In this document: positions 1-64,000 of the stretch, one piece after another
Layout of the letters: the number at the start of each line of letters is the position of its first letter
Position numbering within the stretch: position 1 is the stretch's first letter
Origin: Oscillibacter ruminantium GH1
GTDB taxonomy: Bacteria; Bacillota; Clostridia; Oscillospirales; Oscillospiraceae
Length of the DNA stretch: 64,000 bases
Assembly: GCF_000307265.1 (NCBI RefSeq)
Contig: NZ_DF158899.1
Span: 223,952 to 287,951 of the forward strand
Reading direction: 5' to 3'
Translations under genes and position numbers: made by a program
Notes under the pieces: model-generated
Databases searched by the model: none
Told to the model about the DNA's origin: nothing
The model's input: the letters and a program-made list of their open reading frames with translations, nothing else

Positions 1-388
1 CCTGAGGGCCGCGCCATTTTGGTGTGCACATTGGAGAATTTGTGCAATCACCATCAGCACAAAAATGACAAGACCCCTTCTCGCAAATCCTCATCATTTT
101 TTCTATATCCTCCACCGCCGCATCCAGTTCCGCTTGCAGGCGATTTTTCTCCGCAAACTCTGAAAAATAGCAGTCATGATTATACTGCACTTGCTCTTTC
201 AGCCGCTTAATTTCCGCGTCTTTTTCGGCGCTTTCGGCGGTCAGGCGTTCCAACGCGTCGGCGGCTTCATTGTCCAAATCGCTGCAATGATCTCTGTACG
301 GGCAGAAATTGCAACTCCCCGTATTTACCGTGTCATTGACAACGGCATCGCAATACCGCAGCGCCGCAATCAGCTTTTCATTTTCCAT
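1..388 (-). CDS. Cysteine-rich small phage protein (3' end outside window)
   Basis: The frame is open from an ATG at 388 through the left edge (129 residues visible). It has a CNFCPYRDHC cluster near residues 30-39, a charged helical stretch that looks coiled-coil (about 45-100), then a second Cys set (CEKGSCHFC and two more Cys). The two clusters may bind zinc. The ATG at 388 is chosen because GGAGGT lies 6 bases upstream; an ATG at 394 touches that site. The start overlaps the end of the upstream gene by 11 bases. The function is unknown to me. Confidence 0.6.
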   Translation of the reverse strand, partial: MENEKLIAALRYCDAVVNDTVNTGSCNFCPYRDHCSDLDNEAADALERLTAESAEKDAEIKRLKEQVQYNHDCYFSEFAEKNRLQAELDAAVEDIEKMMRICEKGSCHFCADGDCTNSPMCTPKWRGPQ

Positions 389-752
389 CGTCATACCTCC
401 ACCGGTAACCGCCGGCTGTTTGCGCCTTTCCGTTTATGGCGTTGTAGATTAGGCTAGTTGCCACATGAAGTTGCTTAGATGCAATTGGAACCGATTCGTA
501 TGTAGTCTCTTCCCCGTTGTCCCCAATTGAAACAACACGGCGCGCCTTTCTGCCTCCGCCTGTTTTGTCTCTGATCGGGGGTTCTTTTTCGACCGGCGGA
601 ACACGCCTACTCCACTGCGCCCTTCTCATACCCCTAACCACAACAGGCCATGATTTATGCACCCATTTTTTGAATTCCAGACATCCGAACCCTGCGCATG
701 GCGTTTTTCTTCTTTTGCACCCAACGCAGGGTGATTTATTGATTTTTATCAT
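378..752 (-). CDS. Small phage protein with Cys cluster and C-terminal NUMOD1-like module
   Basis: A 124-residue protein starting MIKINKSP. The N-terminus has CVGCKRRKTPC followed by another Cys, resembling a small zinc knuckle. The C-terminus (IASKQLHVATSLIYNAING ending in GYRWRY) matches the pattern of NUMOD1, a DNA-binding module usually found at the end of homing endonucleases. No nuclease motif is present. It overlaps both neighbours by a few bases, so it is translated in an operon. It may be a DNA-binding remnant of a homing endonuclease or a phage regulator. Confidence 0.55.
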   Translation of the reverse strand: MIKINKSPCVGCKRRKTPCAGFGCLEFKKWVHKSWPVVVRGMRRAQWSRRVPPVEKEPPIRDKTGGGRKARRVVSIGDNGEETTYESVPIASKQLHVATSLIYNAINGKAQTAGGYRWRYDDGK

Positions 753-1101
753 CCATGCCCTCCTTAACCATCCCATCCAGAACCCGCACCAACTGCAAGG
801 CATTCTCCGGCGTCGGGTCTTTCCGCACAGCGGCTTTTGCCGATTCCGTCAGCCGGTTTACCTCGGACTGGTGAAATGCAAGATTGTCCTGAAAAATTGC
901 TTGTTTTGTCGCGTCGTCTAGCGCTTTCAGAATTTTTTTCTTCTCTACCGCCGCAGAATCGCGGTCAAGCACTTTATCCCGGAAGGACTTGTACAGGCAT
1001 CGCAGCGCCTGAAACGCCGCCTGATCGTAGATGCACAGATCGTCCGGCATCGGGTCACCGCGCATGGCAGCCTTTTCATACGGCAACGCAAATTCAGCCA
1101 T
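736..1101 (-). CDS. Hypothetical phage protein, helical
   Basis: A 121-residue, highly charged protein starting MAEFALPYEKAAMRGD. I do not recognise the family. It is rich in Lys, Asp and Ala and is probably all-helical. The start at 1101 is preferred over upstream Met codons because GGAGG lies ten bases before it. It overlaps the upstream HNH gene by eight bases (ATGGCTGA) and the downstream gene by 17, typical of the packed early operon. Likely a small phage accessory protein. Confidence 0.55.
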   Translation of the reverse strand: MAEFALPYEKAAMRGDPMPDDLCIYDQAAFQALRCLYKSFRDKVLDRDSAAVEKKKILKALDDATKQAIFQDNLAFHQSEVNRLTESAKAAVRKDPTPENALQLVRVLDGMVKEGMDDKNQ

Positions 1102-1618
1102 TTTCCGCATACCTCCACTCATATCCGTCACAAAAGCGAACCGCTCCGCGGCAACATTTTCTAATGCTCGATGCAGAATGCAATCCGCAGGATTTCGCCG
1201 CAGCCACAGCCCCCAAAAAGCTTCCAACAACATTTCCTGACTTTGGATCTAATTTTTCTATTGTTTTTTTCTTGGAATCCGAGATTCTAACATTTCTCGT
1301 CCCAAAGGACTTGTTTTTAGAAGGACTTATCCACTCTAAATTATCAACATGATTATTAGAGACGTTTTCATCTTTGTGGTTGACCTCCAGAAGCAGCGTG
1401 GGATTTGGATTTTGAATAAATGCCATAGCCACAAGCCTGTGAACTCGAAATTGCTTTTTTCTGTTCTGCCTACATAATTTGACATAGGCATATCCTCCGG
1501 TGAGAATTTCCTGATACAGGATTCGTTCCTTCCCATACTTTAGACTTTTCACTTTTCCATACGAACTAACTTCGTAATCCCCCTCGTATCCGGGAATGGG
1601 CTTCCATATTTCATTCAT
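1094..1618 (-). CDS. HNH homing endonuclease (NUMOD4-HNH-NUMOD1)
   Basis: 174 residues beginning MNEIWKPIPGYEGDYEVSSYG, the usual NUMOD4 opening. In the middle HRLVAMAF followed by VNHKDENVSNNHVDNLEW is the HNH_3 core, with the metal/catalytic His and the closing Asn residues present. The C-terminus (GAVAAAKSCGLHSASSIRKC ... GYEWRY) is a NUMOD1 helix-turn-helix. Such free-standing enzymes nick or cut DNA near their insertion site and are common phage parasites. The start at 1618 gives an 8-base overlap (ATGAATGA) with the VRR-NUC gene. Confidence 0.85.
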   Translation of the reverse strand: MNEIWKPIPGYEGDYEVSSYGKVKSLKYGKERILYQEILTGGYAYVKLCRQNRKKQFRVHRLVAMAFIQNPNPTLLLEVNHKDENVSNNHVDNLEWISPSKNKSFGTRNVRISDSKKKTIEKLDPKSGNVVGSFLGAVAAAKSCGLHSASSIRKCCRGAVRFCDGYEWRYAENG

Positions 1619-1991
1619 CTTTATTGCCCTCCGAAAGCGATAGATACCATTCCAAAACTGAAACCGCCGACTCCCAGCCATGGCAGCATTCCCAGAAGTT
1701 TCCCTGAGCGGTTAGGCATTCTCCCCACCAGCGCTGTTCTTCAGAAAGACGTCCTGATTCAGTTTTGAGTTCGATATACAGAGAGTGGAACCGCCCGCGT
1801 GGAATTGGTAGGCACAGGTCAGGAACACCCTTCTTGACGCCCTGTCGTTTATCTATGGCAATCTGCTTCGCATCGGCAATCGTTTCATTTTTGATATGGA
1901 ACAGCAGTGCCAGCTCCGGCCACTGGCTGCGGATGGACGGCTGCTGCGACCATTTGATTACTGCGGCTTGGTGCTGGGCTTCACTCGCCAT
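1611..1991 (-). CDS. VRR-NUC domain nuclease
   Basis: 126 residues starting MASEAQHQAAVIKW. The motifs GVPDLCLP, YIELKTESGRLSEEQRWW and a preceding Glu-containing helix give the PD-(D/E)XK core of the VRR-NUC family, which acts on branched DNA and is often fused to or placed beside phage helicases. It lies directly downstream of the SF2 helicase and the 49-residue gene, suggesting work on replication or recombination intermediates. The start overlaps the upstream small gene by 11 bases. Confidence 0.85.
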   Translation of the reverse strand: MASEAQHQAAVIKWSQQPSIRSQWPELALLFHIKNETIADAKQIAIDKRQGVKKGVPDLCLPIPRGRFHSLYIELKTESGRLSEEQRWWGECLTAQGNFWECCHGWESAVSVLEWYLSLSEGNKDE

Positions 1992-2130
1992 CTCTAACCA
2001 CCTCCACAAACGATGTTGGCGCTTTGTCCCCGGGCTTTTTCTCGCGACCCTGACGGACGGTATATCCATTTCTGGCAAGGATCACAATGACTGCATCGCG
2101 GTCATCGGGTTTTGAAATCTTCAGCTTCAC
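1981..2130 (-). CDS. 49-residue phage protein of unknown function
   Basis: GTG start at 2130, GGAGGAAAA ten bases upstream and a GTGA overlap with the helicase stop codon. It encodes KLKISKPDDRDAVIVILA followed by a basic tail. The perfect coupling to the helicase end and the overlap with the VRR-NUC start support it as a real gene despite its size. I do not recognise a family. Confidence 0.6.
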   Translation of the reverse strand: MKLKISKPDDRDAVIVILARNGYTVRQGREKKPGDKAPTSFVEVVRDGE

Positions 2131-3640
2131 GATGCTTTTCCTCCGTTCATAATCCGGTTCAGAATCTGACTGGCCTGCATCTTTGTGAGGCCGGTGGCGT
2201 CAAATCCTTTGCAGCGGTGCTGAATAATCTTCATCTGCTTGTCCGATGCCGGACGTTTTCCCCAGGAACGGACAGCGTTCAAATCCCAGATATACGCCTG
2301 CTGCGGGTAGATGTTTTTCAGCTTGAGATATGCCCGATCAAACGCCTCCTGCATACCGATGCGGCTTCCATCTGCCATGTTAACCATGCCCAGACTGTCC
2401 GGGCACGGGATAGTGAGCTTTTGCCTGTTCAGTAAGGAACAAACCATGGACCCGTCCGGCATCTTAAACCAGTTGACATCGTGGGTCTGATATTGCTGTT
2501 CCTGCGCCCAGAGGTCAACGATCTGAATGTTCTTAATCCAGCTCTCCGGGGTATCGGACGCAGATGCAATCTTGATCGGCAGTTCAAACAGATCCCCCTC
2601 GATCTCATCCTGCTTTCTGGCTGGCACATTCTCCATGTCGATTCCCAGCAGAGAGGGTGCCGTGCAGAGGCTCTTTCGGCCGGTAATACCAACACAGTCG
2701 ATCAGCAGCAGCTTTTCCTTCCCGGGGTAGAGCCGTAAACCGCGCCCTACCATCTGCGCATACAGCGCCTCAGACTGCGTGGGACGTGCCACAATGACCG
2801 TCTCGACGCGTGGAATATCCGTTCCCTCGGTAAAGACCATGCAGTTGACAATGCAGGGAATCTTACCGGCAGTGAAATCGTCGATGATGGCCTTGCGGTT
2901 TTTCGTGTTACCAGTCACCACCACAGCCCCCTGGATTCTGTTGGCGATCTCCTCACACTGGTGCACAGACACGGCGAAGATCAGCGTGGCGCCGTGTGCC
3001 AAATCTCGATAGGCCTGAGCTATCGCATCTGCGGTCCCCTCCATGGCCTCGTCCAGTTCACCTGGGGCATAATCTCACCCTGCCGGGTATGTACAGCGGA
3101 CAAGTCAAATCCGATATCCACGCGCCGGCAGGTGATATTGCAAAGCCAGCCATTTCGGATTCCCCATTTCAAATCTCGCTGGAAAATGATTTTGGAAAAC
3201 ACATTATCCAGACGGACCTTATCGCCGCGGTTCGGCGTCGCTGTGAAACCGATCAGCTTTTCAGGCTTAAAGTAATCAAAGATTGTGCGGTAAGTATTGG
3301 CTGCGGCGTGGTGCGCTTCATCGCAGATAATCAGTCCGAACTCAGTCGGATCAAACCGATCCAGCCGGCGGAACATGGACTGAACCGATGCGCTCACGAC
3401 TTCTTCGCCGTTGCTGTGAGAGCTGGCACGCTCGACGCCATAGGAGCAGTCAAAGTATTTTCGGGGCTGCTCCACCAGCTCCTCCCGGTGGCTGAGAATC
3501 AACATCCGATTTCCATGCCGCGGGATGTTGGCAAAAGTAACTGTTTTACCAAGACCGGTTGCCATTTGCTCAAGATACGCGCCGGGCGGCTGCGTCTCAA
3601 TGGCTTTAATAGCCTCGGTTTGATAATCTCTCAGGTTCAT
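2127..3640 (-). pseudogene. Phage SF2 DEAD/DEAH helicase, split by a one-base frameshift
   Basis: The start at 3640 follows GGAGGAAAT. The first reading frame gives MNLRDYQTEAIKAIE, Walker A MATGLGKT, DEAH box CDEAHH and motif III FTATPNRGD, then runs to VHTRQGE and stops at 3020. The other frame carries YAPGELDEAMEGT, the helicase C-terminal domain and motif VI-like VGRGLRLYPG, ending at 2127. The homology-like text continues across frames at about 3072-3078, and total length (1514 bases) is one short of a multiple of three. So one base is missing, by mutation or sequencing error; a programmed shift is less likely. It would unwind DNA for phage replication. Confidence 0.8.
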
Positions 3641-3669
3641 ATTTCCTCCAAAAAACGTGGAACATGTGG

Positions 3670-3696
3670 AACGGCGTGGAACACGTTGTTCCACGG
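3670..3696. repeat. 27-bp direct repeat, copy 1
   Basis: Exact match to 3890-3916. It contains the 19-base dyad GTGGAACACGTTGTTCCAC. Confidence 0.9.
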
Positions 3697-3889
3697 TTCA
3701 AAGCATTGCGCCACAGTGGTTTTACGTTAGGTGTGGAACTGTGGAACATTTTTTCAAAGTTCCTACGCGCGAGCACACATATACCATATAAAGCGGATAT
3801 TTTTTATTTCCTATATAGCGATGTATTTTTTGTTCCACAGTTCCACGGTCAGTTTTTCATTCCTTGCAACCATTGCGGCTCTAAGAGTA

Positions 3890-3916
3890 AACGGCGTGGA
3901 ACACGTTGTTCCACGG
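3890..3916. repeat. 27-bp direct repeat, copy 2
   Basis: Exact match to 3670-3696, spaced 220 bases, on the other side of the AT-rich stretch. Confidence 0.9.
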
Positions 3917-3935
3917 AGTTCCACAAATTCCACAG

Positions 3936-5762
3936 TCAAAGCGGCAATTCATCATTCGGTTCGTCTTCCATATCAACCATCGGAAGCTTCAGACAGAAGC
4001 ATTCCGTAGGAATTCCGTTGATGCGTTTGCCTTTTGTGTTCGCTCTCCCGCGTGTCTCGATGAGATGCTCGGCCTTGAGATAGCTGATCATTGCGGCGGT
4101 GGAATATCCCTCATCCTGAAGGATGCGTTCGAAAACGCCGCGAATGATATAGGCCCGGTTATCTTCGATGGCACCGAGCACTTCGATATTCTCTGATCTT
4201 CCGCAGAGTTTATTGCTGTTCTGCGTGACCCAGTCGCACAAGAACTTATATCCCCTGTCGCCAGCACTGACCGCGGCCTTGCTGGCAAGAAATTCAGAGA
4301 TCTCCGCGACAGTGATTGGATGCTCTGTTCCATGGAACACCCACCTGCAGGCCAGCTCATCAGCCAGCACAATGGACGCAGCTGCTATAGCCTGCTTCTC
4401 GGTTGTATCTCTATCAGAAAGATCTCGAAACAACTCTCGGTATCGCTCTGTGACCTCTTCGATCACGCCGGGCTTGTAAAGCTCCTCAACAAATTTTTTG
4501 CCCGCAAATCCGAAATTGCGCTTCACTACTCCGGACACTCTCATTCCGTCTTGAATGACTGCGTGAGAGGATTTGCACTCAATGTCGATTACGCGGTTTA
4601 CGGCCCCCGCTCCAGCATTCTGGGCCGTCAGAGGGCTCTCACCCGTGGTCAAGATACACAGACGCCAGGTGGGCGTTAAATCAACGCCTCCAGCCTTATT
4701 TCCACGGGTTCTGCCCACACCCTGTGCAAGTTTGTAGACATCAAAGTTACTGCGTCCTCGGCTGTCCTTGGAAAGCTGAAGCTCGTCAAGGCAGAGCGGA
4801 AGATTATTTAGGAAGGCTGCCGTCTTTTCCATGCCGACGACCGTACCGTCGAAGGTCTTGACATAGGCTCCGACCGCCGGATCACCCCACACGCTGGCGG
4901 CCACCATCAAAGCGACCGTCTTACCGGTGCCAGAATCCACACCCCAAAGGTGAACAAAAAACGGCAGGCAGTTGAGCGGCTCCAACAGAACTGATGCGAA
5001 ACTGGCGGCCAGGATGATCCTTGCTGTGGCGGACATTGTTCGCACTTGCGACGCAACTTCCATCCATTTGCTCTCAGATCCGTGGTGTCGGACCGTTTGA
5101 AACATAGCCTTAAAGTTAGCATCTCCGTCAAAAATCAGACCGTCCACGAATGGGGAAAATCCCTCATCTGGTATGTATCCAAACCGGCCGATGCTCTTCT
5201 TTTCGGGAATCAGATTGTAATTCAGGTTCTCTAGATCGGAGATGTACTCCACGAACGATCTAGCATTCTGGCTGGTGACAGCCACACCGATACCAGATAA
5301 CTCCGTGACCTTGTTGGCGTTGGCCAAGACGGATTTTTCGACAATGATTTTCCTCCAAATAGATCCTTTCCGGAATGACAGCTGCAGCTTTTCCTCGCCA
5401 GTGTCAATGTTCACCAAGCGCTCAGCCGGGAGAATTGGATGAGGGCAGGCAATTTCCACGCCGTACCCATTTTTTCGGCTGACACCAGAATCGTCCGCCG
5501 TCCAGTCCCCGGCATCCAACTGGATCGGCTGATTTGAAAACTCTGTGACATTGTTGATATAGACCGTATCGTTCTGTGCCTTTAGACCCGCAACGTATTG
5601 TTTGTACATTCCCTTAAATGCCTGGAACCCCTGCGATTTTGCGTAGGCGGTCAACTCCTCCATCATTGCGGCGTGAACAAATGGGTTCTTTGCCGTTTTA
5701 TAAAGTTCTTCATAGGGGGTTGTTGTAAGGAAATCTTCTTTTTCAAATTTCCAATCACCCAC
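3936..5762 (-). CDS. DUF927-family primase-helicase
   Basis: 608 residues from a GTG start with AGGAAGG eight bases upstream. The Walker A motif GVDSGTGKT (around residue 275) and a Walker B-like LCLDELQ (around 320) lie in a D5/DUF927-type ATPase domain. The C-terminus is helical and may bind DNA. In phages and integrative elements these proteins follow a CHC2 zinc-finger protein and together replace a DnaG/DnaB pair; that protein is encoded directly upstream, 4 bases away. It probably loads at the repeat array just downstream of its gene. Confidence 0.8.
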   Translation of the reverse strand: MGDWKFEKEDFLTTTPYEELYKTAKNPFVHAAMMEELTAYAKSQGFQAFKGMYKQYVAGLKAQNDTVYINNVTEFSNQPIQLDAGDWTADDSGVSRKNGYGVEIACPHPILPAERLVNIDTGEEKLQLSFRKGSIWRKIIVEKSVLANANKVTELSGIGVAVTSQNARSFVEYISDLENLNYNLIPEKKSIGRFGYIPDEGFSPFVDGLIFDGDANFKAMFQTVRHHGSESKWMEVASQVRTMSATARIILAASFASVLLEPLNCLPFFVHLWGVDSGTGKTVALMVAASVWGDPAVGAYVKTFDGTVVGMEKTAAFLNNLPLCLDELQLSKDSRGRSNFDVYKLAQGVGRTRGNKAGGVDLTPTWRLCILTTGESPLTAQNAGAGAVNRVIDIECKSSHAVIQDGMRVSGVVKRNFGFAGKKFVEELYKPGVIEEVTERYRELFRDLSDRDTTEKQAIAAASIVLADELACRWVFHGTEHPITVAEISEFLASKAAVSAGDRGYKFLCDWVTQNSNKLCGRSENIEVLGAIEDNRAYIIRGVFERILQDEGYSTAAMISYLKAEHLIETRGRANTKGKRINGIPTECFCLKLPMVDMEDEPNDELPL

Positions 5763-5766
5763 GCAA

Positions 5767-6276
5767 TCACCTTCCTAAATTTTCATCCAGCCAGTATTCC
5801 AGCGGGTCAAGCGCCTTTACGGCCTCGGCAAACAAGTTGCTCTGAGGGTCTGCGTTTTCAGCGACATCCCTGTAATAGCGGTATCTGGCTGCCTGTCGCT
5901 TATATTCCGCATCGGCAGCAGCCTTTCTAGCCGCTTCGCGCCGCCGGGATTCTAGCAGAGCAGATTTCTCCGCCCTGCTAGGAATTTTCCCGGTAAGCCC
6001 CAGAGAAAAGTCGGCATTGAGTTTATCGCAAGCGTTCGAAAAACCGATATCAAACAAACGTGCCACAAAATCAATCACGCTGCCACCAGCGCCGCAGCCA
6101 AAGCAGTGCCATCCGCCGGCGCCCGGGTAGATTTTAAGGCTGCCGTGCTTGTCCCCGCTGTGAAATGGGCACTGAATGAACCCGGCGCGGTTTGGCAGAA
6201 AGCCATACAGTTCTGCGACCTCCTGCATTGTTAGGCGCTCCTTGACTGCAGCGGCATCAGAATGGGAGTTCGCCAT
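5767..6276 (-). CDS. CHC2 zinc-finger primase-like protein
   Basis: 169 residues. CPFHSGDKHGS followed by WHCFGCGAGG (residues about 37-65) is the CHC2 zinc finger of DnaG-type primases; the polymerase (Toprim) part is absent. The C-terminal half is a basic, Ala/Arg-rich helix. It probably recognises the priming site and hands it to the DUF927 protein. It overlaps the ssb end by 20 bases and is separated from the next gene by four. Confidence 0.85.
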   Translation of the reverse strand: MANSHSDAAAVKERLTMQEVAELYGFLPNRAGFIQCPFHSGDKHGSLKIYPGAGGWHCFGCGAGGSVIDFVARLFDIGFSNACDKLNADFSLGLTGKIPSRAEKSALLESRRREAARKAAADAEYKRQAARYRYYRDVAENADPQSNLFAEAVKALDPLEYWLDENLGR

Positions 6277-6685
6277 CGTCTTCTATCTCTTGGAAATCAT
6301 CAGCACGAACGTCCACCGGAACACCGGCGGGATGGAAGTCGGATCCACTTGGGGCGTTTCCGTCCTTTTTTGAGTCCCCAAAGTACACATTGTCGGCCAC
6401 GACCTCCGCAGAGCGGCGCTTTCCGCCCTCTTTGTCGGTCCAGTCGCGAAGCTGTAAGCGGCCTTCCACAATGGCCATGCGGCCCTTGGTGAAGTACTTG
6501 CTGACAAATTCGGCTGTGGTGCGCCAAGCGACAATATCAATGAAATCCGTTTCCTTCTCGCCGCTCTGAGACTTGAAGTTCCGGTCAACAGCCAAGGTAA
6601 ACGATGTAACGGCAGTGCCGCTTCCGGTGCGACGCAGTTCGGGGTCCCGGGTGAGACGACCCATGAGGGCGATTTTATTCAGCAT
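6257..6685 (-). CDS. ssb: Single-stranded DNA-binding protein
   Basis: 142 residues starting MLNKIALMGRLTRDPELR, the normal SSB opening. The OB fold includes FTLAVDRNF and the DFIDIVAWR block, and the acidic tail ends DDGELPF, like the DDDIPF tip that recruits partner proteins. This is a phage copy inside the replication operon, next to the primase and RecE-like nuclease. The start at 6685 overlaps the upstream gene by 11 bases. Confidence 0.95.
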   Translation of the reverse strand: MLNKIALMGRLTRDPELRRTGSGTAVTSFTLAVDRNFKSQSGEKETDFIDIVAWRTTAEFVSKYFTKGRMAIVEGRLQLRDWTDKEGGKRRSAEVVADNVYFGDSKKDGNAPSGSDFHPAGVPVDVRADDFQEIEDDGELPF

Positions 6686-7511
6686 CCTCAGACAGCTCCT
6701 TATAATTGATGATCCCACTCAGGTGTTTGGTCATGCGGCAGTAGGCACAATGCTCGCATCGACGCGGAGGGATCCTGCCTTCTTTGATGGCCTGATACCG
6801 CGGTGCAGCATCCTCAATTTCCGCCAGCTTCGCGGAAAGATCGGCGTCGGAAATGAACAGGGCCGCAAGATCTGGTGAGTCCTCTTTGGTTCCGACCGCC
6901 AGCACAAACGGCAGCATATTGCCCTCCACGGCCTGATAGATGGCTCCCTGAATGTCATAGCCCCATGCCTCAACAAACGATACACGGCGGTGATCCTCAT
7001 CGCTCCAAACGTCCTGCATATCACTCATAACCTTCTGATCCACAATAGCCCCGTCGCAGAATCCAAGTGCCGCAGCGGCCTGCGGAAACTCACTCACAAT
7101 CTGCTGGCAGGTGTCGGCATCCAACAGGCTATCAATTTTGATTTTGAACGGAACACCTGCAATGATTCCGGTCTTGATGACTTGCTTTTTCCCAGACATC
7201 AGCAGCGAATACAGCCGGTCGGACTCCATGCGGTCGATGATGCTCTGCGCCTGAATATAATCAGCTTTTAGCCCGCCGTCCCGCTTGAATAACTCGGGGT
7301 GCTGCGCTTTGAACAGCGGAAGCGTCCCCTCAAAGTGCGCGTCCACGTAGGAGCCAACCAGCAGGGCCGTCGTAGATGGCCTAACATACTCGCCTCTGAT
7401 CTCTGCCAGCGCCGCAGCCTCGCATTTTTGGAATGCCTTGAACTGTGAAGAACCCATGTAGGCCATCTGCATCTCAGGGGAAAAATAGTTTTCAGATGTC
7501 AGCACCATCAC
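6675..7511 (-). CDS. RecE/RecB-like PD-(D/E)XK exonuclease (DUF3799-type)
   Basis: 278 residues. It opens with a substrate-capture region (LTSENYFSPEMQMAYMGSSQ), has VGSYVDAHFEG, then KIKIDSLLD and AIVDQKVM (the D...QxK pair), and ends with PRRCEHCAYCR. This is the architecture of the phage exodeoxyribonuclease VIII-like family. It resects double-strand ends for recombination, usually with an annealing protein; the next protein upstream may be that partner but I cannot confirm this. It overlaps that gene by ATGA. Confidence 0.75.
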   Translation of the reverse strand: MMVLTSENYFSPEMQMAYMGSSQFKAFQKCEAAALAEIRGEYVRPSTTALLVGSYVDAHFEGTLPLFKAQHPELFKRDGGLKADYIQAQSIIDRMESDRLYSLLMSGKKQVIKTGIIAGVPFKIKIDSLLDADTCQQIVSEFPQAAAALGFCDGAIVDQKVMSDMQDVWSDEDHRRVSFVEAWGYDIQGAIYQAVEGNMLPFVLAVGTKEDSPDLAALFISDADLSAKLAEIEDAAPRYQAIKEGRIPPRRCEHCAYCRMTKHLSGIINYKELSEDAE

Positions 7512-8110
7512 AGAACCTCCCCAGTTTCAGGATCAGCCGCCGGGAACTCCTCCGCCACAGGATCCGTTTCTTCCGGCGGCTCCGAATCCACAGCAGGCGC
7601 TTGTTCCGCGGCCTTCCGTTTTTTGACACAGTCTGCACACAGAGGGGCTTCGAAGTGTTTCAATGTATAAGCCGCCATGTATGCCGCGCTTTTGCCCATA
7701 TATGGAGCAATCTCCTTCCCGCAGTCCGTGCAGGGAGGAATGGGGGCCTGCTGCTGGATGCGGGGCTTAAAAGGGCGGACACGCACAGCAGATACAACCT
7801 CGCCGAAGGCCTTAATGCCATGTTCAATGTAAAGCTGGATTTTCACTCCAGGCCAGTCCTCAAAATAGCCGCTGCCAGAAACCTTCTCAATGTTCTTGGA
7901 GCGGGCCACATTCAGGATCATCGGCTTGATGCCTGGTTCTTTCCAGTGGACTACGGCCTTCTTGGACTTTCCCTCGGCGGTCGTTACCGTTTCCGCTGCA
8001 ACAACATGGTCAATGGTGAGAACTTTCTCCTCACCTTCCTGAAAATCGCCCTCGCCGATGAAGTTGGGATCTGAAACGACCTTTTTCCAATGGGTCTTCT
8101 GTTCGCTCAT
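7508..8110 (-). CDS. Phage replication/recombination accessory protein with zinc finger
   Basis: 200 residues, starting MSEQKTHWKKVVSDPNFIGEGDF. The first 115 residues look like a beta-rich fold (repeated VLTIDHV, KKAVVHW, KIQLYIEHG), then PPCTDCGKEIAP ... PLCADCVKK makes a CxxC...CxxC zinc ribbon, followed by an acidic Pro/Glu tail. It is common beside RecE-like genes in clostridial phages, but I know no assigned function. An OB-fold or annealing role is a guess from position. Confidence 0.55.
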   Translation of the reverse strand: MSEQKTHWKKVVSDPNFIGEGDFQEGEEKVLTIDHVVAAETVTTAEGKSKKAVVHWKEPGIKPMILNVARSKNIEKVSGSGYFEDWPGVKIQLYIEHGIKAFGEVVSAVRVRPFKPRIQQQAPIPPCTDCGKEIAPYMGKSAAYMAAYTLKHFEAPLCADCVKKRKAAEQAPAVDSEPPEETDPVAEEFPAADPETGEVL

Positions 8111-8331
8111 GAGTTTTCATCCTTTCCCGTGGCGGTGTCGATTGCCCCATTCACAATGGTCAGAATAATCTGGCATTCTGCGTAGGACATACAGACATCG
8201 CTTCGTGTCAATAGATCCGTGATTCTTTGCGCCGTCTTCATCAGGGAAGATAGACGATACGGAGGAATGTAATAGCCGAGGCGGCCGGTGATCTCAGCGG
8301 CCTCGTGCTTTATGTTTTCTGAAGGGGTCAC
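8107..8331 (-). CDS. Small helical phage protein
   Basis: 74 residues starting MTPSENIKHEAAEITGRLGY. No family is recognised. It has 4-base ATGA overlaps on both sides, which strongly supports translation in the operon. Confidence 0.55.
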   Translation of the reverse strand: MTPSENIKHEAAEITGRLGYYIPPYRLSSLMKTAQRITDLLTRSDVCMSYAECQIILTIVNGAIDTATGKDENS

Positions 8332-9758
8332 AGCTCAGTAACCTCCAGTTCTTCAGAATCGGTGACACGGGTGGCAATCAGCTGTAGGCCCTTGGCCTTG
8401 CACTTATCGTACAGGCGCTTCCGGCTATCCTTGTCCAGGCGTTCAGCGCCGTCGACCAGGATGATGCCCAACTGTCCGGGCTTGCTGACGGTGATATCAA
8501 CACACAGCTCCAAAAGTTCGCCATCAGACAGGTTGCTGATAGGCAGACCATTAATCAGTGGTATACCGTCCTCCACCGTCAAACCGGCAACAGGGATGGT
8601 GGCCTTGGCCAGAATCTGCGCGGGAAGCTCCCGGGCAAGTTCAATTTTGCGAGTCAGCTCATCTGCCTCTGCCTGAAGCGCATCAGTCTCATCTTGCATC
8701 CCAACCATGCGCTTATACTCATTGAGGTGCTTTTGCATGGCTTCCGCGGCGTCAATCTCCTCCTGCAGCGCAGTGGTATCCACTGGCTCCCGTCCAGAAT
8801 ATTCATCTGCAACACCGACGTCTTTTTCCAGCTTGGCACGTGAGGCCTCAAGCTTAGAGTCCTCAACAGCAACCCGCTCATCACGGCGCTGCTCCAGACC
8901 GCCAAGTTTATCCTCGGCGGCCTTGATCTCCGCCCGCAGCCGTTCGATTGTACCGGTAAGGTTTTCTCGCTCTCTGGAAATATCCTTGTCGATGGCAGCC
9001 ACGGCCATGTCATGCTCGCCCTGGATACCGCGGAGTTTGGATTCATAGCTGGAGCGGAATGCCTTTGCTCGCTCAATCACGCTATTGCTTTCTTTTAGCT
9101 TGGCAAGCTCCCGGTACTTCTCACCGGTGGGATAGGTATTCCACTTCTCAAAATCGTAGTGATCCGGAATGTCCTTGGAAATATCAGCAATGAACGCCAT
9201 CTTGTTCCGGATATCCCGGTTCAGGTTCTGGCGGCTCTGAAAATAGGTTCCATTCTCAGCCTGAATCTGAGCCAGAACCTCAAGAATATGCTTGGAATAA
9301 TCGACACCCTGTGGAATCTCTCCGAACTGCTCCCGAATCCAATTGGTGTCCCAGGGAAATTCAATGAGAGAGAGAATGACTCTGTTTTTCTCCTGCCGGC
9401 TGAGTTGCGTAAACTCCACCGGGTTCAGCTGCAGCGGCGTGAAAATGCCGTTTAGAAACTCGGCCGGCCGTGTCTGCAGCATATTTCCGTCCCTGACCTT
9501 TACAGAGTCCGCCTTGGTGGTGCGGGCTTTTCGGTCGATAGTAAGGCCAGAATCTGTTTCAATGATGATCTCGCCTTCGTCGGCGCCCTGGTGGATGATG
9601 TAATCCCGGTCGGAACGGTTCGTGAGCGCGTAGCGGATGGAGTCCAGAACGGAGGTTTTTCCGCTGCCCTTGGGGCCGGAGATCTCCACAGACTTTCCAT
9701 CCAAGGTGGCTTCTTTGATGCCAAATAGATTTTTGATCATGATTTTAGTGGTCTTCAT
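8328..9758 (-). CDS. SMC/RecN-like AAA ATPase
   Basis: 476 residues. MKTTKIMIKNLFGIKEATLDG precedes Walker A GPKGSGKTS (residues about 30-38). A long coiled-coil region follows (about 200-380), then ISNLSDGELLELCVDI as a signature-like motif and GIILVDGAERLD as Walker B. This is the SbcC/RecF-like layout used in DNA end processing. It sits with the RecE-like nuclease and SSB, so recombination-dependent replication is its likely job. The start is chosen at 9758 because it makes an ATGA overlap with the AbrB-like gene. Confidence 0.75.
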   Translation of the reverse strand: MKTTKIMIKNLFGIKEATLDGKSVEISGPKGSGKTSVLDSIRYALTNRSDRDYIIHQGADEGEIIIETDSGLTIDRKARTTKADSVKVRDGNMLQTRPAEFLNGIFTPLQLNPVEFTQLSRQEKNRVILSLIEFPWDTNWIREQFGEIPQGVDYSKHILEVLAQIQAENGTYFQSRQNLNRDIRNKMAFIADISKDIPDHYDFEKWNTYPTGEKYRELAKLKESNSVIERAKAFRSSYESKLRGIQGEHDMAVAAIDKDISRERENLTGTIERLRAEIKAAEDKLGGLEQRRDERVAVEDSKLEASRAKLEKDVGVADEYSGREPVDTTALQEEIDAAEAMQKHLNEYKRMVGMQDETDALQAEADELTRKIELARELPAQILAKATIPVAGLTVEDGIPLINGLPISNLSDGELLELCVDITVSKPGQLGIILVDGAERLDKDSRKRLYDKCKAKGLQLIATRVTDSEELEVTEL

Positions 9759-9991
9759 CTTGACACCGCCTTTGCGCACGCGGAGCAAACATACTTGCCC
9801 TTAAACACGTTTTCAGTAATTTCACCGCAGAAAATGCACCCTGGCTGATGCTTCTGTAAAACGATTTTTGAACCGTCTGTGAAGATTTCGATGGGATCGC
9901 ATTTTTCAATTTCGAGGTTCTTCCGCAGTTCCTTCGGAATAACAACACGCCCCAGCGGGTCGATATTCCGAATCATCCCAGTATCTTTCAT
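9755..9991 (-). CDS. AbrB/SpoVT-type regulator with zinc ribbon tail
   Basis: 78 residues. MIRNIDPLGRVVIPKELRKNL is the swapped-hairpin AbrB DNA-binding domain; the rest continues EIFTDGSKIVLQKHQPG. The C-terminal CIFCGEI ... YVCSAC is a small zinc ribbon. Proteins of this layout are common host-like regulators in clostridial prophages and may modulate early or lysogenic genes. The 4-base overlap with the ATPase gene ties it to the replication operon. Confidence 0.85.
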   Translation of the reverse strand: MKDTGMIRNIDPLGRVVIPKELRKNLEIEKCDPIEIFTDGSKIVLQKHQPGCIFCGEITENVFKGKYVCSACAKAVSR

Positions 9992-10031
9992 CTTGACAAA
10001 TCTCGCTTTCTGCCCGATAATGGGCGTAATC

Positions 10032-10259
10032 TCATTTTCCTACGCCGTCCTCGGTCTTGCACACCGGGGGCGGCGCTTTTTTATTCATACTGTTCCAGCT
10101 TCTACTTGCACCTGCAATCGTGGTAAATCCTTTCGTATGCCGCCCACAGTCGCATTTGACGGCATATAGGCCTGTCGCGTCGCAGTAGACGCGCATCGGC
10201 TCCATACCGCAGCGGCACGGCAGAAGGGTGGTGAAGTGGCGGCGGTTATTGGCGTTCAT
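10032..10259 (-). CDS. Lar-like zinc-binding restriction-alleviation family protein
   Basis: 75 residues. LLPCRCGMEPMRVYCD ... AVKCDCGRHTKGF ... ASRSWN follows the pattern of the Lar/restriction-alleviation family: CxC, then a CxC pair, then a Trp-Asn in the closing helix. The family includes phage proteins that dampen host type I restriction, though most members have no tested role. The start forms an ATGA overlap with the 3D-domain gene. Confidence 0.55.
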   Translation of the reverse strand: MNANNRRHFTTLLPCRCGMEPMRVYCDATGLYAVKCDCGRHTKGFTTIAGASRSWNSMNKKAPPPVCKTEDGVGK

Positions 10260-10906
10260 GGCCCCACCCACCACACGGTCAAGCTCTGCCGCCCGCACTG
10301 GATGGCGTAGTCGTAATCAGGCGTGTAAATATCAACCGCATTCCCGGTCACGCCGGTGTCTGTCGCCCATAGCTGTTCGATAGTTCCGTCCGCATACTGA
10401 ACAAACACGTCAGAGTACAGCGGGATAACATCGGGATCAACGGCGCAGGTAAGATGCTCAACCACTGGCATACCACTGCGGGTGATTCCGTATGCCGGGT
10501 CTCCGGGCTTCTTGCCGCAGGTAGCCTCTGTGTACCAAGTGACCGTGCAGTCCTCAATGACGTTGGCTTTTTCCAGCAAGGCGGCTTCGATGCTGGTATT
10601 TTCGTAGTCCTCCTGCGGTTCCGATGCCGTGATTCCGGTATCGGGCTTGTTCGCGTCCGCCTTGACTTTGATTGTCAGGCACAGCGCCACACACAGCATC
10701 AGCGAAATGACAGCCAGCCATGTGCAGCAGCGCCACTTCCGGGCGGTGTTCTCGGCCTGCCGCACCCGGTCCCGAGCCTTGCGGCTTGCGGCGGCGTAGT
10801 CGGTGGCGATTTTGATTTCAAGAGCGTCAATCCTTTGCCCCTGATATCTCAGCTCGTCGTCCTGCCGCTCCAAATGGCAGTGAATTTTTTCAGATTTCTG
10901 GCTCAT
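10256..10906 (-). CDS. Membrane-anchored 3D-domain protein
   Basis: 216 residues. After a charged coiled-coil N-terminus there is a single membrane segment (WLAVISLMLCVALCLTI, about residues 62-78). Then come YGITRSGMPVV, CAVDPDVIPLYSDVFVQY and WATDTGVTGNAVDIY, the Asp-rich 3D domain (double-psi barrel, MltA/RlpA-like). This suggests action on cell-wall glycan outside the cell, for example a lysogenic surface function. GGAGG precedes the ATG at 10906. Its place among regulators and replication genes is odd for a wall enzyme. Confidence 0.7.
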   Translation of the reverse strand: MSQKSEKIHCHLERQDDELRYQGQRIDALEIKIATDYAAASRKARDRVRQAENTARKWRCCTWLAVISLMLCVALCLTIKVKADANKPDTGITASEPQEDYENTSIEAALLEKANVIEDCTVTWYTEATCGKKPGDPAYGITRSGMPVVEHLTCAVDPDVIPLYSDVFVQYADGTIEQLWATDTGVTGNAVDIYTPDYDYAIQCGRQSLTVWWVGP

Positions 10907-11115
10907 TGGTTTCCTCCTTTTGGGAAGTAGATGTGCAGGTCTTCTGGCGGTGCTTGGCATACTTCCAGTAGCTTGTACATCTCGTCGATTGTCCAAGGTA
11001 CGCGCCCGGTAAACCTGCAACTAACGGCAGGGGCTTTGATGCCAAGAATGCTTTCGAGGTCGTACTGGTGATAGCCAAGCTGCTTCAAGCGGCCAGCTAA
11101 GTATCGATACATCAA
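10903..11115 (-). CDS. Small phage DNA-binding-like protein
   Basis: 70 residues. MYRYLAGRLKQLGYHQYDLE followed by SILGIKAPAVSCRFTGRVPW resembles an XRE helix-turn-helix with a recognition helix that picks up repressor-type contacts. It is transcribed just behind the similar gene at 11112 and overlaps it by four bases. A Cro-like or excisionase-like role is possible but not shown. Confidence 0.5.
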   Translation of the reverse strand: MMYRYLAGRLKQLGYHQYDLESILGIKAPAVSCRFTGRVPWTIDEMYKLLEVCQAPPEDLHIYFPKGGNQ

Positions 11116-11321
11116 TTTCTCTCCTTAATATCCAAAATTTCGCTGATGGCGGCCACGATGGTCGGGGCATTGCGCTCACCTGTGAAAATCTTGTAAAGAT
11201 ACCCGGCATCACAGAAAAGACCCGTCTTTTCTTTTACCTGACCGATAAGCCACTCCTGCGGCTGCCCGATATCGATCAGACGCTTCTTGACTTCCTTCCC
11301 ATATGCAGTAAGTTGTGCCAT
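11112..11321 (-). CDS. XRE-like early regulator, first gene of the leftward operon
   Basis: 69 residues beginning MAQLTAYGKEVKKRLIDIGQ. LIGQVKEKTGLFCDAGYLYK reads as a helix-turn-helix. It is the first gene after the divergent operator region, with GGAGG eleven bases before the ATG. In temperate phages this place is held by a Cro-type regulator, the counterpart of the repressor at 11517. Confidence 0.6.
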   Translation of the reverse strand: MAQLTAYGKEVKKRLIDIGQPQEWLIGQVKEKTGLFCDAGYLYKIFTGERNAPTIVAAISEILDIKERN

Positions 11322-11516
11322 TGGTATAGTTCACCTCCTATATAATGCGATTGACAAGTACGCGTAAATGTACTAATATGAATGTACCACCAATCAATAA
11401 GCACACGAACGAGTACTGTTGATGTATTTATACTAGTACTTGTTCGTGTACAAGTCAAGTACTTATGTATTTAATTAAGTACTTTTGTTTGCTTGCACAA
11501 AATCGGAGGTACTTGT
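11322..11516. promoter_or_regulatory. Divergent lysogeny/early control region with operator repeats
   Basis: Rightward promoter TTGACA (11351-11356), 17 bases, TAATAT (11374-11379). Leftward promoter TTGACT (complement of 11453-11458), 17 bases, TAGTAT (complement of 11430-11435). Seven copies of AGTAC or GTACT occur (11357, 11370, 11412, 11435, 11458, 11478, 11509); the three from 11412 to 11458 are 23 bases apart. They overlap both promoters and are probably repressor operators. Confidence 0.7.
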
Positions 11517-11903
11517 ATGGGTACATTGTATGAAACCATTTCAGAGCTCTGCGCGTTAAATGAAACGAAACCCGGGAAAATGTGTAATGACTTAGGAATC
11601 AGCCGTGGACTAATGACGGATCTAAAAATGGGTAGAAAAAAAGGCGTGAGCGCAGAAACGGCAAATAAAATTGCAAACTACTTCGGCGTATCTGTTGACT
11701 ACCTTTTGACCGGCAAAGAAAAAGAAAATACCCCTGCCGAATCTGGCAAGGGTATTCAAGAGGAAGATATTAAGGCCGCATTCTTTAATGGTGCTGACCC
11801 TACATTGACGAAGGAAGACCGCGACGCGATGTGGCAGGATGCACAGGACTATTTCCGCTTTAAGATTGCGCAAAGGAGGAAGCAACAGGAGAATGGGAAA
11901 TAA
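11517..11903 (+). CDS. XRE family phage repressor (CI-like)
   Basis: 128 residues. An N-terminal helix-turn-helix (KMCNDLGISRGLMTDLKMGR then KKGVSAETANKIANYFGVSVDYLLTG) is typical of clostridial phage repressors. The rest is acidic and helical, without a LexA-type protease domain. The ATG at 11517 follows GGAGG by seven bases. It overlaps the ImmA/IrrE peptidase gene by 11 bases; such pairs are known to work with the peptidase cutting the repressor when the host DNA is damaged. Confidence 0.9.
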   Translation: MGTLYETISELCALNETKPGKMCNDLGISRGLMTDLKMGRKKGVSAETANKIANYFGVSVDYLLTGKEKENTPAESGKGIQEEDIKAAFFNGADPTLTKEDRDAMWQDAQDYFRFKIAQRRKQQENGK

Positions 11904-12333
11904 TCTCGTTTCCTTATATGAATACGCAGAAAGTAAAAAAATTGATGTTGACTGGTTCTCCATGCAGGAATCTCCATCTTTGTCGGTTTTGCTTCCGGAT
12001 GGAAGTTGTGCTATCGCAATAGACCCGTGGAAGATGGATGGCATAGCGATGGAAACTGAGTGCATGGCGCACGAACTTGGGCACTGCGAACGTGGAGCAT
12101 TTTATAATAAATACGCAACCTGTGATATAGTTCAGATGCACGAAAACAAGGCTGATAAATGGGCTATTCAAAGGCTAATACCGCCAGATGAATTAGACGA
12201 GGCCATAGCGGACGGATGTGATACATACTACGCTCTCGCAGAGCGTTTCGGAGTGACAGAGGATTTCGCACGCAAAGCTGTCTGCTTGCACGTCTACGGT
12301 AATCTGGACTGCAAAGATTATTTGCCGATGTAG
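11893..12333 (+). CDS. ImmA/IrrE-type zinc metallopeptidase
   Basis: 146 residues. CMAHELGHCERGAFYN contains the HExxH-type motif HELGH, and HENKADKWA supplies the distal Glu; this is the COG2856 pattern. In ICEBs1-type systems ImmA cleaves the neighbouring repressor to induce the element. The gene overlaps the repressor and so is co-translated with it. Confidence 0.9.
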   Translation: MGNNLVSLYEYAESKKIDVDWFSMQESPSLSVLLPDGSCAIAIDPWKMDGIAMETECMAHELGHCERGAFYNKYATCDIVQMHENKADKWAIQRLIPPDELDEAIADGCDTYYALAERFGVTEDFARKAVCLHVYGNLDCKDYLPM

Positions 12334-12379
12334 CCGCACCGCCAAAGAACAGTAACTTTATGGAAAAGAGCGTGTTGCA

Positions 12380-13129
12380 ATGGGATTATTGGACAGTTTA
12401 AAAAATTTCCCGTTCAGTCTGCGAGGAGATTATGAGGAATTCTACAAGAACGCCCCATCTACACCTAAAGAACGCCAGAATGAACCCACAGATTCTTGTG
12501 CTGGCTCGAAGACTGTGCAGCACATATCCGACTTGCAAAAGTACCGCATTATTCTGCAACAATATAGCGAACGCCTAAAAAATAGAGAGGCTCAAATTGA
12601 AACGCACGAACGCGCATCACTCGATAAAATTAAGTCGGCGTCCAATAGTGCCCACGAATACTCAAAAGCACTCCTTGATACAGAATACCGCGTAATTGAC
12701 TATGCAAAGCGTTTTGATGCAAAAGAAAGCTCAATTTTCGCAGAGATACAAAAGGACGCAGAAAAATTCAAGGCGCACAATTCTACACCAGCGCATGACG
12801 GCTTCGAGTTCGAAAATGAGTTTTCTAAGGTACTTGCTGCGAACGGATTTAAAAAGGTTGTTGTTACTCCCAAGAGTGGGGACTACGGCGGAGATATTAC
12901 CGCCGAGAAAGAAGGCGTCAAGTATGTTGTGCAGTGCAAGTACTATACTTCCATGGTCGGAATCGATGCCGTGCAGCAAGTGTGTGGAGCAAAAATTCAT
13001 TACGGTGCACATGTAGGCGTGGTTGCCACAAACAGCGTGTTTACGCATGCTGCAAAGATACTCGCCGAAGAGGCTGGTATTTTCTTATGGGACTGCGAGA
13101 TAATCGAATCAATGAAGAAATCTGTTTGA
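12380..13129 (+). CDS. Mrr-like restriction endonuclease, prophage-encoded
   Basis: 249 residues. The N-terminal 130 residues form a coiled coil (QQYSERLKNREAQIETHERA). The C-terminal domain has GFEFENEFSKVLAANGF, GDYGGDI and YVVQCKYYTS then GIDAVQQV, which is the Mrr_cat PD-(D/E)XK core with D and QxK residues. Enzymes of this type cut modified DNA; in a prophage it may exclude other phages. It follows the repressor/ImmA pair by about 46 bases. Confidence 0.8.
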   Translation: MGLLDSLKNFPFSLRGDYEEFYKNAPSTPKERQNEPTDSCAGSKTVQHISDLQKYRIILQQYSERLKNREAQIETHERASLDKIKSASNSAHEYSKALLDTEYRVIDYAKRFDAKESSIFAEIQKDAEKFKAHNSTPAHDGFEFENEFSKVLAANGFKKVVVTPKSGDYGGDITAEKEGVKYVVQCKYYTSMVGIDAVQQVCGAKIHYGAHVGVVATNSVFTHAAKILAEEAGIFLWDCEIIESMKKSV

Positions 13130-13153
13130 TTGAAACAGCAGGAAGGTAAATAT

Positions 13154-13324
13154 ATGAACATTGACGAATTATACAGATACATTGGTGAACGAACCGGAAT
13201 GCGCCAGTTCCACATCACTTTTGAAGAGGGCGTAACAGAATTTACGCAAGAAGAGGCTGATAAAATGGCAGATTTAATGTTGTCCCTTTACAGCAATCGC
13301 AAAAAACGTTCAAAACTACAATGA
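13154..13324 (+). CDS. Small acidic protein of unknown function
   Basis: 56 residues starting MNIDELYRYIGERTGM. GGAAGG lies upstream of the ATG. It is acidic and helical with a basic C-terminus (SNRKKRSKLQ). I do not recognise it. Confidence 0.5.
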   Translation: MNIDELYRYIGERTGMRQFHITFEEGVTEFTQEEADKMADLMLSLYSNRKKRSKLQ

Positions 13325-13509
13325 GCTGTTCTGCAAAATTGAGGTTGAAGACGCCAGCTATTCAAGGAGAGCAGCATCGCCTACCAGACGTTCTTTTCGC
13401 GCATCCATCCAACAGGATCGCCCTGTTTCAAAGTCTTGATTCACTGGGCGATTACGCGAAAGCTTACGCTAAGCAATACAAAGAAGACCTATCTGCCGGA
13501 AGACGTTAA
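13321..13509 (+). CDS. Possible small protein, weakly supported
   Basis: 62 codons starting in an ATGA overlap with the previous stop. The C-terminal half (SLDSLGDYAKAYAKQYKEDL) looks protein-like, but the N-terminal half does not, and a second frame over the same bases is also open for a while. It may be a degraded gene. Confidence 0.3.
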   Translation: MSCSAKLRLKTPAIQGEQHRLPDVLFAHPSNRIALFQSLDSLGDYAKAYAKQYKEDLSAGRR

Positions 13510-13529
13510 AAATTAAAGGAGATTCGATT

Positions 13530-13838
13530 ATGAACAACGAAGAAAAGATTTTATCCCTATTGGAGAAGCAGGGTGAAATACTGGGAAATCTGGCAATGGA
13601 CGTCTCCTGCCTGAAAGATGACGTTTCTGACCTCAAAGGCCGCGTCGCCAAGGTCGAGGTCACGCAGGAAAACATGGTTCTTCCGCAAATTCAAGCGATC
13701 GCAGAAGGAATCACATCCATCAACGCAAAGTTGGTAACCCGCAGCGAAATGGACGCAATGCGCGAGGAGATCGCATTCTTGAAAGATATCATCCGAATGC
13801 ACACCACACAGATCAACGACCTAAAGAAAGCGGAATAA
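13530..13838 (+). CDS. Coiled-coil phage protein
   Basis: 102 residues starting MNNEEKILSLLEKQGEILGN with AAAGGAG ten bases upstream. Heptad-like Leu/Ile/Val spacing runs through most of the length (LKDDVSDLKGRVAKVEV, then LKDIIRMHTTQINDLKK). Such short coiled-coil proteins often sit next to phage integrases; the function is unknown. A double hairpin follows, separating it from the integrase. Confidence 0.6.
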   Translation: MNNEEKILSLLEKQGEILGNLAMDVSCLKDDVSDLKGRVAKVEVTQENMVLPQIQAIAEGITSINAKLVTRSEMDAMREEIAFLKDIIRMHTTQINDLKKAE

Positions 13839-13843
13839 AAAAA

Positions 13844-13912
13844 TCCCGCCTCCGGTGCGCTAACACCAGAGGCGGGACGAGGGCAGATGCTTTGTAGGCC
13901 GTCTGCCCTCTT
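13844..13912 (+). terminator. Two successive hairpins before the integrase
   Basis: Stem TCCCGCCTC/GAGGCGGGA (13844-13877) is followed by GAGGGCAGA/TCTGCCCTC (13879-13910) and TTATCTT. The first hairpin follows an A-run, and the second ends in a weak T-run. They probably end the upstream operon. Confidence 0.65.
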
Positions 13913-13940
13913 ATCTTAACAGATTTGGAGGATTTTGCAA

Positions 13941-15056
13941 GTGAGTGAGCGAAAAAATGAGGCTGTATGGCTGGAAAAATATAGCCGCTGGCAGATTAAG
14001 GTACAGTCTGACGGCACCCGCCGCACCTTTACATCATCCACGCTCGGAAAAAAGGGCAAAGTCGCAGCCGAGCGTGCCGCTGACAAATGGCTCGAGGCTG
14101 TGACCATTGGCGAAAACACAAAAGTCTCTGTGTTGCTGGATCAGTACTATGATCGCGTAAAGAGCATTTCTGCATACGAAAACTGCAGGCAAATTGGCAA
14201 CTATATTGAACGCTATATGAAGCCTGTAATCGGAGCTAAGCGCATTGGACGGCTGACCGAGAATGACTTGCAGCGTATCATAGACCGGGCATATAAATCT
14301 GGCAAAAAACCTCTCGCGTGGAAAACGCTCTCTAACATCCGGGCAACGATCTCTGCATTTATGAAATACTGTCGTAAGGAAAAAGTCACTATCATGCATC
14401 CAGAAGACCTGAATATTCCCAACGGGGCGAAGAGGCCAAACAAAAAAATTGTGGACACCGATGATATCAAGACGCTCTTTTCTTCTGACATGACTTCGCG
14501 TTACGGCAAAGCTGTACCGGATATTCATATCCATGCCTATCGCTTTTCTGTTCTGACCGGAATCAGGCCGGGTGAGCGCACTGGCCTTCAATGGCGTGAT
14601 ATCTCCGGTTCAAAGCTCACTGTTCGACGCTCTATCAACGACGCCCAGAACACAACAGGCGGAAAAAACTCCAATGCGATCCGGACAATCTCAATAAGTG
14701 CTCTGGCACAAAAAGAGCTTGATGCTCAAAAAGAGCTACTGCGTCAGCTTGGCATTGTTTCAAAGTACGTGTTCCCCGATACTGACGGTGATTTTGTTAT
14801 TCAAAAGAGATTTCGGCAACGCTGGTACAAATACTGCGAATACAACAAAATAAAGCAGGTCACGCCATACGAAATGCGCCACACCTTTGTCAGCGTCAAC
14901 TGCGAGATGCCGGAGGGGCTGAAGAAGATGGTCATAGGTCACAGCGAGAACATGGACACCGAAGGCACCTATGGTCACCAAAAAGCAGGGGATATGGAAC
15001 TTGCAGCTCAGTATATAGATGACGCGTTCAAACAGGTTATCAGCTCCGCAAAATAA
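13941..15056 (+). CDS. int: Phage tyrosine integrase
   Basis: 371 residues from GTG at 13941, nine bases after GGAGG (a TTG at 13935 is too close). The N-terminal arm-binding part is followed by a SAM-like core-binding domain (VSVLLDQYYDRVKSISAYEN). The catalytic domain shows TGIRPGERTGLQW (Arg), PYEMRHTFVSV (HxxR-type region), GHSENMDTEGTYGH (His and the tyrosine nucleophile). It inserts and excises the prophage. The gene points at the tmRNA 3' end 74 bases away, which fits that site as its target. Confidence 0.92.
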   Translation: MSERKNEAVWLEKYSRWQIKVQSDGTRRTFTSSTLGKKGKVAAERAADKWLEAVTIGENTKVSVLLDQYYDRVKSISAYENCRQIGNYIERYMKPVIGAKRIGRLTENDLQRIIDRAYKSGKKPLAWKTLSNIRATISAFMKYCRKEKVTIMHPEDLNIPNGAKRPNKKIVDTDDIKTLFSSDMTSRYGKAVPDIHIHAYRFSVLTGIRPGERTGLQWRDISGSKLTVRRSINDAQNTTGGKNSNAIRTISISALAQKELDAQKELLRQLGIVSKYVFPDTDGDFVIQKRFRQRWYKYCEYNKIKQVTPYEMRHTFVSVNCEMPEGLKKMVIGHSENMDTEGTYGHQKAGDMELAAQYIDDAFKQVISSAK

Positions 15057-15093
15057 TAAGAACGGGTTAACAGGTGGGTTATCCAAGACGCAG

Positions 15094-15131
15094 AACACCC
15101 CTACAGCCATTGCGGCTGTAGGGGTGTTTTT
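15094..15131 (+). terminator. Hairpin between integrase and tmRNA
   Basis: A perfect 15-bp stem (AACACCCCTACAGCC, five-base loop) followed by TTT on the plus strand. It terminates the integrase and, read the other way, may also end the tmRNA transcript. Confidence 0.8.
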
Positions 15132-15495
15132 GGTGGAGGTGGGGAGAGTTGAACTCCCGTCCGAAAACACTTTAACGAGACTTTCTCCGGGCGCAGGCGG
15201 TTATTTTGGGAGTCTTACTCTCCCCGTTCCCCTCTCCGCCGGCAAGCCGTCACGCCGGCGGGTCAGGTGAGCTTCATAATTTATGGCACGCGCAAAGCTT
15301 TGCGTACGCACATTTACCGCTAAACGACGCCCTTCCCGGCTCGCGGTCCTTCCGGGTCGGACGGCTGCCTTTAGTTAGGCAGCGTAAGCAACAGTATTAT
15401 TGTTGTTTAATTTATAATTTGCCCGTTTTTAGGATGACAGGCGCATCCGCCCGCTGGTCTCGCCTCCATATCCCCGTCGAAACCGGTACACCCCC
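15131..15495 (-). ncRNA. ssrA: tmRNA (transfer-messenger RNA)
   Basis: The 5' end GGGGGUG pairs with CACCUCC near the 3' end, giving a 7-bp acceptor stem followed by A and an encoded CCA. CCGGUUUCGAC near the 5' end and GGGAGUUCAACUCUCCC (T arm) near the 3' end are conserved. The tag frame runs from 15422 to 15375 and reads ANYKLNNNNTVAYAA then stop. About 365 bases, the usual size. With SmpB (encoded about 2 kb upstream in the same direction) it rescues stalled ribosomes. Its 3' end is the prophage attachment site. Confidence 0.95.
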
Positions 15496-15651
15496 CTATC
15501 GTCGGAGCAAGCTCCATATCCCTCGCTTTGCCCTCTGGAAAAGTTCGTTCATTCCGCTGCCCCTCCTCTTTCAAAACAAACACGCTACATTTATTTTGAA
15601 TCAGGAAGTGGTTGCATTGGCGATTTTGGGTTGAGGTGAGATTTGCTATCT

Positions 15652-15693
15652 GGAATTGTAACACACCTCTCCACCGAAGTGTGTTACAATTCC
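15652..15693. terminator. Perfect hairpin between tmRNA promoter region and SDR gene
   Basis: A 15-bp perfect stem, GGAATTGTAACACAC with its complement, and a 12-base loop. TTTTTT follows on the plus side only. It lies just downstream of the leftward SDR gene and could end its transcript. The stretch 15496-15651 has no gene I can support; it should hold the tmRNA promoter. Confidence 0.55.
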
Positions 15694-15709
15694 GTGACTT
15701 TTTTAAAAA

Positions 15710-16465
15710 TTATGTTCTTGTAAATTTGACCATCAACTTAACCGGGGTCACCTTGGCCAAAACGCGGAAAGCCTTATAAAAAACCGTGGGCGTATAAATC
15801 GTGTGGCGGCGCTTTGCCGCCAGCAGGGTTCCGTGAGCCACCCGGACCTGATCGCAATAGGGCAGCATCTCAAACATTTTGGAATTGCCAGTGATGTTTC
15901 CCACATCGCAAAACTCCGTAGCCATGGGCCCGGGGCAGACTGCGGTGACGGAAACGCCCTTCTTGCGCAGTTCCTCGTTCAGTCCCACGGTAAAGTGGGA
16001 CACGAATGCCTTTGTGGCGGAATAGACTGTCATCCGGGCATTGGGGCAGAACGCCGCAATGGAGGACACGTTGATGATCCGCCCGCCCCGGGGAATATAG
16101 GGGATCGTCAGGTTCGTGATGGCGGTCAGCGCCCGCAGATTCAGGTCAATCATACGCGTCTCCAGCATCGTGTCCGTCTCGCCCAGATTGCCCAGATATC
16201 CGCAGCCCGCGTTATTTACCAGCAGCTGTACCTGCGGCTGTTCCGAAAGGAGTTTTTCCTGAAACGCGGTGAAGCTCATGGGATCGCAGAGATCCAGTGC
16301 CAGACACACCGCAGGCCGGGACAAAGACGCGGCCGCCTCTTCCAGTTTATCCTTTCGCCGGGCAATCAACCAAAGCTGCTCCACCTCCGGATACTCCGCC
16401 ACTAATTGGCGGGCGAATTCCTGACCCAAGCCGGAAGACGCACCGGTGACAATCGCAATTTTCAT
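15710..16465 (-). CDS. Short-chain dehydrogenase/reductase
   Basis: 251 residues. TGASSGLG (residues 7-14) is the NAD(P) glycine motif; NNAG follows in LLVNNAGCGYLG; the catalytic Ser and Tyr-x3-Lys are in NVSSIAAF and YSATKAFV. The C-terminus (VKLMVKFTRT) is basic and may associate with membranes, as in the DltE/YqjQ-like group. The substrate is unknown. The ATG at 16465 is used in preference to a GTG nine bases upstream. Confidence 0.9.
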   Translation of the reverse strand: MKIAIVTGASSGLGQEFARQLVAEYPEVEQLWLIARRKDKLEEAAASLSRPAVCLALDLCDPMSFTAFQEKLLSEQPQVQLLVNNAGCGYLGNLGETDTMLETRMIDLNLRALTAITNLTIPYIPRGGRIINVSSIAAFCPNARMTVYSATKAFVSHFTVGLNEELRKKGVSVTAVCPGPMATEFCDVGNITGNSKMFEMLPYCDQVRVAHGTLLAAKRRHTIYTPTVFYKAFRVLAKVTPVKLMVKFTRT

Positions 16466-16504
16466 AAAAGGCACTTCCTTCCGATCAATATCGGGCGGTC
16501 ACGC

Positions 16505-17044
16505 TTACCGCTCGGCCTTTTTCTCCGGTGCCGGGTACTCAACACCCATTGTATCCACGCGAATGGAGGCAATGACCTCCGGCGTTTTGGGCTTGTCGTT
16601 GAAATCCGTCTTCACCTCAGAGATACGAACGGCCTCGTCTGCGCCCTCCAGCACCTTGCCAAAGGCGGCGTACTGTCCGTCCAGATGGGGTGCATCGTCC
16701 ACCATGACAAAGAACTGGCTTCCGGCGCTGTTAGGGGCCATGGTCCGAGCCATGGAGAGAACGCCCAGCGTGTGGACAAGATCGTTTTGCGCAAAGCCGT
16801 TGCCGGAGAACTCCCCGTGGATGGTATAACCGGGACCGCCGGTGCCGGTGCCCTGCGGGCAGCCGCCCTGAATCATAAAGCCGGGAATGCAGCGGTGGAA
16901 GATCAATTTGTCATAGTAGCCGGAATTGGCCAGAGCAATAAAATTGTTTACCGTGTTGGGGGCCTTGTCGGGGTACAGCTCGGCTTTCATCACTGCGCCG
17001 TTCTCCATCGTAATGGTTGCAATGGGATTTTTCACTTCAGACAT
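16505..17044 (-). CDS. Cyclophilin-type peptidyl-prolyl isomerase
   Basis: 179 residues, cytoplasmic (no signal peptide). The core shows FHRCIPGFMIQGG, GSQFFVMVDDAPHLDGQYAAF and FGKVLEG, the PpiB-type active-site block. It isomerises Xaa-Pro bonds during folding. It starts two bases after the smpB stop codon and is likely co-transcribed with it. Confidence 0.95.
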   Translation of the reverse strand: MSEVKNPIATITMENGAVMKAELYPDKAPNTVNNFIALANSGYYDKLIFHRCIPGFMIQGGCPQGTGTGGPGYTIHGEFSGNGFAQNDLVHTLGVLSMARTMAPNSAGSQFFVMVDDAPHLDGQYAAFGKVLEGADEAVRISEVKTDFNDKPKTPEVIASIRVDTMGVEYPAPEKKAER

Positions 17045-17046
17045 TG

Positions 17047-17511
17047 TTACCGATTCCTCTCTTTCATGTGACGGTCCATCTCCCGCTCCGCGTCCCGCTT
17101 GGCGATGGAGTCCCGCTTGTCATAGTTCTTTTTACCTTTGCACGCGCCGATCTCCAGCTTCACCCTCGCGTCCTTAAAATATACGGACAGGGGTACCAGC
17201 GTGTATCCGTCACGCTTGACAAGCTCCTGCATCTTTCGGATTTCCTTTTTGTGCATCAGGAGCCTGCGGACCCGCTCCGGGTCCTTGTTGAAAATATTGC
17301 CTTTATCATAAGGGGAGATGTGCATACCGTTGACGAACAGCTCGCCGCTTTGAATGGAGCACCATGCGTCCTTCAGATTCAGCGTTCCGGCCCGGATGGA
17401 CTTCACCTCCGTGCCGAACAGTTCAATGCCCGCCTCGTATTTTTCCTCCACGAAGTAGTCGTGGTACGCCTTGCGGTTCTGCGCCGCGATCTTAATTCCC
17501 TTTTTCTCCGT
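17047..17511 (-). CDS. smpB: SsrA-binding protein SmpB, non-standard start codon
   Basis: The conserved N-terminus (IKIAAQNRKAYHDYFVEEKY) and EAGIELFGTEVKSIRAG, then KGNIFN and the basic tail, identify SmpB. In frame, the codons from the upstream TGA to the conserved region contain no ATG, GTG or TTG. An ACG at 17511 lies eight bases after a perfect AAGGAGG and gives 154 residues, the family's usual length. An ATT at 17496 (149 residues) is the other option. The GTG at 17451 would delete the conserved N-terminus. A sequencing error cannot be excluded. SmpB binds tmRNA and delivers it to stalled ribosomes. Confidence 0.85.
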   Translation of the reverse strand, partial: TEKKGIKIAAQNRKAYHDYFVEEKYEAGIELFGTEVKSIRAGTLNLKDAWCSIQSGELFVNGMHISPYDKGNIFNKDPERVRRLLMHKKEIRKMQELVKRDGYTLVPLSVYFKDARVKLEIGACKGKKNYDKRDSIAKRDAEREMDRHMKERNR

Positions 17512-17594
17512 GGAAAGCGCCTCCTTCCGGGCTTCGCCGTGTCAGATGCTGGTATTTTAACATAATCCTGCCCATTCTTCAAGTAAAAGAAACA

Positions 17595-17623
17595 TTGTCA
17601 TCTTTTCTGTTCTTTGTTATAAT
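17595..17623 (+). promoter_or_regulatory. Sigma-A promoter for the NUDIX-walRK region
   Basis: TTGTCA (17595-17600), a 17-base spacer and TATAAT (17618-17623), about 87 bases before the NUDIX gene. Confidence 0.75.
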
Positions 17624-17709
17624 AAACGCAGAGCGACTATTAACGGCGCCGCGCGCCTGTGGTACAATCGCGGCAGAGGCGACGCTAAATAAAAGAATTG
17701 CAGGTGCAT

Positions 17710-18258
17710 ATGCAAGTGTATGAAAATTTAAAAGAAACCCTTGTTTCCCGGCAGGATATCTACGCCGGGAAGATTTTGAATGTCCATGTGGATCAGGTGC
17801 GGCTGCCCAACGGAAAGGCCGCCGTCCGCGAGGTGGTGGATCACTGCCCCTGCGTCGCCATCGTGGCGCTGGACGACGAAAATAACGTGCTGACTGTGAC
17901 GCAGTACCGCTATGCGTTTGACAAGGCACTGCTGGAGATTCCGGCGGGAAAGCTGGAGCCGGGCGAAGACCCGGCGTCAGGCGCACTGCGGGAGCTGAAA
18001 GAGGAAACCGGCGCGGTTCCCGACACCTTTACGCCCATGGGAAAGCTGATTCCCTCTCCGGGGTGTCTTGGCGAAGAACTGTATCTGTTTCTGGCGCGAG
18101 GACTCCATATGGAGAACACCCATCCCGACGAGGACGAATTCCTCGTGCAGGAGCGCATTCCCTTCGACGAGATGGTTCACCGCTGCGTCCGGGGCGAGAT
18201 TGAGGACGGAAAAACCATCGCCGCCGTGCTGAAAACGAAAATTCTGCTGAATCTTTGA
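17710..18258 (+). CDS. NUDIX hydrolase, ADP-ribose pyrophosphatase type
   Basis: 182 residues. GKLEPGEDPASGALRELKEE followed by TGA is a complete NUDIX box (GX5EX7REUXEEXGU). The N-terminal beta domain (GKILNVHVDQVRLPNGKAAV then EVVDH) and PSPGCLGEELYLFLA fit ADP-ribose pyrophosphatases, which clear ADP-ribose. It ends 20 bases before the response regulator start and shares its promoter. Confidence 0.9.
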   Translation: MQVYENLKETLVSRQDIYAGKILNVHVDQVRLPNGKAAVREVVDHCPCVAIVALDDENNVLTVTQYRYAFDKALLEIPAGKLEPGEDPASGALRELKEETGAVPDTFTPMGKLIPSPGCLGEELYLFLARGLHMENTHPDEDEFLVQERIPFDEMVHRCVRGEIEDGKTIAAVLKTKILLNL

Positions 18259-18278
18259 GATCTGAGGAAGGAGACTCC

Positions 18279-18989
18279 ATGGAACAGGGAAAAACAGTCT
18301 TAATCGTTGAGGACGAAAAAAATATCGTAGACATTCTGGGCTTCAATCTCCAGCGGGAGGGCTACACCACGCTGGAGGCCTATGACGGCGAAGACGGTTT
18401 GAAAAAAGCGCAGGAGGAAAAGCCGGATCTGATTCTGCTGGACGTAATGCTGCCGAAGATGAACGGATTCGACGTGTGCCGTGCCCTGCGGGAGAGCCAC
18501 AACCATGTGCCTGTGGTGATTCTGACGGCCCGCGAGGAGGAAACCGACAAAGTGCTGGGGCTGGAGATCGGCGCGGATGACTACATCACAAAGCCTTTTT
18601 CCATGCGGGAATTGGTGGCCCGCGTGAGAGCCAACATTCGCCGCACCGCTATGAGTGCGCCCGCCGCGGCCTCCGCCGCGGAAGGGGCTATGACTGTGGC
18701 GGGGGATCTCTCCATCAACACGGACAGCCATCAGGTTTTCCGCGCCGGAACCGTGATCGAGCTGACCCAGCGGGAATATGAGCTTTTAACGTTTCTTGCC
18801 AGCCATCCCAATAAGGTATATGCCCGCATTGACCTGATGGAACAGGTGTGGAACTACGGGTACGTGGGCGACGACGCCCGGACCGTGGATGTGACCGTCC
18901 GGCGTCTGCGGGAAAAAATTGAAACGGACCCTGCCAATCCGCGTTACATACTTACGCGGCGCGGCGCAGGGTATTACTTTTCAACGTAA
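18279..18989 (+). CDS. walR: WalR-like OmpR-family response regulator
   Basis: 236 residues. Receiver domain with VEDEKN (acidic pocket), phosphorylated Asp in LILLDVMLP, Thr in ILTAREEE and Lys in ITKPFSMRELV. The C-terminal winged helix has ELTQREYELLTFLASHPNKV and RTVDVTVRRLREKIE. The partner kinase, YycH and YycI-like genes follow at once, which points to WalR, the regulator of cell-wall hydrolase genes. PhoP or PhoB would otherwise be the nearest paralogues. AAGGAG precedes the ATG at 18279. Confidence 0.85.
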   Translation: MEQGKTVLIVEDEKNIVDILGFNLQREGYTTLEAYDGEDGLKKAQEEKPDLILLDVMLPKMNGFDVCRALRESHNHVPVVILTAREEETDKVLGLEIGADDYITKPFSMRELVARVRANIRRTAMSAPAAASAAEGAMTVAGDLSINTDSHQVFRAGTVIELTQREYELLTFLASHPNKVYARIDLMEQVWNYGYVGDDARTVDVTVRRLREKIETDPANPRYILTRRGAGYYFST

Positions 18990-19094
18990 GGGGGAAACTG
19001 CTCCTCCTTTCCTTTGAGTACATTTTTAAAAACCGCGCGGCGGCGCGGCTGGTGGGCGCAGCCCCAGAATTTGCGGAGAAAAGAGGCGTCAGCC

Positions 19095-20897
19095 GTGTTC
19101 AAAAGTCTTCATATGAAGCTGATGCTCATCATGCTGCTTCTGATTACCTCGCTGATGGCGGTGGTGGGCGCGTTTTTGACCACCAACGTTTCCAGCTTTT
19201 ACATCGACAGCTTTCGTGAACAGATGAACGACATGTTCGGCTCCGACGTGGAGGCGGACGGCGTTGCTCTGGCCAAAAACGCCAGCTTCATGTCCGACCT
19301 TTTGTCCGCTGCTGAGGTGGCTGACGGCGCGAACCAGATGCAGGATATTCTGGACGCCAACGCCGGCAAGCTGGGCATTGACTACCGCACCCGGAACTAC
19401 TATATTCTGGACGGCTCCTCCGGTGCGGTTTTGGTGAAATCCGACGAGATCGACACAACCCTGGCCGCCACACCCAACCTCCTCTCCGCCCTCAACGGGA
19501 AAGTTGGCGACAAAAGTGATCTGACCGCAGACTACATGGATGTGGCCATTCCCCTCTCCGGCGGAGAAAACGGTTATATCATCTATATTCTGGACAGCCG
19601 GGCCACCGTCTCCAGCCTGAACAGCCAGCTGTTCACCATCATTATGCAGGCGCTGGTGATCGGGCTTTTGATCTCGGTTTTGTTCAGCTATCTTCTGAGC
19701 AAAACTCTTGTCGGCCCCATCGAAAAGGTGACGGAGGGTGCCGAACGTCTGGCGGGCGGCGACTTTGGCAACAAACTGCCGGTGGAGTCTCCGGACGAGA
19801 TCGGCATTCTCACCGGCACGTTCAACCACATGGCGGACGTTTTGCAGGACAGCCTCAACGCCGTGGAAAACGAGCGGAACAAATTGGACACGCTGTTTCT
19901 CCACATGACTGACGGCGTGGTGGCCTTTGACCACGACGGAACACTCATCCACTGCAACCCCGCCGCCACCCAGCTGCTTCAGCGCTCCATTCCGAAGGAG
20001 ACAGTCTTTGACGAACTGTTCGGCTCCGTGTATCCGCTGGCCCAAATCTTGACATTGCAGCGGCCCAACTATGCCGACGCGGAAATGATGGTGTCGGACA
20101 AGACCTTGGAGCTGTACTTTGCCCCGTTTTCGGACAAGGCCAGCGGCGGCGTACTGGTGGTGCTTCACGACGAGACGGAACACCACCGCAGCGAGGAGCG
20201 GCGCAAGGAATTCGTCGCCAACGTATCCCACGAGCTGCGCACCCCCCTCACCAACGTCCGCAGCTATGCAGAGACTCTGCGGGACAGCGGCGGCGACATT
20301 CCGCAGGCCACCGCCGACAGCTTTTTGGATATTATCATCACGGAGACGGACCGCATGACCCACATCGTGCAGGATTTGCTGACTCTGTCCCGGCTGGACG
20401 CAGGCAACACGGAAATGAACTTTTCCCGTTTCGACTTCGGCGCCTCCATTTCCAGCGTGGTCCGGGCCAACGCTCTGGAAGCCAAGCGCCGAAGTCACGA
20501 GTTGAAGCTGGAGCCCGCCCAGTCTCTGCCCCTGATTTTTGGCGACCGCCAGCGGCTGGAGCAGGTCATGATGAATATTTTGGGCAACGCCATTAAATAC
20601 ACGCCGGATGGCGGTCACATTCTGGTCACTGCCGGTACCGCGGGAGAGCACGTTTGGATGGAAGTCTCAGACGATGGCATCGGCATTCCCGAAAAGGACC
20701 GGGATCACATTTTTGAGCGGTTTTATCGGGTGGATAAAGCCCGCTCCCGGGAATCCGGCGGCACCGGTCTGGGACTTTCCATCGCCAAAGAGATTGTGGA
20801 ACGGCACCACGGGACGATCCGTTTGGCCCGGCATGACGGGCCGGGTACCACAGTTCGTTTGACGCTGCCCATCCGGTTGGAAGACTTGCAGGCGTGA
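19095..20897 (+). CDS. walK: WalK-like sensor histidine kinase
   Basis: About 600 residues from GTG at 19095 (a TTG at 19014 is also in frame). Transmembrane segment 1 (LMLIMLLLITSLMAVVGAFL), an extracellular sensor of about 140 residues, segment 2 (ALVIGLLISVLFSYLLS), HAMP, a PAS-like region, H-box FVANVSHELRTPLTN, N-box MNILGNAIKY, and ATP lid motifs VSDDGIGIPE and GGTGLGLSIA. It phosphorylates the upstream regulator in response to wall state. YycH and YycI, known in bacilli to restrain WalK, are encoded next. Confidence 0.85.
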   Translation: MFKSLHMKLMLIMLLLITSLMAVVGAFLTTNVSSFYIDSFREQMNDMFGSDVEADGVALAKNASFMSDLLSAAEVADGANQMQDILDANAGKLGIDYRTRNYYILDGSSGAVLVKSDEIDTTLAATPNLLSALNGKVGDKSDLTADYMDVAIPLSGGENGYIIYILDSRATVSSLNSQLFTIIMQALVIGLLISVLFSYLLSKTLVGPIEKVTEGAERLAGGDFGNKLPVESPDEIGILTGTFNHMADVLQDSLNAVENERNKLDTLFLHMTDGVVAFDHDGTLIHCNPAATQLLQRSIPKETVFDELFGSVYPLAQILTLQRPNYADAEMMVSDKTLELYFAPFSDKASGGVLVVLHDETEHHRSEERRKEFVANVSHELRTPLTNVRSYAETLRDSGGDIPQATADSFLDIIITETDRMTHIVQDLLTLSRLDAGNTEMNFSRFDFGASISSVVRANALEAKRRSHELKLEPAQSLPLIFGDRQRLEQVMMNILGNAIKYTPDGGHILVTAGTAGEHVWMEVSDDGIGIPEKDRDHIFERFYRVDKARSRESGGTGLGLSIAKEIVERHHGTIRLARHDGPGTTVRLTLPIRLEDLQA

Positions 20898-20925
20898 AGC
20901 CATCGCAGCAGAAAGGAGCGCGACC

Positions 20926-22203
20926 ATGCGCCAGCACACAAAAAAGCGGCGGAATCTGCTGCAAAATATCGCCATCGTGCTGTTGACCGTGTCCGCCGTG
21001 GCGCTGTTTGTCCAAATGCAAATTTATAATCTGCACTCCGAAACCGGATATCTTTCCGGCCTGCTCTCCTCCGGCTCCGCCCAGAAAACGCAGAGCATTT
21101 CGGGACTAAGCGATCTTGCCATGCCGGTGCGCATTGCCGTCACCGGAGCCTATGGCCGCTGGGCCAGCCCTTTTCTGACCACGGAGAGCGAAGAATTTTT
21201 GCAGCCGGGCAACCTCCTGATGGAAGCGCTAGGCTCTGCCGGTTCCCTGAAAAAATGCAGTGCGGAGGATTTTCAATCCGCCCTGCGCAGCACTACGAAC
21301 TATGACGGCTCCATCTACTATGATTTTGACAGTGCACTGCCCCTGTCCCTTCTCGCGGGTCTGGTGAACGCTGACTGGACCGGCGGCGATCTTTCGGCCC
21401 GCCGTCTTCTCCTTCAGGCCGAGGAGGACAAAGTCCGTCTCTTTATCTGGGACGGCGGCGACGTGTTCTCCATCTGCTCCACCGCCCTCACCGCCAAAAG
21501 TCTCAAAGAGACGGTAACGGAGTATCCGCTGGGCAGCGCTTGGTTCGCCTTTGATCAGCCGGAGAAGTACAGCCACGTCGATCCGTTCTCTCTGTTTTCC
21601 GAGCAGCTCACCACACCATCCAGCCTGAGCGTGTCCAGCGCCATTACAGACGCCAGCGGACTGATGTCTGGGCTGGCCTTCAACCCTCACACCAATTCCA
21701 GATATACGGAACCCTCCGGCGCGGAGGTAGCTCTGGAGGGTGACCGGACGCTGCGCATTCGCCCTGACGGCGAAATTTCCTATCAGGGTGGCAGCGGAAC
21801 GCTGCAAATCGACTGCGTAGGGGAAACGCCGACAGAGGCGGAAGCTGTTGTGGGGGCCTATCGGCTGCTGGGAGACCTGCTTCCCTCACAAAATGACGCC
21901 AGTCTTTATTTACAGGAGCTACAATCCAGTGAAACGTCAACAACACTGCGCTTTGGCTATCAGTACAACGGGCTTCCCATCCGGTTTGCGGATCGGGCTT
22001 CCGCCGCCGAGATCACACTGGAAGGTCCTGTAATCGCCCGTCTGACTCTTCGGGTGCGGCAGTACACCACGGGAGAACGTGCACATCTGCTTCTCCCTTT
22101 GGCGCAGGCATTGTCGATTGCCCGCAGATATCCCGGCAAGGAGCTTGCCATCTACTATGTAGACAGCGGCGGCAGTGCCTCCGCGCAATGGCTTGCGGAG
22201 TAA
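20926..22203 (+). CDS. yycH: YycH-like WalK regulator
   Basis: 425 residues with a short basic N-terminus, one membrane segment (LQNIAIVLLTVSAVALFVQM) and a large extracytoplasmic part. Sequence motifs are weak; the call rests on the layout (single N-terminal anchor, size) and on the order walR-walK-yycH-yycI-walJ known from Bacillus and Staphylococcus. In those it modulates WalK activity together with YycI. Confidence 0.7.
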   Translation: MRQHTKKRRNLLQNIAIVLLTVSAVALFVQMQIYNLHSETGYLSGLLSSGSAQKTQSISGLSDLAMPVRIAVTGAYGRWASPFLTTESEEFLQPGNLLMEALGSAGSLKKCSAEDFQSALRSTTNYDGSIYYDFDSALPLSLLAGLVNADWTGGDLSARRLLLQAEEDKVRLFIWDGGDVFSICSTALTAKSLKETVTEYPLGSAWFAFDQPEKYSHVDPFSLFSEQLTTPSSLSVSSAITDASGLMSGLAFNPHTNSRYTEPSGAEVALEGDRTLRIRPDGEISYQGGSGTLQIDCVGETPTEAEAVVGAYRLLGDLLPSQNDASLYLQELQSSETSTTLRFGYQYNGLPIRFADRASAAEITLEGPVIARLTLRVRQYTTGERAHLLLPLAQALSIARRYPGKELAIYYVDSGGSASAQWLAE

Positions 22204-22227
22204 ATAGGACAAAGAGGAGAACGAGGA

Positions 22228-23028
22228 ATGGAGACTTACCGGCTGAAAAACATCATCATCCTTACCCTCGCGCTGGTGAATGTATTCCTCCTCGGAACAC
22301 TGGGCATGCGGCAGGCGCAGAAAATCACATCCCAGCATCAGGCCACGGAAGAACTGGTTTCTCTTTTTGCAGCCGAGGGGGTGACTCTTAGTGAGAAAGC
22401 CGTCTCCTTTTCTCCGCCGCCCTCCGCGTTGATCATGGAACGGGACACCGCGGCGGAAAAATCCATGGCCGCCACCTTTCTGGGAGAAGACCTGACCACT
22501 GCCGACGAGGGCGGCGGAATCATGACTTACACCTCCGGGCGGGGGCGGGCTGTTTTCCGCGCCTCCGGCGTTTTTGAAATTACCGGGGAATTGGGAAAAG
22601 GCCCCTCGATTTTAGGCCGGCAGTTCTGCCGCAATTACGGCATCGATCCCCCCGACCAGTGGTTTGACGCCTCCGGCAGCGGCGCTGTCACCGTGCAGCA
22701 GGTCTGCCAAGGCTATCCCGTGGAGGACTGCACCATCACATTTCTGGCGGAAAACAATGTCCTGCGCTCCGTCAGCGGTACTTTCCTGCCCACGAACTTC
22801 ACCGTGTCCCAAGACGACACGCCGCTCACCGCGTCCACTGCGCTGACCATATTTTTGGTGGCCCGGCGCACCTCTGGCGCGGTGGTCAGCACCGTTAACG
22901 GGCTCTATCCCTGCTATGAATTTCAAAATACCGCCTCCACATTGACGCTGACCCCCTCCTGGTGCGTGACCACAGATACGGTGGATTATTACATCAACTG
23001 TTCCACTGGCGAAGTCACACACAGGTAG
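22228..23028 (+). CDS. yycI: YycI-like WalK regulator
   Basis: 266 residues. One N-terminal membrane segment (KNIIILTLALVNVFLLGTLG) is followed by an extracytoplasmic domain ending CVTTDTVDYYINCSTGEV, the usual closing strand of the YycH/YycI fold. It follows yycH by 24 bases with GGAGAACGAGG upstream. Presumed to pair with YycH at the membrane and tune WalK. Confidence 0.7.
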   Translation: METYRLKNIIILTLALVNVFLLGTLGMRQAQKITSQHQATEELVSLFAAEGVTLSEKAVSFSPPPSALIMERDTAAEKSMAATFLGEDLTTADEGGGIMTYTSGRGRAVFRASGVFEITGELGKGPSILGRQFCRNYGIDPPDQWFDASGSGAVTVQQVCQGYPVEDCTITFLAENNVLRSVSGTFLPTNFTVSQDDTPLTASTALTIFLVARRTSGAVVSTVNGLYPCYEFQNTASTLTLTPSWCVTTDTVDYYINCSTGEVTHR

Positions 23029-23146
23029 GCCGAGGTAACTCTGGGATATTTTTGAAATTGTAATTTTATGTAAGATGCAAAAATGTTCTTTTTCAGGCGA
23101 AGGGCTTGATTTCTTTTGCTTTTCGTGAAAGTTTTGATTGCGTTTC

Positions 23147-23175
23147 TTGTAATGTGTGGTAAAATGTGCTATGTT
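23147..23175 (+). promoter_or_regulatory. Possible murA promoter
   Basis: TTGTAA (23147-23152), 17 bases, TATGTT (23170-23175) preceded by TGC, an extended -10. It lies in the 362-base gap between yycI and murA, whose remaining part also contains an inverted GTCTCCC/GGGAGAC pair (23189-23244) that may structure the leader. Confidence 0.45.
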
Positions 23176-23390
23176 ATTGCTGTACGCACTGTCTCCCTTT
23201 TCCACGGAGCTGCCCGGCGGCTCTTGATCGCATTGCGGGAGACGGAATTGGCACATATAACCACAGTTAAATTTTATGCCGTAGTAAAAGATGGACTGTT
23301 TCGATCTCCTGTTTTCAGGTATGGAAGTCCCGTCAAAGGGTACAATGAAAGCAGGCGATCTGCCTTGATGTAAAAGAGAGGGTTTTGGGT

Positions 23391-24689
23391 TTGACAAAAT
23401 ATGTAATTCGGGGCGGCAAGCCCCTGTTTGGCGAAGTGGAGATCAGCGGCGCAAAAAATGCTGTTGTGGCAATTCTCCCTGCCGCACTGCTGGTAGATGG
23501 CGTCTGCCGCATTGAAAATATCCCTCAGATCTCCGATGTGCACCTGCTTTTGACTATTTTGGACGAGCTGGGCGCGGTTGTCCGCTCCATCAATCCCCAC
23601 ACTGTGGAGATTGACTGCACCCATATCCGTTCCACGCGCACCTCCTATGAGTTGGCGCGTCGTATTCGTGCGTCTTATTACCTGATTGGTTCTCTTCTGG
23701 GCCGTTTTGCCAAAGCCGAGGTCGCCATGCCCGGCGGCTGCAACTTTGGCGTCCGCCCCATCGATCAGCATATCAAGGGCTTTACCGCTCTGGGTGCGGA
23801 CGTTGTGGTGGAGGGCGGGTTTATTCATGCATCCTGCGAACAACAGCGGCTGCATGGGGCCAACATCTATTTGGACGTGGTATCCGTTGGCGCAACCATG
23901 AATATTATGATGGCCGCCGTCTTGGCTGAGGGCAATACTGTTATTGAAAACGCGGCAAAGGAACCCCATATCGTGGATCTCGCCAACTTCCTGAACTCCA
24001 TGGGCGCTAACGTCCGGGGCGCAGGCACCGACACCATTAAGATTCAGGGTGTTTCCCGCTTGAGCGGCGGAACCTATGCCATCATTCCCGATCAGATCGA
24101 AGCCGGAACCTATATGGCGGCGGTGGCTGCTACCGGCGGGCAGATTCTTGTGAAGAATATTATCCCCAAACACATGGATTGTATCACCGCCAAGCTGCAG
24201 GAGTGCGGCGTGGAGGTTGAGGAGCGGGAGGATACGCTTCTGGTTCGCCGCAGCGAGCCGCTGCACAAGACCAACGTGAAAACCATGCCTTATCCCGGTT
24301 TCCCCACCGATATGCAGCCCCAAATGACCACGGTTCTGGCTCTTGCCGAGGGCACCTCACTGGTAACAGAGAGCGTCTGGAACAACCGGTACCGCTATGT
24401 GGACGAGCTGAAGCGCATGGGCGCCACCATTCAGGTGGACGACAAGACCGCCGTGGTTCAGGGCGTGGACCATCTCACCGGTGCGCCCATTCAGGCCTGC
24501 GATCTGCGGGCCGGCGCAGCGCTGGTCATTGCGGCGCTGGCTGCAAAAGGGGAATCGGAAGTCAGCTGCGTGCAGTATATCGAGCGGGGCTACGAAGGCA
24601 TTGTGGACAAGCTTCGGGCACTCGGGGCCGATATCCGCGTGGTTGAAGAACCGGGTGATAACGAGCAGTTGGAGGCCCACATCGGCTGA
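23391..24689 (+). CDS. murA: UDP-N-acetylglucosamine 1-carboxyvinyltransferase
   Basis: 432 residues from TTG at 23391, eight bases after GAGAGGG. ISGAKNAVVAILPAALL (Lys-Asn of the active site), the fosfomycin-binding Cys in MPGGCNFGVRP, and GFPTDMQPQM near the C-terminal domain are all present. It makes enolpyruvyl-UDP-GlcNAc, the first committed step of peptidoglycan synthesis. Its place inside the wal cluster links wall synthesis with WalRK control. Confidence 0.95.
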   Translation: MTKYVIRGGKPLFGEVEISGAKNAVVAILPAALLVDGVCRIENIPQISDVHLLLTILDELGAVVRSINPHTVEIDCTHIRSTRTSYELARRIRASYYLIGSLLGRFAKAEVAMPGGCNFGVRPIDQHIKGFTALGADVVVEGGFIHASCEQQRLHGANIYLDVVSVGATMNIMMAAVLAEGNTVIENAAKEPHIVDLANFLNSMGANVRGAGTDTIKIQGVSRLSGGTYAIIPDQIEAGTYMAAVAATGGQILVKNIIPKHMDCITAKLQECGVEVEEREDTLLVRRSEPLHKTNVKTMPYPGFPTDMQPQMTTVLALAEGTSLVTESVWNNRYRYVDELKRMGATIQVDDKTAVVQGVDHLTGAPIQACDLRAGAALVIAALAAKGESEVSCVQYIERGYEGIVDKLRALGADIRVVEEPGDNEQLEAHIG

Positions 24690-24761
24690 GCGGGGAAGCA
24701 ACATCCGCTCCATCCGTTTCCGGCACGAAGGCTTTGCGGTTTTCGAGGAGTTGTCAATATT

Positions 24762-24820
24762 CGCGTCCGCGATGAAGGTCGCCGACTTTCGTCGACCGCC
24801 TCCATCACGGACGCGTTTTT
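24762..24820 (+). terminator. Terminator after murA
   Basis: CGCGTCCG and CGGACGCG close a long imperfect stem that continues inward with G-U pairs, followed by TTTTT. Confidence 0.8.
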
Positions 24821-24885
24821 CTATTTTGGCTGCCAATTTACGCAGCGCTATCCATTTCACATTTTAGACGCACGGGGGACTTTTT

Positions 24886-25671
24886 TTGACTACTTTACAT
24901 ACACTTGCCAGCGGTTCATCCGGCAATGCCGCTCTGTTGGAGCAGGACGGTGTGTGCCTGCTGGTGGACGCGGGAATCTCCTGCCGACGCATTACAACCG
25001 CTTTGCGGGAGCTGGGCCGAACCTTGGACGACCTCTCCGGCATTCTCATCACCCACACCCACACCGATCATATCGCAGGTCTGCAAACTCTCTTGAAGCA
25101 GTGGGGCGGCCCCATTTTTTCCAGTGAAGCGGCCGGTCAGGAACTGCGGCGGAAGCTGGCGGGAATAGATGGACGTCTGTCTCCCTTTGTGCCCGGCGAA
25201 CGGTTTACCGTGGACGGGTGCGATGTGGACTCCTTCCCCACCTCTCACGACGCTCCCGGCTCCGCCGGTTTTCGCGTTGGAGACTTTGGCCTTTTGACCG
25301 ACACGGGATATGTGACCGACGCGGCCGCGGACACCCTCTCCGGCGTGCCACTGCTGGTTTTGGAGTCCAACCACGACGTGGATATGCTGCGAAGCGGGCC
25401 GTATCCCTACTATTTGAAACGGCGTATTTTAAGCGATGAGGGACATCTCAGCAACCATGCCGCGGCGCAGTTTGCCGTGGCGTGCAGCCGGAGCGGGACG
25501 ACAGAAATTGTTCTGGCCCATCTGAGCAAGGACAACAACACGCCGGAGGCGGCGCTTTGCGCTGTTTCCGCCGCCTTGGCAGAGGCAGGCGAAGCGCCCG
25601 CCCTGTCCGTGGCACCCCGGAGCTGTGCAGGGCCTTGCCACGAGGCAGTGGAGGTCGTATGCAAAAGGTAA
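24886..25671 (+). CDS. walJ: WalJ/YycJ-like metallo-beta-lactamase fold hydrolase
   Basis: 261 residues from TTG at 24886 with GGGGGA upstream. LASGSSGNAALLEQDG opens the fold, ITHTHTDHIAGL is the HxHxDH metal site, TDTGYVTD and LESNHDVDML follow, and HLSNHAAA supplies a further His. WalJ proteins are 5'-to-3' exonuclease-like enzymes of the wal operon. No promoter is obvious between the murA terminator and the start. Confidence 0.85.
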   Translation: MTTLHTLASGSSGNAALLEQDGVCLLVDAGISCRRITTALRELGRTLDDLSGILITHTHTDHIAGLQTLLKQWGGPIFSSEAAGQELRRKLAGIDGRLSPFVPGERFTVDGCDVDSFPTSHDAPGSAGFRVGDFGLLTDTGYVTDAAADTLSGVPLLVLESNHDVDMLRSGPYPYYLKRRILSDEGHLSNHAAAQFAVACSRSGTTEIVLAHLSKDNNTPEAALCAVSAALAEAGEAPALSVAPRSCAGPCHEAVEVVCKR

Positions 25672-26141
25672 CCATCCTGTGCGTGGGAAAACTAAAGGAG
25701 CGGTTTTATGCGGACGCCGTGGCGGAATACGTGAAGCGGCTGTCCCGGTTTTGCAAGCTGGAGATTCAGGAGCTGCCGGAGGCGCGTCTGAGCGAATCCC
25801 CTTCCCCCGCCGAGATTGAGCAGGCCCTTTCGGAAGAGGCCGCGCGGGTGGAAAGCAAGCTGCCGAAATCCGGAGCGGTGATCGCGCTGTGCATTGAGGG
25901 ACAGGAGCTGAGTTCCCCCGCTTTGGCAGAGACGCTGAACGGCTTTGCCGTTTCTGGTGCGTCCCAGTTGACGTTTCTGATCGGCGGCAGCGTGGGTCTG
26001 CACCCCTCGCTGAAGGCCAAGGCCGATTTAAAGCTCTCCATGTCGCCCATGACGTTTCCCCACCATCTGGCGCGGGTAATGCTGTTGGAGCAAATCTACC
26101 GGGCCTATCAGATTCAGGCAGGAAGCCGATATCACAAATGA
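25659..26141 (+). CDS. rlmH: 23S rRNA (pseudouridine1915-N3)-methyltransferase
   Basis: 160 residues. MQKVTILCVGKLKERFYADA opens it; LTFLIGGSVGLHPSL is the knotted SPOUT S-adenosylmethionine site, and the tail LEQIYRAYQIQAGSRYHK is near invariant. It methylates pseudouridine 1915 in helix 69. The ATG lies inside the walJ end (13-base overlap) with GGAGGT just upstream; the walJ-rlmH order is the usual one. Confidence 0.97.
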   Translation: MQKVTILCVGKLKERFYADAVAEYVKRLSRFCKLEIQELPEARLSESPSPAEIEQALSEEAARVESKLPKSGAVIALCIEGQELSSPALAETLNGFAVSGASQLTFLIGGSVGLHPSLKAKADLKLSMSPMTFPHHLARVMLLEQIYRAYQIQAGSRYHK

Positions 26142-26206
26142 GATTTTGAGCTGTTCGCCCAAAAGATCATACCAGTTTTGCTTATTTGTATGCAAGGAGG
26201 AATTGT

Positions 26207-26512
26207 ATGAAAGACGAAGGCAGTTGGGGATTTCGGCAAGGCGATCTGCCGGAACACTGGCCCACCGGTCCGGACGGCCAGCCGGAACAGGCCGCGCTGC
26301 TGATCGCGGCGCAGTCAGAGCTTGGCGGCGGGGCGGACGTGCTGTTGTCCATGCTGAGCAGCTGCGAGATCCCCGCGTTCAAGTCCGGCTCTCTGGGCAA
26401 GGTCATTTTCGGATTTGCCGGGCGGGGCGTGGATATTTACGTACCCCAGTCCAAGCTGGAGGACGCCAAAGAAATTTTGGACCATCCCGCCCCATCGGGC
26501 GGCGAAGAATAA
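26207..26512 (+). CDS. DUF2007-type small protein
   Basis: 101 residues. SSCEIPAFKSGSLGKVIFGF then GRGVDIYVPQSKLEDAKEIL is the short ferredoxin-like DUF2007 fold, sometimes called a putative signal-transducing protein. A strong AAGGAGG precedes the ATG. It is 13 bases upstream of the sugar-phosphate mutase and probably co-transcribed with it. The role is unknown. Confidence 0.8.
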   Translation: MKDEGSWGFRQGDLPEHWPTGPDGQPEQAALLIAAQSELGGGADVLLSMLSSCEIPAFKSGSLGKVIFGFAGRGVDIYVPQSKLEDAKEILDHPAPSGGEE

Positions 26513-26525
26513 AGGAGGGAATCCT

Positions 26526-28253
26526 ATGGATTTCATGCAGGAATACGAAAAATGGCTCAAAAGTTCCGCACTGTCGCAGGCGGAAAAAAATGAGCTGTCC
26601 GCGCTGAGAAACGATCCCAAGGAAATCGAGGCCCGGTTTTATGGCCCGCTGGAGTTCGGCACCGCCGGACTGCGGGGTACCATGGCCGTGGGTCTGCACA
26701 ATATGAACATCCATGTGATCCGCCACGCCACGCAGGCTTTTGCCGAGGTGATTCTGGCGGAGGGCGGCGACGCGGCGGCGCGGGGCGTGGCCATCTGCAT
26801 GGACTGCCGCAACCACTCTCTGGAATTTGCCCGGGAGGCTGCCTGCGTGTGCGTTTCCAACGGAGTGTCCGTGCGGATTTTTGAGTCTCTGCGCCCCACG
26901 CCGGAGCTTTCCTTTTCCGTGCGGGAATACGGCTGCATCGCGGGCATTAACGTCACCGCCAGCCACAATCCCAAGGAGTACAACGGTTATAAAGTCTACT
27001 GGGAGGACGGCGCACAGCTGCCGCCCCATCATGCGGAGGCCATTGCCAAAAAGATGACGGAGATCGACATTTTCTCCGGCGTAAAGACCATGAAGTGGGA
27101 AGACGCGCTGGCATCCGGCCGCGTCACCGTGCTGGGTGACGAGACTGACCGGAAGTTTATGGCGCAGGTCGCCGCCATGATTAACGACAAAGAGAGCGTC
27201 GCCAAGGTGGCGGACACCTTTAAGCTGGTATACACCCCCTTCCACGGCTGCGGGTATAAGCTAGTGCCGGAGGCGCTTCGGACGCTGGGCGTGAAGCACA
27301 TCCTCTGCGAGCCGAAGCAGATGAAGATTGACGGCAATTTCCCCACCGTGGTTTCCCCCAACCCGGAAAACCCGGAGGGATTCTATCTGGCCATCGACCT
27401 TGCGAAGCAGAACGATGTGGACTTCATCGTGGGCACCGATCCGGACAGCGACCGGGTAGGCATCATGGTGCGGGACAAGAGCGGCGAATTCCGCCCCGTG
27501 ACCGGCAACCAGACCGGCGTGCTGCTGCTGGACTATTTGATTGGAGCCATGAAGCGAGCCGGAAAGCTCCCGGAGCATCCTGTGGCGCTGAAAACCATCG
27601 TCACCACGGAGATGGCCCGCAAGGTTGCGGAGATGAACGGCGTGGAATGCTTTGACACCTTCACCGGCTTCAAGTTCATGGCGGAGAAGAAAAACGCACT
27701 GGAATCCGCCGGCGAGGGAAAGGTCATCTTCTCCTATGAGGAGTCTTACGGCTATATGCTGGGCGATTATGTCCGGGATAAGGACGCGGTCACCGCCTCC
27801 ATGCTGCTCACGGAGATGGCCGCGTGGTACGCCTCTCAGGGAATGACGCTGTTTGACGCGCTGGAAAAGCTGTATGAGAAATACGGTCAGTACGCCGAGA
27901 AGACCTATAATCTGGTGATGCCGGGTTTGGATGGTCTGAAGGACATGGCCGCTCTGATGAAATCCCTGCGGGAAAACCCGCCCGCTTCCATTGCCGACGT
28001 GCAGGTAACCGTCCGCAAGGACTATGCCGACGGCACAGTGACCGACTGCGTCAGCGGTACAAAGAGCACGATGGAACTGTCCGGGTCCAACGTACTGCGC
28101 TTTGAGCTGGCGGACGGCACTACCATCCTGGTTCGCCCGTCCGGTACGGAACCGAAGATCAAGGTCTATATTCTGACCCTCGGCGCCGACAAGGACATCT
28201 GCGCCAAGAATCTGGAAAAATACGGCGCTTGGGCAGCGGCACTGCAAAAATGA
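26526..28253 (+). CDS. Phosphoglucomutase/phosphomannomutase
   Basis: 575 residues, the size of the PgcA group. FGTAGLRGTM near the N-terminus, phosphoserine loop TASHNPKEYNGYK, metal site DPDSDRVG, sugar-binding TFTGFKF and EESYG, and phosphate-binding RPSGTEPKIKVY are all intact. It interconverts hexose-1- and -6-phosphates for glycogen, wall or glycolipid precursors. The ATG at 26526 follows GGAGGG. Confidence 0.95.
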   Translation: MDFMQEYEKWLKSSALSQAEKNELSALRNDPKEIEARFYGPLEFGTAGLRGTMAVGLHNMNIHVIRHATQAFAEVILAEGGDAAARGVAICMDCRNHSLEFAREAACVCVSNGVSVRIFESLRPTPELSFSVREYGCIAGINVTASHNPKEYNGYKVYWEDGAQLPPHHAEAIAKKMTEIDIFSGVKTMKWEDALASGRVTVLGDETDRKFMAQVAAMINDKESVAKVADTFKLVYTPFHGCGYKLVPEALRTLGVKHILCEPKQMKIDGNFPTVVSPNPENPEGFYLAIDLAKQNDVDFIVGTDPDSDRVGIMVRDKSGEFRPVTGNQTGVLLLDYLIGAMKRAGKLPEHPVALKTIVTTEMARKVAEMNGVECFDTFTGFKFMAEKKNALESAGEGKVIFSYEESYGYMLGDYVRDKDAVTASMLLTEMAAWYASQGMTLFDALEKLYEKYGQYAEKTYNLVMPGLDGLKDMAALMKSLRENPPASIADVQVTVRKDYADGTVTDCVSGTKSTMELSGSNVLRFELADGTTILVRPSGTEPKIKVYILTLGADKDICAKNLEKYGAWAAALQK

Positions 28254-28588
28254 GTGCATCTGCGGAAAAAGGTGCCGTGGCTCTGCGGCTGTATGCCTCC
28301 GCCTGCCCGCGGAACGATTTCTATCTGGAGCGGGTGGAAACCATCAGCCGAGAAATCGGCCTTTGCTGCACGACGGAAAAGGAGATGGATGAGGACGCTA
28401 TCACGGCTCAGGGCTTTGAGAGCGTCTGCCAGCCCTCCTACTGTCCCGGCTGCCGGGCAAACCACGCGGCGCTGGCCGACGCGGATTCCCGCTATCTGCC
28501 GGTCTTGACGGCAAACGGAACGCCGCTGTTTTGGAACGTTCCTCCATCAGACGAGGAGCTGCGGTCCGCTTTATCGAAGTATCTATAA
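28250..28588 (+). CDS. Cys-rich hypothetical protein
   Basis: 112 residues, overlapping the mutase stop by ATGA. LYASACPRNDFYLERVET, LCCTTEKEM and QPSYCPGCRANH give five or more Cys, including CPGC. It might be a small thioredoxin-like or metal-binding protein, but I do not recognise it. A strong terminator follows, so it is the last gene of this operon. Confidence 0.6.
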   Translation: MSASAEKGAVALRLYASACPRNDFYLERVETISREIGLCCTTEKEMDEDAITAQGFESVCQPSYCPGCRANHAALADADSRYLPVLTANGTPLFWNVPPSDEELRSALSKYL

Positions 28589-28629
28589 AAATAGCGCCCG
28601 CTCCCAAATGGGAGCGGGCGCTATTTTTC
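28588..28629. terminator. Bidirectional terminator
   Basis: Near-perfect stem ATAGCGCCCGCTCCC with its complement, flanked by A-run and T-run. It lies between the rightward operon and the leftward rpoD gene. Confidence 0.92.
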
Positions 28630-28661
28630 TCTACGCCGTCAATCAAGCGGCGCAAATTTAA

Positions 28662-30143
28662 TCAATTTAGAAAATCTTTCAGCTTCTTGCTGCGGCTGGG
28701 ATGGCGCAGCTTGCGCAGGGCCTTTGCTTCGATCTGCCGGATACGCTCGCGGGTGACGTTGAACTCCTTGCCCACTTCCTCCAGCGTCCGGGCGCGGCCA
28801 TCCTCAATGCCAAAGCGCAGCTTTAAAACCTGCTCTTCTCTGGGGGTCAAGGTAGACAGAACATCCATCAGCTGCTCCCGCAGGAGCTTATAGGACGCGG
28901 CCTCGGAAGGCTCCGACGCGCCCTCGTCGGGGATAAAGTCGCCCAGATGGCTGTCTTCCTCTTCACCGATTGGCGTTTCCAGAGACACCGGCTCCTGCGC
29001 AATTTTCAAAATCTCACGAATGCGCTCAACAGCCCGCTTCTTTTCGTCGTCCCGTACTTTTTCCCATGCGGCCACACCGCCGTTCATCTCAATGGCAATC
29101 TCCTGAGGGCTGGGATCGTGGCCCAGCTCCTGCAAAAGCTGGCGGCTGACGCGAATCACCTTGTTAATTGTCTCCACCATGTGTACAGGAATCCGGATTG
29201 TCCGAGCCTGATCCGCGATGGCGCGGGTAATGGCCTGACGAATCCACCACGTCGCGTAAGTGGAAAACTTATAGCCCTTCGTATAGTCGAACTTTTCCAC
29301 TGCCTTGATGAGGCCCAGATTGCCCTCCTGAATCAAATCCAAAAACAGCATTCCGCGGCCCACATACCGCTTGGCAATGGACACCACCAGACGCAGGTTG
29401 GCCTCCGCCAGCTTCTGCTTGGCAGTCTCCCCGCTGTACAGCGCCTTTTTAATCTCCTCTTCTTCCTCCGCCGTGATGGTGACAGGCTCACCGTCCTCGC
29501 GCTGGCGGGCCAGTTCCTTCGTCTTCTGCTCTGCCTCCATGCCGGCAGCCATCCGCTGCGCCAGACTCACCTCTTCATCAGGAGAGAGCAGGGGTACTTT
29601 GCCGATCTCTTTCAAATACATCCGCACGGGATCGTCAATAGCAAAGTTCCCCACCAGAGAATTGGGGTCCACCAGCTCCTCTTCCTCTACGTCGGCGATC
29701 TCCTCCGCCGCCGGGCCGTCGTCGGGCAGTTCGGGAAGAATGTCCTCGTCGGTGCTGATATCAATGTTCAGTGCTTCCAGAGAATCATAGAGCTGATCCA
29801 TCTGGTCGCCTTCCAGATTCAGGTTATCCAAAGACTCCGCCAGTTCGCCGGAATCCAGCTTGCCCTTTTTCTGCGCCTTGTACAGCAGCTCCCGCAGCTT
29901 CTCATTGTTGGTGAGCCATGCGGCGGCGGGCAGTGCCGCCACCTGCTTGTCATCCAGACGGAGGATCCCGGCCTTCTTCGCTTCCTCGTCAGTCATGACG
30001 GCAGCAGACTCCTCAACGCCCTTTTCACTTTTCTTTCCCGGCTTTCCCGTTTTTTCCGCCTCAGCCGCCATCTGGGCGGCGAGGAGGACGTTGGCTTGCT
30101 GCTCCAGCAATTCCTCCCGAGTCAGTTCTTTCTTCTTAGCCAT
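28662..30143 (-). CDS. rpoD: RNA polymerase primary sigma factor
   Basis: 493 residues, longer than the ~370 of Bacillus SigA because of an acidic N-terminal extension (residues about 30-165). Region 1.2 [17 protein letters not shown], region 2 with [20 protein letters not shown], region 3 HMVETINKV, and region 4 [20 protein letters not shown] through [19 protein letters not shown] are complete. It directs housekeeping transcription. It overlaps dnaG by eight bases, the classic dnaG-rpoD pair. Confidence 0.97.
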
Positions 30144-31929
30144 GTTGCTTTCCTCCGTTGCTTTTTTTCTGATCTTTGAACTTTTCCGTAACTGCCAGCA
30201 GCGGGTCCACCAGTCCCGCCCCGGCCCGTTTCTCCGCCTCTCCGCGGATGACCGTTATGTAATCTGTCAGTGCCTGCCGCCCGTTGGCGACGGATTCCGG
30301 CTTCTGGCAGAGATTCGTCATGTGGCTCATCTCTTCCCCGCTCAACTCCCCCGCAAGGGAAGTAAGGCGGGGTGCGCTCCCCTGCTCCTTCTGTTGCCAC
30401 AAGAGGGAAAAAACCTTTCCCAGCAACGGAGAGGAGAATTCGTCCTCCCGCAGCGGCAGCTCCGCCGGGAACAAACTGTCGTCCAGCAGAAGCAGCCGCA
30501 AAACGCCTTCCTCCGCCATGGCCGAACGTACATTGGTATAATGCATGGCCCGCACCTTGGGCTGAAGCTCCATCGTAGGATTCAGCTCCCGGCGCTCCCG
30601 CGCCCGTTTCTCCTTGCTCAGACGGCGCTTAAACGCTCTTTGAACCTCCAACCGCATGGCCTCCGGCGTCAGCTTTGCCGCTTCCGCCGCCCGGACCGTG
30701 TAGATATCCCGCTCTACGGGGCTCTCCAGCCCCGCCAGAAGTGCGCTGACCTCCTCGGCGTAGCCCAGCCGCTGCTGGTCGTCCGTCAGGTCATACTTCC
30801 CCGCCGTCTGGGCCAAGCGGAATTCAATCCCGTTTTCGCTGCCGGAGAGAAGCCGCTCAAAAGCCCCGGACCCGAAGTTTTTGATGAAATCATCCGCGTC
30901 CTGCTTGGCCATGGTTCCGTCGTCCATCCTTCTGTTGGGCAGTTGAAGGACTCGAACGGCAAACTCTGAATTGTTCAGAATCTGCAAAGCTCGCTCCGTC
31001 GCGATCTTTCCGGCGTTGTCGTTGTCGTAGCACAGCACCAATTCCTTGGTGTACCGGCTCAAAAGCCGGGTCTGCTCCTGCGTCAGCGCCGTACCCATGG
31101 AGGCCACCGCATTGTCAAACCCCGCCTGATGAAGCGTCACCACGTCGATGTTGCCCTCGCACAAAATGATGTTGGGCCGCTTGGATTTCTTCGCCAGATT
31201 CAGCGCGTACAGTTCCCGGCGCTTGCTGTATACCGGCGTTTCGGAGGAATTCATATACTTTGGCTCCGACTTATCCAGCACCCGTCCGCCAAAGGCCACC
31301 ACGTCTCCCCGCACATCAATCACGGGAAACATGAGACGGTTGCGGAATTTATCATAGATGCCGCCGTTCTTATTCTGGACGGCAAGACCCGCGCTCAACA
31401 GCTCCGCCTTTGTGTACCCCTTGTGGGTCATGGCAGTAATCAGCGCGTCCCACCGGTCCAGTGACGCGCCCAGTCCAAAATTGACCGCCGTGGCCTTTTT
31501 GATCTGCCGCCGGTCCAAGTAGTCCTGCACCGCCCGACCCTCCGGCTGCTGGAGCATCTGATGATAAAACCGGGCCGCGTCCCGATTCAGGTCCAGCAGA
31601 CGCTGGCGTCTGCGCCCCGCCTCCCGGTCGCCCTCCTCCTCCGGGACCTCCATGTTGGCCCGTTTGGCGAGGAACCGCACCGCATCCGGGAAGGAGAGGT
31701 TCTCCTCCTCCATGATAAAGTTAATTACGCCGCCGCCCTTCTTACACCCGAAGCAGTAGTAAATCTGCTTATCGGGAGAGACGGAAAAAGACCCCGTCTT
31801 CTCACTGTGAAACGGGCAAAGGCCAAAGAGATTCGTCCCCCGCCTCGTCAGCTGGACGTAGTTTCCCACCACGTCCACAATATCGCTGCGGGCCGTCAGC
31901 TCGTCCAAAAAGTTCTGCGGAAACGACAA
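30136..31929 (-). CDS. dnaG: DNA primase
   Basis: 597 residues from TTG at 31929 ([20 protein letters not shown]), seven bases after AAGGGGG; an in-frame ATG at 31977 lacks a ribosome site. Zinc finger [15 protein letters not shown] ... [11 protein letters not shown], Toprim core [16 protein letters not shown] and [10 protein letters not shown], and a helical C-terminal DnaB-interaction domain are present. It makes RNA primers at the fork. Confidence 0.95.
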
Positions 31930-32072
31930 CGGAACTACCCCCTTCCGGTCAGTCTTGCCAAAATCGCAGTCTGTCATACCGGCGCAATCCGGCTCAGTCT
32001 CTTATTTATACCCCGTGGGGCTTCAATTTCCTCTTTTTTTTGCAAATTTTAAGAAAAGTTTTCTCTCTTGCC

Positions 32073-32101
32073 TTTACAGTTCCCTGTTTCCCCGTTAAAA
32101 T
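32073..32101 (+). promoter_or_regulatory. Possible promoter for the phosphopantetheinyl transferase gene
   Basis: TTTACA (32073-32078), 17 bases, TAAAAT (32096-32101), about 137 bases before the gene at 32238. The rest of the 31930-32237 gap should also hold the dnaG promoter, but I could not pick one. Confidence 0.45.
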
Positions 32102-32237
32102 AGAGTCTTAGAGCAAGATTTAGAAACAGCGGCAGCAATCGAATGAAGGCCGTGCGTTTTGGCGCAAGGATGACCACGCAGCACCGGGATGCTTGGGCCG
32201 CTGAACCGCTGTACGATAGAGAGAAAGAGGTGAAATC

Positions 32238-32837
32238 ATGGCTGTGGAGCTTTGGGCGGCGCTGTTGGATCGCCCGCTGTCTCAGCGGGAGAACGACGCG
32301 CTGCTGTCCATGCTGCCGCCGGAGCGGCGGGAGCGGATTCTCCGCGTCCATGACTCCGTCAAGTGGCGGGAACCGCTGTGCGCCTATGCCATTCTACGTC
32401 AGGCGCTGTGGGAACTGTATCGCTGGAAGGACCTTCCCGAAATCGGGCTGACCGCACAGGGAAAGCCCGGATTTCCAGCCTTCCCCACCGTCCATTTCAA
32501 TCTGAGCCACACCTCCGGCGCGGTGCTGGTGGGCCTTTCCGACGAGCCGGTGGGCGTGGATATTGAAAAAATTCGTCCGGTGTCCGAGCGGGCCATGAAA
32601 CGGCTGGCGGACGTGGCCTCGGAAAAAGCCTTTTTTCAGAGCTGGGTTCGGCGGGAAGCCCGCTTCAAGCGCAGCGGCACGGGTGTGAGCACCATGATGG
32701 AGGGAGAAACTCCCTTGCAATACGGCGAATATTTTTACTACGTGGACACCTTTCAGGGATATGTCGCCGGTGTAGCCACCCGCAGTGAGGAAGGACTGGG
32801 CAAAATCCGCAAATTTTCCCTTGAACAGATGGTATAA
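32238..32837 (+). CDS. 4'-phosphopantetheinyl transferase, Sfp type
   Basis: 199 residues. HFNLSHTSGAVLVGLS, GVDIEKIRP (metal-binding Asp-x-Glu) and FFQSWVRREARFKRSG (W-x3-E-x3-K) are the three Sfp signatures. It moves phosphopantetheine from CoA to carrier proteins. It stands alone, so it may serve the fatty-acid carrier protein or a distant pathway. GAGGTG precedes the ATG. Confidence 0.92.
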   Translation: MAVELWAALLDRPLSQRENDALLSMLPPERRERILRVHDSVKWREPLCAYAILRQALWELYRWKDLPEIGLTAQGKPGFPAFPTVHFNLSHTSGAVLVGLSDEPVGVDIEKIRPVSERAMKRLADVASEKAFFQSWVRREARFKRSGTGVSTMMEGETPLQYGEYFYYVDTFQGYVAGVATRSEEGLGKIRKFSLEQMV

Positions 32838-32868
32838 GCCTGCCGTGCGGCAGGCTTATCCTTTTTTA
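32835..32868 (+). terminator. Terminator after the Sfp-type gene
   Basis: AAGCCTGCC / GGCAGGCTT with a four-base loop, then a T-rich run. It touches the end of the convergent ProX-like gene. Confidence 0.85.
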
Positions 32869-33408
32869 CGCCAAATCCACCACCGTCACATCGTGTCCGG
32901 TGTGGGGCAAGAACTTTTCCAAAATATCCTTTGTTTTCAGCTTTAAGCTGCTGGTGCAGATGCAGGGATGGCAGCTGAGATATTCTGCCTCATAGACCTC
33001 CCGCTCCATCAAAAGGCGGACGGCGTGCTTCTTGTCGTTCATCAATCCCAGAATGGTGGCAGATCCGGGGGTGCAGTGCAGCAGCTCCCAGAGCTGTTCC
33101 TCCGGTGCAAAGGAAAGCCGCGCAGAGCCGATCTGGGCGCTGAGATCCTTGGTGTGAAAGGGCTTATCCGGGCCCATGGCCAGCAAATAAAACTGGGTCT
33201 TCTGCCGGTTGCACAAAAAGAGGTTTTTGCAGATAGGCACTCCCAAAACCGCGCTCACCTCCGCGCATTTTTCCATGGTATCGGCGCTTTCGCTGGAAAC
33301 ACGGTCATACGCAATCCCCAGTTCTTCCAGCAGGTCAAAGGCGGCGGCCTCCTGCGGCAGCAGCACGCCCTCTGGGCGGGTATTGTGGCTTAACGGCGTG
33401 ATTGTCAT
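32866..33408 (-). CDS. ProX-type prolyl-tRNA deacylase (YbaK family)
   Basis: 180 residues. KNLFLCNRQKTQFYLLAM, LSAQIGSARLSFA and GSATILGLMNDK with the tail LEKFLPHTGHDVTVVDL match the free-standing ProX/PrdX editing proteins, which remove alanine mischarged on tRNA-Pro. It is cytosolic. The convergent Sfp-type gene ends close by, and murC lies downstream. Confidence 0.88.
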   Translation of the reverse strand: MTITPLSHNTRPEGVLLPQEAAAFDLLEELGIAYDRVSSESADTMEKCAEVSAVLGVPICKNLFLCNRQKTQFYLLAMGPDKPFHTKDLSAQIGSARLSFAPEEQLWELLHCTPGSATILGLMNDKKHAVRLLMEREVYEAEYLSCHPCICTSSLKLKTKDILEKFLPHTGHDVTVVDLA

Positions 33409-33439
33409 GTTCTTTCTATCCTCTCTCTGACTGCGGCAG

Positions 33440-33464
33440 CCCCGCGCCGCAGTGCGGCGCGGGG
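33440..33464. other. Strong GC hairpin upstream of the ProX-like gene
   Basis: CCCCGCGCCGC pairs with GCGGCGCGGGG around a three-base loop. It lies between the murC stop and the start of the next leftward gene. There is no T-run on either side, so it may be an mRNA stabiliser or an attenuator rather than a terminator. Confidence 0.5.
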
Positions 33465-33530
33465 AGCGCGGTGTTCTTATTTAGATTGTGCTTTCTGTCC
33501 GCGTTTGCCGCGGCTGAGAGCAATCGCCGC

Positions 33531-34910
33531 TTATTCCGCCAGCAGCTTTTCTCCGGCCCGGTAGATATCTCCCGCACCCACGGTCAAAATGAGGTCCCCG
33601 GGCTGGGCAATAGAGCGGAGCTGCTCCGTCACCTGCTCCAGTGTGGAGCAGTATACCGAGCCGGGAATTTGTTTGCACAGGTCGTTGGAGCTGATACCGA
33701 TGGTATTCGTCTCCCGCGCGGCGTAAATCTCCGCCAGAATCGCCACGTCCGCCAGCTTCAGCTCCTCAGTAAAGCGTTCAAACAGCTTGGCGGTCCGGGA
33801 ATAGGTATGAGGCTGGAACGCCAATACCACCCGGTGATACGGCAGTTCCTTCGCCATAGTCAGCAAGGCGTGCAGCTCGTCGGGATGGTGGGCATAATCG
33901 TCATAGACATCTGCGCCGTGAAACGTTCCCTTCCGCTCGAACCGCCGTCCCGCACCGGTGAAATCAGCCAAGCCCTGCTCCACGGCGGAGCCGGGAAGCC
34001 CCAGCACATAGGCAGAAGACGCGGCGGCCAGAGCGTTGAGAACGTTATGTCTGCCGTGGAGCGGCAGCGTCACATGGGCATAGGGCTTGCCGTATATCGT
34101 CACGTCAAAGACCTGCTTGCCGTCCTCCTCCCGGAGATTTTCCGCGGTGCAGTGGGCCGCGTGATCGAGAGCAAAGGTGAACACGGGACGGCCCAGATTC
34201 TTCAGCGCCGCCATGGCCCCGGCGTTGTCCGCGTTGGCCACCACTCGCCCGCCGTCCGGCACCAGCTGCGCAAACCGGCGGAAAGAGTGCTCAATATCCT
34301 CCAGATCCTTGAAAAAATCCAAATGGTCGGCCTCCACGTTCAGAATCACCGCCACCGTGGGATAAAACGACAGGAAGGAATTGCAGTATTCACAAGATTC
34401 CAGGATGATGGTATCGCCCTTTCCCACCCGATAGCCGGAGTGGAGCATGGGCAGTGTACCGCCGATCATAACCGTGGGGTCCGCCTCCGCCGCCATGAAG
34501 ATGTGGGTGCACATGGAGGTAGTGGTGGTCTTTCCGTGGGTACCGGAGACGCAAAGGGCGTTGGGATAGCGGCGCATGATGGCTCCCAATGCCTGCGCCC
34601 GCTCATAGACCGGAATCCCCCGAGTCACCGCGCCGGAAATCTCCGGGTTGTTGTCATGGACGGCGGCGGTACGGATCACGAAATCGCAATCCCCCAGATT
34701 TTCCGCGCTATGCCCAATATCCACATGGATTCCCAAGGACTTCAAATGCTTCACCGCATCGCTCTCATGGATATCGGACCCATGGACCACAAGGCCCATT
34801 CCTTGCAGGACTTCGGCCAGCGGGCACATGGACACGCCGCCGATTCCCACCAGATGGACCCGCTTGCCGGAAACCATGTAAGCGCTGATCGGCTTTAGAT
34901 TATTCATCAT
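33531..34910 (-). CDS. murC: UDP-N-acetylmuramate-L-alanine ligase
   Basis: 459 residues from the first of two adjacent ATG codons, ten bases after AAGGAG. VHLVGIGGVSMCPLAEVL (nucleotide sugar loop), SGTHGKTTTTSM (ATP P-loop), LNVEADHLDFF, and DDYAHHPDEL are the Mur ligase signatures, with the Mur C-terminal motif. It adds L-alanine to UDP-MurNAc in the cytoplasm. Confidence 0.96.
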   Translation of the reverse strand: MMNNLKPISAYMVSGKRVHLVGIGGVSMCPLAEVLQGMGLVVHGSDIHESDAVKHLKSLGIHVDIGHSAENLGDCDFVIRTAAVHDNNPEISGAVTRGIPVYERAQALGAIMRRYPNALCVSGTHGKTTTTSMCTHIFMAAEADPTVMIGGTLPMLHSGYRVGKGDTIILESCEYCNSFLSFYPTVAVILNVEADHLDFFKDLEDIEHSFRRFAQLVPDGGRVVANADNAGAMAALKNLGRPVFTFALDHAAHCTAENLREEDGKQVFDVTIYGKPYAHVTLPLHGRHNVLNALAAASSAYVLGLPGSAVEQGLADFTGAGRRFERKGTFHGADVYDDYAHHPDELHALLTMAKELPYHRVVLAFQPHTYSRTAKLFERFTEELKLADVAILAEIYAARETNTIGISSNDLCKQIPGSVYCSTLEQVTEQLRSIAQPGDLILTVGAGDIYRAGEKLLAE

Positions 34911-35228
34911 AAATGGTTCGCTCCTTCTCTTGCAATGGCTTGCAAATGGGACAATGTTTATTGTATTATAATCTGTATCGTGGTTTTTTATAGCCTGCGC
35001 AGTGCGCAATCCGCCAAAATAATCCTTTGAACCTCCCGCAAAGCGCTGATGATTCATCCAAAATCTTGAAGCGGTACAAGCGGCGCTCCCCGTTTTCGCA
35101 TCTGCGGGATTGAAAGACTTTCTCAAAGAGCATATTATACTATGAGATATTAAAAAATGCAACTGAAAAGGCCGCTGGCCGCCTCTTTTGCGGCGGCGCG
35201 GACCTGTTCTCAAGAAAAAGGAAGTCAG
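34911..35228. other. Intergenic region between murC and the CCA-adding enzyme
   Basis: 318 bases between divergent genes. It has an AT-rich patch with TATAAT-like strings near 34963-34972, but no well-spaced -35 partner on either strand. Reading frames over it are extensions of flanking genes. I see no RNA or small gene here. Confidence 0.5.
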
Positions 35229-36563
35229 GTGATCCAAGTGGACATTCCAGAACCCGTAAAATCAGTTTTAAATGTGCTGGAGAGCGGCGGCTATGAGGCG
35301 TACTGCGTGGGCGGCTGTGTGCGGGACTCGCTTCTGGGCCGGGTTCCAGAGGACTGGGACGCAGCCACTTCCGCTCTTCCCGAGGAGACGATGGCGCTCT
35401 TTCCGGGCCGCGCCTTTCCCACCGGGCTCCAGCACGGCACGGTTACCGTCCGGGAGGGTTCTCTCCGCGTGGAGGTGACCACCTTCCGCACCGACGGAAC
35501 CTATGCCGACAGCCGCCACCCCGACTCCGTAACCTTTACGCGCTTGCTGGAAGACGATCTGAGCCGCCGGGACTTCACGGTGAACGCCATGGCGGTAGAT
35601 CTACGGGACCAGCTGACAGACCCCTTTGGCGGACAGGCCGATCTGCGCGAAGGTATTCTGCGCTGCGTGGGGGACCCGGAAAAGAGGTTCTCTGAGGACG
35701 CGCTGCGCATTCTTCGGTGCCTGCGGTTTTCCGCCGCTTTGGGTTTTTCCGTGGAAGCGGAGACAGCCCGCGGGCTGCGGAGCTGTCGGGAACTGCTGCG
35801 CGGCATAGCGGCGGAGCGGGTACAGGTTGAACTGACAAAGCTGCTGTGCGGTTTTGCGGCAGCGGAGACACTGCGTGAATTCCCAGAGGTTGTGGGAACA
35901 GTGCTCCCGGAGCTTTTGCCCATGGTGGGTTTTGATCAGCACAGCCGCTATCACTGCTACGACGTTTGGGAGCACACCCTCCACGCGCTGGACGCGGTTC
36001 CGGCGGAGCCGGTGCTGCGCTGGGCGGTTTTGCTCCATGACGCCGGCAAACCCGCCTGCTTCACCCGGGACGAGCGGGGCGGACACTTTTACGGGCATCC
36101 CGCCGTCAGCGCCCAGATTGCAGACGCCATTTTGCGGCGGCTGAAATTTGATAACGCCACCCGGGAAGCCGTGACCACACTGGTTTTGTGGCACGACCGG
36201 GACATTCCTCGGACGGAAAAAGGCGTTCGCCGGGCGCTGATGAAGCTGGGAGAAACGCGGCTGCGGCAGCTGACCGAGGTAAAGCGGGCGGATAATCTGG
36301 GACAGGCTCCGGAGTTTCGGACTCGTCTCCGGGAGCTGGAACGAGGCACACAGATTTTGGATGGGCTTTTGACGCAGAACGCCTGCTTCTCCCTGAAACA
36401 GCTGGCTGTGAGCGGTCGGGATTTGATGGAGCTTGGTTTTCGCGGCCCAGAGATCGGCACAGCGCTGAACCGGCTGCTCTCCGCCGTGGTAGACGGCGAC
36501 CTCCCCAACGAAACAGCCGCGCTGCTCTCCGCAGCCCGGGCGCAGGATTTTCTGTCAGTTTGA
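35229..36563 (+). CDS. cca: CCA tRNA nucleotidyltransferase with HD domain
   Basis: 444 residues from GTG at 35229 (AAGGA upstream). CVGGCVRDSLLGRVPEDWDA is the nucleotidyltransferase metal/NTP motif, RRDFTVNAMAVDL and GDPEKRFSEDALRILRCLRF follow, then an HD domain (HTLHALDAV, VLLHDAGKP). It adds or repairs the CCA end of tRNAs; the HD part may give phosphatase activity as in E. coli. A terminator follows. Confidence 0.95.
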   Translation: MIQVDIPEPVKSVLNVLESGGYEAYCVGGCVRDSLLGRVPEDWDAATSALPEETMALFPGRAFPTGLQHGTVTVREGSLRVEVTTFRTDGTYADSRHPDSVTFTRLLEDDLSRRDFTVNAMAVDLRDQLTDPFGGQADLREGILRCVGDPEKRFSEDALRILRCLRFSAALGFSVEAETARGLRSCRELLRGIAAERVQVELTKLLCGFAAAETLREFPEVVGTVLPELLPMVGFDQHSRYHCYDVWEHTLHALDAVPAEPVLRWAVLLHDAGKPACFTRDERGGHFYGHPAVSAQIADAILRRLKFDNATREAVTTLVLWHDRDIPRTEKGVRRALMKLGETRLRQLTEVKRADNLGQAPEFRTRLRELERGTQILDGLLTQNACFSLKQLAVSGRDLMELGFRGPEIGTALNRLLSAVVDGDLPNETAALLSAARAQDFLSV

Positions 36564-36603
36564 AAGCCCGGAGATATGGCACTCTGCCATGTCTCCGGGC
36601 TTT
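36564..36603 (+). terminator. Terminator after cca
   Basis: AAGCCCGGAGA...TGGCA pairs with TGCCA...TCTCCGGGCTT, followed by TTCC. Confidence 0.8.
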
Positions 36604-36828
36604 CCGGCTCTATTTTTTATGCCATAGGACGCGACGTTTTTCTCCTGATAATAATATCTTCTACCGCACCGCCCCTCAGCGTCCCCGGCGTTTCCACGCA
36701 GGTGCGCTCGGCAGCGCTCATTAGAAGCGACGCCTCAGTTTTGAAAAAGATATTTTTGAAACAGTTCAGCGGAATAGATTGGGTTCAGCTGTTCAATATA
36801 CCGGGGCACCAAACCCAAGGCGGGCAGC
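36604..36828. other. Gap after cca with no confident gene
   Basis: On the minus strand a short open stretch ends in LVPRYIEQLNPIYSAELFQK and stops near 36740, which looks protein-like, but it has no start with a ribosome site and runs into the terminator hairpin. It may be a gene remnant or chance. Confidence 0.25.
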
Positions 36829-36860
36829 AAAAAGCGGCGCGCCATTTGGCGCGCCGCTTA
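36829..36860 (-). terminator. Terminator of the NlpC/P60 gene
   Basis: AGCGGCGCGCC / GGCGCGCCGCT with a four-base loop and a T-run when read on the minus strand. Confidence 0.88.
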
Positions 36861-36887
36861 CTCTTGGACATTGTTATGTAAACAAAA

Positions 36888-37784
36888 TCAGATGCGCATA
36901 CCGCCCACAAAGTAGGTATTGTAATACCCGCTGGCCAAGCTGCTGATAATCACACCGCCGCTGCTGGCAGACGACGAGTGAATGAACTGCCCATCGCCGA
37001 TATAAATTCCGGCATGGGAGCAGGCCTTCCCCATCGAACGGCTGGGATCGCAGAAGAACACCAGATCCCCCGCCTGCAGCGCAGAGGTGGAGGTAATCTT
37101 CTGGCCTGCTCCGCTCTGCCACTGGCTGGTGGCGCTGTGGGGCAGGCTGACGCCCACCTGCTTAAAAACGTACATCGTAAAGCCCGAGCAGTCAAAGCCG
37201 CTGGGAGACGCACCGCCGTAAGCATACCGGGTTCCCAGATACTGCTTGGCAACGGAGATCACGCTGGAAGCGTTGGACGAAGCCGCCGAGGTCAAATCCA
37301 CAAAATCGCTACGGATATAGCCTGTGGTACCATACTGGCACGTCACCGCATACCATCCGTCGGCAAAGCCGTCCACCGTCACGGGGGCGTCGGTGTTGAC
37401 CGTGGCAACAGACCCCGCCTCAGCGGAGGCGGAGGAACGGACATTCACGCCGTCGCTGTTCACGCGGCCATCGGCGGTGAAGACGCCGTCCTGATCCTCG
37501 ATCACATAGTCGGCGGAAAGATAGCCGGACTTGCCGTCATAGCTGACATTATACCAGCCGTCCTGCTTGCCGAGAATTGCAACGGCAACGCTTTTGTCCA
37601 ACTGGGTGACAACGGAAGAAGAAGTGGATGCCTCAGAACGCAGCCGCAAACTGGAGCCGGTGGTGCAACCAACGCCGATGGCAATATTATCGGCGGCGGA
37701 AACAGTGGCCGTCGCGGCCAGCAGCATAGTCATCACAGCGGAGAGAGCAAGGAGTCCTGCCGCTTTACCTGCGTGGTGTGTCAT
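36888..37784 (-). CDS. Secreted SH3b-NlpC/P60 peptidoglycan endopeptidase
   Basis: 298 residues. The signal peptide (LLALSAVMTMLLAATATVSA) is followed by two SH3b domains (LRLRSEASTSSSVV and VNVRSSASAEAGSV) and an NlpC/P60 domain with catalytic Cys in GFDCSGFTMYVF, His in CSHAGIYIGDG and a third polar residue in QFIHSSS. It cuts wall stem peptides outside the cell. Hydrolases of this kind are typical WalRK targets, though no WalR box was verified here. Confidence 0.93.
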   Translation of the reverse strand: MTHHAGKAAGLLALSAVMTMLLAATATVSAADNIAIGVGCTTGSSLRLRSEASTSSSVVTQLDKSVAVAILGKQDGWYNVSYDGKSGYLSADYVIEDQDGVFTADGRVNSDGVNVRSSASAEAGSVATVNTDAPVTVDGFADGWYAVTCQYGTTGYIRSDFVDLTSAASSNASSVISVAKQYLGTRYAYGGASPSGFDCSGFTMYVFKQVGVSLPHSATSQWQSGAGQKITSTSALQAGDLVFFCDPSRSMGKACSHAGIYIGDGQFIHSSSASSGGVIISSLASGYYNTYFVGGMRI

Positions 37785-37842
37785 AAGTGTACGCTTCCTT
37801 TCGAATTTGTCGTTTGTTGGGAAGTGGGGGGAGCCGTCCGCC

Positions 37843-38145
37843 TTACAGCTTGCCGGCCAATGCGCGCTCCAGCCAGATGGCGGAGATGTCCATGGCCTCG
37901 TAAAGGCTCTCTTTTTCACTTTTTTTGACCACGCGGTCCCGAGATTTCAGATCCGGGTCCGTCAGCTGCAGCTGGACAGAAACCCGTGTCGCTACATTCA
38001 AATCCTGCACTTTTTTGGTATCCAACACCTGAATCATAATGATATATTTCTCGGCCATCGTGCCGTAGTAGATGAAGTTATCTACGCGGCGAAGGGGATG
38101 CCCCTTGTAAGTCAGGCCAGCGGCCTGTTCCGTATTTTCAGCCAT
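37843..38145 (-). CDS. Conserved-looking hypothetical protein
   Basis: 100 residues starting MAENTEQAAGLTYKGHPLRR, with GGAG upstream. KYIIMIQVLDTKKVQDLNVA then TRVSVQLQLTDP suggests a small beta-rich fold followed by a helix. The family is not recognised. It precedes the NlpC/P60 gene by 58 bases on the same strand. Confidence 0.6.
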   Translation of the reverse strand: MAENTEQAAGLTYKGHPLRRVDNFIYYGTMAEKYIIMIQVLDTKKVQDLNVATRVSVQLQLTDPDLKSRDRVVKKSEKESLYEAMDISAIWLERALAGKL

Positions 38146-38311
38146 CGGTACGCTCCTTTGAAAAAGTTTGTAACCGAATTGTAACAGATTTTTTCCACTT
38201 TGTCAATTCTTCAGCGCCTGTTTTTTGAGGAAATTTTATTCGGATACGCCCTGTAATTCATTACTCAAATTTCGATCTGTTCTGTACTTTTTATCACTTC
38301 CGCCCCTGCGC

Positions 38312-38340
38312 GCAATTTATGCTCTCCCCAATCATATACT
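38312..38340 (+). promoter_or_regulatory. Sigma-E-like sporulation promoter of pdaB
   Basis: GCAATTT (38312-38318), 14 bases, CATATACT (38333-38340); the Bacillus sigma-E consensus is roughly KMATATT-N14-CATACAHT. The predicted start is about 15 bases before the ATG, and the leader holds GAGGAGGG. No good sigma-A promoter is seen in 38146-38362. Confidence 0.45.
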
Positions 38341-38362
38341 CTTTCATCTGAGGAGGGATTTT

Positions 38363-38547
38363 ATGAAAATCATTGTCTGGAAGAAAAAGGCGGCCGCGCT
38401 GTTGGCGGCGGTGCTGGCGGTTGGAACGGCGGGGTATGCGGCAACCTACCCTGCCGTGGCCTATACCACCGATCGTCAGCTGCCCATTTACTGCGTTGAC
38501 AAGGGTCAACAGAAAGTTTGTTCCATCAGCTTCGATGCTGCCTGGGG
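38363..38547 (+). CDS. pdaB: pdaB-like polysaccharide deacetylase, piece 1 (N-terminus)
   Basis: The ATG follows GAGGAGGG. MKIIVWKKKAAALLAAVLAV begins a signal/anchor segment, then LPIYCVDKGQQKVCSISFDA AWG, where the frame leaves the gene at the core CCTGGGG (38541-38547). SFDAAWG is catalytic motif 1 of the PdaB branch of CE4 deacetylases. Joined to 54178 the frame continues as AWGNEDTQTLIDIL. The unexcised frame instead reads into the element and stays open to 39991. PdaB acts on spore-wall glycan in Bacillus. Pieces 1-3 add up to 951 bases, 316 residues plus stop. Confidence 0.88.
38541..38547. other. Left attachment core of element 1 (attL1)
   Basis: CCTGGGG, repeated at 54171-54177. The rejoined site has TTCG and CGAA arms placed 16 bases apart around it. 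On the element side an inverted GTCAT-N4-GCGGCAG matches CTGCCGC-N3-ATGAC beside the right core. Confidence 0.75.
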
Positions 38548-38617
38548 TGATGTTCGATTGCGGTCATTGTGGCGGCAGGGTTTTTCCGCGTTAAAACACA
38601 TTTTGAAAAGGCCAGAA

Positions 38618-38657
38618 CACGCAGAGGCGGCTGTCCGCGGACAGCCGCCTCTGCGTG
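38618..38657. terminator. Perfect 40-base palindrome after the regulator gene
   Basis: CACGCAGAGGCGGCTGTCC and its exact complement meet at a GC centre. It lies 66 bases past the stop of the leftward regulator and also guards the element end from read-through; there are T-runs near both sides. Confidence 0.75.
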
Positions 38658-38722
38658 CCCAAAAGTCTTTTCTAAGCAACGAACCGTGCTTTGGTTTTTT
38701 CCGCGTTGTAGCGGTCAGTGGA

Positions 38723-41700
38723 TCAGGCATCCTGTTCAGGTTCCCCCTCCGAGGCAAACTGCCGGAGCAGAGTTTTGCGCTCATAGCGGTTGCAGTATTT
38801 GCTGAGATTTTTCAGCGCCAGCGCGTAATACTGCCCAGCGCTCTCTTTCAGATCCTGTGCAAAGACCGCGCCGATCTCCTCATCCCGGTCCGCCATCTGG
38901 CGGATGAGCGCCTCGGCAAACAAAACGGTTCCAAGCTCACTGGGGTCCTTGATCTTTCCGGCGCTGTTCTGGGCGGAACTCAGGCACCATTTTGCATTTT
39001 CATACTGTCCTTCCTGCATCAGCACAAGCGCCATATAGGCGTCCAAAACCGGGCGGCGCCAGAAGGAATCGAATTGCCCATACAGGGCGTAAGCCTGCTC
39101 AAAATACGACTTTGCTGCGGAAAAAGATTCCATAAAGTACGCGGTTTTCCCCGCGTTGATGTAAAAATAAGAAAGACTGGAGGATACGTTCTGTCCCGTA
39201 CACAGGGAGATGGCCTTTTGAAACAGCGCCAGTGCTTCGGGATAGTCCTCCTCCGCCTGACGAATCTCTCCGATGTAACAGTACGCGGCGGCAACATTGG
39301 TGGCGTAGCGCTTGGCCACCGTTTCCGTGATGGTGAGGGTACTGATGGACTCGGTCAACAGCTTTTCCGCCAGATAGTAATTTCCCACCATCAGGTTGTA
39401 CAAACCCTTCAGCCGGAGAATAATCCCGATTTCTTTATGATAGTTGCACCTCACCGCCAAATCCAGCGACAGCTTAATATATTCGGCCATTTCTTCCAGA
39501 TTGTAAACCTGCAGATGGTAGATGATCAGCTGCTTGCAGCCCTCCAGTTCATAGTCCAAATTACCGATCTGCCGGGCCTTCTCAATGACATGCGTAATGC
39601 TGTCCACGCCACCCGCGTATTCACCCTCGCGGATAAGGTAACGCCCCTTCAAATAGTAAAATTCCGTCTCCAGCAGGTTCAGCTCGTCGGAGTCGCCCGG
39701 GAAATTCAGCGCCTCTTTCAACCCCGTCTCCAAATTGCCGAACAACTCCCCGATCTGGTCCCGGGACATGTAGACGTTAGGCTCCTGCCCCATTTCCAGA
39801 TTGTTCAGGATGGGGAACATCTCGTGGTTGAAATTCAGGCAGCTTTTCAGCGTATCCATCTGATATTGCAGCGCCTTGAGCCGGTCGCCGGCGGCGGAAA
39901 AGTGATAGACCAGCTTTGCGTTGAGTCTGGTGTCCCGCTTTTTTACATTTACACGCTCTTCCAGCAGCTGACCGATCTTTCGGTGAATTAGCTTTTTCCG
40001 GGAGCTGGGCTGAGACAGATAGACGTATTCCCGCAGCTTGACGTGGGAAAACAGCACCGCGGTTTCCCCCTCCTGTTCCTTTTCCCGCAGGATGTCCCTG
40101 TCCTCCAGTGTCTCCAGCAGAGTGAGCATCCTCTCATCCTCCCGCTCCATCAGCCGCGCGAGGAACCGGAGTGGAGTGGCGTCATAGAAAAAGGATAGCA
40201 GCTCCACCAGCGTGCGCTCATCCGGCTGAAGATAGAGCAGACGGCTCCGCACCGCCTCCAGCGCGGTCGGCGTCATGGTACCCAGTTCATGCCCCTTTTG
40301 CAGCAGGCCAACGCACTCGTTGAGGAAAAATGGGTTTCCCTCCGTCTCATTGTAGACTTGCTCCAGCGTCTCGCCCTTCAGTTCCTTTTTTGGCAGTGCC
40401 TCTTCGATAAAGCAGTGGCATTGCTCAATATCCAGCCGCTCCAGTGAAACGGTGGTCAGGCGGCCGCTCCGGCGCAGTGCGGTCAACGCGTCCTCCAGCG
40501 CCCGGTTGCGCTCCCGGCCGCAGGTTGCCACCAGCATCACCCGCAGGGGGTCTGTTTCCAGCAAAAGCGCAGTCAGCAGGGCCAAACTCTCATCGTCCAT
40601 CCACTGGATGTCCTCGATGGCTAAAATAACCTGCTTTTCCGCAGAGATTTTCTCCAGTCCCTCCCGCAGAATCTGCACCATGGACGCCATGGACCACCTC
40701 TCCGGCGTTCGCACATAACCACTACCGGGCAGATTTTCGCTGAAATCCGGAAAAACGCCCGACATCAGCTCTTTCCACAGATTTGGAGGGATCAGTCTGT
40801 TTCGCTGAATCAACCGGGAAATGGTCCGCACCACCGCGCTCCAAATCCGCAGAGGCCAGTCTTTTTCCACCTGATAGCAGCTCACCTCCAGAATCAAAAA
40901 ATCCGACGCGGCTTTTTCCAGCAGCCTGCGCTTCAGGGTGGATTTTCCTATGCCCGTCTCGCCGGTGATTAAAAGAGTGGTTCCCCCGCGCTTTTGGCGA
41001 AACTCCTTCAGCGTCTTTTCCATAGCGGCCAGCTCCTGATAACGGCCATAAATTGAGGCCGTATCCCGGGCGCGTCTCTTTTCCCCTCCGAAGTCAATCT
41101 GCTCCAACGCACGCTCGTAAATTTCCTTGGTCTTTTTATCGGGGTCGATGCCAAGCTCCCGGTGCAGCAGCTTGGACAGATCGTAATAGGTTTCCACCGC
41201 CTTTCCGCTTCGCCCCGTGTCCTGATAAAGGCGCATCAGCAGGCGAAAGTTCCGCTCGTCGAACTCGTCCAGTTCAATGAGGCGGCGGATCAGATTCTCC
41301 ACGCCGTCATAGTTGCGCTCCTGAAGGCTCCTCTCAATTTTCAAGCAGCATTCCGTAGCGAACTTTTCCTGAAACCCGCTGCGCACTTTCGTGACCCAGA
41401 ATTCAAAGGCGTCCGCCTCCTTTAGGAAAAAGCCCTGCAGAAAATCGCCCTGATAGCACTCCAGATTCTCCTGCGGCGCCCGGGAAAACAGGTCCGTGTC
41501 GGATTCGATGTCCAGCGCCTCATTCATGAGCAGAACCGATTTTTGGGGAGAAATGATGATATCCTCCCCCAGCGATTTTTTTGCTTGGTAGATCGCATTT
41601 CGGATGTTTTTCCGCGCCACCGCGCCATCCTCGTCGGGCCACAGCAGTCCCCCCAGCTCATCGCGGCTGGCCATTTTGTTGACCGCCAAATAATAAAGCA

Positions 41701-41791
41701 GCGCGTTGATTTTTGCATAGGGGAAAAAAACGCTTCGTCCATCTACGGTGATCTGAGGGGCCCCAAACAGTTTGTATACAATTTTACTCAT
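38723..41791 (-). CDS. Large BTAD/AAA ATPase/TPR transcription regulator
   Basis: 1022 residues. An OmpR-type winged helix (KINALLYYLAVNKMASRDEL then LLWPDEDGAVARKNIRNAI) and a BTAD region (to about 230) open it. An ATPase domain has Walker A GETGIGKST (about 275) and Walker B VILAIEDIQWMD (about 390). The last 400 residues are TPR-like helical repeats. This is the SARP/MalT-like STAND regulator plan, usually sensing a metabolite. It lies just downstream of hutU on the same strand with its own promoter, so it probably controls the catabolic cargo. Confidence 0.85.
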   Translation of the reverse strand: MSKIVYKLFGAPQITVDGRSVFFPYAKINALLYYLAVNKMASRDELGGLLWPDEDGAVARKNIRNAIYQAKKSLGEDIIISPQKSVLLMNEALDIESDTDLFSRAPQENLECYQGDFLQGFFLKEADAFEFWVTKVRSGFQEKFATECCLKIERSLQERNYDGVENLIRRLIELDEFDERNFRLLMRLYQDTGRSGKAVETYYDLSKLLHRELGIDPDKKTKEIYERALEQIDFGGEKRRARDTASIYGRYQELAAMEKTLKEFRQKRGGTTLLITGETGIGKSTLKRRLLEKAASDFLILEVSCYQVEKDWPLRIWSAVVRTISRLIQRNRLIPPNLWKELMSGVFPDFSENLPGSGYVRTPERWSMASMVQILREGLEKISAEKQVILAIEDIQWMDDESLALLTALLLETDPLRVMLVATCGRERNRALEDALTALRRSGRLTTVSLERLDIEQCHCFIEEALPKKELKGETLEQVYNETEGNPFFLNECVGLLQKGHELGTMTPTALEAVRSRLLYLQPDERTLVELLSFFYDATPLRFLARLMEREDERMLTLLETLEDRDILREKEQEGETAVLFSHVKLREYVYLSQPSSRKKLIHRKIGQLLEERVNVKKRDTRLNAKLVYHFSAAGDRLKALQYQMDTLKSCLNFNHEMFPILNNLEMGQEPNVYMSRDQIGELFGNLETGLKEALNFPGDSDELNLLETEFYYLKGRYLIREGEYAGGVDSITHVIEKARQIGNLDYELEGCKQLIIYHLQVYNLEEMAEYIKLSLDLAVRCNYHKEIGIILRLKGLYNLMVGNYYLAEKLLTESISTLTITETVAKRYATNVAAAYCYIGEIRQAEEDYPEALALFQKAISLCTGQNVSSSLSYFYINAGKTAYFMESFSAAKSYFEQAYALYGQFDSFWRRPVLDAYMALVLMQEGQYENAKWCLSSAQNSAGKIKDPSELGTVLFAEALIRQMADRDEEIGAVFAQDLKESAGQYYALALKNLSKYCNRYERKTLLRQFASEGEPEQDA

Positions 41792-41863
41792 TCCGGTCTC
41801 CTCTCAAAGCCATGCTCTTTGAATTGGGACGGAGGTCCCGTTCCCTCCACTGGAATTTGTATT

Positions 41864-41892
41864 ATTATACAATTAATGCAGTCTTGTTTCAA
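41864..41892 (-). promoter_or_regulatory. Sigma-A promoter of the BTAD regulator
   Basis: On the minus strand TTGAAA (41892-41887), 17 bases, TATAAT (41869-41864), 73 bases before the ATG at 41791. The leader holds a small GGGAC...GTCCC hairpin next to the ribosome site. Confidence 0.75.
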
Positions 41893-41949
41893 TTCAAATT
41901 AAATTTTTGTTTAACTTGCTGTCCTTTTCATCTTCACCTGAATTAAAAG

Positions 41950-41980
41950 AAAAAGGGGCCCTGACGCAGGGCCCCTTTTT
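41950..41980 (-). terminator. Terminator of the hutU operon
   Basis: AAAAGGGGCCCTG / CAGGGCCCCTTTT around a three- to four-base loop, with T-run when read on the minus strand, 21 bases after the hutU stop. Confidence 0.9.
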
Positions 41981-42000
41981 GGTGGATTTGTTCGTGATGG

Positions 42001-44034
42001 TTACTTGCTCTCCGCGCTTTTCAGCGCCTTGTCGATCAGCTGTTCGTCGTTCTCCGCCATATAGGGCAGGGTGATATGGTCTTGCCCCTCATACATCTTG
42101 TTGTATTCGGCTGCGGTGGAGACCGCATGCTCATTCCGCGCCCAAGACCGGCGGGCAACGCCCACCATCACGTCCCAAGGCATGGACATGCGCAGGATCG
42201 CGTCCACATTCTCGCTTCCGTCCAGCACCATGCCGAAGCCGCCGTTGATAGATTTGCTAACGCCCACGCCGCCGCCGTTGTGCAGCGCGACAAGGCTCAT
42301 GCCGCGGGCCGCGTTGCCCGCGTAACACTGGGTAGCCATGTCGGCCATGATATTGGAACCGTCCTTAATGTTGGAAGTCTCGCGGAAGGGAGAGTCGGTT
42401 CCGCCGGTGTCGTGGTGGTCGCGGCCCAGCATAACAGGGCCGATCTCGCCGTTGCGAACCATCTCGTTGAACTTCAGCGCGATGTTCATGCGGCCCATAG
42501 CGTCCGAATACAGGATGCGGCACTGAGTGCCGACCACCATCTTGTTCTTCTTGGCGTCCCGCAGCCAAATGTAGTTGTCGTGATCCTGATAGCGGCGGTT
42601 GTGGGCCTGAATGTAATCCGCGGCGGCAGCATCGGTCTTGTCCAGATCGTCGGGATTGCGGCTCAGGCAGCACCAGCGGAAGGGACCGTATCCATAGTCA
42701 AACAGGAAGGGCCCCAGAATGTCCTCGACATAGGAGGGGAATACAAAGCCGTCCAGATCGTTTTCGCCGTTTTTGCACACGGCGGTAACGCCCGCATCAA
42801 ACACGGACTTCAGGAACGCGTTGCCGTAATCGAAGAAGTAGGTGCCCTTATCGTGGAATTTGCAGATCATCTCGTAGTGGCGCTTCAGGGACTTATCCAC
42901 CAACTTGGCAAACTGCTCCGGGTCCTTGTCCAGCATCTCGGTGCGCTCGGCAAAGGTCAGTCCCTGCGGGCAGTAACCGCCGTCATAGGCCATGTGGCAA
43001 GAGGTCTGGTCGCTCATCAGATCCACATGGACGTTCTTTTCATACAGATACTCCAGCAGATCCACCACGTTGCCGTTATAGGCGATGGCGCAGGGTTCCT
43101 TGGCCGCCATCTTCTTCTGGGCGATGGACAGCGCCAGCTCCAAGCTGTCGGTCTTTTCGCTGACCCAGCCCTGCGTATAGCGGGTCACGATCCGGGACTC
43201 ATCCACTTCGGCGATGATGGACACAGCGCCGGCGATCTCGGCGGCCTTGCCCTGTGCGCCGGACATGCCGCCCAAACCGGCGGAGATGAACAGGCGTCCC
43301 GCCAGATTCCCATCCTCGGAAATGCCCAGTTTCAGGCGGCCCGCGCCCAGCAGGGTGTTGAACGTGCCGTGGACAATGCCCTGCGGCCCGATGTACATCC
43401 AGCCGCCGGCGGTCATCTGCCCATAGTTGGCAACACCCAGCGCCGCCGCGCGGTTGAAGTTCTTCTGGTCGTCAAACGCACCGATCATCAAGCCGTTGGA
43501 GATAACGCACCGGGGCGCACCCTTGTGGCTGTGGAACAGGCCCAGAGGGTGGCCGCTCATGACCACCAGCGTCTGCTCATCTGTCAAGATCTCCAGATAC
43601 TTTTTAATCAGGCGGTACTGCATCCAGTTCTGGCAGACCTGCCCCGCTTCGCCATAGGTCACCAGCTCGTAGGGATACAGCGCCACGTCGAAATCGAGGT
43701 TATTCTCGATCATGACCTGAAACGCCTTACCCTCGGTGCAGTTGCCCTTGTACTGCTCAATGGGCTTGCCGTATAGCTTGCCCTGCGGGCGGAAGCGGTA
43801 GCCATAAATCCGGCCGTGCTCCTCCAGTTCCTTGGCAAACTCCTCAGCCATCTGGGCGTGGTGATCCGGGTGGATGTAACGCAGGGCGTTTTTGATCGCC
43901 AGTTTCTTGTCTGCCTCGGAGAGATGGGATTCCCGGCGGGGAGCGCGGCGGATTCCATCCGCGAAGGTAGGATACTCCGGCAGCTCGTAGTCCAGCTTCA
44001 CCGTCATTGCCTTGTCAACATCAAACATTGCCAT
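42001..44034 (-). CDS. hutU: Urocanate hydratase
   Basis: 677 residues, the long form seen in many Firmicutes (the Pseudomonas type is about 555). GNCTEGKAFQVMIENNLD, QMTAGGWMYIGPQGIVHGT (NAD-binding region), GLGGMSGAQGKAAEIAG, DQTSCHMAYDGGYCPQG, YGPFRWCCLS and HNGGGVGVSKSINGGFG are urocanase blocks. It converts urocanate to imidazolonepropionate. It is the last gene of a seven-gene leftward operon. No hutH or hutI is in the element, so urocanate must come from elsewhere or from imidazolepropionate. Confidence 0.95.
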   Translation of the reverse strand: MAMFDVDKAMTVKLDYELPEYPTFADGIRRAPRRESHLSEADKKLAIKNALRYIHPDHHAQMAEEFAKELEEHGRIYGYRFRPQGKLYGKPIEQYKGNCTEGKAFQVMIENNLDFDVALYPYELVTYGEAGQVCQNWMQYRLIKKYLEILTDEQTLVVMSGHPLGLFHSHKGAPRCVISNGLMIGAFDDQKNFNRAAALGVANYGQMTAGGWMYIGPQGIVHGTFNTLLGAGRLKLGISEDGNLAGRLFISAGLGGMSGAQGKAAEIAGAVSIIAEVDESRIVTRYTQGWVSEKTDSLELALSIAQKKMAAKEPCAIAYNGNVVDLLEYLYEKNVHVDLMSDQTSCHMAYDGGYCPQGLTFAERTEMLDKDPEQFAKLVDKSLKRHYEMICKFHDKGTYFFDYGNAFLKSVFDAGVTAVCKNGENDLDGFVFPSYVEDILGPFLFDYGYGPFRWCCLSRNPDDLDKTDAAAADYIQAHNRRYQDHDNYIWLRDAKKNKMVVGTQCRILYSDAMGRMNIALKFNEMVRNGEIGPVMLGRDHHDTGGTDSPFRETSNIKDGSNIMADMATQCYAGNAARGMSLVALHNGGGVGVSKSINGGFGMVLDGSENVDAILRMSMPWDVMVGVARRSWARNEHAVSTAAEYNKMYEGQDHITLPYMAENDEQLIDKALKSAESK

Positions 44035-44118
44035 AATTATTCCTCCTTATTTATATGAGTTCATTGTGTTTAAATATAAATTGCAGGGAGATATCCGCCT
44101 CTTCGTGCGCACCGGGCC

Positions 44119-45114
44119 TCAGCGGGAGGCAAACACCTGTTTGCACTCTTCGATCATGATGGGCAGCACCTTATAAAGATCGCCCACGATTCCATAGTTC
44201 GCCACGCTGAAAATGGGCGCTTCGTCGTCCTTATTGACGGCCACGATCACGTCAGATGTCTTCATACCCGCCAGATGCTGCAGCGCGCCGGAAATGCCGC
44301 AGGCGATGTACAGCTTCGGTCCCACTGTCTTGCCGGTCTGGCCCACCTGATGCTCATAGGGAATCCATCCCGCGTCCACCGCAGCGCGGGACGCGCCCAC
44401 TGCGGCATGCAGGGTGTCGGCCAGTTCTCGAATCAGGTCGAATCCGCTGGCGTCGCCCAGTCCGCGACCGCCGGAAACAATGATCTGCGCGTCGGTCAGG
44501 CTGATTTCCCCGCCCGCCTTGGCCAGAACCTCCTTCACCTGCGTACGCAGCTCCGAATCCTCCATATTCAGAGAAACGGAGACGACCTCCCCGGTTCTGG
44601 ACGCATCCGGTTCAGCCTTAGAGAAGGCGTTGGGCCGAATGGTGCATATGGCGGTTTTCGTAGGAGCAAAGGTCACATCGGTCATGATGTTGCCGCCGTA
44701 AGTGGGGCGGGTGGCAACCAACTGCCCTTCCACAATTTTCAGTGCCGTGCAGTCCGCGGCAAGGCCCAACTCCAAACGGCTGGACAGCCGGGCGGACAAA
44801 TCCCGACCGCAGGTGGTAGCAGCCAAAAAGAGAATCCCCGGCGTGTGCTCCCGCACAAGCTGCTCCAGCACCTTGCAGTAGCTCTCGGTCCGGTAGTCCT
44901 TCAGCCGCTGGTCGTCGCAGACAAAGACCTGGTCCGCGCCATAGGCAAAAGCCTCTCCGGCCTGCTCCTTGACCTGCGCACCCAGCAAAACAGCCGACAC
45001 CTTGCCGGACAGCTGATCCGCCAGTTCTCTTGCCGCACCCAGCATCTCATAGGAGACGCCCGCGATCTTCCCGCCCACGCACTCCATGCAGACCCATATG
45101 TTTTGATTTGACAT
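44119..45114 (-). CDS. etfA: Electron transfer flavoprotein, alpha subunit
   Basis: 331 residues. The C-terminal FAD domain shows [36 protein letters not shown] then [20 protein letters not shown] and INKD-like [12 protein letters not shown]. With EtfB it passes electrons between acyl-CoA dehydrogenases and the cell. It starts 17 bases after etfB ends. Whether the complex bifurcates cannot be told from this reading. Confidence 0.95.
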
Positions 45115-45130
45115 ATCTTGTTCTCCCTTC

Positions 45131-45916
45131 TCAGATGACCTTCTGCTCCACGAGCTTTACAACGGCGAGCTTTCCGATCTCCTCTGCATTCCCGCGAAGC
45201 AACTCGCCGCTCTGGCGCGGAGCGGGCATATAGCGCTTTTGAACGGTGGAGGGGGAATTCTTCCCGACCTTGGCTGTGTCTGCGCCGATGGCCGCGCAGT
45301 CCAGCACGGGGATTTCCATGCGGTTGGCCATTCTGGTCCGTTTCAGCGTTGCATAGCGGGGCTCGTTCAGGGATTTTTCACAGGTGAGCAGCACCGGCAG
45401 CGCGGCCTGCACCACCTCCTCGCCGGTGGGAGCGACCCGTTTGGCGGTCAGACTGTCGGCGGTGGCCTCCCGAATCTCGTTGACGTAGGAGATCTGCGAG
45501 ATGCCCAACTGCTCGGCAATGCCCGCGCCCACCTGACCCGCGTCATCGTCGATGGCTTGTTTTCCGCACAGGATGACGTCAAAGGTTCCGATGGATGAAA
45601 TCGCCTTGGCCAATGTGTAGGCAGTGGCCCACGGATCGGAATCTTCCAGTGCCGGATCGCTGACCAGATACGCCTTTTCCGCCCCCATGGACAGGCCGAT
45701 ACGCAGGGTGATCTTGCTCTCCTCGTCTCCCATCGCCAGCACAGAAACCTCTCCGCCATGTTCCTCCGCCAGCTTCAAGCCCGCTTCCAGTGCGTTCAGG
45801 TCGAAGGGGCTCACCATCGTCTCAACGCCCTGTGTAACAACCCGCCCGGTGGCGGGGTCCAACTTGGGCGCCACCGCGTTGTCCTGTACCTGCTTCATAC
45901 ATACCAGTATGTTCAT
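45131..45916 (-). CDS. etfB: Electron transfer flavoprotein, beta subunit
   Basis: 261 residues starting MNILVCMKQVQDNAVAPKLD, with AAGGAGG eight bases upstream. VSPFDLNALEAGLKL, LCGKQAIDDDAGQVG and the closing LKRTRMANRMEIPVLD match EtfB. It directly precedes etfA and follows the first acyl-CoA dehydrogenase in the operon, so the three form an acyl-CoA redox module. Confidence 0.95.
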   Translation of the reverse strand: MNILVCMKQVQDNAVAPKLDPATGRVVTQGVETMVSPFDLNALEAGLKLAEEHGGEVSVLAMGDEESKITLRIGLSMGAEKAYLVSDPALEDSDPWATAYTLAKAISSIGTFDVILCGKQAIDDDAGQVGAGIAEQLGISQISYVNEIREATADSLTAKRVAPTGEEVVQAALPVLLTCEKSLNEPRYATLKRTRMANRMEIPVLDCAAIGADTAKVGKNSPSTVQKRYMPAPRQSGELLRGNAEEIGKLAVVKLVEQKVI

Positions 45917-45992
45917 ATATTGTCCTCCTTTATGGCGGGCGCCGGAGCGCCGCAATCAAACCGGAATCAAATGCTCTGAAACGCGCCGCGCA

Positions 45993-47129
45993 TCAGTGCA
46001 GAAGCTGACCGGCAATGACAATCCGCTGCACCTGAGAGGTTCCCTCGAACAACTCGGTGATGCGCTGGTCACGGTAGATCCGCTCAATCGCGTATTCCTT
46101 CATGTAACCGTAGCCCCCGTGTACCTGCAGCGCGGTATCCACCACCTTGTGGGACGCCTCGGCGGCAAACAGCTTGGCCATGGCGGCCTGCTTGGTGAAA
46201 GGCACACCCTGCTCTTTCAGGCTGGCGGCGTAATAGGTCAGCATCCGGGCGGCTTCCACCTGCGTGGCGGCATCGGCCAGCATCCACTGGATGCCTTGGA
46301 ACTTTGCAATGGGGCGCTTGAAAACCTCGCGCTCCTTGGCGTATTTAACCGCCAGATCCAGCGCGGACTGGGCGATGCCCACGGACATGGCGGCGATGCC
46401 GATGCGGCCGCGGTCCACCACGTCCAGCGCCAAACGATAGCCGCCGTTCAACTGGCCCACCAGATTCTCCTTGGGGACGCGGCAGTTTTCAAACACGATC
46501 TCGGCCGTGCGGGCACCGCGGATACCCATCTTGTTGTCTTCGGAGGCGATGGTCATGCCGGGAGTCCCCTTTTCCACCACAAAGCAGCTCATGCCGTGGC
46601 GCACGTCCTCTTTATTGGTGATGGCAAAGCAGCACAGGAAGTCGCAGTGTGCGCCGCCGGTAATGAAGTGTTTCACGCCGTTGATGACATAGCTGTCGCC
46701 ATCTTCCACAGCTGTGGTCTTGTTGGAGGTCATATCAGACCCGCCCGCAGGCTCGGTGAGGCAGAACGCGGCGTATTTTGCGCCTTCCAGCGCGGGTCGC
46801 AGCCACTTTGCTTTCTGCTCGGCATTGCCCGCCAGATACAGCGCGTCAAAGCCCAGATAGTGTCCGGTGATGATGGAGCCGGTGGAAGCGCAGGCCGCGG
46901 AGATCTCCTCCATGGCAATCGCCTCGGAGATGGCATCATAGCCCGCGCCGCCCAGTTCCTCGGGATAGGCCAGGCCCATCAGATCCTGTTCGCCCAAAGC
47001 GACAATCGTCTCGGTGGGAAAACGGTTGTTCACGTCGATCTCTTCCGCCTTGGGGGCAAGATAGCTCTGTGCCCATTCGCGGACCGCCCGGCGCAGGGCG
47101 ATTTGGTCGTCAGTATACTTGAATTCCAT
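45993..47129 (-). CDS. Acyl-CoA dehydrogenase 1
   Basis: 378 residues. LTEPAGGSDMTSNKTTAV (FAD/substrate loop), GARTAEIVFENCRVP, QVHGGYGYMKEYAIERIYRD and the catalytic Glu in LFEGTSQVQRIVI are all intact. It oxidises acyl-CoA or reduces the enoyl-CoA with EtfAB. In this operon an aryl- or imidazolyl-propionyl-CoA is the likely substrate (inference). Confidence 0.93.
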   Translation of the reverse strand: MEFKYTDDQIALRRAVREWAQSYLAPKAEEIDVNNRFPTETIVALGEQDLMGLAYPEELGGAGYDAISEAIAMEEISAACASTGSIITGHYLGFDALYLAGNAEQKAKWLRPALEGAKYAAFCLTEPAGGSDMTSNKTTAVEDGDSYVINGVKHFITGGAHCDFLCCFAITNKEDVRHGMSCFVVEKGTPGMTIASEDNKMGIRGARTAEIVFENCRVPKENLVGQLNGGYRLALDVVDRGRIGIAAMSVGIAQSALDLAVKYAKEREVFKRPIAKFQGIQWMLADAATQVEAARMLTYYAASLKEQGVPFTKQAAMAKLFAAEASHKVVDTALQVHGGYGYMKEYAIERIYRDQRITELFEGTSQVQRIVIAGQLLH

Positions 47130-47175
47130 AGAGAGATTCCTCCTTAAAATTTTGATCTGTATTGTTGTCGGCGGA

Positions 47176-48354
47176 TCAGAAGACCTTCTCCGCCTCCCAC
47201 GCGTCGATTTGTTCCTTGCTGTAACCGAATTCCGCCAGAACGGCGCGGGTGTCCTGTCCCAGCAGCGGGGCGGCATGTCGGGGATCGGGAGGTGTTTTGG
47301 ACAGCTTAACGGGATTTCCGGTGATGGTCAGCTTGCCCGCACCGGGCTGGTCGATCTCCACCAGCATATCCCGCTTCAGGATGCTGGGATTTTTACACGC
47401 ATCGTCCACGGTACACAGCGGGCCGCAGGGTATCGAGCGGCTTTCCATCATCTCTCGGGCCTTGCTCACCGTGTGATTCTTTAAAAACCGCTCCAGAATG
47501 GCCTTCAGCTCTACATCGTTTTCAGAGCGGTGGGGGTCGGAGTCAAACTTCGGGTCTTTGATCAAATCTGGCTGGCCGATCATCTCGCACAGCTTGGCAA
47601 AATGAGCGTCGCTGGCCACGGCGATGATGACCATGCCGTCGCTGCACTGATAGATGTCAAAGGGTGCGCTGAGGGGATGCCGGGCTCCCACGCGGGTGGG
47701 ATGGACACCGCCGATGGTGTGGCGCACCACATTTGTCTCAATAAAGGCAAACACGCTGTCCAGCATGGCGATATCCACATACTGTCCTTCGCCGGTTCGT
47801 TCCCGGTTATACAGGGCCATCAGGATGCCAAACACGGCGTATAGCCCTGCGCTGACATCTCCCAGAGAGCTGCCCACCCGGGCAGGAGGCGTATCGGAAT
47901 ACCCGGTGATGCTCATCATGCCGGACATTCCCTGCGCCACGATGTCATAGGCGGGCAGGTCCCGCAGCGGGCTGTCCTGTCCAAAGCCGGAGATGGAGCA
48001 GTAGATGATTTTGGGATTGATCTCTTTCAGGTGGTCATAGGAGAGGCCCAGCTTCTCCATCACACCCGGTTTGAAGTTTTCCACCACGATGTCACAGGTC
48101 TTTACCATGTCGTAAATGATCTCCCGGCCACGCTTCAAATCCAGCGTGATTCCCTTTTTCCCCCGGTTGACCAGTGTGTAATAGCCGCTCTGGCCGTTGA
48201 CAAACGGCCCAAAGATCCGACTGCCGTCGCCGGAGCCGGGACGCTCAATCTTGATGACTTCCGCGCCGAAGTCGGCCAGATTCATGGTGCAGAAGGGCCC
48301 CGCCAGTACCTGAGAAAAATCCAGCACCCGAACCCCGCTTAACGCTTGCTGCAA
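47176..48354 (-). CDS. CaiB/BaiF-type family III CoA-transferase
   Basis: 392 residues from TTG at 48354, eight bases after GGAGG. LSGVRVLDFSQVLAGPFCTM, VNRGKKGITLDLK, DIVVENFKPGVMEKLGLSYD and the active-site region VGSSLGDVSAGLYAVFGILM are classic for the family. It would activate a carboxylate by moving CoA from another acyl-CoA. Placed between the dehydrogenase and the transporter-like gene, it probably charges the pathway substrate. Confidence 0.93.
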   Translation of the reverse strand: MQQALSGVRVLDFSQVLAGPFCTMNLADFGAEVIKIERPGSGDGSRIFGPFVNGQSGYYTLVNRGKKGITLDLKRGREIIYDMVKTCDIVVENFKPGVMEKLGLSYDHLKEINPKIIYCSISGFGQDSPLRDLPAYDIVAQGMSGMMSITGYSDTPPARVGSSLGDVSAGLYAVFGILMALYNRERTGEGQYVDIAMLDSVFAFIETNVVRHTIGGVHPTRVGARHPLSAPFDIYQCSDGMVIIAVASDAHFAKLCEMIGQPDLIKDPKFDSDPHRSENDVELKAILERFLKNHTVSKAREMMESRSIPCGPLCTVDDACKNPSILKRDMLVEIDQPGAGKLTITGNPVKLSKTPPDPRHAAPLLGQDTRAVLAEFGYSKEQIDAWEAEKVF

Positions 48355-48401
48355 TATCAACACCTCCTGAGAAAATAAATGATTGTGGTTTTTCGCGGTT
48401 T

Positions 48402-49835
48402 TTAAAAGAGCAAATGGGCAAACAGCGCCACAATGGGGATGGCGATCACCGTCCGAATCAAGAAGATCAGAACCAGTTCGCCGAACTTGAGTCCCATGTC
48501 GGCCTGCATCATGGCGTTGGCGCTCTCGGTGAAGAAGATAATCTGCACGGTGGACAGCACGATTACAAAGAACACGCTCATAGGCGCAATGGCCTGTCCG
48601 GCGATGGTCATGACAGGCAGCGCGATCTCGGCGATACCCACCAGCGTGGCGGGGGCAATGGCCGCGGCGTCGGGCAGCTGGCACAGCTGAAGATAGGGCG
48701 TCATGGGGACCCCGATCCACTGGAACAACGGGGTGTAGGTACTGATGAACAGCGCAATGACCGCGATGGCCTGCACAAAGGAGACGATCTTCACCGCAAA
48801 GGACAACACGTCGGGAATCGAGGTGAGAAACACGGAATACGGTGTGCCGGCGGCCTTGGTGGTCGCGGCGCCCACAGCTTTTTTCAGGATTGTGCGGTCA
48901 TAGCGGCCGGATTTCCGCATAGCGTCCGTCTGCTCCGTGCCGTTGACGTAGCGGTCTTTTCTTCTGGACAGCGGCGGAATGCGGATAACAATGAACGCCA
49001 GAATGAACACCACGATCAGCGAGGTCAGAACGACTTTTCCGTACATATAAACCGTGTCGGTGATAGAGACCAGCAGGGCAAAAAAGCCCAGAGAAACCAC
49101 GCTAAAGTTGGTGGCAACGCAGCACGCCTCTTTCTCGGTATACACGTTCTCGTTGTACAGCTTGTTTGTCATGAATACGCCCACGGCGGGCGCCGCCACA
49201 AACGCGGAGACGGCTGTGACCGCGGACTGGCCGGGAAGCTTGAATGCCTTGCGCATGATCGGCTCCATCAAAGTGCCGACAAATTCCAGCACGCCGAACT
49301 CAATAAGAAATGTGACCAGCCAGCCGGCGATGGTAACGGTAAACAATGTAGACCCCGCCAGACTGATCGCCTGCCCGCCGACTTCGGAATCCAGAATCTG
49401 CTTTGGTCCCACGTTGAAGACGATCATCACCGCGAAGAGTAGCGACAGGTAGTAAAGGATTCCGGTCCCCCAGCCGTCTTTGACGTGGAACCGCCGAAAA
49501 AACCCCTCTTTTTGAATACGGGACAGCGTAAAGGTGACGGACAGCACCAGACAGACAACCAGAACCAGCCAATTCATGACCGCAGGGCCAAGCAGGGCCT
49601 TGACTGCGTCGATCAAAAGCACCATGGGAACAGAGTTTGCCCCGCCAATCGTCACAGGAATGAAGAACGCCCAGATTCCGATTCCCGAGAAAATCATAAA
49701 TTTCAGCAGGTTACGGCCATTGAGTGTACGGTAATCCACTGCAACACCGACTCTCTCCTCCAGCGCTTTTTCCACGCGGTCGTCCTCCGCGCTTGAAGAT
49801 GCTTTCGCTTTGGCATAGGCGTCGTTCTCGTTCAT
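48402..49835 (-). CDS. YjiH-family membrane transporter-like protein
   Basis: 477 residues with about ten hydrophobic helices and a gate-like repeat (GVLEFVGTLMEPIMRKAFKLPGQ-type segment and ATLVGIAEIALPVMTIAG). YjiH-type proteins carry nucleoside-transporter gate domains and are often encoded beside histidine-utilisation genes. It is probably the importer for the pathway substrate. The start at 49835 follows GAGAGG. Confidence 0.8.
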   Translation of the reverse strand: MNENDAYAKAKASSSAEDDRVEKALEERVGVAVDYRTLNGRNLLKFMIFSGIGIWAFFIPVTIGGANSVPMVLLIDAVKALLGPAVMNWLVLVVCLVLSVTFTLSRIQKEGFFRRFHVKDGWGTGILYYLSLLFAVMIVFNVGPKQILDSEVGGQAISLAGSTLFTVTIAGWLVTFLIEFGVLEFVGTLMEPIMRKAFKLPGQSAVTAVSAFVAAPAVGVFMTNKLYNENVYTEKEACCVATNFSVVSLGFFALLVSITDTVYMYGKVVLTSLIVVFILAFIVIRIPPLSRRKDRYVNGTEQTDAMRKSGRYDRTILKKAVGAATTKAAGTPYSVFLTSIPDVLSFAVKIVSFVQAIAVIALFISTYTPLFQWIGVPMTPYLQLCQLPDAAAIAPATLVGIAEIALPVMTIAGQAIAPMSVFFVIVLSTVQIIFFTESANAMMQADMGLKFGELVLIFLIRTVIAIPIVALFAHLLF

Positions 49836-49955
49836 AAGCAAGTTCCTCTCTTTCAGACAAAATGGTGAAAGCACAGAAGCCCTGTTCGGTTGTATCCCAT
49901 CGTTCCTTACCGGCAGGGCCGGAGGGTGGGTTTGCCTTGCGTGCAGCCGGTTTGT

Positions 49956-51095
49956 TTATTGCAGCGCGGCGCGGGAGATGACCATGCGCTGGACCTCGCT
50001 GGTACCCTCATAAATCTGGGTAATCTTTGCGTCGCGCATCATGCGCTCTACGGGATACTCGCGGGTGTAGCCGTAGCCGCCCATCAGCTGGACACACTCG
50101 GTGGTGACGCGCATGGCAGTCTCGGCGGCATAGAGCTTTGCGTGAGCCGACTCCACAGAGTAGGGCAGGTGATTGTCCTTGCACCATGCAGCGCGGTAGA
50201 CCAGCAGCTTGGCGGCCTCAATCTGGTTGGCCAGATTGGCGACGACAAACTGCGTATTCTGGAAGGCGGACAAGGGCTTTCCAAACTGCTCACGGAGCTT
50301 TACATAGGCAATCGTCTCTTTCAACGCGCCCTCGGCAATACCCAGCGCCTGTGCAGCGATGCCGATCCGCCCGCCGTCAAGCGTATGCATGGCGATCTTA
50401 AAGCCCTCGCCCTCTTTGCCCAGCATGTTCTCCACAGGAACGGTGCAGTCCTCAAAGATCAGGCTGGCGGTGGCAGACCCGCGAATCCCCATTTTTTTCT
50501 CGTGCTTTCCGATAGAAAAGCCCGGGCAGTCCTTTTCTACAATGAAGGCGGATATGCCGTGGTTTCCCTTTTCCTTGTCGGTCATTGCCATGACGATGTA
50601 AATTCCCGCCTCGCCCGCGTTGGTAATGAAGCACTTGGAGCCGTTAAGCACATAGTGATCTCCCTGCTTGACGGCGGTGGTCTTCTGGCGGGAGGCATCG
50701 GTTCCGGCGTTTGGCTCGGTCAGGCCGAAAGCGCCCAGACACTCGCCGCTGGCCAGCGGAGTCAAGAACTTTTGCTTCTGTTCGTCGGTGCCCCAGTCAT
50801 AAATGGGGGCGGCCCCCAGAGAGGTGTGGGCGGACAGGGTGACGCCGGTGGAAGCGCAGACCTTGGACAACTCCTCTACCGCGAGAACATAGGAGAGGTA
50901 GTCCCCTTCTTCTCCGCCGTACTCTTCGGGAAAAGGAATGCCCAGCATCCCGTTGTCGGCCATTTTCTGCACGCTTTCCTTGGGGAACCGCTCGTTTTCG
51001 TCGATCTCCTCCGCCAGAGGCTTGATCTCCTTTTCCGCAAACTCCCGGTACATCTTCTGAATCATTTTGTATTCGTCATTAAACCCGAAATCCAT
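49956..51095 (-). CDS. Acyl-CoA dehydrogenase 2
   Basis: 379 residues starting [77 protein letters not shown] and catalytic Glu in [13 protein letters not shown] are intact. It is the first gene of the leftward operon. It is a diverged paralogue of the other dehydrogenase, so one may handle a second substrate or both may form a mixed complex. Confidence 0.93.
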
Positions 51096-51591
51096 ACTCT
51101 CTTTTCCTTTCTGAGACGCGGCTTGCGTCGAATCGTTTTCCAGCATCGGGCTGAGCGCTCAACAAAGCCTTTTACTGTCTGGATTGTAGCGCGCCTCTGT
51201 CTTTGAAACGTCTGCACATCTCGTCAGACGCCCCTTTTCTCCTCCGATGTGGACGATTTGGCCCCGAAACAGTCCGGGCCGCCGCCACCGGCGAAATTCA
51301 CAGTTTTTCGACCTTCGCCTTTTGAAATCTTACATTTGCAGCCGGAAGAAGCGTCAAATTTCCGTCTACTGTTGAAAAGTCTCCCGGTTAAAACTGCCGT
51401 CTGTCATGAAATTAAATTTTTTATAACTCCCATTTTTTGGGTATGATGACTAAAACTTACTGCAAAACGCACGGCATTTTTCGCCATTTTGGGGAATGGG
51501 TAGCCCGTAAGCGAGTCCACCGGCCTGACCTCGCCGGTTTGGTATACTGCCTTTGCACACTCGAAGGCTGTGTCATTGGTTTAAACATAAG
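51096..51591. other. Region upstream of the catabolic operon
   Basis: No supported gene. A TACAAT string on the minus strand near 51185 lacks a good -35. AT-rich DNA around 51410-51440 contains the inverted pair CCCA/TGGG about a T-run, a possible operator for the operon. A 76-codon frame at 51437 has no ribosome site. Confidence 0.4.
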
Positions 51592-51648
51592 AAGCCGGAT
51601 AAGGGGGCGGGCATTTCAACCTGTTCCCTTATCCGGCTTTTTATTTTG
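51592..51648 (+). terminator. Rightward terminator
   Basis: AAGCCGGATAAGGG pairs with CCCTTATCCGGCTT across a 20-base loop, followed by TTTATTTT. What transcript it ends is unclear; an unannotated RNA from about 51440 is possible. Confidence 0.75.
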
Positions 51649-51729
51649 GAAGGAAAATGCGCAATAGGCTATTGCCAGCCCAGAGGGGGTCATGCTGAAC
51701 TTCTAAAAAGGGGTCCCTTTAAGGCGACG

Positions 51730-51933
51730 ATGGCAGCAGAGAAAACGCTCGATGACATTCAGCAGCTCATCCCGAAACGCGCGGTGATCTTCACAGCTGT
51801 GGGTGAGGGGGCGGCTCACGGTACCGTCTTGTTTTGCCTATTCGATAAGATTTATAGAGATTGGTCCCTTTCAGCATCTGACGCACGGCTCCTTTCATGG
51901 CCGCTTTTAGCGCAGCTTGGCAAGAAAAAGTGA
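51730..51933 (+). CDS. 67-residue protein near the recombinase, unknown function
   Basis: Starts MAAEKTLDDIQQLIPKRAVI and continues FTAVGEGAAHGTVLFCLFDK. It looks like a compact alpha/beta protein. AAGG lies five bases upstream, and a strong terminator overlaps its end. It is the only rightward gene of element 1, isolated between two terminators, and may be an element-specific factor. Confidence 0.5.
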   Translation: MAAEKTLDDIQQLIPKRAVIFTAVGEGAAHGTVLFCLFDKIYRDWSLSASDARLLSWPLLAQLGKKK

Positions 51934-51964
51934 CGTTGCCGCATCAGCGGCAACGTCACTTTCT
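51925..51964 (+). terminator. Terminator of the 67-residue gene
   Basis: AAGTGACGTTGCCGC / GCGGCAACGTCACTT with loop ATCA, then TTCTTC. It also separates this gene from the convergent recombinase; 51965-52204 holds nothing else I can support. Confidence 0.88.
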
Positions 51965-52204
51965 TCATCATTGTTCAGGTTTGGAGCGCGCTTCCCGCCA
52001 CAGTGCCCCTGATCGTAGACCACGCCGCCATTCAGAGAGCGCTTACACGAGAAATCAAATTCTGCGGTGCCCTTAGTAGAGGAGGTTTTTCTTCAGCAGG
52101 ATGGCTTTGTCTCGACGAAAATCGGAAAATCCAACTTCCTTCAGCCCTGACAGCGTTGCTGATAGGACGCTTTCTTTTGCACATTCGCCTCGGAGCCCGC
52201 CTCG

Positions 52205-53785
52205 TCAGCTAGGCTCCTCGTGTTCCTCTTCCAGCAAAAACCGGAGGCTGTCTGAAAACCGATACGTGATCTCTATGCGCTTGTCCTCAAAGATGCGGAT
52301 CACTTCAACCGTCTGGGACAGCGTTGCCCGGTCCAGCTCAGTCAGCCTGCCCAGACGCAGCAGGTTTTCAACCCACGGCTGTTTCCGTGGGTTTTCTTCA
52401 GGCGAGGACTCGACCTGAGTCAGCTGGCGCGCTAAAATTTCCTCCTGCTGATCGTAATCCCCCTTGTAGCGGAGAAATTCCTCCCGATTCAGCAGCCTGT
52501 CCCGATAGTCTTCATAGGCCCCCTGTTTCAGACGGCGCACCCTGTCCAACGCGGTTTCCAGCCGCTTTTGCTCCTTACTTTTGCGCTGCGCCGTATCTGA
52601 AACCGTTCGGTTTCGCTCGACAAGCTGCTCCAAATCACCAACTGCGGCAATCACGCGGTTCAGATCCTCCAGAATGATCTTCTCTAGGTCCTGCTGCGGA
52701 ATATAATGCTTGGTACACACACCGGCCCCATAGCGGCGATACGACCCGCAGGAGTAGCAGATACGTCCGCCCCGGACCGTTTTGACCATTGCCCGACCAC
52801 AGTCTCCGCACTTAAAGAATCCGGCGAACAGACCCACATTCTGCTCAAAAGCCGGGGCGCGCGTGTTTTGCGTAATCTGCGCCTGAACCGCATCCCACAG
52901 CTCCTGTGGGATGATGACCTCATGGGTATCCGGAACCACGATCCATTGGCTTTTGTCCGCGGCCTTGGCTCTTCCATGCATAGTTGGCCGAATCGACCGC
53001 CGCTGCACCATACTGCCCCGGTACATCTCGTTTTGCAGCATTCGGTGGATGGTGGCATAGGTCCAATAGTGGGTGGACTCCAACCGCTTGCAGTTGGTAT
53101 ACCGCTCGCCCATCAGCCGCTTATACTCACTGGGGCAGGGAATCTTTTCCTCGTTGAGCTGCTGGGCAATCCGAATCTGTCCCACTCCGCCCGCAGCCAT
53201 CTCAAAAACGCGCCGAACAACCTTGGCGGCAACCGGATCAACGATCAGCTTGTTATGGTCGGCCGGATCTTTCACATAGCCGTAGGAGGTGAAGGCCCCT
53301 ACAAATTCGCCTCTGCGCTGTTTTACTTCAAAGGAACTGCGCACCTTCTCCGAGATGTCCTTTGCATACTGCGCATTAAAAACATTTTTCAGCGGCAGCA
53401 GCATATTGTAGGGACCGGCCTGACTGTCCACCCCATCGTTGATCGCAATAAATCTGACCTCATGGCTTGGAAAATACCGCTCCAAATAGTAGCCCATATC
53501 GATGTAGTCCCGTCCAAAACGGGAGAGATCCTTCACGACAACACAGTTTACCCTGCCATCTTCAATGTCGGTCACCATTCTCTGGAAGGCGGGTCGGTCA
53601 AAGTTGGTACCGGTATATCCGTCGTCGGAGTAGTGGCCTACTGCCTGAAACTCCGGATCGCGGGCACAGTAGTCCTCAATGAGCCTCTGCTGGTTGAGAA
53701 TGCTGTCGCTCTCCATACGGTCACCGTCCTCCCGTGACAGGCGTTCGTATTGGGCGGTCAAATACTTTGTTTTCTTCTGGGGCAT
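52205..53785 (-). CDS. Large serine recombinase of element 1
   Basis: 526 residues. The catalytic serine is S17 in YERLSREDGD, with DGYTGTNFDRPAFQRM and VVVKDLSRFGRDY carrying the active-site Arg residues. A recombinase domain, a zinc ribbon (CGDCGRAMVKTVRGG then CYSCG ... GVC) and a C-terminal coiled coil complete the TnpX/SpoIVCA-type plan. It should recombine the CCTGGGG-core sites, the nearer being 385 bases beyond its start. It follows a 38-residue gene in the same operon. Confidence 0.93.
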   Translation of the reverse strand: MPQKKTKYLTAQYERLSREDGDRMESDSILNQQRLIEDYCARDPEFQAVGHYSDDGYTGTNFDRPAFQRMVTDIEDGRVNCVVVKDLSRFGRDYIDMGYYLERYFPSHEVRFIAINDGVDSQAGPYNMLLPLKNVFNAQYAKDISEKVRSSFEVKQRRGEFVGAFTSYGYVKDPADHNKLIVDPVAAKVVRRVFEMAAGGVGQIRIAQQLNEEKIPCPSEYKRLMGERYTNCKRLESTHYWTYATIHRMLQNEMYRGSMVQRRSIRPTMHGRAKAADKSQWIVVPDTHEVIIPQELWDAVQAQITQNTRAPAFEQNVGLFAGFFKCGDCGRAMVKTVRGGRICYSCGSYRRYGAGVCTKHYIPQQDLEKIILEDLNRVIAAVGDLEQLVERNRTVSDTAQRKSKEQKRLETALDRVRRLKQGAYEDYRDRLLNREEFLRYKGDYDQQEEILARQLTQVESSPEENPRKQPWVENLLRLGRLTELDRATLSQTVEVIRIFEDKRIEITYRFSDSLRFLLEEEHEEPS

Positions 53786-53792
53786 AGGCGTG

Positions 53793-53909
53793 TCAGCTGT
53801 GAATCTTCACCAGTGCCGCCACTACATCCTCAGCAGTGCGCTGACCGGTGAAGTGGCGGTCAATGCTATATGCGGACGTGCGCGCAGACGGGGTCATAGT
53901 CTGAGACAT
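53793..53909 (-). CDS. 38-residue protein before recombinase 1
   Basis: ATG at 53909 with AGGAGGG seven bases upstream. It encodes MSQTMTPSARTSAYSIDRHF then TGQRTAEDVVAALVKIHS, and stops seven bases before the recombinase start, so the two are coupled. The position suggests a factor that helps or directs the recombinase, but no family is known to me. Confidence 0.6.
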   Translation of the reverse strand: MSQTMTPSARTSAYSIDRHFTGQRTAEDVVAALVKIHS

Positions 53910-53941
53910 GGATATTCCCTCCTAATCAAACCAGATGGTTC

Positions 53942-53970
53942 AGGTTATGAGGGCTTGTCGGCAAACATGC
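53942..53970 (-). promoter_or_regulatory. Sigma-E-like promoter of the recombinase 1 operon
   Basis: On the minus strand GCATGTT (53970-53964), 14 bases, CATAACCT (53949-53942). Spacing and both boxes resemble the sigma-E consensus and the pdaB promoter. The predicted leader is about 26 bases. Confidence 0.45.
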
Positions 53971-54170
53971 CACGCGCGTCAGCTTCGGTTCCTGCCTCTA
54001 TACGATGAAACCGCTGGTTAATAAAACGCATACGCCCCGGTTTGCACATATTGGGACATAAAAAGATGTAAAACTTTCTTGTAATTCGGTGTAGCAAAGG
54101 GTATTAATATAAGAAGAATAAAAATGCGGCGATCTCAATTGGTTTTGGGACTGCCGCATTATGACGTTAC

Positions 54171-54177
54171 CCTGGGG
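54171..54177. other. Right attachment core of element 1 (attR1)
   Basis: Second CCTGGGG. The element-side flank carries CTGCCGC-N3-ATGAC five bases before the core, mirrored in the flank of 38541-38547. Confidence 0.75.
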
Positions 54178-54513
54178 AAACGAAGATACGCAAACGCTCA
54201 TTGACATTCTGTCGAAATACAATGTGAAAACCACCTTCTTTGTGGTCGCCGACTGGGTGGATAAGTATCCCGAGTCTGTTAAGGCTCTAAAGGATGCAGG
54301 GCATGAGGTGATGAGCCACTCGGCGCACCACGACCACTACAATTCGCTGTCCGCAGAGCAGATTGCCGCGGACCTGAAGGAGAGCTGCGACAAAACCGAG
54401 GCCGTCACCGGTGTGCGTCCCACCCTGATCCGCTGCCCATACGGGGAGTATGACAACCATGTCATACAGGCGGTGCGCGATTGTGGAATGGAGCCAATCC
54501 AGTGGGATGTTGA
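54178..54513 (+). CDS. pdaB: pdaB-like polysaccharide deacetylase, piece 2 (catalytic middle)
   Basis: Open in one frame from the core to GTTGA. It encodes NEDTQTLIDILSKYNVKTTF, then motif 2 SHSAHHDH, motif 3 RCPYGEYD and PIQWDV at the start of motif 4. No start codon with a ribosome site is present, and there are no stop codons before the junction, as expected for an internal gene piece. The metal-binding His pair and the Arg-Pro-Gly motif are intact. Joining downstream at GTTGA yields WDVDSLDWK. Confidence 0.88.
54509..54513. other. Left attachment core of element 2 (attL2)
   Basis: GTTGA, repeated at 61791-61795. In the rejoined gene it lies at the centre of the dyad CCAATC-N21-GATTGG. 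Element flanks carry inverted GCTnTTACT-like arms. Confidence 0.7.
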
Positions 54514-54677
54514 AACACTCCATTGGCTTGCAGTAAATAGCGCCTGCGGCCTTTTGTAAAAGGCAGAATGCGGCAAAATCCCCGCACAGGAAATTCGTAT
54601 TTTAAGATCGCGGTAAGGGTTTGGTTTCATTTTAGCAGCAGTTAAGAAGCATATTTCTTTTAGCGTATCGGAATTGT

Positions 54678-54706
54678 TTGACATTTTCACCAAATGACAG
54701 TATAAT
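54678..54706 (+). promoter_or_regulatory. Sigma-A promoter of the HD-GYP gene
   Basis: TTGACA (54678-54683), 17 bases, TATAAT (54701-54706): full consensus. It leaves a leader of about 184 bases. Confidence 0.9.
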
Positions 54707-54814
54707 ATTCTACTGTGGAAATTTGATGAAATTTAGGGAAATCAGTCGAATCAACCGACGCTTTCCGAACTTTTAGATGAGACCCGCATGGCAGCTTCTT
54801 CAGGCTTGCCCAGA

Positions 54815-54878
54815 CAGCCAAAGCTCCTCGCCTGTGCGCCGCCGAAGCGCCGACGTTGGTTGCAAGGGGCTGTGGCTG
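54815..54878 (+). other. Structured leader of the HD-GYP mRNA
   Basis: CAGCC-AA-AGCTCC (54815-54827) can pair with GGGGCT-GT-GGCTG (54866-54878), with further hairpins inside. It ends about 18 bases before the start codon. A c-di-GMP riboswitch would fit the gene, but the known class I core is not visible. Confidence 0.35.
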
Positions 54879-54896
54879 CGCGGTAAAGGAGTCAAG

Positions 54897-55958
54897 ATGA
54901 GATTCGTAGCGGCAAATTGTCTGCGTGAGGGAATGCAGTTGGCCAAGCCCCTGTATCGGGGCATCAACACCATGCTGGCCAGCGGAATCACTCTGACTCA
55001 ACCATATATTGATGCCATTCAGCGCAGCGGGTATCCCGGCGCTTATATCGACGATGATCTGTCGCAGGACATCGAAGTTGTTGATATGATCAGCGAAGAA
55101 CTGCGTATGGAAACTATGAAGGGAATGCGCAAGATCATCACCACCGCTCAAAACGGCGGCAAAAGTCTCCGTACTCCCAATATTACTGCACAGGTGGAAC
55201 ATATTGTACACGAGCTCTCCGGAAATCGGAACGTGATGGTAAATATGCTGGATTTATCCAGCTTTGACAGCTATACCTATTCCCATTCTCTCAATGTGGC
55301 GGTGCTGTCTGTCGTCTTGGGAATTGCCATGAATTTTCCGATTGGCGATTTAGTTTCTCTTGGCACCGGCGCGCTGCTGCATGATATTGGCAAGGTGTTT
55401 ATCAAAAAGGAAATTATTCAAAAACACGGCCCGCTGACGCCGGAAGAATTTGAGCAGGTGCAAACCCATTCCCGCGTGGGATATGACTATATCCTGTCGG
55501 AATATCGGCTGCCCCCGCGAAATTGCAGACCCATACTGGAACACCACGAGCGGTTCGACGGCTCCGGATATCCCATGAAAAAACGCGGCACGGAAATTTC
55601 CCTCTATGGCCGCGTAACTGCTGTGGCAGATGTATACGACGCGCTGATCTCCGAGCGGCCTTACCGCAAAGCACTGCCGCCCAACGAGGGCGTAGAGTAT
55701 GTGATGGCCAGCGCGGGCACCTTGTTCGACCCACAGGCCGTCAGCGCTTTTACCCGCAAGATCGCTCCGTACCCTGCGGGGACCTCGGTGACGTTGAGCA
55801 ACGGCTGGACCGCGCTGGTCGTTAAGAACTATGCCTCCTACTGTCTGCGGCCCAAGATTCGGGTTTATCGGCAGGACGGTGTCGATGTGGAGCCTTTTGA
55901 AATTTCACTGAAAGACGATTTCAGCTATCTAAATGTCACGATCTGCGGCGTCGCATGA
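54897..55958 (+). CDS. HD-GYP domain c-di-GMP phosphodiesterase
   Basis: 353 residues, cytosolic. HSLNVAVLSVVLGIAM, LLHDIGKVFIKKEI, HSRVGYDYIL, HHERFDGSGYP and ADVYDALISERPYRKA give the HD metal residues and the GYP motif. The N-terminal 120 residues look like a small sensor, and the C-terminus like a PilZ/beta tail. It degrades c-di-GMP, usually favouring motility. GGAG precedes the ATG. Confidence 0.93.
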   Translation: MRFVAANCLREGMQLAKPLYRGINTMLASGITLTQPYIDAIQRSGYPGAYIDDDLSQDIEVVDMISEELRMETMKGMRKIITTAQNGGKSLRTPNITAQVEHIVHELSGNRNVMVNMLDLSSFDSYTYSHSLNVAVLSVVLGIAMNFPIGDLVSLGTGALLHDIGKVFIKKEIIQKHGPLTPEEFEQVQTHSRVGYDYILSEYRLPPRNCRPILEHHERFDGSGYPMKKRGTEISLYGRVTAVADVYDALISERPYRKALPPNEGVEYVMASAGTLFDPQAVSAFTRKIAPYPAGTSVTLSNGWTALVVKNYASYCLRPKIRVYRQDGVDVEPFEISLKDDFSYLNVTICGVA

Positions 55959-56005
55959 TTTTAACAAAAAACTGCGAGTGTCCGGCGAAGCCGATTCTCG
56001 TATGC

Positions 56006-56050
56006 AGTCTGAAGGAAAGGTCCGTTAAGAACCTTTCCTTCAGACTTTTT
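56006..56050 (+). terminator. Terminator of the HD-GYP gene
   Basis: AGTCTGAAGGAAAGGT with its complement (nine-base loop), then TTTTTC. Confidence 0.9.
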
Positions 56051-56118
56051 CATTTCCGTTTTTTCTTCCGTGGCTGCTTCAGTAAACAGAGTTGAACCAT
56101 TTGCATTTTTCTCCAGAC

Positions 56119-56147
56119 TTGTACACAATTCACAATATTTATATAAA
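56119..56147 (+). promoter_or_regulatory. Promoter of the chemoreceptor gene
   Basis: TTGTAC (56119-56124), 17 bases, TATAAA (56142-56147). The 160-base leader has small hairpins (CCTCG/CGAGG near 56231 and TCCCAAA/TTTGGGA near 56265) but no recognised riboswitch. Confidence 0.65.
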
Positions 56148-56313
56148 TTTTGGCAAAATGTTGACGAGTCACCCAAAGTACGCTATTCTTTTAAAAAGGA
56201 AAAATTATCAGCCTGCGTGGACGCTTTATTACCTCGCGATTCGAGGAAGCTCGTCTTTCCTTCCCAAAATCCGCATTTGGGAACCAACGACAGCAATAAG
56301 GAGATGTATTATA

Positions 56314-58116
56314 ATGAAAAGACTGAGAACACGGCTGATTCTGGTGATCCTTACTCTGGTGGTTGCTTCGTCTGTTCTGATCGGCACGATTGGGCTCACG
56401 CAGAGCTTTCGTGTCACAAACAACATTGTAGACATGCAGGTACAAGATACCCTAAAGGGCGCTGCCAATATGCTAGGGCTCTATTTGGAGGAACAATTCG
56501 GCCCTCTCAGCCTGAACGTTGCGGGAAATCTGGTGGACGTTGACGGAAGGCCCATTGAAGGAGAAAACGACTATATTGACCGTTTGTCTCAGTCCATGAA
56601 CGTGGTCGCCACTGTATTTGCAAAAAATGGGAACGACTACATTCGCACTCTTACAACCATCAAGGATGATAACGGAGAACGGGTCGTCGGCACCGCGCTC
56701 GATTCCTCCGGCGACGCTTATCGGACGCTCAATGCAGGCGGTACCTACTTTGGCGAGGCTACCATTCTGGGCTCCGCGTATATGACCGGGTATGTTCCGC
56801 TTTTGGACAGAACCGGGCAGGCAATTGGCGCCTGCTTCGTGGGCGTATCCATTGAGTCCGTCAATGCAATTTTGAACGAGGGCATGGCTTCCGCCATCCG
56901 TTCCGTTGTAATTCTGACTGTTTTGGTGCTGTTGGCTGCCGCCGCGGTGACGGTTGTTGTTGGCGGGAATATCTCAAAGCCCATTAAAAAAGTAGCGCTG
57001 GCTGCCGAGCAGATCGCCGCCGGGAATTTCAATGTAGAGCTTTCTGTCCGCTCCAAGGATGAGGTGGGCGAGCTTGCAAAGGCGTTCGGTCTGACCATTC
57101 AGCAGCTGGTCAACTATCAGGGCTACATCGACGAAATCTCCGACGCTCTTTACCACATCGCCAACAGCGATCTGTGCGTCGAGCTTCACATGGAGTACGC
57201 CGGTCAATTTAAAAAGCTGAAAGACAACATGGATGCGCTTTTGGAAAGTCTGAACGGTACAATCCTGCAAATCAACGAATCCGCCCAGCAGGTTCGCAGC
57301 GGCGCAGAGCAGGTGGCGGACGGCGCGCAGGCGCTTTCTCAAGGCGCGACCGAACAAGCCAGCTCCGTTGAAGAGCTGTCCGCCTCAATTGCAGACACAG
57401 CCACCCAGATTCAGAAAAACGCAAAAAATGCGCAGGCCGCGCGGGAAAAGGCCAACTCTGCCGGAGAGGAATTGAAGATCAGTACCGGAGAAATGCGGGA
57501 AATGGTCTCCGCCATGCAGAATATTATGGACAAATCCGGTGAAATCTCTAAAATTATCAAGATCATTGATGACATTGCCTTCCAGACCAATATTTTGGCG
57601 CTGAATGCCGCGGTGGAGGCGGCACGGGCAGGTGCGGCAGGCAAGGGCTTTGCCGTTGTCGCGGATGAGGTCCGCAATCTGGCCGGGAAATCCGCCGAGG
57701 CGGCCAAGAGCACCTCCGCCCTTATCGAAGAAACCATTCAGGCCGTTGGAGCCGGTTCCAAAATTGCCGACCGAACGGCTCAGTCTCTGGGTGAGGCCGC
57801 CGCAATCGCCTCGGAAGCCGTCACCTTAATTGATGAAATTGCAAAAGCCTCTCAGGGTCAGGCGGAATCCATCACTCAAATTAATCAGGGCGTGGAGCAA
57901 ATCTCGTCGGTGGTGCAGATCAACGCAGCCACCGCTGAGGAGAGCGCGGCGGCAAGTGAGGAGCTGAACGGACAATCCGTTTCCATGCAGGATCTGATTT
58001 CCGCGTTTCGACTTAGAAAGGCCGCGTCCGGTGATCGTTCTGATGTGGTCCCCGCTGCGGATAAAGCTTCCCTCGAATCGGAGAAAGCGCTTTCCTCCGC
58101 CGGTGGAAAATACTGA
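56314..58116 (+). CDS. Methyl-accepting chemotaxis protein
   Basis: 600 residues. Transmembrane segment 1 ([20 protein letters not shown]), a periplasmic-type single Cache domain of about 160 residues, segment 2 ([20 protein letters not shown]), HAMP, and a cytoplasmic coiled coil with the hairpin tip [20 protein letters not shown] followed by ARAG. It signals to CheA/CheW. The ligand is unknown; Cache domains often bind amino or carboxylic acids, which suits the symporter next door. AAGGAG precedes the ATG. Confidence 0.95.
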
Positions 58117-58140
58117 TGCGGTTCTCCCCCGCAAGGGGAT

Positions 58141-58180
58141 GGCGGCGGATACCAGTTAGGTATCCGCCGCCTCTTTTTTA
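58141..58180 (+). terminator. Terminator of the chemoreceptor gene
   Basis: GGCGGCGGATACC / GGTATCCGCCGCC, loop AGTTA, then T-run. The stretch 58181-58451 holds no gene I can support; it must carry the symporter promoter. Confidence 0.93.
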
Positions 58181-58451
58181 TAAAAAAATAGTTCAGAAAT
58201 CAGTCCGCGAAGGTGGTTTTTTCCTTATTTTTATGCAAAATATGCGCCGACTCATTTTGACACCTTCTAAAATTTCGCGAAGAATCCGTTTAGATTCTCC
58301 GCCTGCCGTTCAGAGGCCGCTTAAAGGCGGCAAAACCCCTTGCCAGACGGTGAAAAATCGCACATAACTAGAATATACATTGCCATGCGGCATAGAGAGG
58401 AGGCTCCTGATAGTTTCATAGGGGCAAATTTGTTTTGAGGGGGTAGCATTT

Positions 58452-59882
58452 ATGAGTTTGGTAGAGAAAATCATGCAAATCAACGGCGTTATCAACGGTG
58501 TTGTCTGGGGCGTTCCCATGCTGATTCTGATCGTGGGCAGCGGCATCTACCTCTCCATTCGCATGGGTTTCTTCCAATTCGCGCACTTTGGACACGCCAT
58601 GCGTAACACCATCGGCAAATGCTTCGGAAAGAACGCGCAGAAAACCGCAGGCAGCGGCAGTGTAACGCCGCTGCAGGCCGTGACCACCGCGCTGGCAGCC
58701 ACCGTGGGCACCGGCAACATCGTGGGCGTCACGGGCGCCATCGCCATGGGCGGCCCCGGCGCGGTATTCTGGATGGAAGTCTCCGCATTAGTCGGCATGC
58801 TGACCAAGTTCTCCGAGGTGACGCTCTCCATCCGTTTCCGGGAACGCAACGCCAACGGTGACTGGGTCGGCGGACCAATGTACTACATCAAAAACGGTCT
58901 GGGGCCCAAGTTTAAATGGCTGGGCATCACCTTCGCTACGCTGGGTTCTCTGGCCGCCTTCGGCATCGGCAACCTGACGCAGGTCAACTCCATCGCCACC
59001 TCGATCACCGCCTCCATCAACACGGTCATTCCCAGCAGCTCCAGCCACAACTTCACCATCTGCTTGTGCGCCGGTATCGCCATGGCATTGATCTGTGCGA
59101 TGACCTATCTGGGCGGCATCAAGCGTATCGGCTCTGTGACAGAAAAGTTAGTCCCTGTGATGGCCATCGTTTACATCGTCTCCAGCTTGGTCGTGATCTT
59201 CGCCAACATCGGCAATATCGGTCCTGTGTTTAAGTCCATTTTTGTGGGCGCGTTCAACCCCTCCGCCGTGGTCGGCGGCGCGGTTGGCATCGGCATCCAG
59301 ACCGCTATGACCCGTGGCGTTTCCCGCGGTGTCTTCTCCAACGAGGCAGGCTTGGGCTCCGCGCCTATCGCTCATGCGGCGGCAGACACCAAAGGTCCCG
59401 TGCAGCAGGGACTGTTCGGCATCTTTGAGGTCTTTGCCGATACCATCGTCATCTGCACCATGACCGCTCTGGTCATCCTCATGAGCGGCACTCCCATTGA
59501 GTACGGCGTTCCCGCCGGAGTCCAGCTGACCAACGCGGCGTTTGCCACCGTATTCGGGCCTGGGGCCTCTATCGTGGTGGCCATTGGACTGTGCATGTTC
59601 GCCGGGTCCACCATCCTCAGCTGGGGCCTGTACGGCACGCGCTGCGCCGAGTTCCTGTTTGGGCCTAAGATCATTAAGCCTTACCAGATCTTCTTCTGCA
59701 TTCTGGTCGTAATCGGCTCCGTGATGGAACTGTCTCTGGCATGGGACATCGCCGATACCCTGAACGCTTTGATGGCGATCCCCAATCTGGTCGCGGTGCT
59801 GGCACTGTCCCCCGTGGTCTTCAAGCTGCTGCGGGAGTACAAGGAATCCACTCCTTTGAAGCGGGAGCACTCCATGAAATAA
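58452..59882 (+). CDS. Alanine/glycine:cation symporter
   Basis: 476 residues, about eleven membrane helices. ALAATVGTGNIVGVTGAIAM then GGPGAVFWME is the AgcS family signature, with GGPMYYIKNGLG, RGVFSNEAGLGSAPIAHAAA and FAGSTILSWGLYG following. It imports alanine or glycine with sodium or protons. GAGGGGG precedes the ATG. Alanine is a germinant and energy source in many spore-formers, which may explain its presence here (inference). Confidence 0.95.
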   Translation: MSLVEKIMQINGVINGVVWGVPMLILIVGSGIYLSIRMGFFQFAHFGHAMRNTIGKCFGKNAQKTAGSGSVTPLQAVTTALAATVGTGNIVGVTGAIAMGGPGAVFWMEVSALVGMLTKFSEVTLSIRFRERNANGDWVGGPMYYIKNGLGPKFKWLGITFATLGSLAAFGIGNLTQVNSIATSITASINTVIPSSSSHNFTICLCAGIAMALICAMTYLGGIKRIGSVTEKLVPVMAIVYIVSSLVVIFANIGNIGPVFKSIFVGAFNPSAVVGGAVGIGIQTAMTRGVSRGVFSNEAGLGSAPIAHAAADTKGPVQQGLFGIFEVFADTIVICTMTALVILMSGTPIEYGVPAGVQLTNAAFATVFGPGASIVVAIGLCMFAGSTILSWGLYGTRCAEFLFGPKIIKPYQIFFCILVVIGSVMELSLAWDIADTLNALMAIPNLVAVLALSPVVFKLLREYKESTPLKREHSMK

Positions 59883-59903
59883 CCACTCCTCTTTCTCTCA
59901 CCA

Positions 59904-59945
59904 GCAAGCCGGTCCCCGGGCAAAAGCCCGGGGACCGGCTTGCTT
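59904..59945 (+). terminator. Terminator of the symporter gene
   Basis: A 19-bp perfect stem beginning AGCAAGCCGGTCCCCGGGC with loop AAAA, followed by a weak T-run. Confidence 0.85.
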
Positions 59946-59978
59946 TGCTCAGAAGTCCACCGGGCCGCCCGCCGCAGG

Positions 59979-60008
59979 CATAATCCCAGCTTTCCCCCGC
60001 ATAGAGTG
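59979..60008 (+). promoter_or_regulatory. Sigma-E-like promoter of the recombinase 2 operon
   Basis: GCATAAT (59979-59985), 15 bases, CATAGAGT (60001-60008). The predicted start is about 14 bases before the next ATG. It matches the arrangement at pdaB and recombinase 1. Confidence 0.45.
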
Positions 60009-60028
60009 CAGCAAGGGGGCTTGGCAAC

Positions 60029-60181
60029 ATGGGTGCACCTGCTTACCAATCGGACGCTCCCCGCCGGGAATATCAGATTCGTGATATTTTTCCGGACCGG
60101 GACTTCACAAAAGCAGACCAGCTCCGGGTCGCTGCGGAGATTTCCTCTCTGCTGACGGACTTGCGTGCTGAAAACGGGTAA
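60029..60181 (+). CDS. 50-residue protein before recombinase 2
   Basis: ATG at 60029 with AAGGGGG nine bases upstream. It starts MGAPAYQSDAPRREYQIRDI and ends in a helix (LRVAAEISSLLTDLRAENG). The codon bias is like that of real genes. It precedes the recombinase by 65 bases with a strong hairpin between. A directionality or accessory factor is possible. Confidence 0.6.
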   Translation: MGAPAYQSDAPRREYQIRDIFPDRDFTKADQLRVAAEISSLLTDLRAENG

Positions 60182-60190
60182 TAAAACTCG

Positions 60191-60231
60191 GCAGGTTGGG
60201 CGCACGGCGAAAAGCCGTGCGCCCAACCTGC
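60191..60231 (+). other. 18-bp perfect hairpin just before the recombinase ribosome site
   Basis: GCAGGTTGGGCGCACGGC pairs exactly with 60214-60231 around GAAAA. The recombinase ribosome site GGGAGG begins three to four bases later. There is no T-run, so it is more likely a translational or processing element than a terminator. Confidence 0.6.
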
Positions 60232-60246
60232 TACGGGAGGGGTACT

Positions 60247-61767
60247 ATGGTCGCAATTTACGCACGCCAATCGGTGGACAAAAAGGACAGCATCTCTATT
60301 GAAACGCAGATCGAGCTTTGCAAGCGCCAGCTCCCTGACAACACCCCCTGCGTCGTCTATCCCGACAAGGGGTACAGCGGCAGCAATATCAACCGGCCGG
60401 AATTTCAGCGGCTCCTTGCCGACGTGAAAGCCGGAAAGATCGACCGCATCCTCACCTACCGTCTGGACCGGATCAGCCGCTCCGTGCTGGATTTCGCCAA
60501 TCTGGTGGACCTTTTCACCAAGTACGGTGTCTCCTTCAACTCCACGCAGGAGACTTTTGACACCGGGACTCCCATAGGGCGGGCCATGCTCAATATTGTC
60601 ATGACCTTCGCCCAGCTGGAACGGGAAACCATTCAAATCCGCATTCGGGACAATTACTACGCCCGTGGCGAAAAGGGCATGTATCTGGGCGGTCCGGCTC
60701 CGTTTGGCTTTCGTAAAATTGAACTGCGTTCCGAACAGGGCAAGCTGAAGCTGCTGGAGCCGAACCCAGAAACGGTTGGCACGCTGGAGCAGATGTTTCA
60801 GCTGTACGGCAACGAGATGATGAGTCTTGGCGCCGTCGCCCGGCAATTCAACGAGGAAAAGATTCCGTCGCCCGGCGGCGTGGATTGGGACTCCTGCAAA
60901 ATTTCCCGGATTCTTCGAAATCCCGTGGCTGTGACAGCGGATGCCGACGTGTATCACTACTACCGGGACAAGGGTGTTAAATTCACCAATGAGGTCGCCG
61001 ACTTCACGCTGGGCAAGGGCTGTTACCTTTATGGCAAACGCGACAAGAATACGCGGAAGTTCACCGATGTGTCCAATCACACGCTTTCGCTGGCTCCCCA
61101 CGACGGCGTGATCCCCTCCTCTCTTTTTCTGCGCTGTCAGGAACGGCTGGACAACAACCGCCAGATCGACAACCGAACCCGTTCCCAGCTCACTTGGCTC
61201 ACCGGGCTTCTCAAGTGCGGCAAGTGCGGTCACGCGGTGGTCCCCAAATCCAGCAACCATGGCCGATACCGCTATCTTTACTGCACCGGCAGAACCGCAT
61301 ACAGCTGCTGCGATGCGGCGGGCAATCTGGGGAGTCTCTCCGCTGTGGAAGCCATCGTCCAAGCCCGCATATTCCTTTGGGCAAAGGCTTACAGCGCCCT
61401 TTGCAGCGGGGCCTCTGCCCCGGATCATCAGGCGCGCAATCATCTGCGCTGCGGGATGGAGGCCGTGGACGCGCGTATCGAAAAGCTCCTTGATATGGCG
61501 GCGGAGTCCGACGACATCACAGTGCGGTATCTGAACGAGAAAATTTCTGCTCTGACTCACGAGCGGCAAGAGCTGGAATCCCGGCTTGACCAGCTCTGCA
61601 ACTGCCGGCAGGATGCGGCGCCCAAGGAAATTCGGGATATCGCGGCGGAGTGGGATAAGATGACCCTCGCCCAGAAGAGCCGTCTGGCGGAGCTGCTGAT
61701 TTCCCGAATCAATGTGTTTCGGGACGGCCTGAATATCGAATGGAAATACCGGTTTGACTTTCGTTAG
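60247..61767 (+). CDS. Large serine recombinase of element 2
   Basis: 506 residues. The catalytic serine is S9 in IYARQSVDKKDS; DKGYSGSNINRPEFQRLL, LTYRLDRISRSVLDF and IQIRIRDNYYARG form the rest of the active site. A recombinase domain, a zinc ribbon (CGKCGHAVV ... YLYC) and a coiled coil (residues about 400-460) follow. It is clearly different from recombinase 1, in line with the different core. Its stop lies 23 bases before the right core. Confidence 0.93.
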   Translation: MVAIYARQSVDKKDSISIETQIELCKRQLPDNTPCVVYPDKGYSGSNINRPEFQRLLADVKAGKIDRILTYRLDRISRSVLDFANLVDLFTKYGVSFNSTQETFDTGTPIGRAMLNIVMTFAQLERETIQIRIRDNYYARGEKGMYLGGPAPFGFRKIELRSEQGKLKLLEPNPETVGTLEQMFQLYGNEMMSLGAVARQFNEEKIPSPGGVDWDSCKISRILRNPVAVTADADVYHYYRDKGVKFTNEVADFTLGKGCYLYGKRDKNTRKFTDVSNHTLSLAPHDGVIPSSLFLRCQERLDNNRQIDNRTRSQLTWLTGLLKCGKCGHAVVPKSSNHGRYRYLYCTGRTAYSCCDAAGNLGSLSAVEAIVQARIFLWAKAYSALCSGASAPDHQARNHLRCGMEAVDARIEKLLDMAAESDDITVRYLNEKISALTHERQELESRLDQLCNCRQDAAPKEIRDIAAEWDKMTLAQKSRLAELLISRINVFRDGLNIEWKYRFDFR

Positions 61768-61790
61768 CTGTTACTTCGATACATACCAGA

Positions 61791-61795
61791 GTTGA
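61791..61795. other. Right attachment core of element 2 (attR2)
   Basis: Second GTTGA, at the frame position that completes motif 4 of the deacetylase. Confidence 0.7.
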
Positions 61796-62225
61796 CAGCC
61801 TTGATTGGAAAGAAATCCCCGCATCGGAAATTACCCAACGGGTCACCTCCAAGGTGCAGCCCGGATCTATTGTTTTGTTCCACAACGCGGCCAAGCACAC
61901 GCCGGAGGCCCTGCCGGGAATTCTTGAATGCCTGATCGGGCAAGGCTATTCCATCATCCCCATTTCTCAACTAATTGTCAATGGAACCTGTAAACAGGAT
62001 TACACCATTGATCACACCGGGCGGCAGAAAGCGATTGCATCCCCGGAAAAGTCCACAGGAAACGCCGCAGGAAGCACCACGCCATCTGCCACGAAAAGCA
62101 CCGCCCCATCTGCCGCGAAAAGCACCGCCCCATCTGCCGCGAAAAGCACCGCCCCATCTGCCGCGAAAAGCACCGCCCCATCTGCTGGGGGAAATACCGC
62201 GCTGTCGACTGTGGAAATGGACTAA
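61796..62225 (+). CDS. pdaB: pdaB-like polysaccharide deacetylase, piece 3 (C-terminus)
   Basis: Read in the frame set by GTT GAC at 61791 it gives SLDWKEIPASEITQRVTSKV, then PGSIVLFHNAAKHTPEALPG (motif 5 His) and GYSIIPISQLI, the normal end of the PdaB catalytic domain. A Ser/Thr/Pro/Ala-rich tail of about 90 residues with KSTAPSAA repeats follows; Bacillus PdaB ends near ISQLI, so the tail is extra. The piece has no ribosome site at a suitable start and would not be expressed alone. Confidence 0.88.
62093..62188. repeat. Four 24-bp tandem repeats in the deacetylase tail
   Basis: Four units of GAAAAGCACCGCCCCATCTG plus four bases, near identical, encoding KSTAPSAA. A degenerate unit precedes them at 62071-62092. 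The copy number may vary between strains. Confidence 0.92.
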
Positions 62226-62291
62226 GGCAAAGCCGCAAGGCATTCTTTGTGCGGTATTGCCCTAGGAATCTCCGCAGCCTCGATAACTTAG

Positions 62292-62331
62292 AAAAGAGTT
62301 CCAAACGCCTTTGGCGTTTGGAACTCTTTTT
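62292..62331. terminator. Bidirectional terminator after pdaB
   Basis: AAAAGAGTTCCAAACGCC / GGCGTTTGGAACTCTTTT with a TTT loop. It separates pdaB from the convergent gene. Confidence 0.93.
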
Positions 62332-62417
62332 GATATGATTTCTTTTCCCACGCTGTGTAAGCCAGTCAGAAAGCATTTTCCTTGCCGAACCGTCAGCATT
62401 TCCCCACAGACGGGACC

Positions 62418-64000
62418 TTATTCCAGCCCCAGAGGGATAATTTTGCAGTAATCCTCCACGCTGCCGCCTGCGGCAAAGCATTCCAGAATCTGTTTCCCCA
62501 CCGGATGCAGCTCCGCCGTGTTGTAGACCTGCAGCTCCTTTGCAAAGAAGTCGGTCAAAATCTTCGCGCCGACCTCATAGCCCTCTTTGCCCAAAAGCTC
62601 CTGCAGTTCGGGGCGAAGGAACTTGGGCGGAATGTGCTGGCCATCCACCTTCATGTCCTTCAGGCAATAGCCCAAAATCGGGCAGAGCGCCGGAGTCAAA
62701 CGGTCCATACGCATGTTCACGCCGCCGCGCCGGGCCAGATATTCCCGGGAAATCCACTCCGGTGCAAAGCCCACCTGATAGATACCAATATTTTGGTTGG
62801 GAATCAGCACGTAGCGGGTGGATGTACAGCTCAAAACCTGCTCCATCAGCAGATTTGCCTGCTTGACCCGCAGTCCCGTGGCAAAGGGCCAATAGGACCC
62901 CACACCCTCCGCCGCCAGCGGGGAATCGCCGCTGATGGAGGGGTTGTTGTATCCTCTCGGAGCCACCAGCCGCCACAGCCACGCCAGAGCCGGAGGCAGA
63001 ATGTGCAGCAGTCCCACAATGCCGTAACTGGGGCGCTGCGCTGTGGACGGCGGCATCCGCACGCCAAAGCTCCGCACGTCCACTTCCACGGGCTGGGTGA
63101 CGATATTATCCACCATCCGGCGGGGAATAATGACCCGGGGATTGGAGCAGGTTTTACCGGTGGAGTCCAGCGTGTGCTCCCAGAGGAGGCAGGTGGCGTC
63201 GGGCACGCCGTCCAGATTGAAGAAGATCAGCGGTTCCTTAGTATGGATGGTGATGCGCTCATACAGCGGGTCGCAGCCATATTCCGTGATACCGTCCACC
63301 CGAACAAACCAGCCGTCCTCTCCGTCCGCCACGGCCAGCTTGCCGTTGCCGGGCTGAAGATCGGGGTGGCAGATGGCCATGTCGTCCGTCACCGGCTGAA
63401 TGGTGCAGGTATCGCTCATGCTGATATAGTGGTGTGTGCCGCTGATCGTGTTCACGCCCACCAGCACCCGTCCGTCAGACTCCCGGCGAACATCCTGCAA
63501 CAGCTCGCTCTTTCCGCCGCCGGACGCCCCCTCGTGCATCATCACCATCTCGTTTTCATAGGGGGTAATGATGCGGGCTGCGGAGGCGTGAGCCGTGACC
63601 CAGCCCTCCTGCTCGCCGATGTCCAGCAGGACGCTGTAAACGCCCTTTTTGGCAGAGGGGCCGGGATAGAGGTTGTAAGAGAAAATCTCATGGAGGTCGT
63701 GGCTCCGATTGTGAACCACCACCTGCTTGCCGTTAAAAACGGTGTGCCGGAAGGGCGGCGCCACGTAAATGATGGCCCGGGGTGTGAACTTCTTCATCTC
63801 CCGGACGTTGACGAACGCCTGCAGCTGGGACATGGCAAAAGCGAAAAACGCCGCGTTTCGGGGGCATACCAGCGCCGCCTCATAACCGTGGTCATATCCA
63901 CCGGCCTTGAAGGGCACCAGAATCAGCTCCTGCGTAGAAAGCCAGTGGAACGTCTCTTTTCGCACATCGTCGAAAGAATTCCCGTAAACGTCTTTGAATT
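62418..64000 (-). CDS. DUF4914-type P-loop protein (5' end outside window)
   Basis: The frame is open past the right edge (527 residues visible), so the GTG near 63965 is probably internal. MMHEGASGGGKSELLQDVRR is a kinase-type P-loop as in PEP carboxykinase and HPr kinase, followed by DDMAICHPDL and LIFFNLDGVPDATCLLWEH. I read it as a DUF4914-type protein. The substrate is unknown; a sugar or organic-acid kinase-like role is possible. It faces pdaB across a terminator. Confidence 0.75.
   Translation of the reverse strand, partial: FKDVYGNSFDDVRKETFHWLSTQELILVPFKAGGYDHGYEAALVCPRNAAFFAFAMSQLQAFVNVREMKKFTPRAIIYVAPPFRHTVFNGKQVVVHNRSHDLHEIFSYNLYPGPSAKKGVYSVLLDIGEQEGWVTAHASAARIITPYENEMVMMHEGASGGGKSELLQDVRRESDGRVLVGVNTISGTHHYISMSDTCTIQPVTDDMAICHPDLQPGNGKLAVADGEDGWFVRVDGITEYGCDPLYERITIHTKEPLIFFNLDGVPDATCLLWEHTLDSTGKTCSNPRVIIPRRMVDNIVTQPVEVDVRSFGVRMPPSTAQRPSYGIVGLLHILPPALAWLWRLVAPRGYNNPSISGDSPLAAEGVGSYWPFATGLRVKQANLLMEQVLSCTSTRYVLIPNQNIGIYQVGFAPEWISREYLARRGGVNMRMDRLTPALCPILGYCLKDMKVDGQHIPPKFLRPELQELLGKEGYEVGAKILTDFFAKELQVYNTAELHPVGKQILECFAAGGSVEDYCKIIPLGLE

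Follow-up and report, generated by a model that had tools for sequence, protein, structure and literature searches.

A pdaB-like gene of Oscillibacter ruminantium GH1 is interrupted by two independent skin-like elements, which very probably are excised in the sporulating mother cell, an event predicted to rebuild the gene. The locus lies in a stretch of 64,000 nt, termed the window, and plain coordinates are window positions. As read from the DNA, the elements are separate, devoid of recognisable phage genes, equipped with one recombinase each and lodged in one fixed codon each. An earlier note on this DNA had proposed that three pieces join into one 951-base frame with all CE4 motifs, and had likened the arrangement to skin and SP-beta. 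The joined frame is confirmed, with junctions recurring at the same codons in relatives; the analogy is supported in anatomy and in the kind of gene targeted, in the recombinases and attachment sites and in the form of the promoters, and it reaches across dozens of species. The parts, with the insertion points of elements 1 and 2 called sites 1 and 2, are the following:

38363..38547, + strand: pdaB-like piece 1, with a signal/transmembrane segment and CE4 motif 1 (SFDAAW)
38548..54177, no strand assigned: element 1, 15,630 nt
54171..54513, + strand: pdaB-like piece 2, with CE4 motifs 2 and 3 and the start of 4; TIGR02764 positions 15-133
54514..61795, no strand assigned: element 2, 7,282 nt
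61796..62225, + strand: pdaB-like piece 3, with the rest of CE4 motif 4, motif 5 and a repetitive tail; TIGR02764 positions 150-191

Joined at 38363-38547, 54178-54513 and 61796-62225, the pieces give 951 nt in frame, encoding 316 aa followed by a stop. The CE4 motifs of the joined frame read SFDAAW, HSAHHD, RCPYGEYD, DVDSLDW and LFH, and we take their numbering to place site 1 in motif 1 and site 2 in motif 4. The joined protein belongs to the CE4 polysaccharide deacetylases (PF01522, 117.6 bits, cut-off 23.1). Against the PdaB model TIGR02764 it reaches 194.6 bits over model positions 4-191 (residues 1-234 given), the middle piece alone 117.6 bits and the last piece alone 30.7. The curated cut-off of 237.4 bits, which is reached by none of the 61 genomes of the genus sample, is missed, and the protein thus falls outside the formal PdaB family. 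Two intact PdaB-like paralogues of the same genome, each 27% identical to the joined protein, obtain 147.3 and 141.8 bits. Since the joined protein outscores them, the split gene is the best PdaB candidate of the genome, though below the family cut-off: the PdaB identity first assigned to it stands as the genome's best match and not as curated membership. A third CE4 gene of the genome is intact and 30% identical to the joined protein. Near its 3' end (62058-62200), piece 3 encodes one nearly identical KSTAPSAA repeat after another, which gives the protein a tail of variable appearance. The target is flanked upstream by an SH3/NlpC-P60 hydrolase gene (36888-37919) and downstream by a gene for a DUF4914 protein with weak PEPCK similarity (62418-63965).

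The ends of each element carry a direct repeat, CCTGGGG at 38541-38547 and 54171-54177 for site 1 and GTTGA at 54509-54513 and 61791-61795 for site 2, and crossover between the repeats restores the reading frame, as in elements of the skin kind; the pattern recurs in relatives. These cores had been described from the outset as frame-restoring, which they are; they are not plain repeats, each being the centre of two inverted half-sites with a central pair, TG at site 1 and GA at site 2. The attachment sites are:

38541..38565, + strand: attL1, core with TG at 38543-38544 and element half-site GGGTGATGTTCGATTGCGGTC; form kept at 24 of 25 left junctions
54152..54177, + strand: attR1, element half-site GCCGCATTATGACGTTACCC and core with TG at 54173-54174
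54509..54533, + strand: attL2, core with GA at 54512-54513 and element half-site
61764..61795, + strand: attR2, element half-site and core with GA at 61794-61795

At the right junction of site 1 the element-side consensus, drawn from 34 sequences, is GCCGCAnnnTnnCATCACCC preceding TGGGG; the left junction is its mirror image, TGGGGTGATGnnnnnnTGCGG, of which a slightly looser form is the one matched by those 24 of 25. A CCGC-type box stands at a fixed distance in 29 of 34 right junctions, as opposed to none of 47 intact genes. The dyad centre of site 1 is the TG of the tryptophan codon in SFDAAWG. Site 2 has the common form CTTGAAGCTGTTTGGGAC..GA..TCCnnAACAGCTTCAAG; divergent forms occur in the Oscillibacter pair and in several other cases. 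Both sites plausibly offer a stable target because they sit in CE4 motifs (1 and 4) with conserved DNA.

A scan of genome contigs with the middle piece yielded 163 relatives, of which the best 80, a sample and not a census, were classified. Among these 80, the same tryptophan codon is split in 33 (site 1), the same aspartate codon in 20 (site 2), both in 15 and neither in 42; an uninterrupted pdaB-like gene, for which a search in related genomes had been suggested, occurs in this last group. As both junctions recur at the same codons (33 and 20 of 80), the sites are split more often than chance would have it. Among the matches listed, two pieces on one contig always have a consistent order and strand (15 of 15 cases at site 1 and nine of nine at site 2, the window included); in other genomes the far piece lies on another contig or outside those matches. 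Across relatives, again among the matches listed, element 1 measures ∼2.7 to 42 kb and element 2 ∼5.5 to 37 kb. The 80 relatives are for the most part known from metagenome assemblies, and misjoined contigs might be thought to mimic such a gene. This explanation is exceedingly improbable: it is contradicted by the complete chromosome of O. valericigenes (AP012044.1, 4,410,036 bp, G085), in which both sites are split by elements of ∼5.3 and 17.2 kb, and by the cultured Flavonifractor/Pseudoflavonifractor loci L071, L073, L088, L099, L102, L110 and L116, which harbour one or both insertions.

Mapped onto a tree built from the 342-nt middle piece, the state of site 1 requires at least 19 changes and that of site 2 at least 15, and the insertions have thus been gained or lost many times. 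Well-supported branches of this tree provide nine independent pairs for site 1, and no significant dependence between the states of the two sites was detected on it. In two relatives (L065, 7659-8219 and 12284-12511; L207, 1013-1573 and 15190-15414) the middle and 3' pieces are contiguous and the 3' piece occurs a second time 4-14 kb downstream, following an end that resembles attR2; L206 with L076 is similar. An element of this type may bring its own 3' end, as an alternative to excision.

The pieces might instead be relics, left when fixed-target elements broke a dispensable deacetylase gene in lineages that were losing sporulation. The genome does hold other intact CE4 genes, and O. valericigenes, a carrier of both insertions, is reported not to sporulate: the full set of sporulation sigma factors is present, but some late sporulation genes were not found (PMC3558957). 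The earlier note had named pieces decaying beside an intact second copy as evidence against its reading; nothing of the kind is seen in the window, and one relative, L118, fits: its split copy has a 1-nt deletion at the end of the middle piece, and the assembly contains an intact copy at another place. The genomes of L112 and L072 also possess such a second copy, and mixed assemblies are possible there. Against decay, the 81 middle pieces are free of stop codons, and pairwise dN/dS, restricted to pairs with dS <1.2 and with L118 left out of the split ones, has an equally low median in split (0.18, 286 pairs) and intact genes (0.21, 346 pairs); judged by these ratios, the middle pieces show purifying selection. 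Moreover, the attachment sites are still able to rejoin in frame across distant species, and recombinases with their catalytic motif and a host-like promoter are retained. A dead gene is accordingly considered unlikely, and programmed excision remains the preferred reading.

At sigK, the published skin target, the sigK-like matches are full-length in the genome of the window; in three relatives they fall into two colinear halves (G117:C11:159099-174431; G097:C4:133835-141469; G145:C1:3055148-3195553), which suggests skin-like insertions there.

Each segment had been said to end near a different large serine recombinase, and two such proteins, R1 and R2, are borne out, each with Resolvase, Recombinase and zinc-ribbon domains in Pfam; both are element-borne, a feature of the skin kind:

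52205..53785, − strand: R1, large serine recombinase of site 1 (Pfam), with a YERLS motif
60247..61767, + strand: R2, large serine recombinase of site 2 (Pfam), with a YARQS motif; the listed open reading frame starts earlier, at TTG 60196

YERLS and YARQS presumably hold the catalytic serine. Members of the R1 family (54-66% identity) are present in 27 of 33 genomes split at site 1 and in none of 47 intact there (Fisher p = 7e-16, with kinship ignored), one intact genome having a 38% match. The family is missing in the remaining six split genomes (L065, L069, L086, L092, L107, L118), and among the 27 matches that of G117 has an internal stop and that of G096 is partial. R2 is 78% identical to the site-2 recombinase of O. 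valericigenes, and its family (E <=1e-60) is less exclusive, occurring in 16 of 20 genomes split and five of 30 intact at site 2. In a recombinase tree, a single clade (SH-aLRT 99) unites 27 of 28 R1 rows and is separate from the 14 background relatives; three R1 rows labelled as lying elsewhere fall within this clade, and L239 and L256 sit on very long branches, apparently through a wrong frame. The tree covers four of 15 site-2 relatives and is therefore informative for R1, not for R2. Close relatives of R2 are also encountered away from the pdaB-like gene (L144 10297-11835, 71%, O. valericigenes; L145 1956-3524, 68%, G034).

The deduced attP1, searched exactly in 311 loci, has a single match, in the cultured Flavonifractor sp. 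An10. It is a perfect dyad, GCCGCAATTTCACATCACCC-TG-GGGTGATGTGAAATTGCGGC, ∼4 kb downstream of the pdaB-like gene of An10, and a second R1 copy, in DNA 94.6% identical to An10's own R1 region, lies ∼6.5 kb from it:

L088 14505-14544, − strand, and L312 4085-4124 and 10683-12215: An10 attP1 and second R1 copy, away from the target codon

Joined element ends of exactly the predicted form thus occur in nature.

Directly upstream of each recombinase is a small open reading frame, a candidate directionality factor:

53793..53909, − strand: 38-aa frame, candidate directionality factor of R1, with a conserved pattern, directly upstream of R1
60029..60181, + strand: 50-aa frame, candidate directionality factor of R2; a similar frame precedes the R2 copies of O. 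valericigenes

A fixed C-terminal pattern (FTGQRTAEDVVAALVKIH in the window) is found in the small frame of 22 of 23 R1 loci, the exception being L085, as against eight of 5000 random windows and none of 13 background recombinases (a set of 14, one lacking a testable start). The pattern was written after the counted sequences had been seen; the controls with background recombinases and random windows do not depend on this order. GirX, a known directionality factor, is of comparable size, 42 aa (PMC5595907).

The regions upstream of the target gene and of the two recombinase operons contain predicted promoters of one form:

38311..38343, + strand: predicted sigma-E-like promoter of the pdaB-like gene, −10 CATATACT at 38333-38340; matrix score 15.3
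53939..53971, − strand: predicted sigma-E-like promoter of the R1 operon; score 14.8, with 0 of 200 shuffles as high
59978..60010, + strand: predicted sigma-E-like promoter of the R2 operon, −10 CATAGAGT at 60000-60007; score 16.3, with 0 of 200 shuffles as high

The motif CATANNNT is found in 61 of 75 regions upstream of the pdaB-like gene. When 59 regions are aligned on it, two adjacent −35 positions show T in 73% and A in 61%; the −10 of the resulting matrix is anchored by construction, and the −35 column, at fixed spacing, is not. The spacing of the two boxes upstream of the pdaB-like gene is, we assume, that of sigma-E promoters. The matrix gives p <=0.05 against shuffles in 17 of 23 R1 loci and seven of 11 R2-family loci, one of the latter (L144) away from the pdaB-like gene, a significant match being absent from six and four upstream regions, respectively. 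It exceeds 95% of real random windows in 18 of 23 R1 and six of 11 R2 loci, compared with one of 13 and none of 11 before background recombinases. The genome also has a spoIVA gene, and before spoIVA the matrix succeeds in 12 of 27 cases, this genome among them. From the −10 to the small frame there are 33 nt (R1) and 22 nt (R2) in the window. One sigma-E-like form is hence common to the target gene, both recombinase operons and spoIVA. Sigma-G, with GCATG-like −35 boxes, was set aside: weighed against the sigma-E consensus, the T of the −10 (CATANNNT) and the 14-nt spacer fit sigma-E better. The promoters would be read by a mother-cell sigma factor, sigma-E or sigma-K, with sigma-E most likely.

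These promoters bear on a further alternative, in which ordinary mobile islands target the gene by chance and undergo a low, unregulated excision for transfer that has no link to sporulation. That insertions come and go (at least 19 and 15 changes of state), that cargo varies between species and that An10 carries joined ends away from the target would all agree with it. Promoters of the target's own form, on the other hand, precede the recombinases of the pdaB sites and hardly ever the background recombinases, and chance islands are judged very unlikely relative to elements tied to sporulation.

The cargo domains recognised by Pfam are metabolic, sensory, regulatory and transport-related:

38723..41791, − strand: element 1, BTAD/AAA/TPR regulator (Pfam)
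42001..51146, − strand: element 1, urocanase, EtfA, EtfB, acyl-CoA dehydrogenase, CoA-transferase III, Gate-domain membrane protein and acyl-CoA dehydrogenase (Pfam)
54777..55958, + strand: element 2, HD-domain (HD-GYP-like) protein (Pfam)
56092..58116, + strand: element 2, methyl-accepting chemotaxis receptor (Pfam)
58452..59882, + strand: element 2, Na+/alanine symporter AgcS (Pfam, NCBIfam)

The metabolic cargo announced in the earlier note is thereby recovered in element 1 as urocanase, EtfAB, acyl-CoA dehydrogenases and CoA-transferase. The association of a urocanase-like enzyme with EtfAB, two acyl-CoA dehydrogenases and a CoA-transferase (42001-51146) possibly specifies a predicted reductive route for urocanate. 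The HD-domain and chemotaxis pair (54777-58116) resides in element 1 of O. valericigenes (L143 2859-6041, 77% and 71% identity); cargo has therefore moved between elements while the recombinases kept their sites. Neither element contains phage structural or lysis genes that would make it a prophage, and PHROGs assigns no named phage function to any of 10 cargo proteins, the matches being to families of unknown function only. A phage origin was considered and is unsupported: viral contigs hold no relative of R1 and a single one of R2, at 42%, and gave no match to attP1, by exact or looser patterns, and none to attP2.

The following course of events is envisaged. A mother-cell sigma factor, most likely sigma-E, would transcribe both recombinase operons, and the small frames would act as directionality factors that switch each recombinase from integration to excision. 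Crossover between attL and attR at TG and GA would then join SFDAAWG-NED and WDVD-SLDW. As the elements would be lost only in the terminal mother cell, the spore would keep both of them. Such an arrangement would work as a two-key lock, both recombinases being needed to restore one protein. In a set of 5.8 billion proteins (E <=1e-40), no near-identical, full-length product of the rebuilt gene of this species occurs among the 120 listed of 7830 relatives; of those listed, the best full-length ones are ∼81% identical and the sole near-identical one (98%, 188 aa) is the window's own. Free circles of this species were likewise absent from viral contigs, where the attP patterns had no match.

Programmed excision from sporulation genes has so far been a matter of a handful of Bacillus and Clostridium cases. 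Across dozens of gut anaerobes, most of them uncultured, the present comparison reveals fixed insertion codons, allows attachment sites to be deduced and identifies two families of recombinases together with candidate directionality factors, and this detail on sites, recombinases and small frames makes the idea directly testable. It appears reasonably likely that one spore-wall gene serves as a docking hot spot throughout the Oscillospiraceae, with metabolic islands maintained in two of its catalytic motifs by two unrelated lineages of recombinases that each possess a tiny directionality factor and a copy of the promoter used by the host in the mother cell, and that spore development in many gut anaerobes depends on two joint programmed deletions in this gene. 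The arrangement could explain a gene missed by plain annotation in many genomes, bears on the sporulation capacity of Oscillibacter and other bacteria reported not to form spores, and provides serine integrases whose target sites are known.

The targets of such elements named in PMC5595907 and PMC10747680 are sigK, spsM, spoVFB, gerE and yabG, and sigK prophages are reported for C. tetani (PMC5553647). Like the present elements, skin in sigK (B. subtilis; C. difficile, with CD1231 and CD1234) carries a serine recombinase and interrupts a coding region, that of a sporulation gene, which the pdaB-like target is predicted to be. In C. difficile the skin directionality factor, under sigma-E and SpoIIID, limits excision to the mother cell (PMC5025042). 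Unlike skin, the elements described here have another target, occur two per gene, place a small frame directly before each recombinase and carry metabolic cargo. The 28.6-kb gin element in gerE of B. cereus ATCC10987, whose excision needs the recombinase GirC and the 42-aa GirX (PMC5595907), is likewise a non-phage element; according to that account it is a single insertion with three recombinases, whereas here there is one recombinase per element and two elements per gene. SP-beta in spsM and vfbin in spoVFB are reported to be excised in sporulation, and for yin in yabG the restored gene has been sequenced (PMC10747680). These lie in other sporulation genes and are described as prophages or prophage-like, and the available text names no pdaB-like target or double insertion (PMC10747680). 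Among the open-access matches listed, titles and the beginnings of abstracts mention no pdaB-like target and no sporulation gene that harbours two elements. What is new relative to the known elements is the target, the double insertion, the metabolic cargo and the recurrence across Oscillospiraceae.
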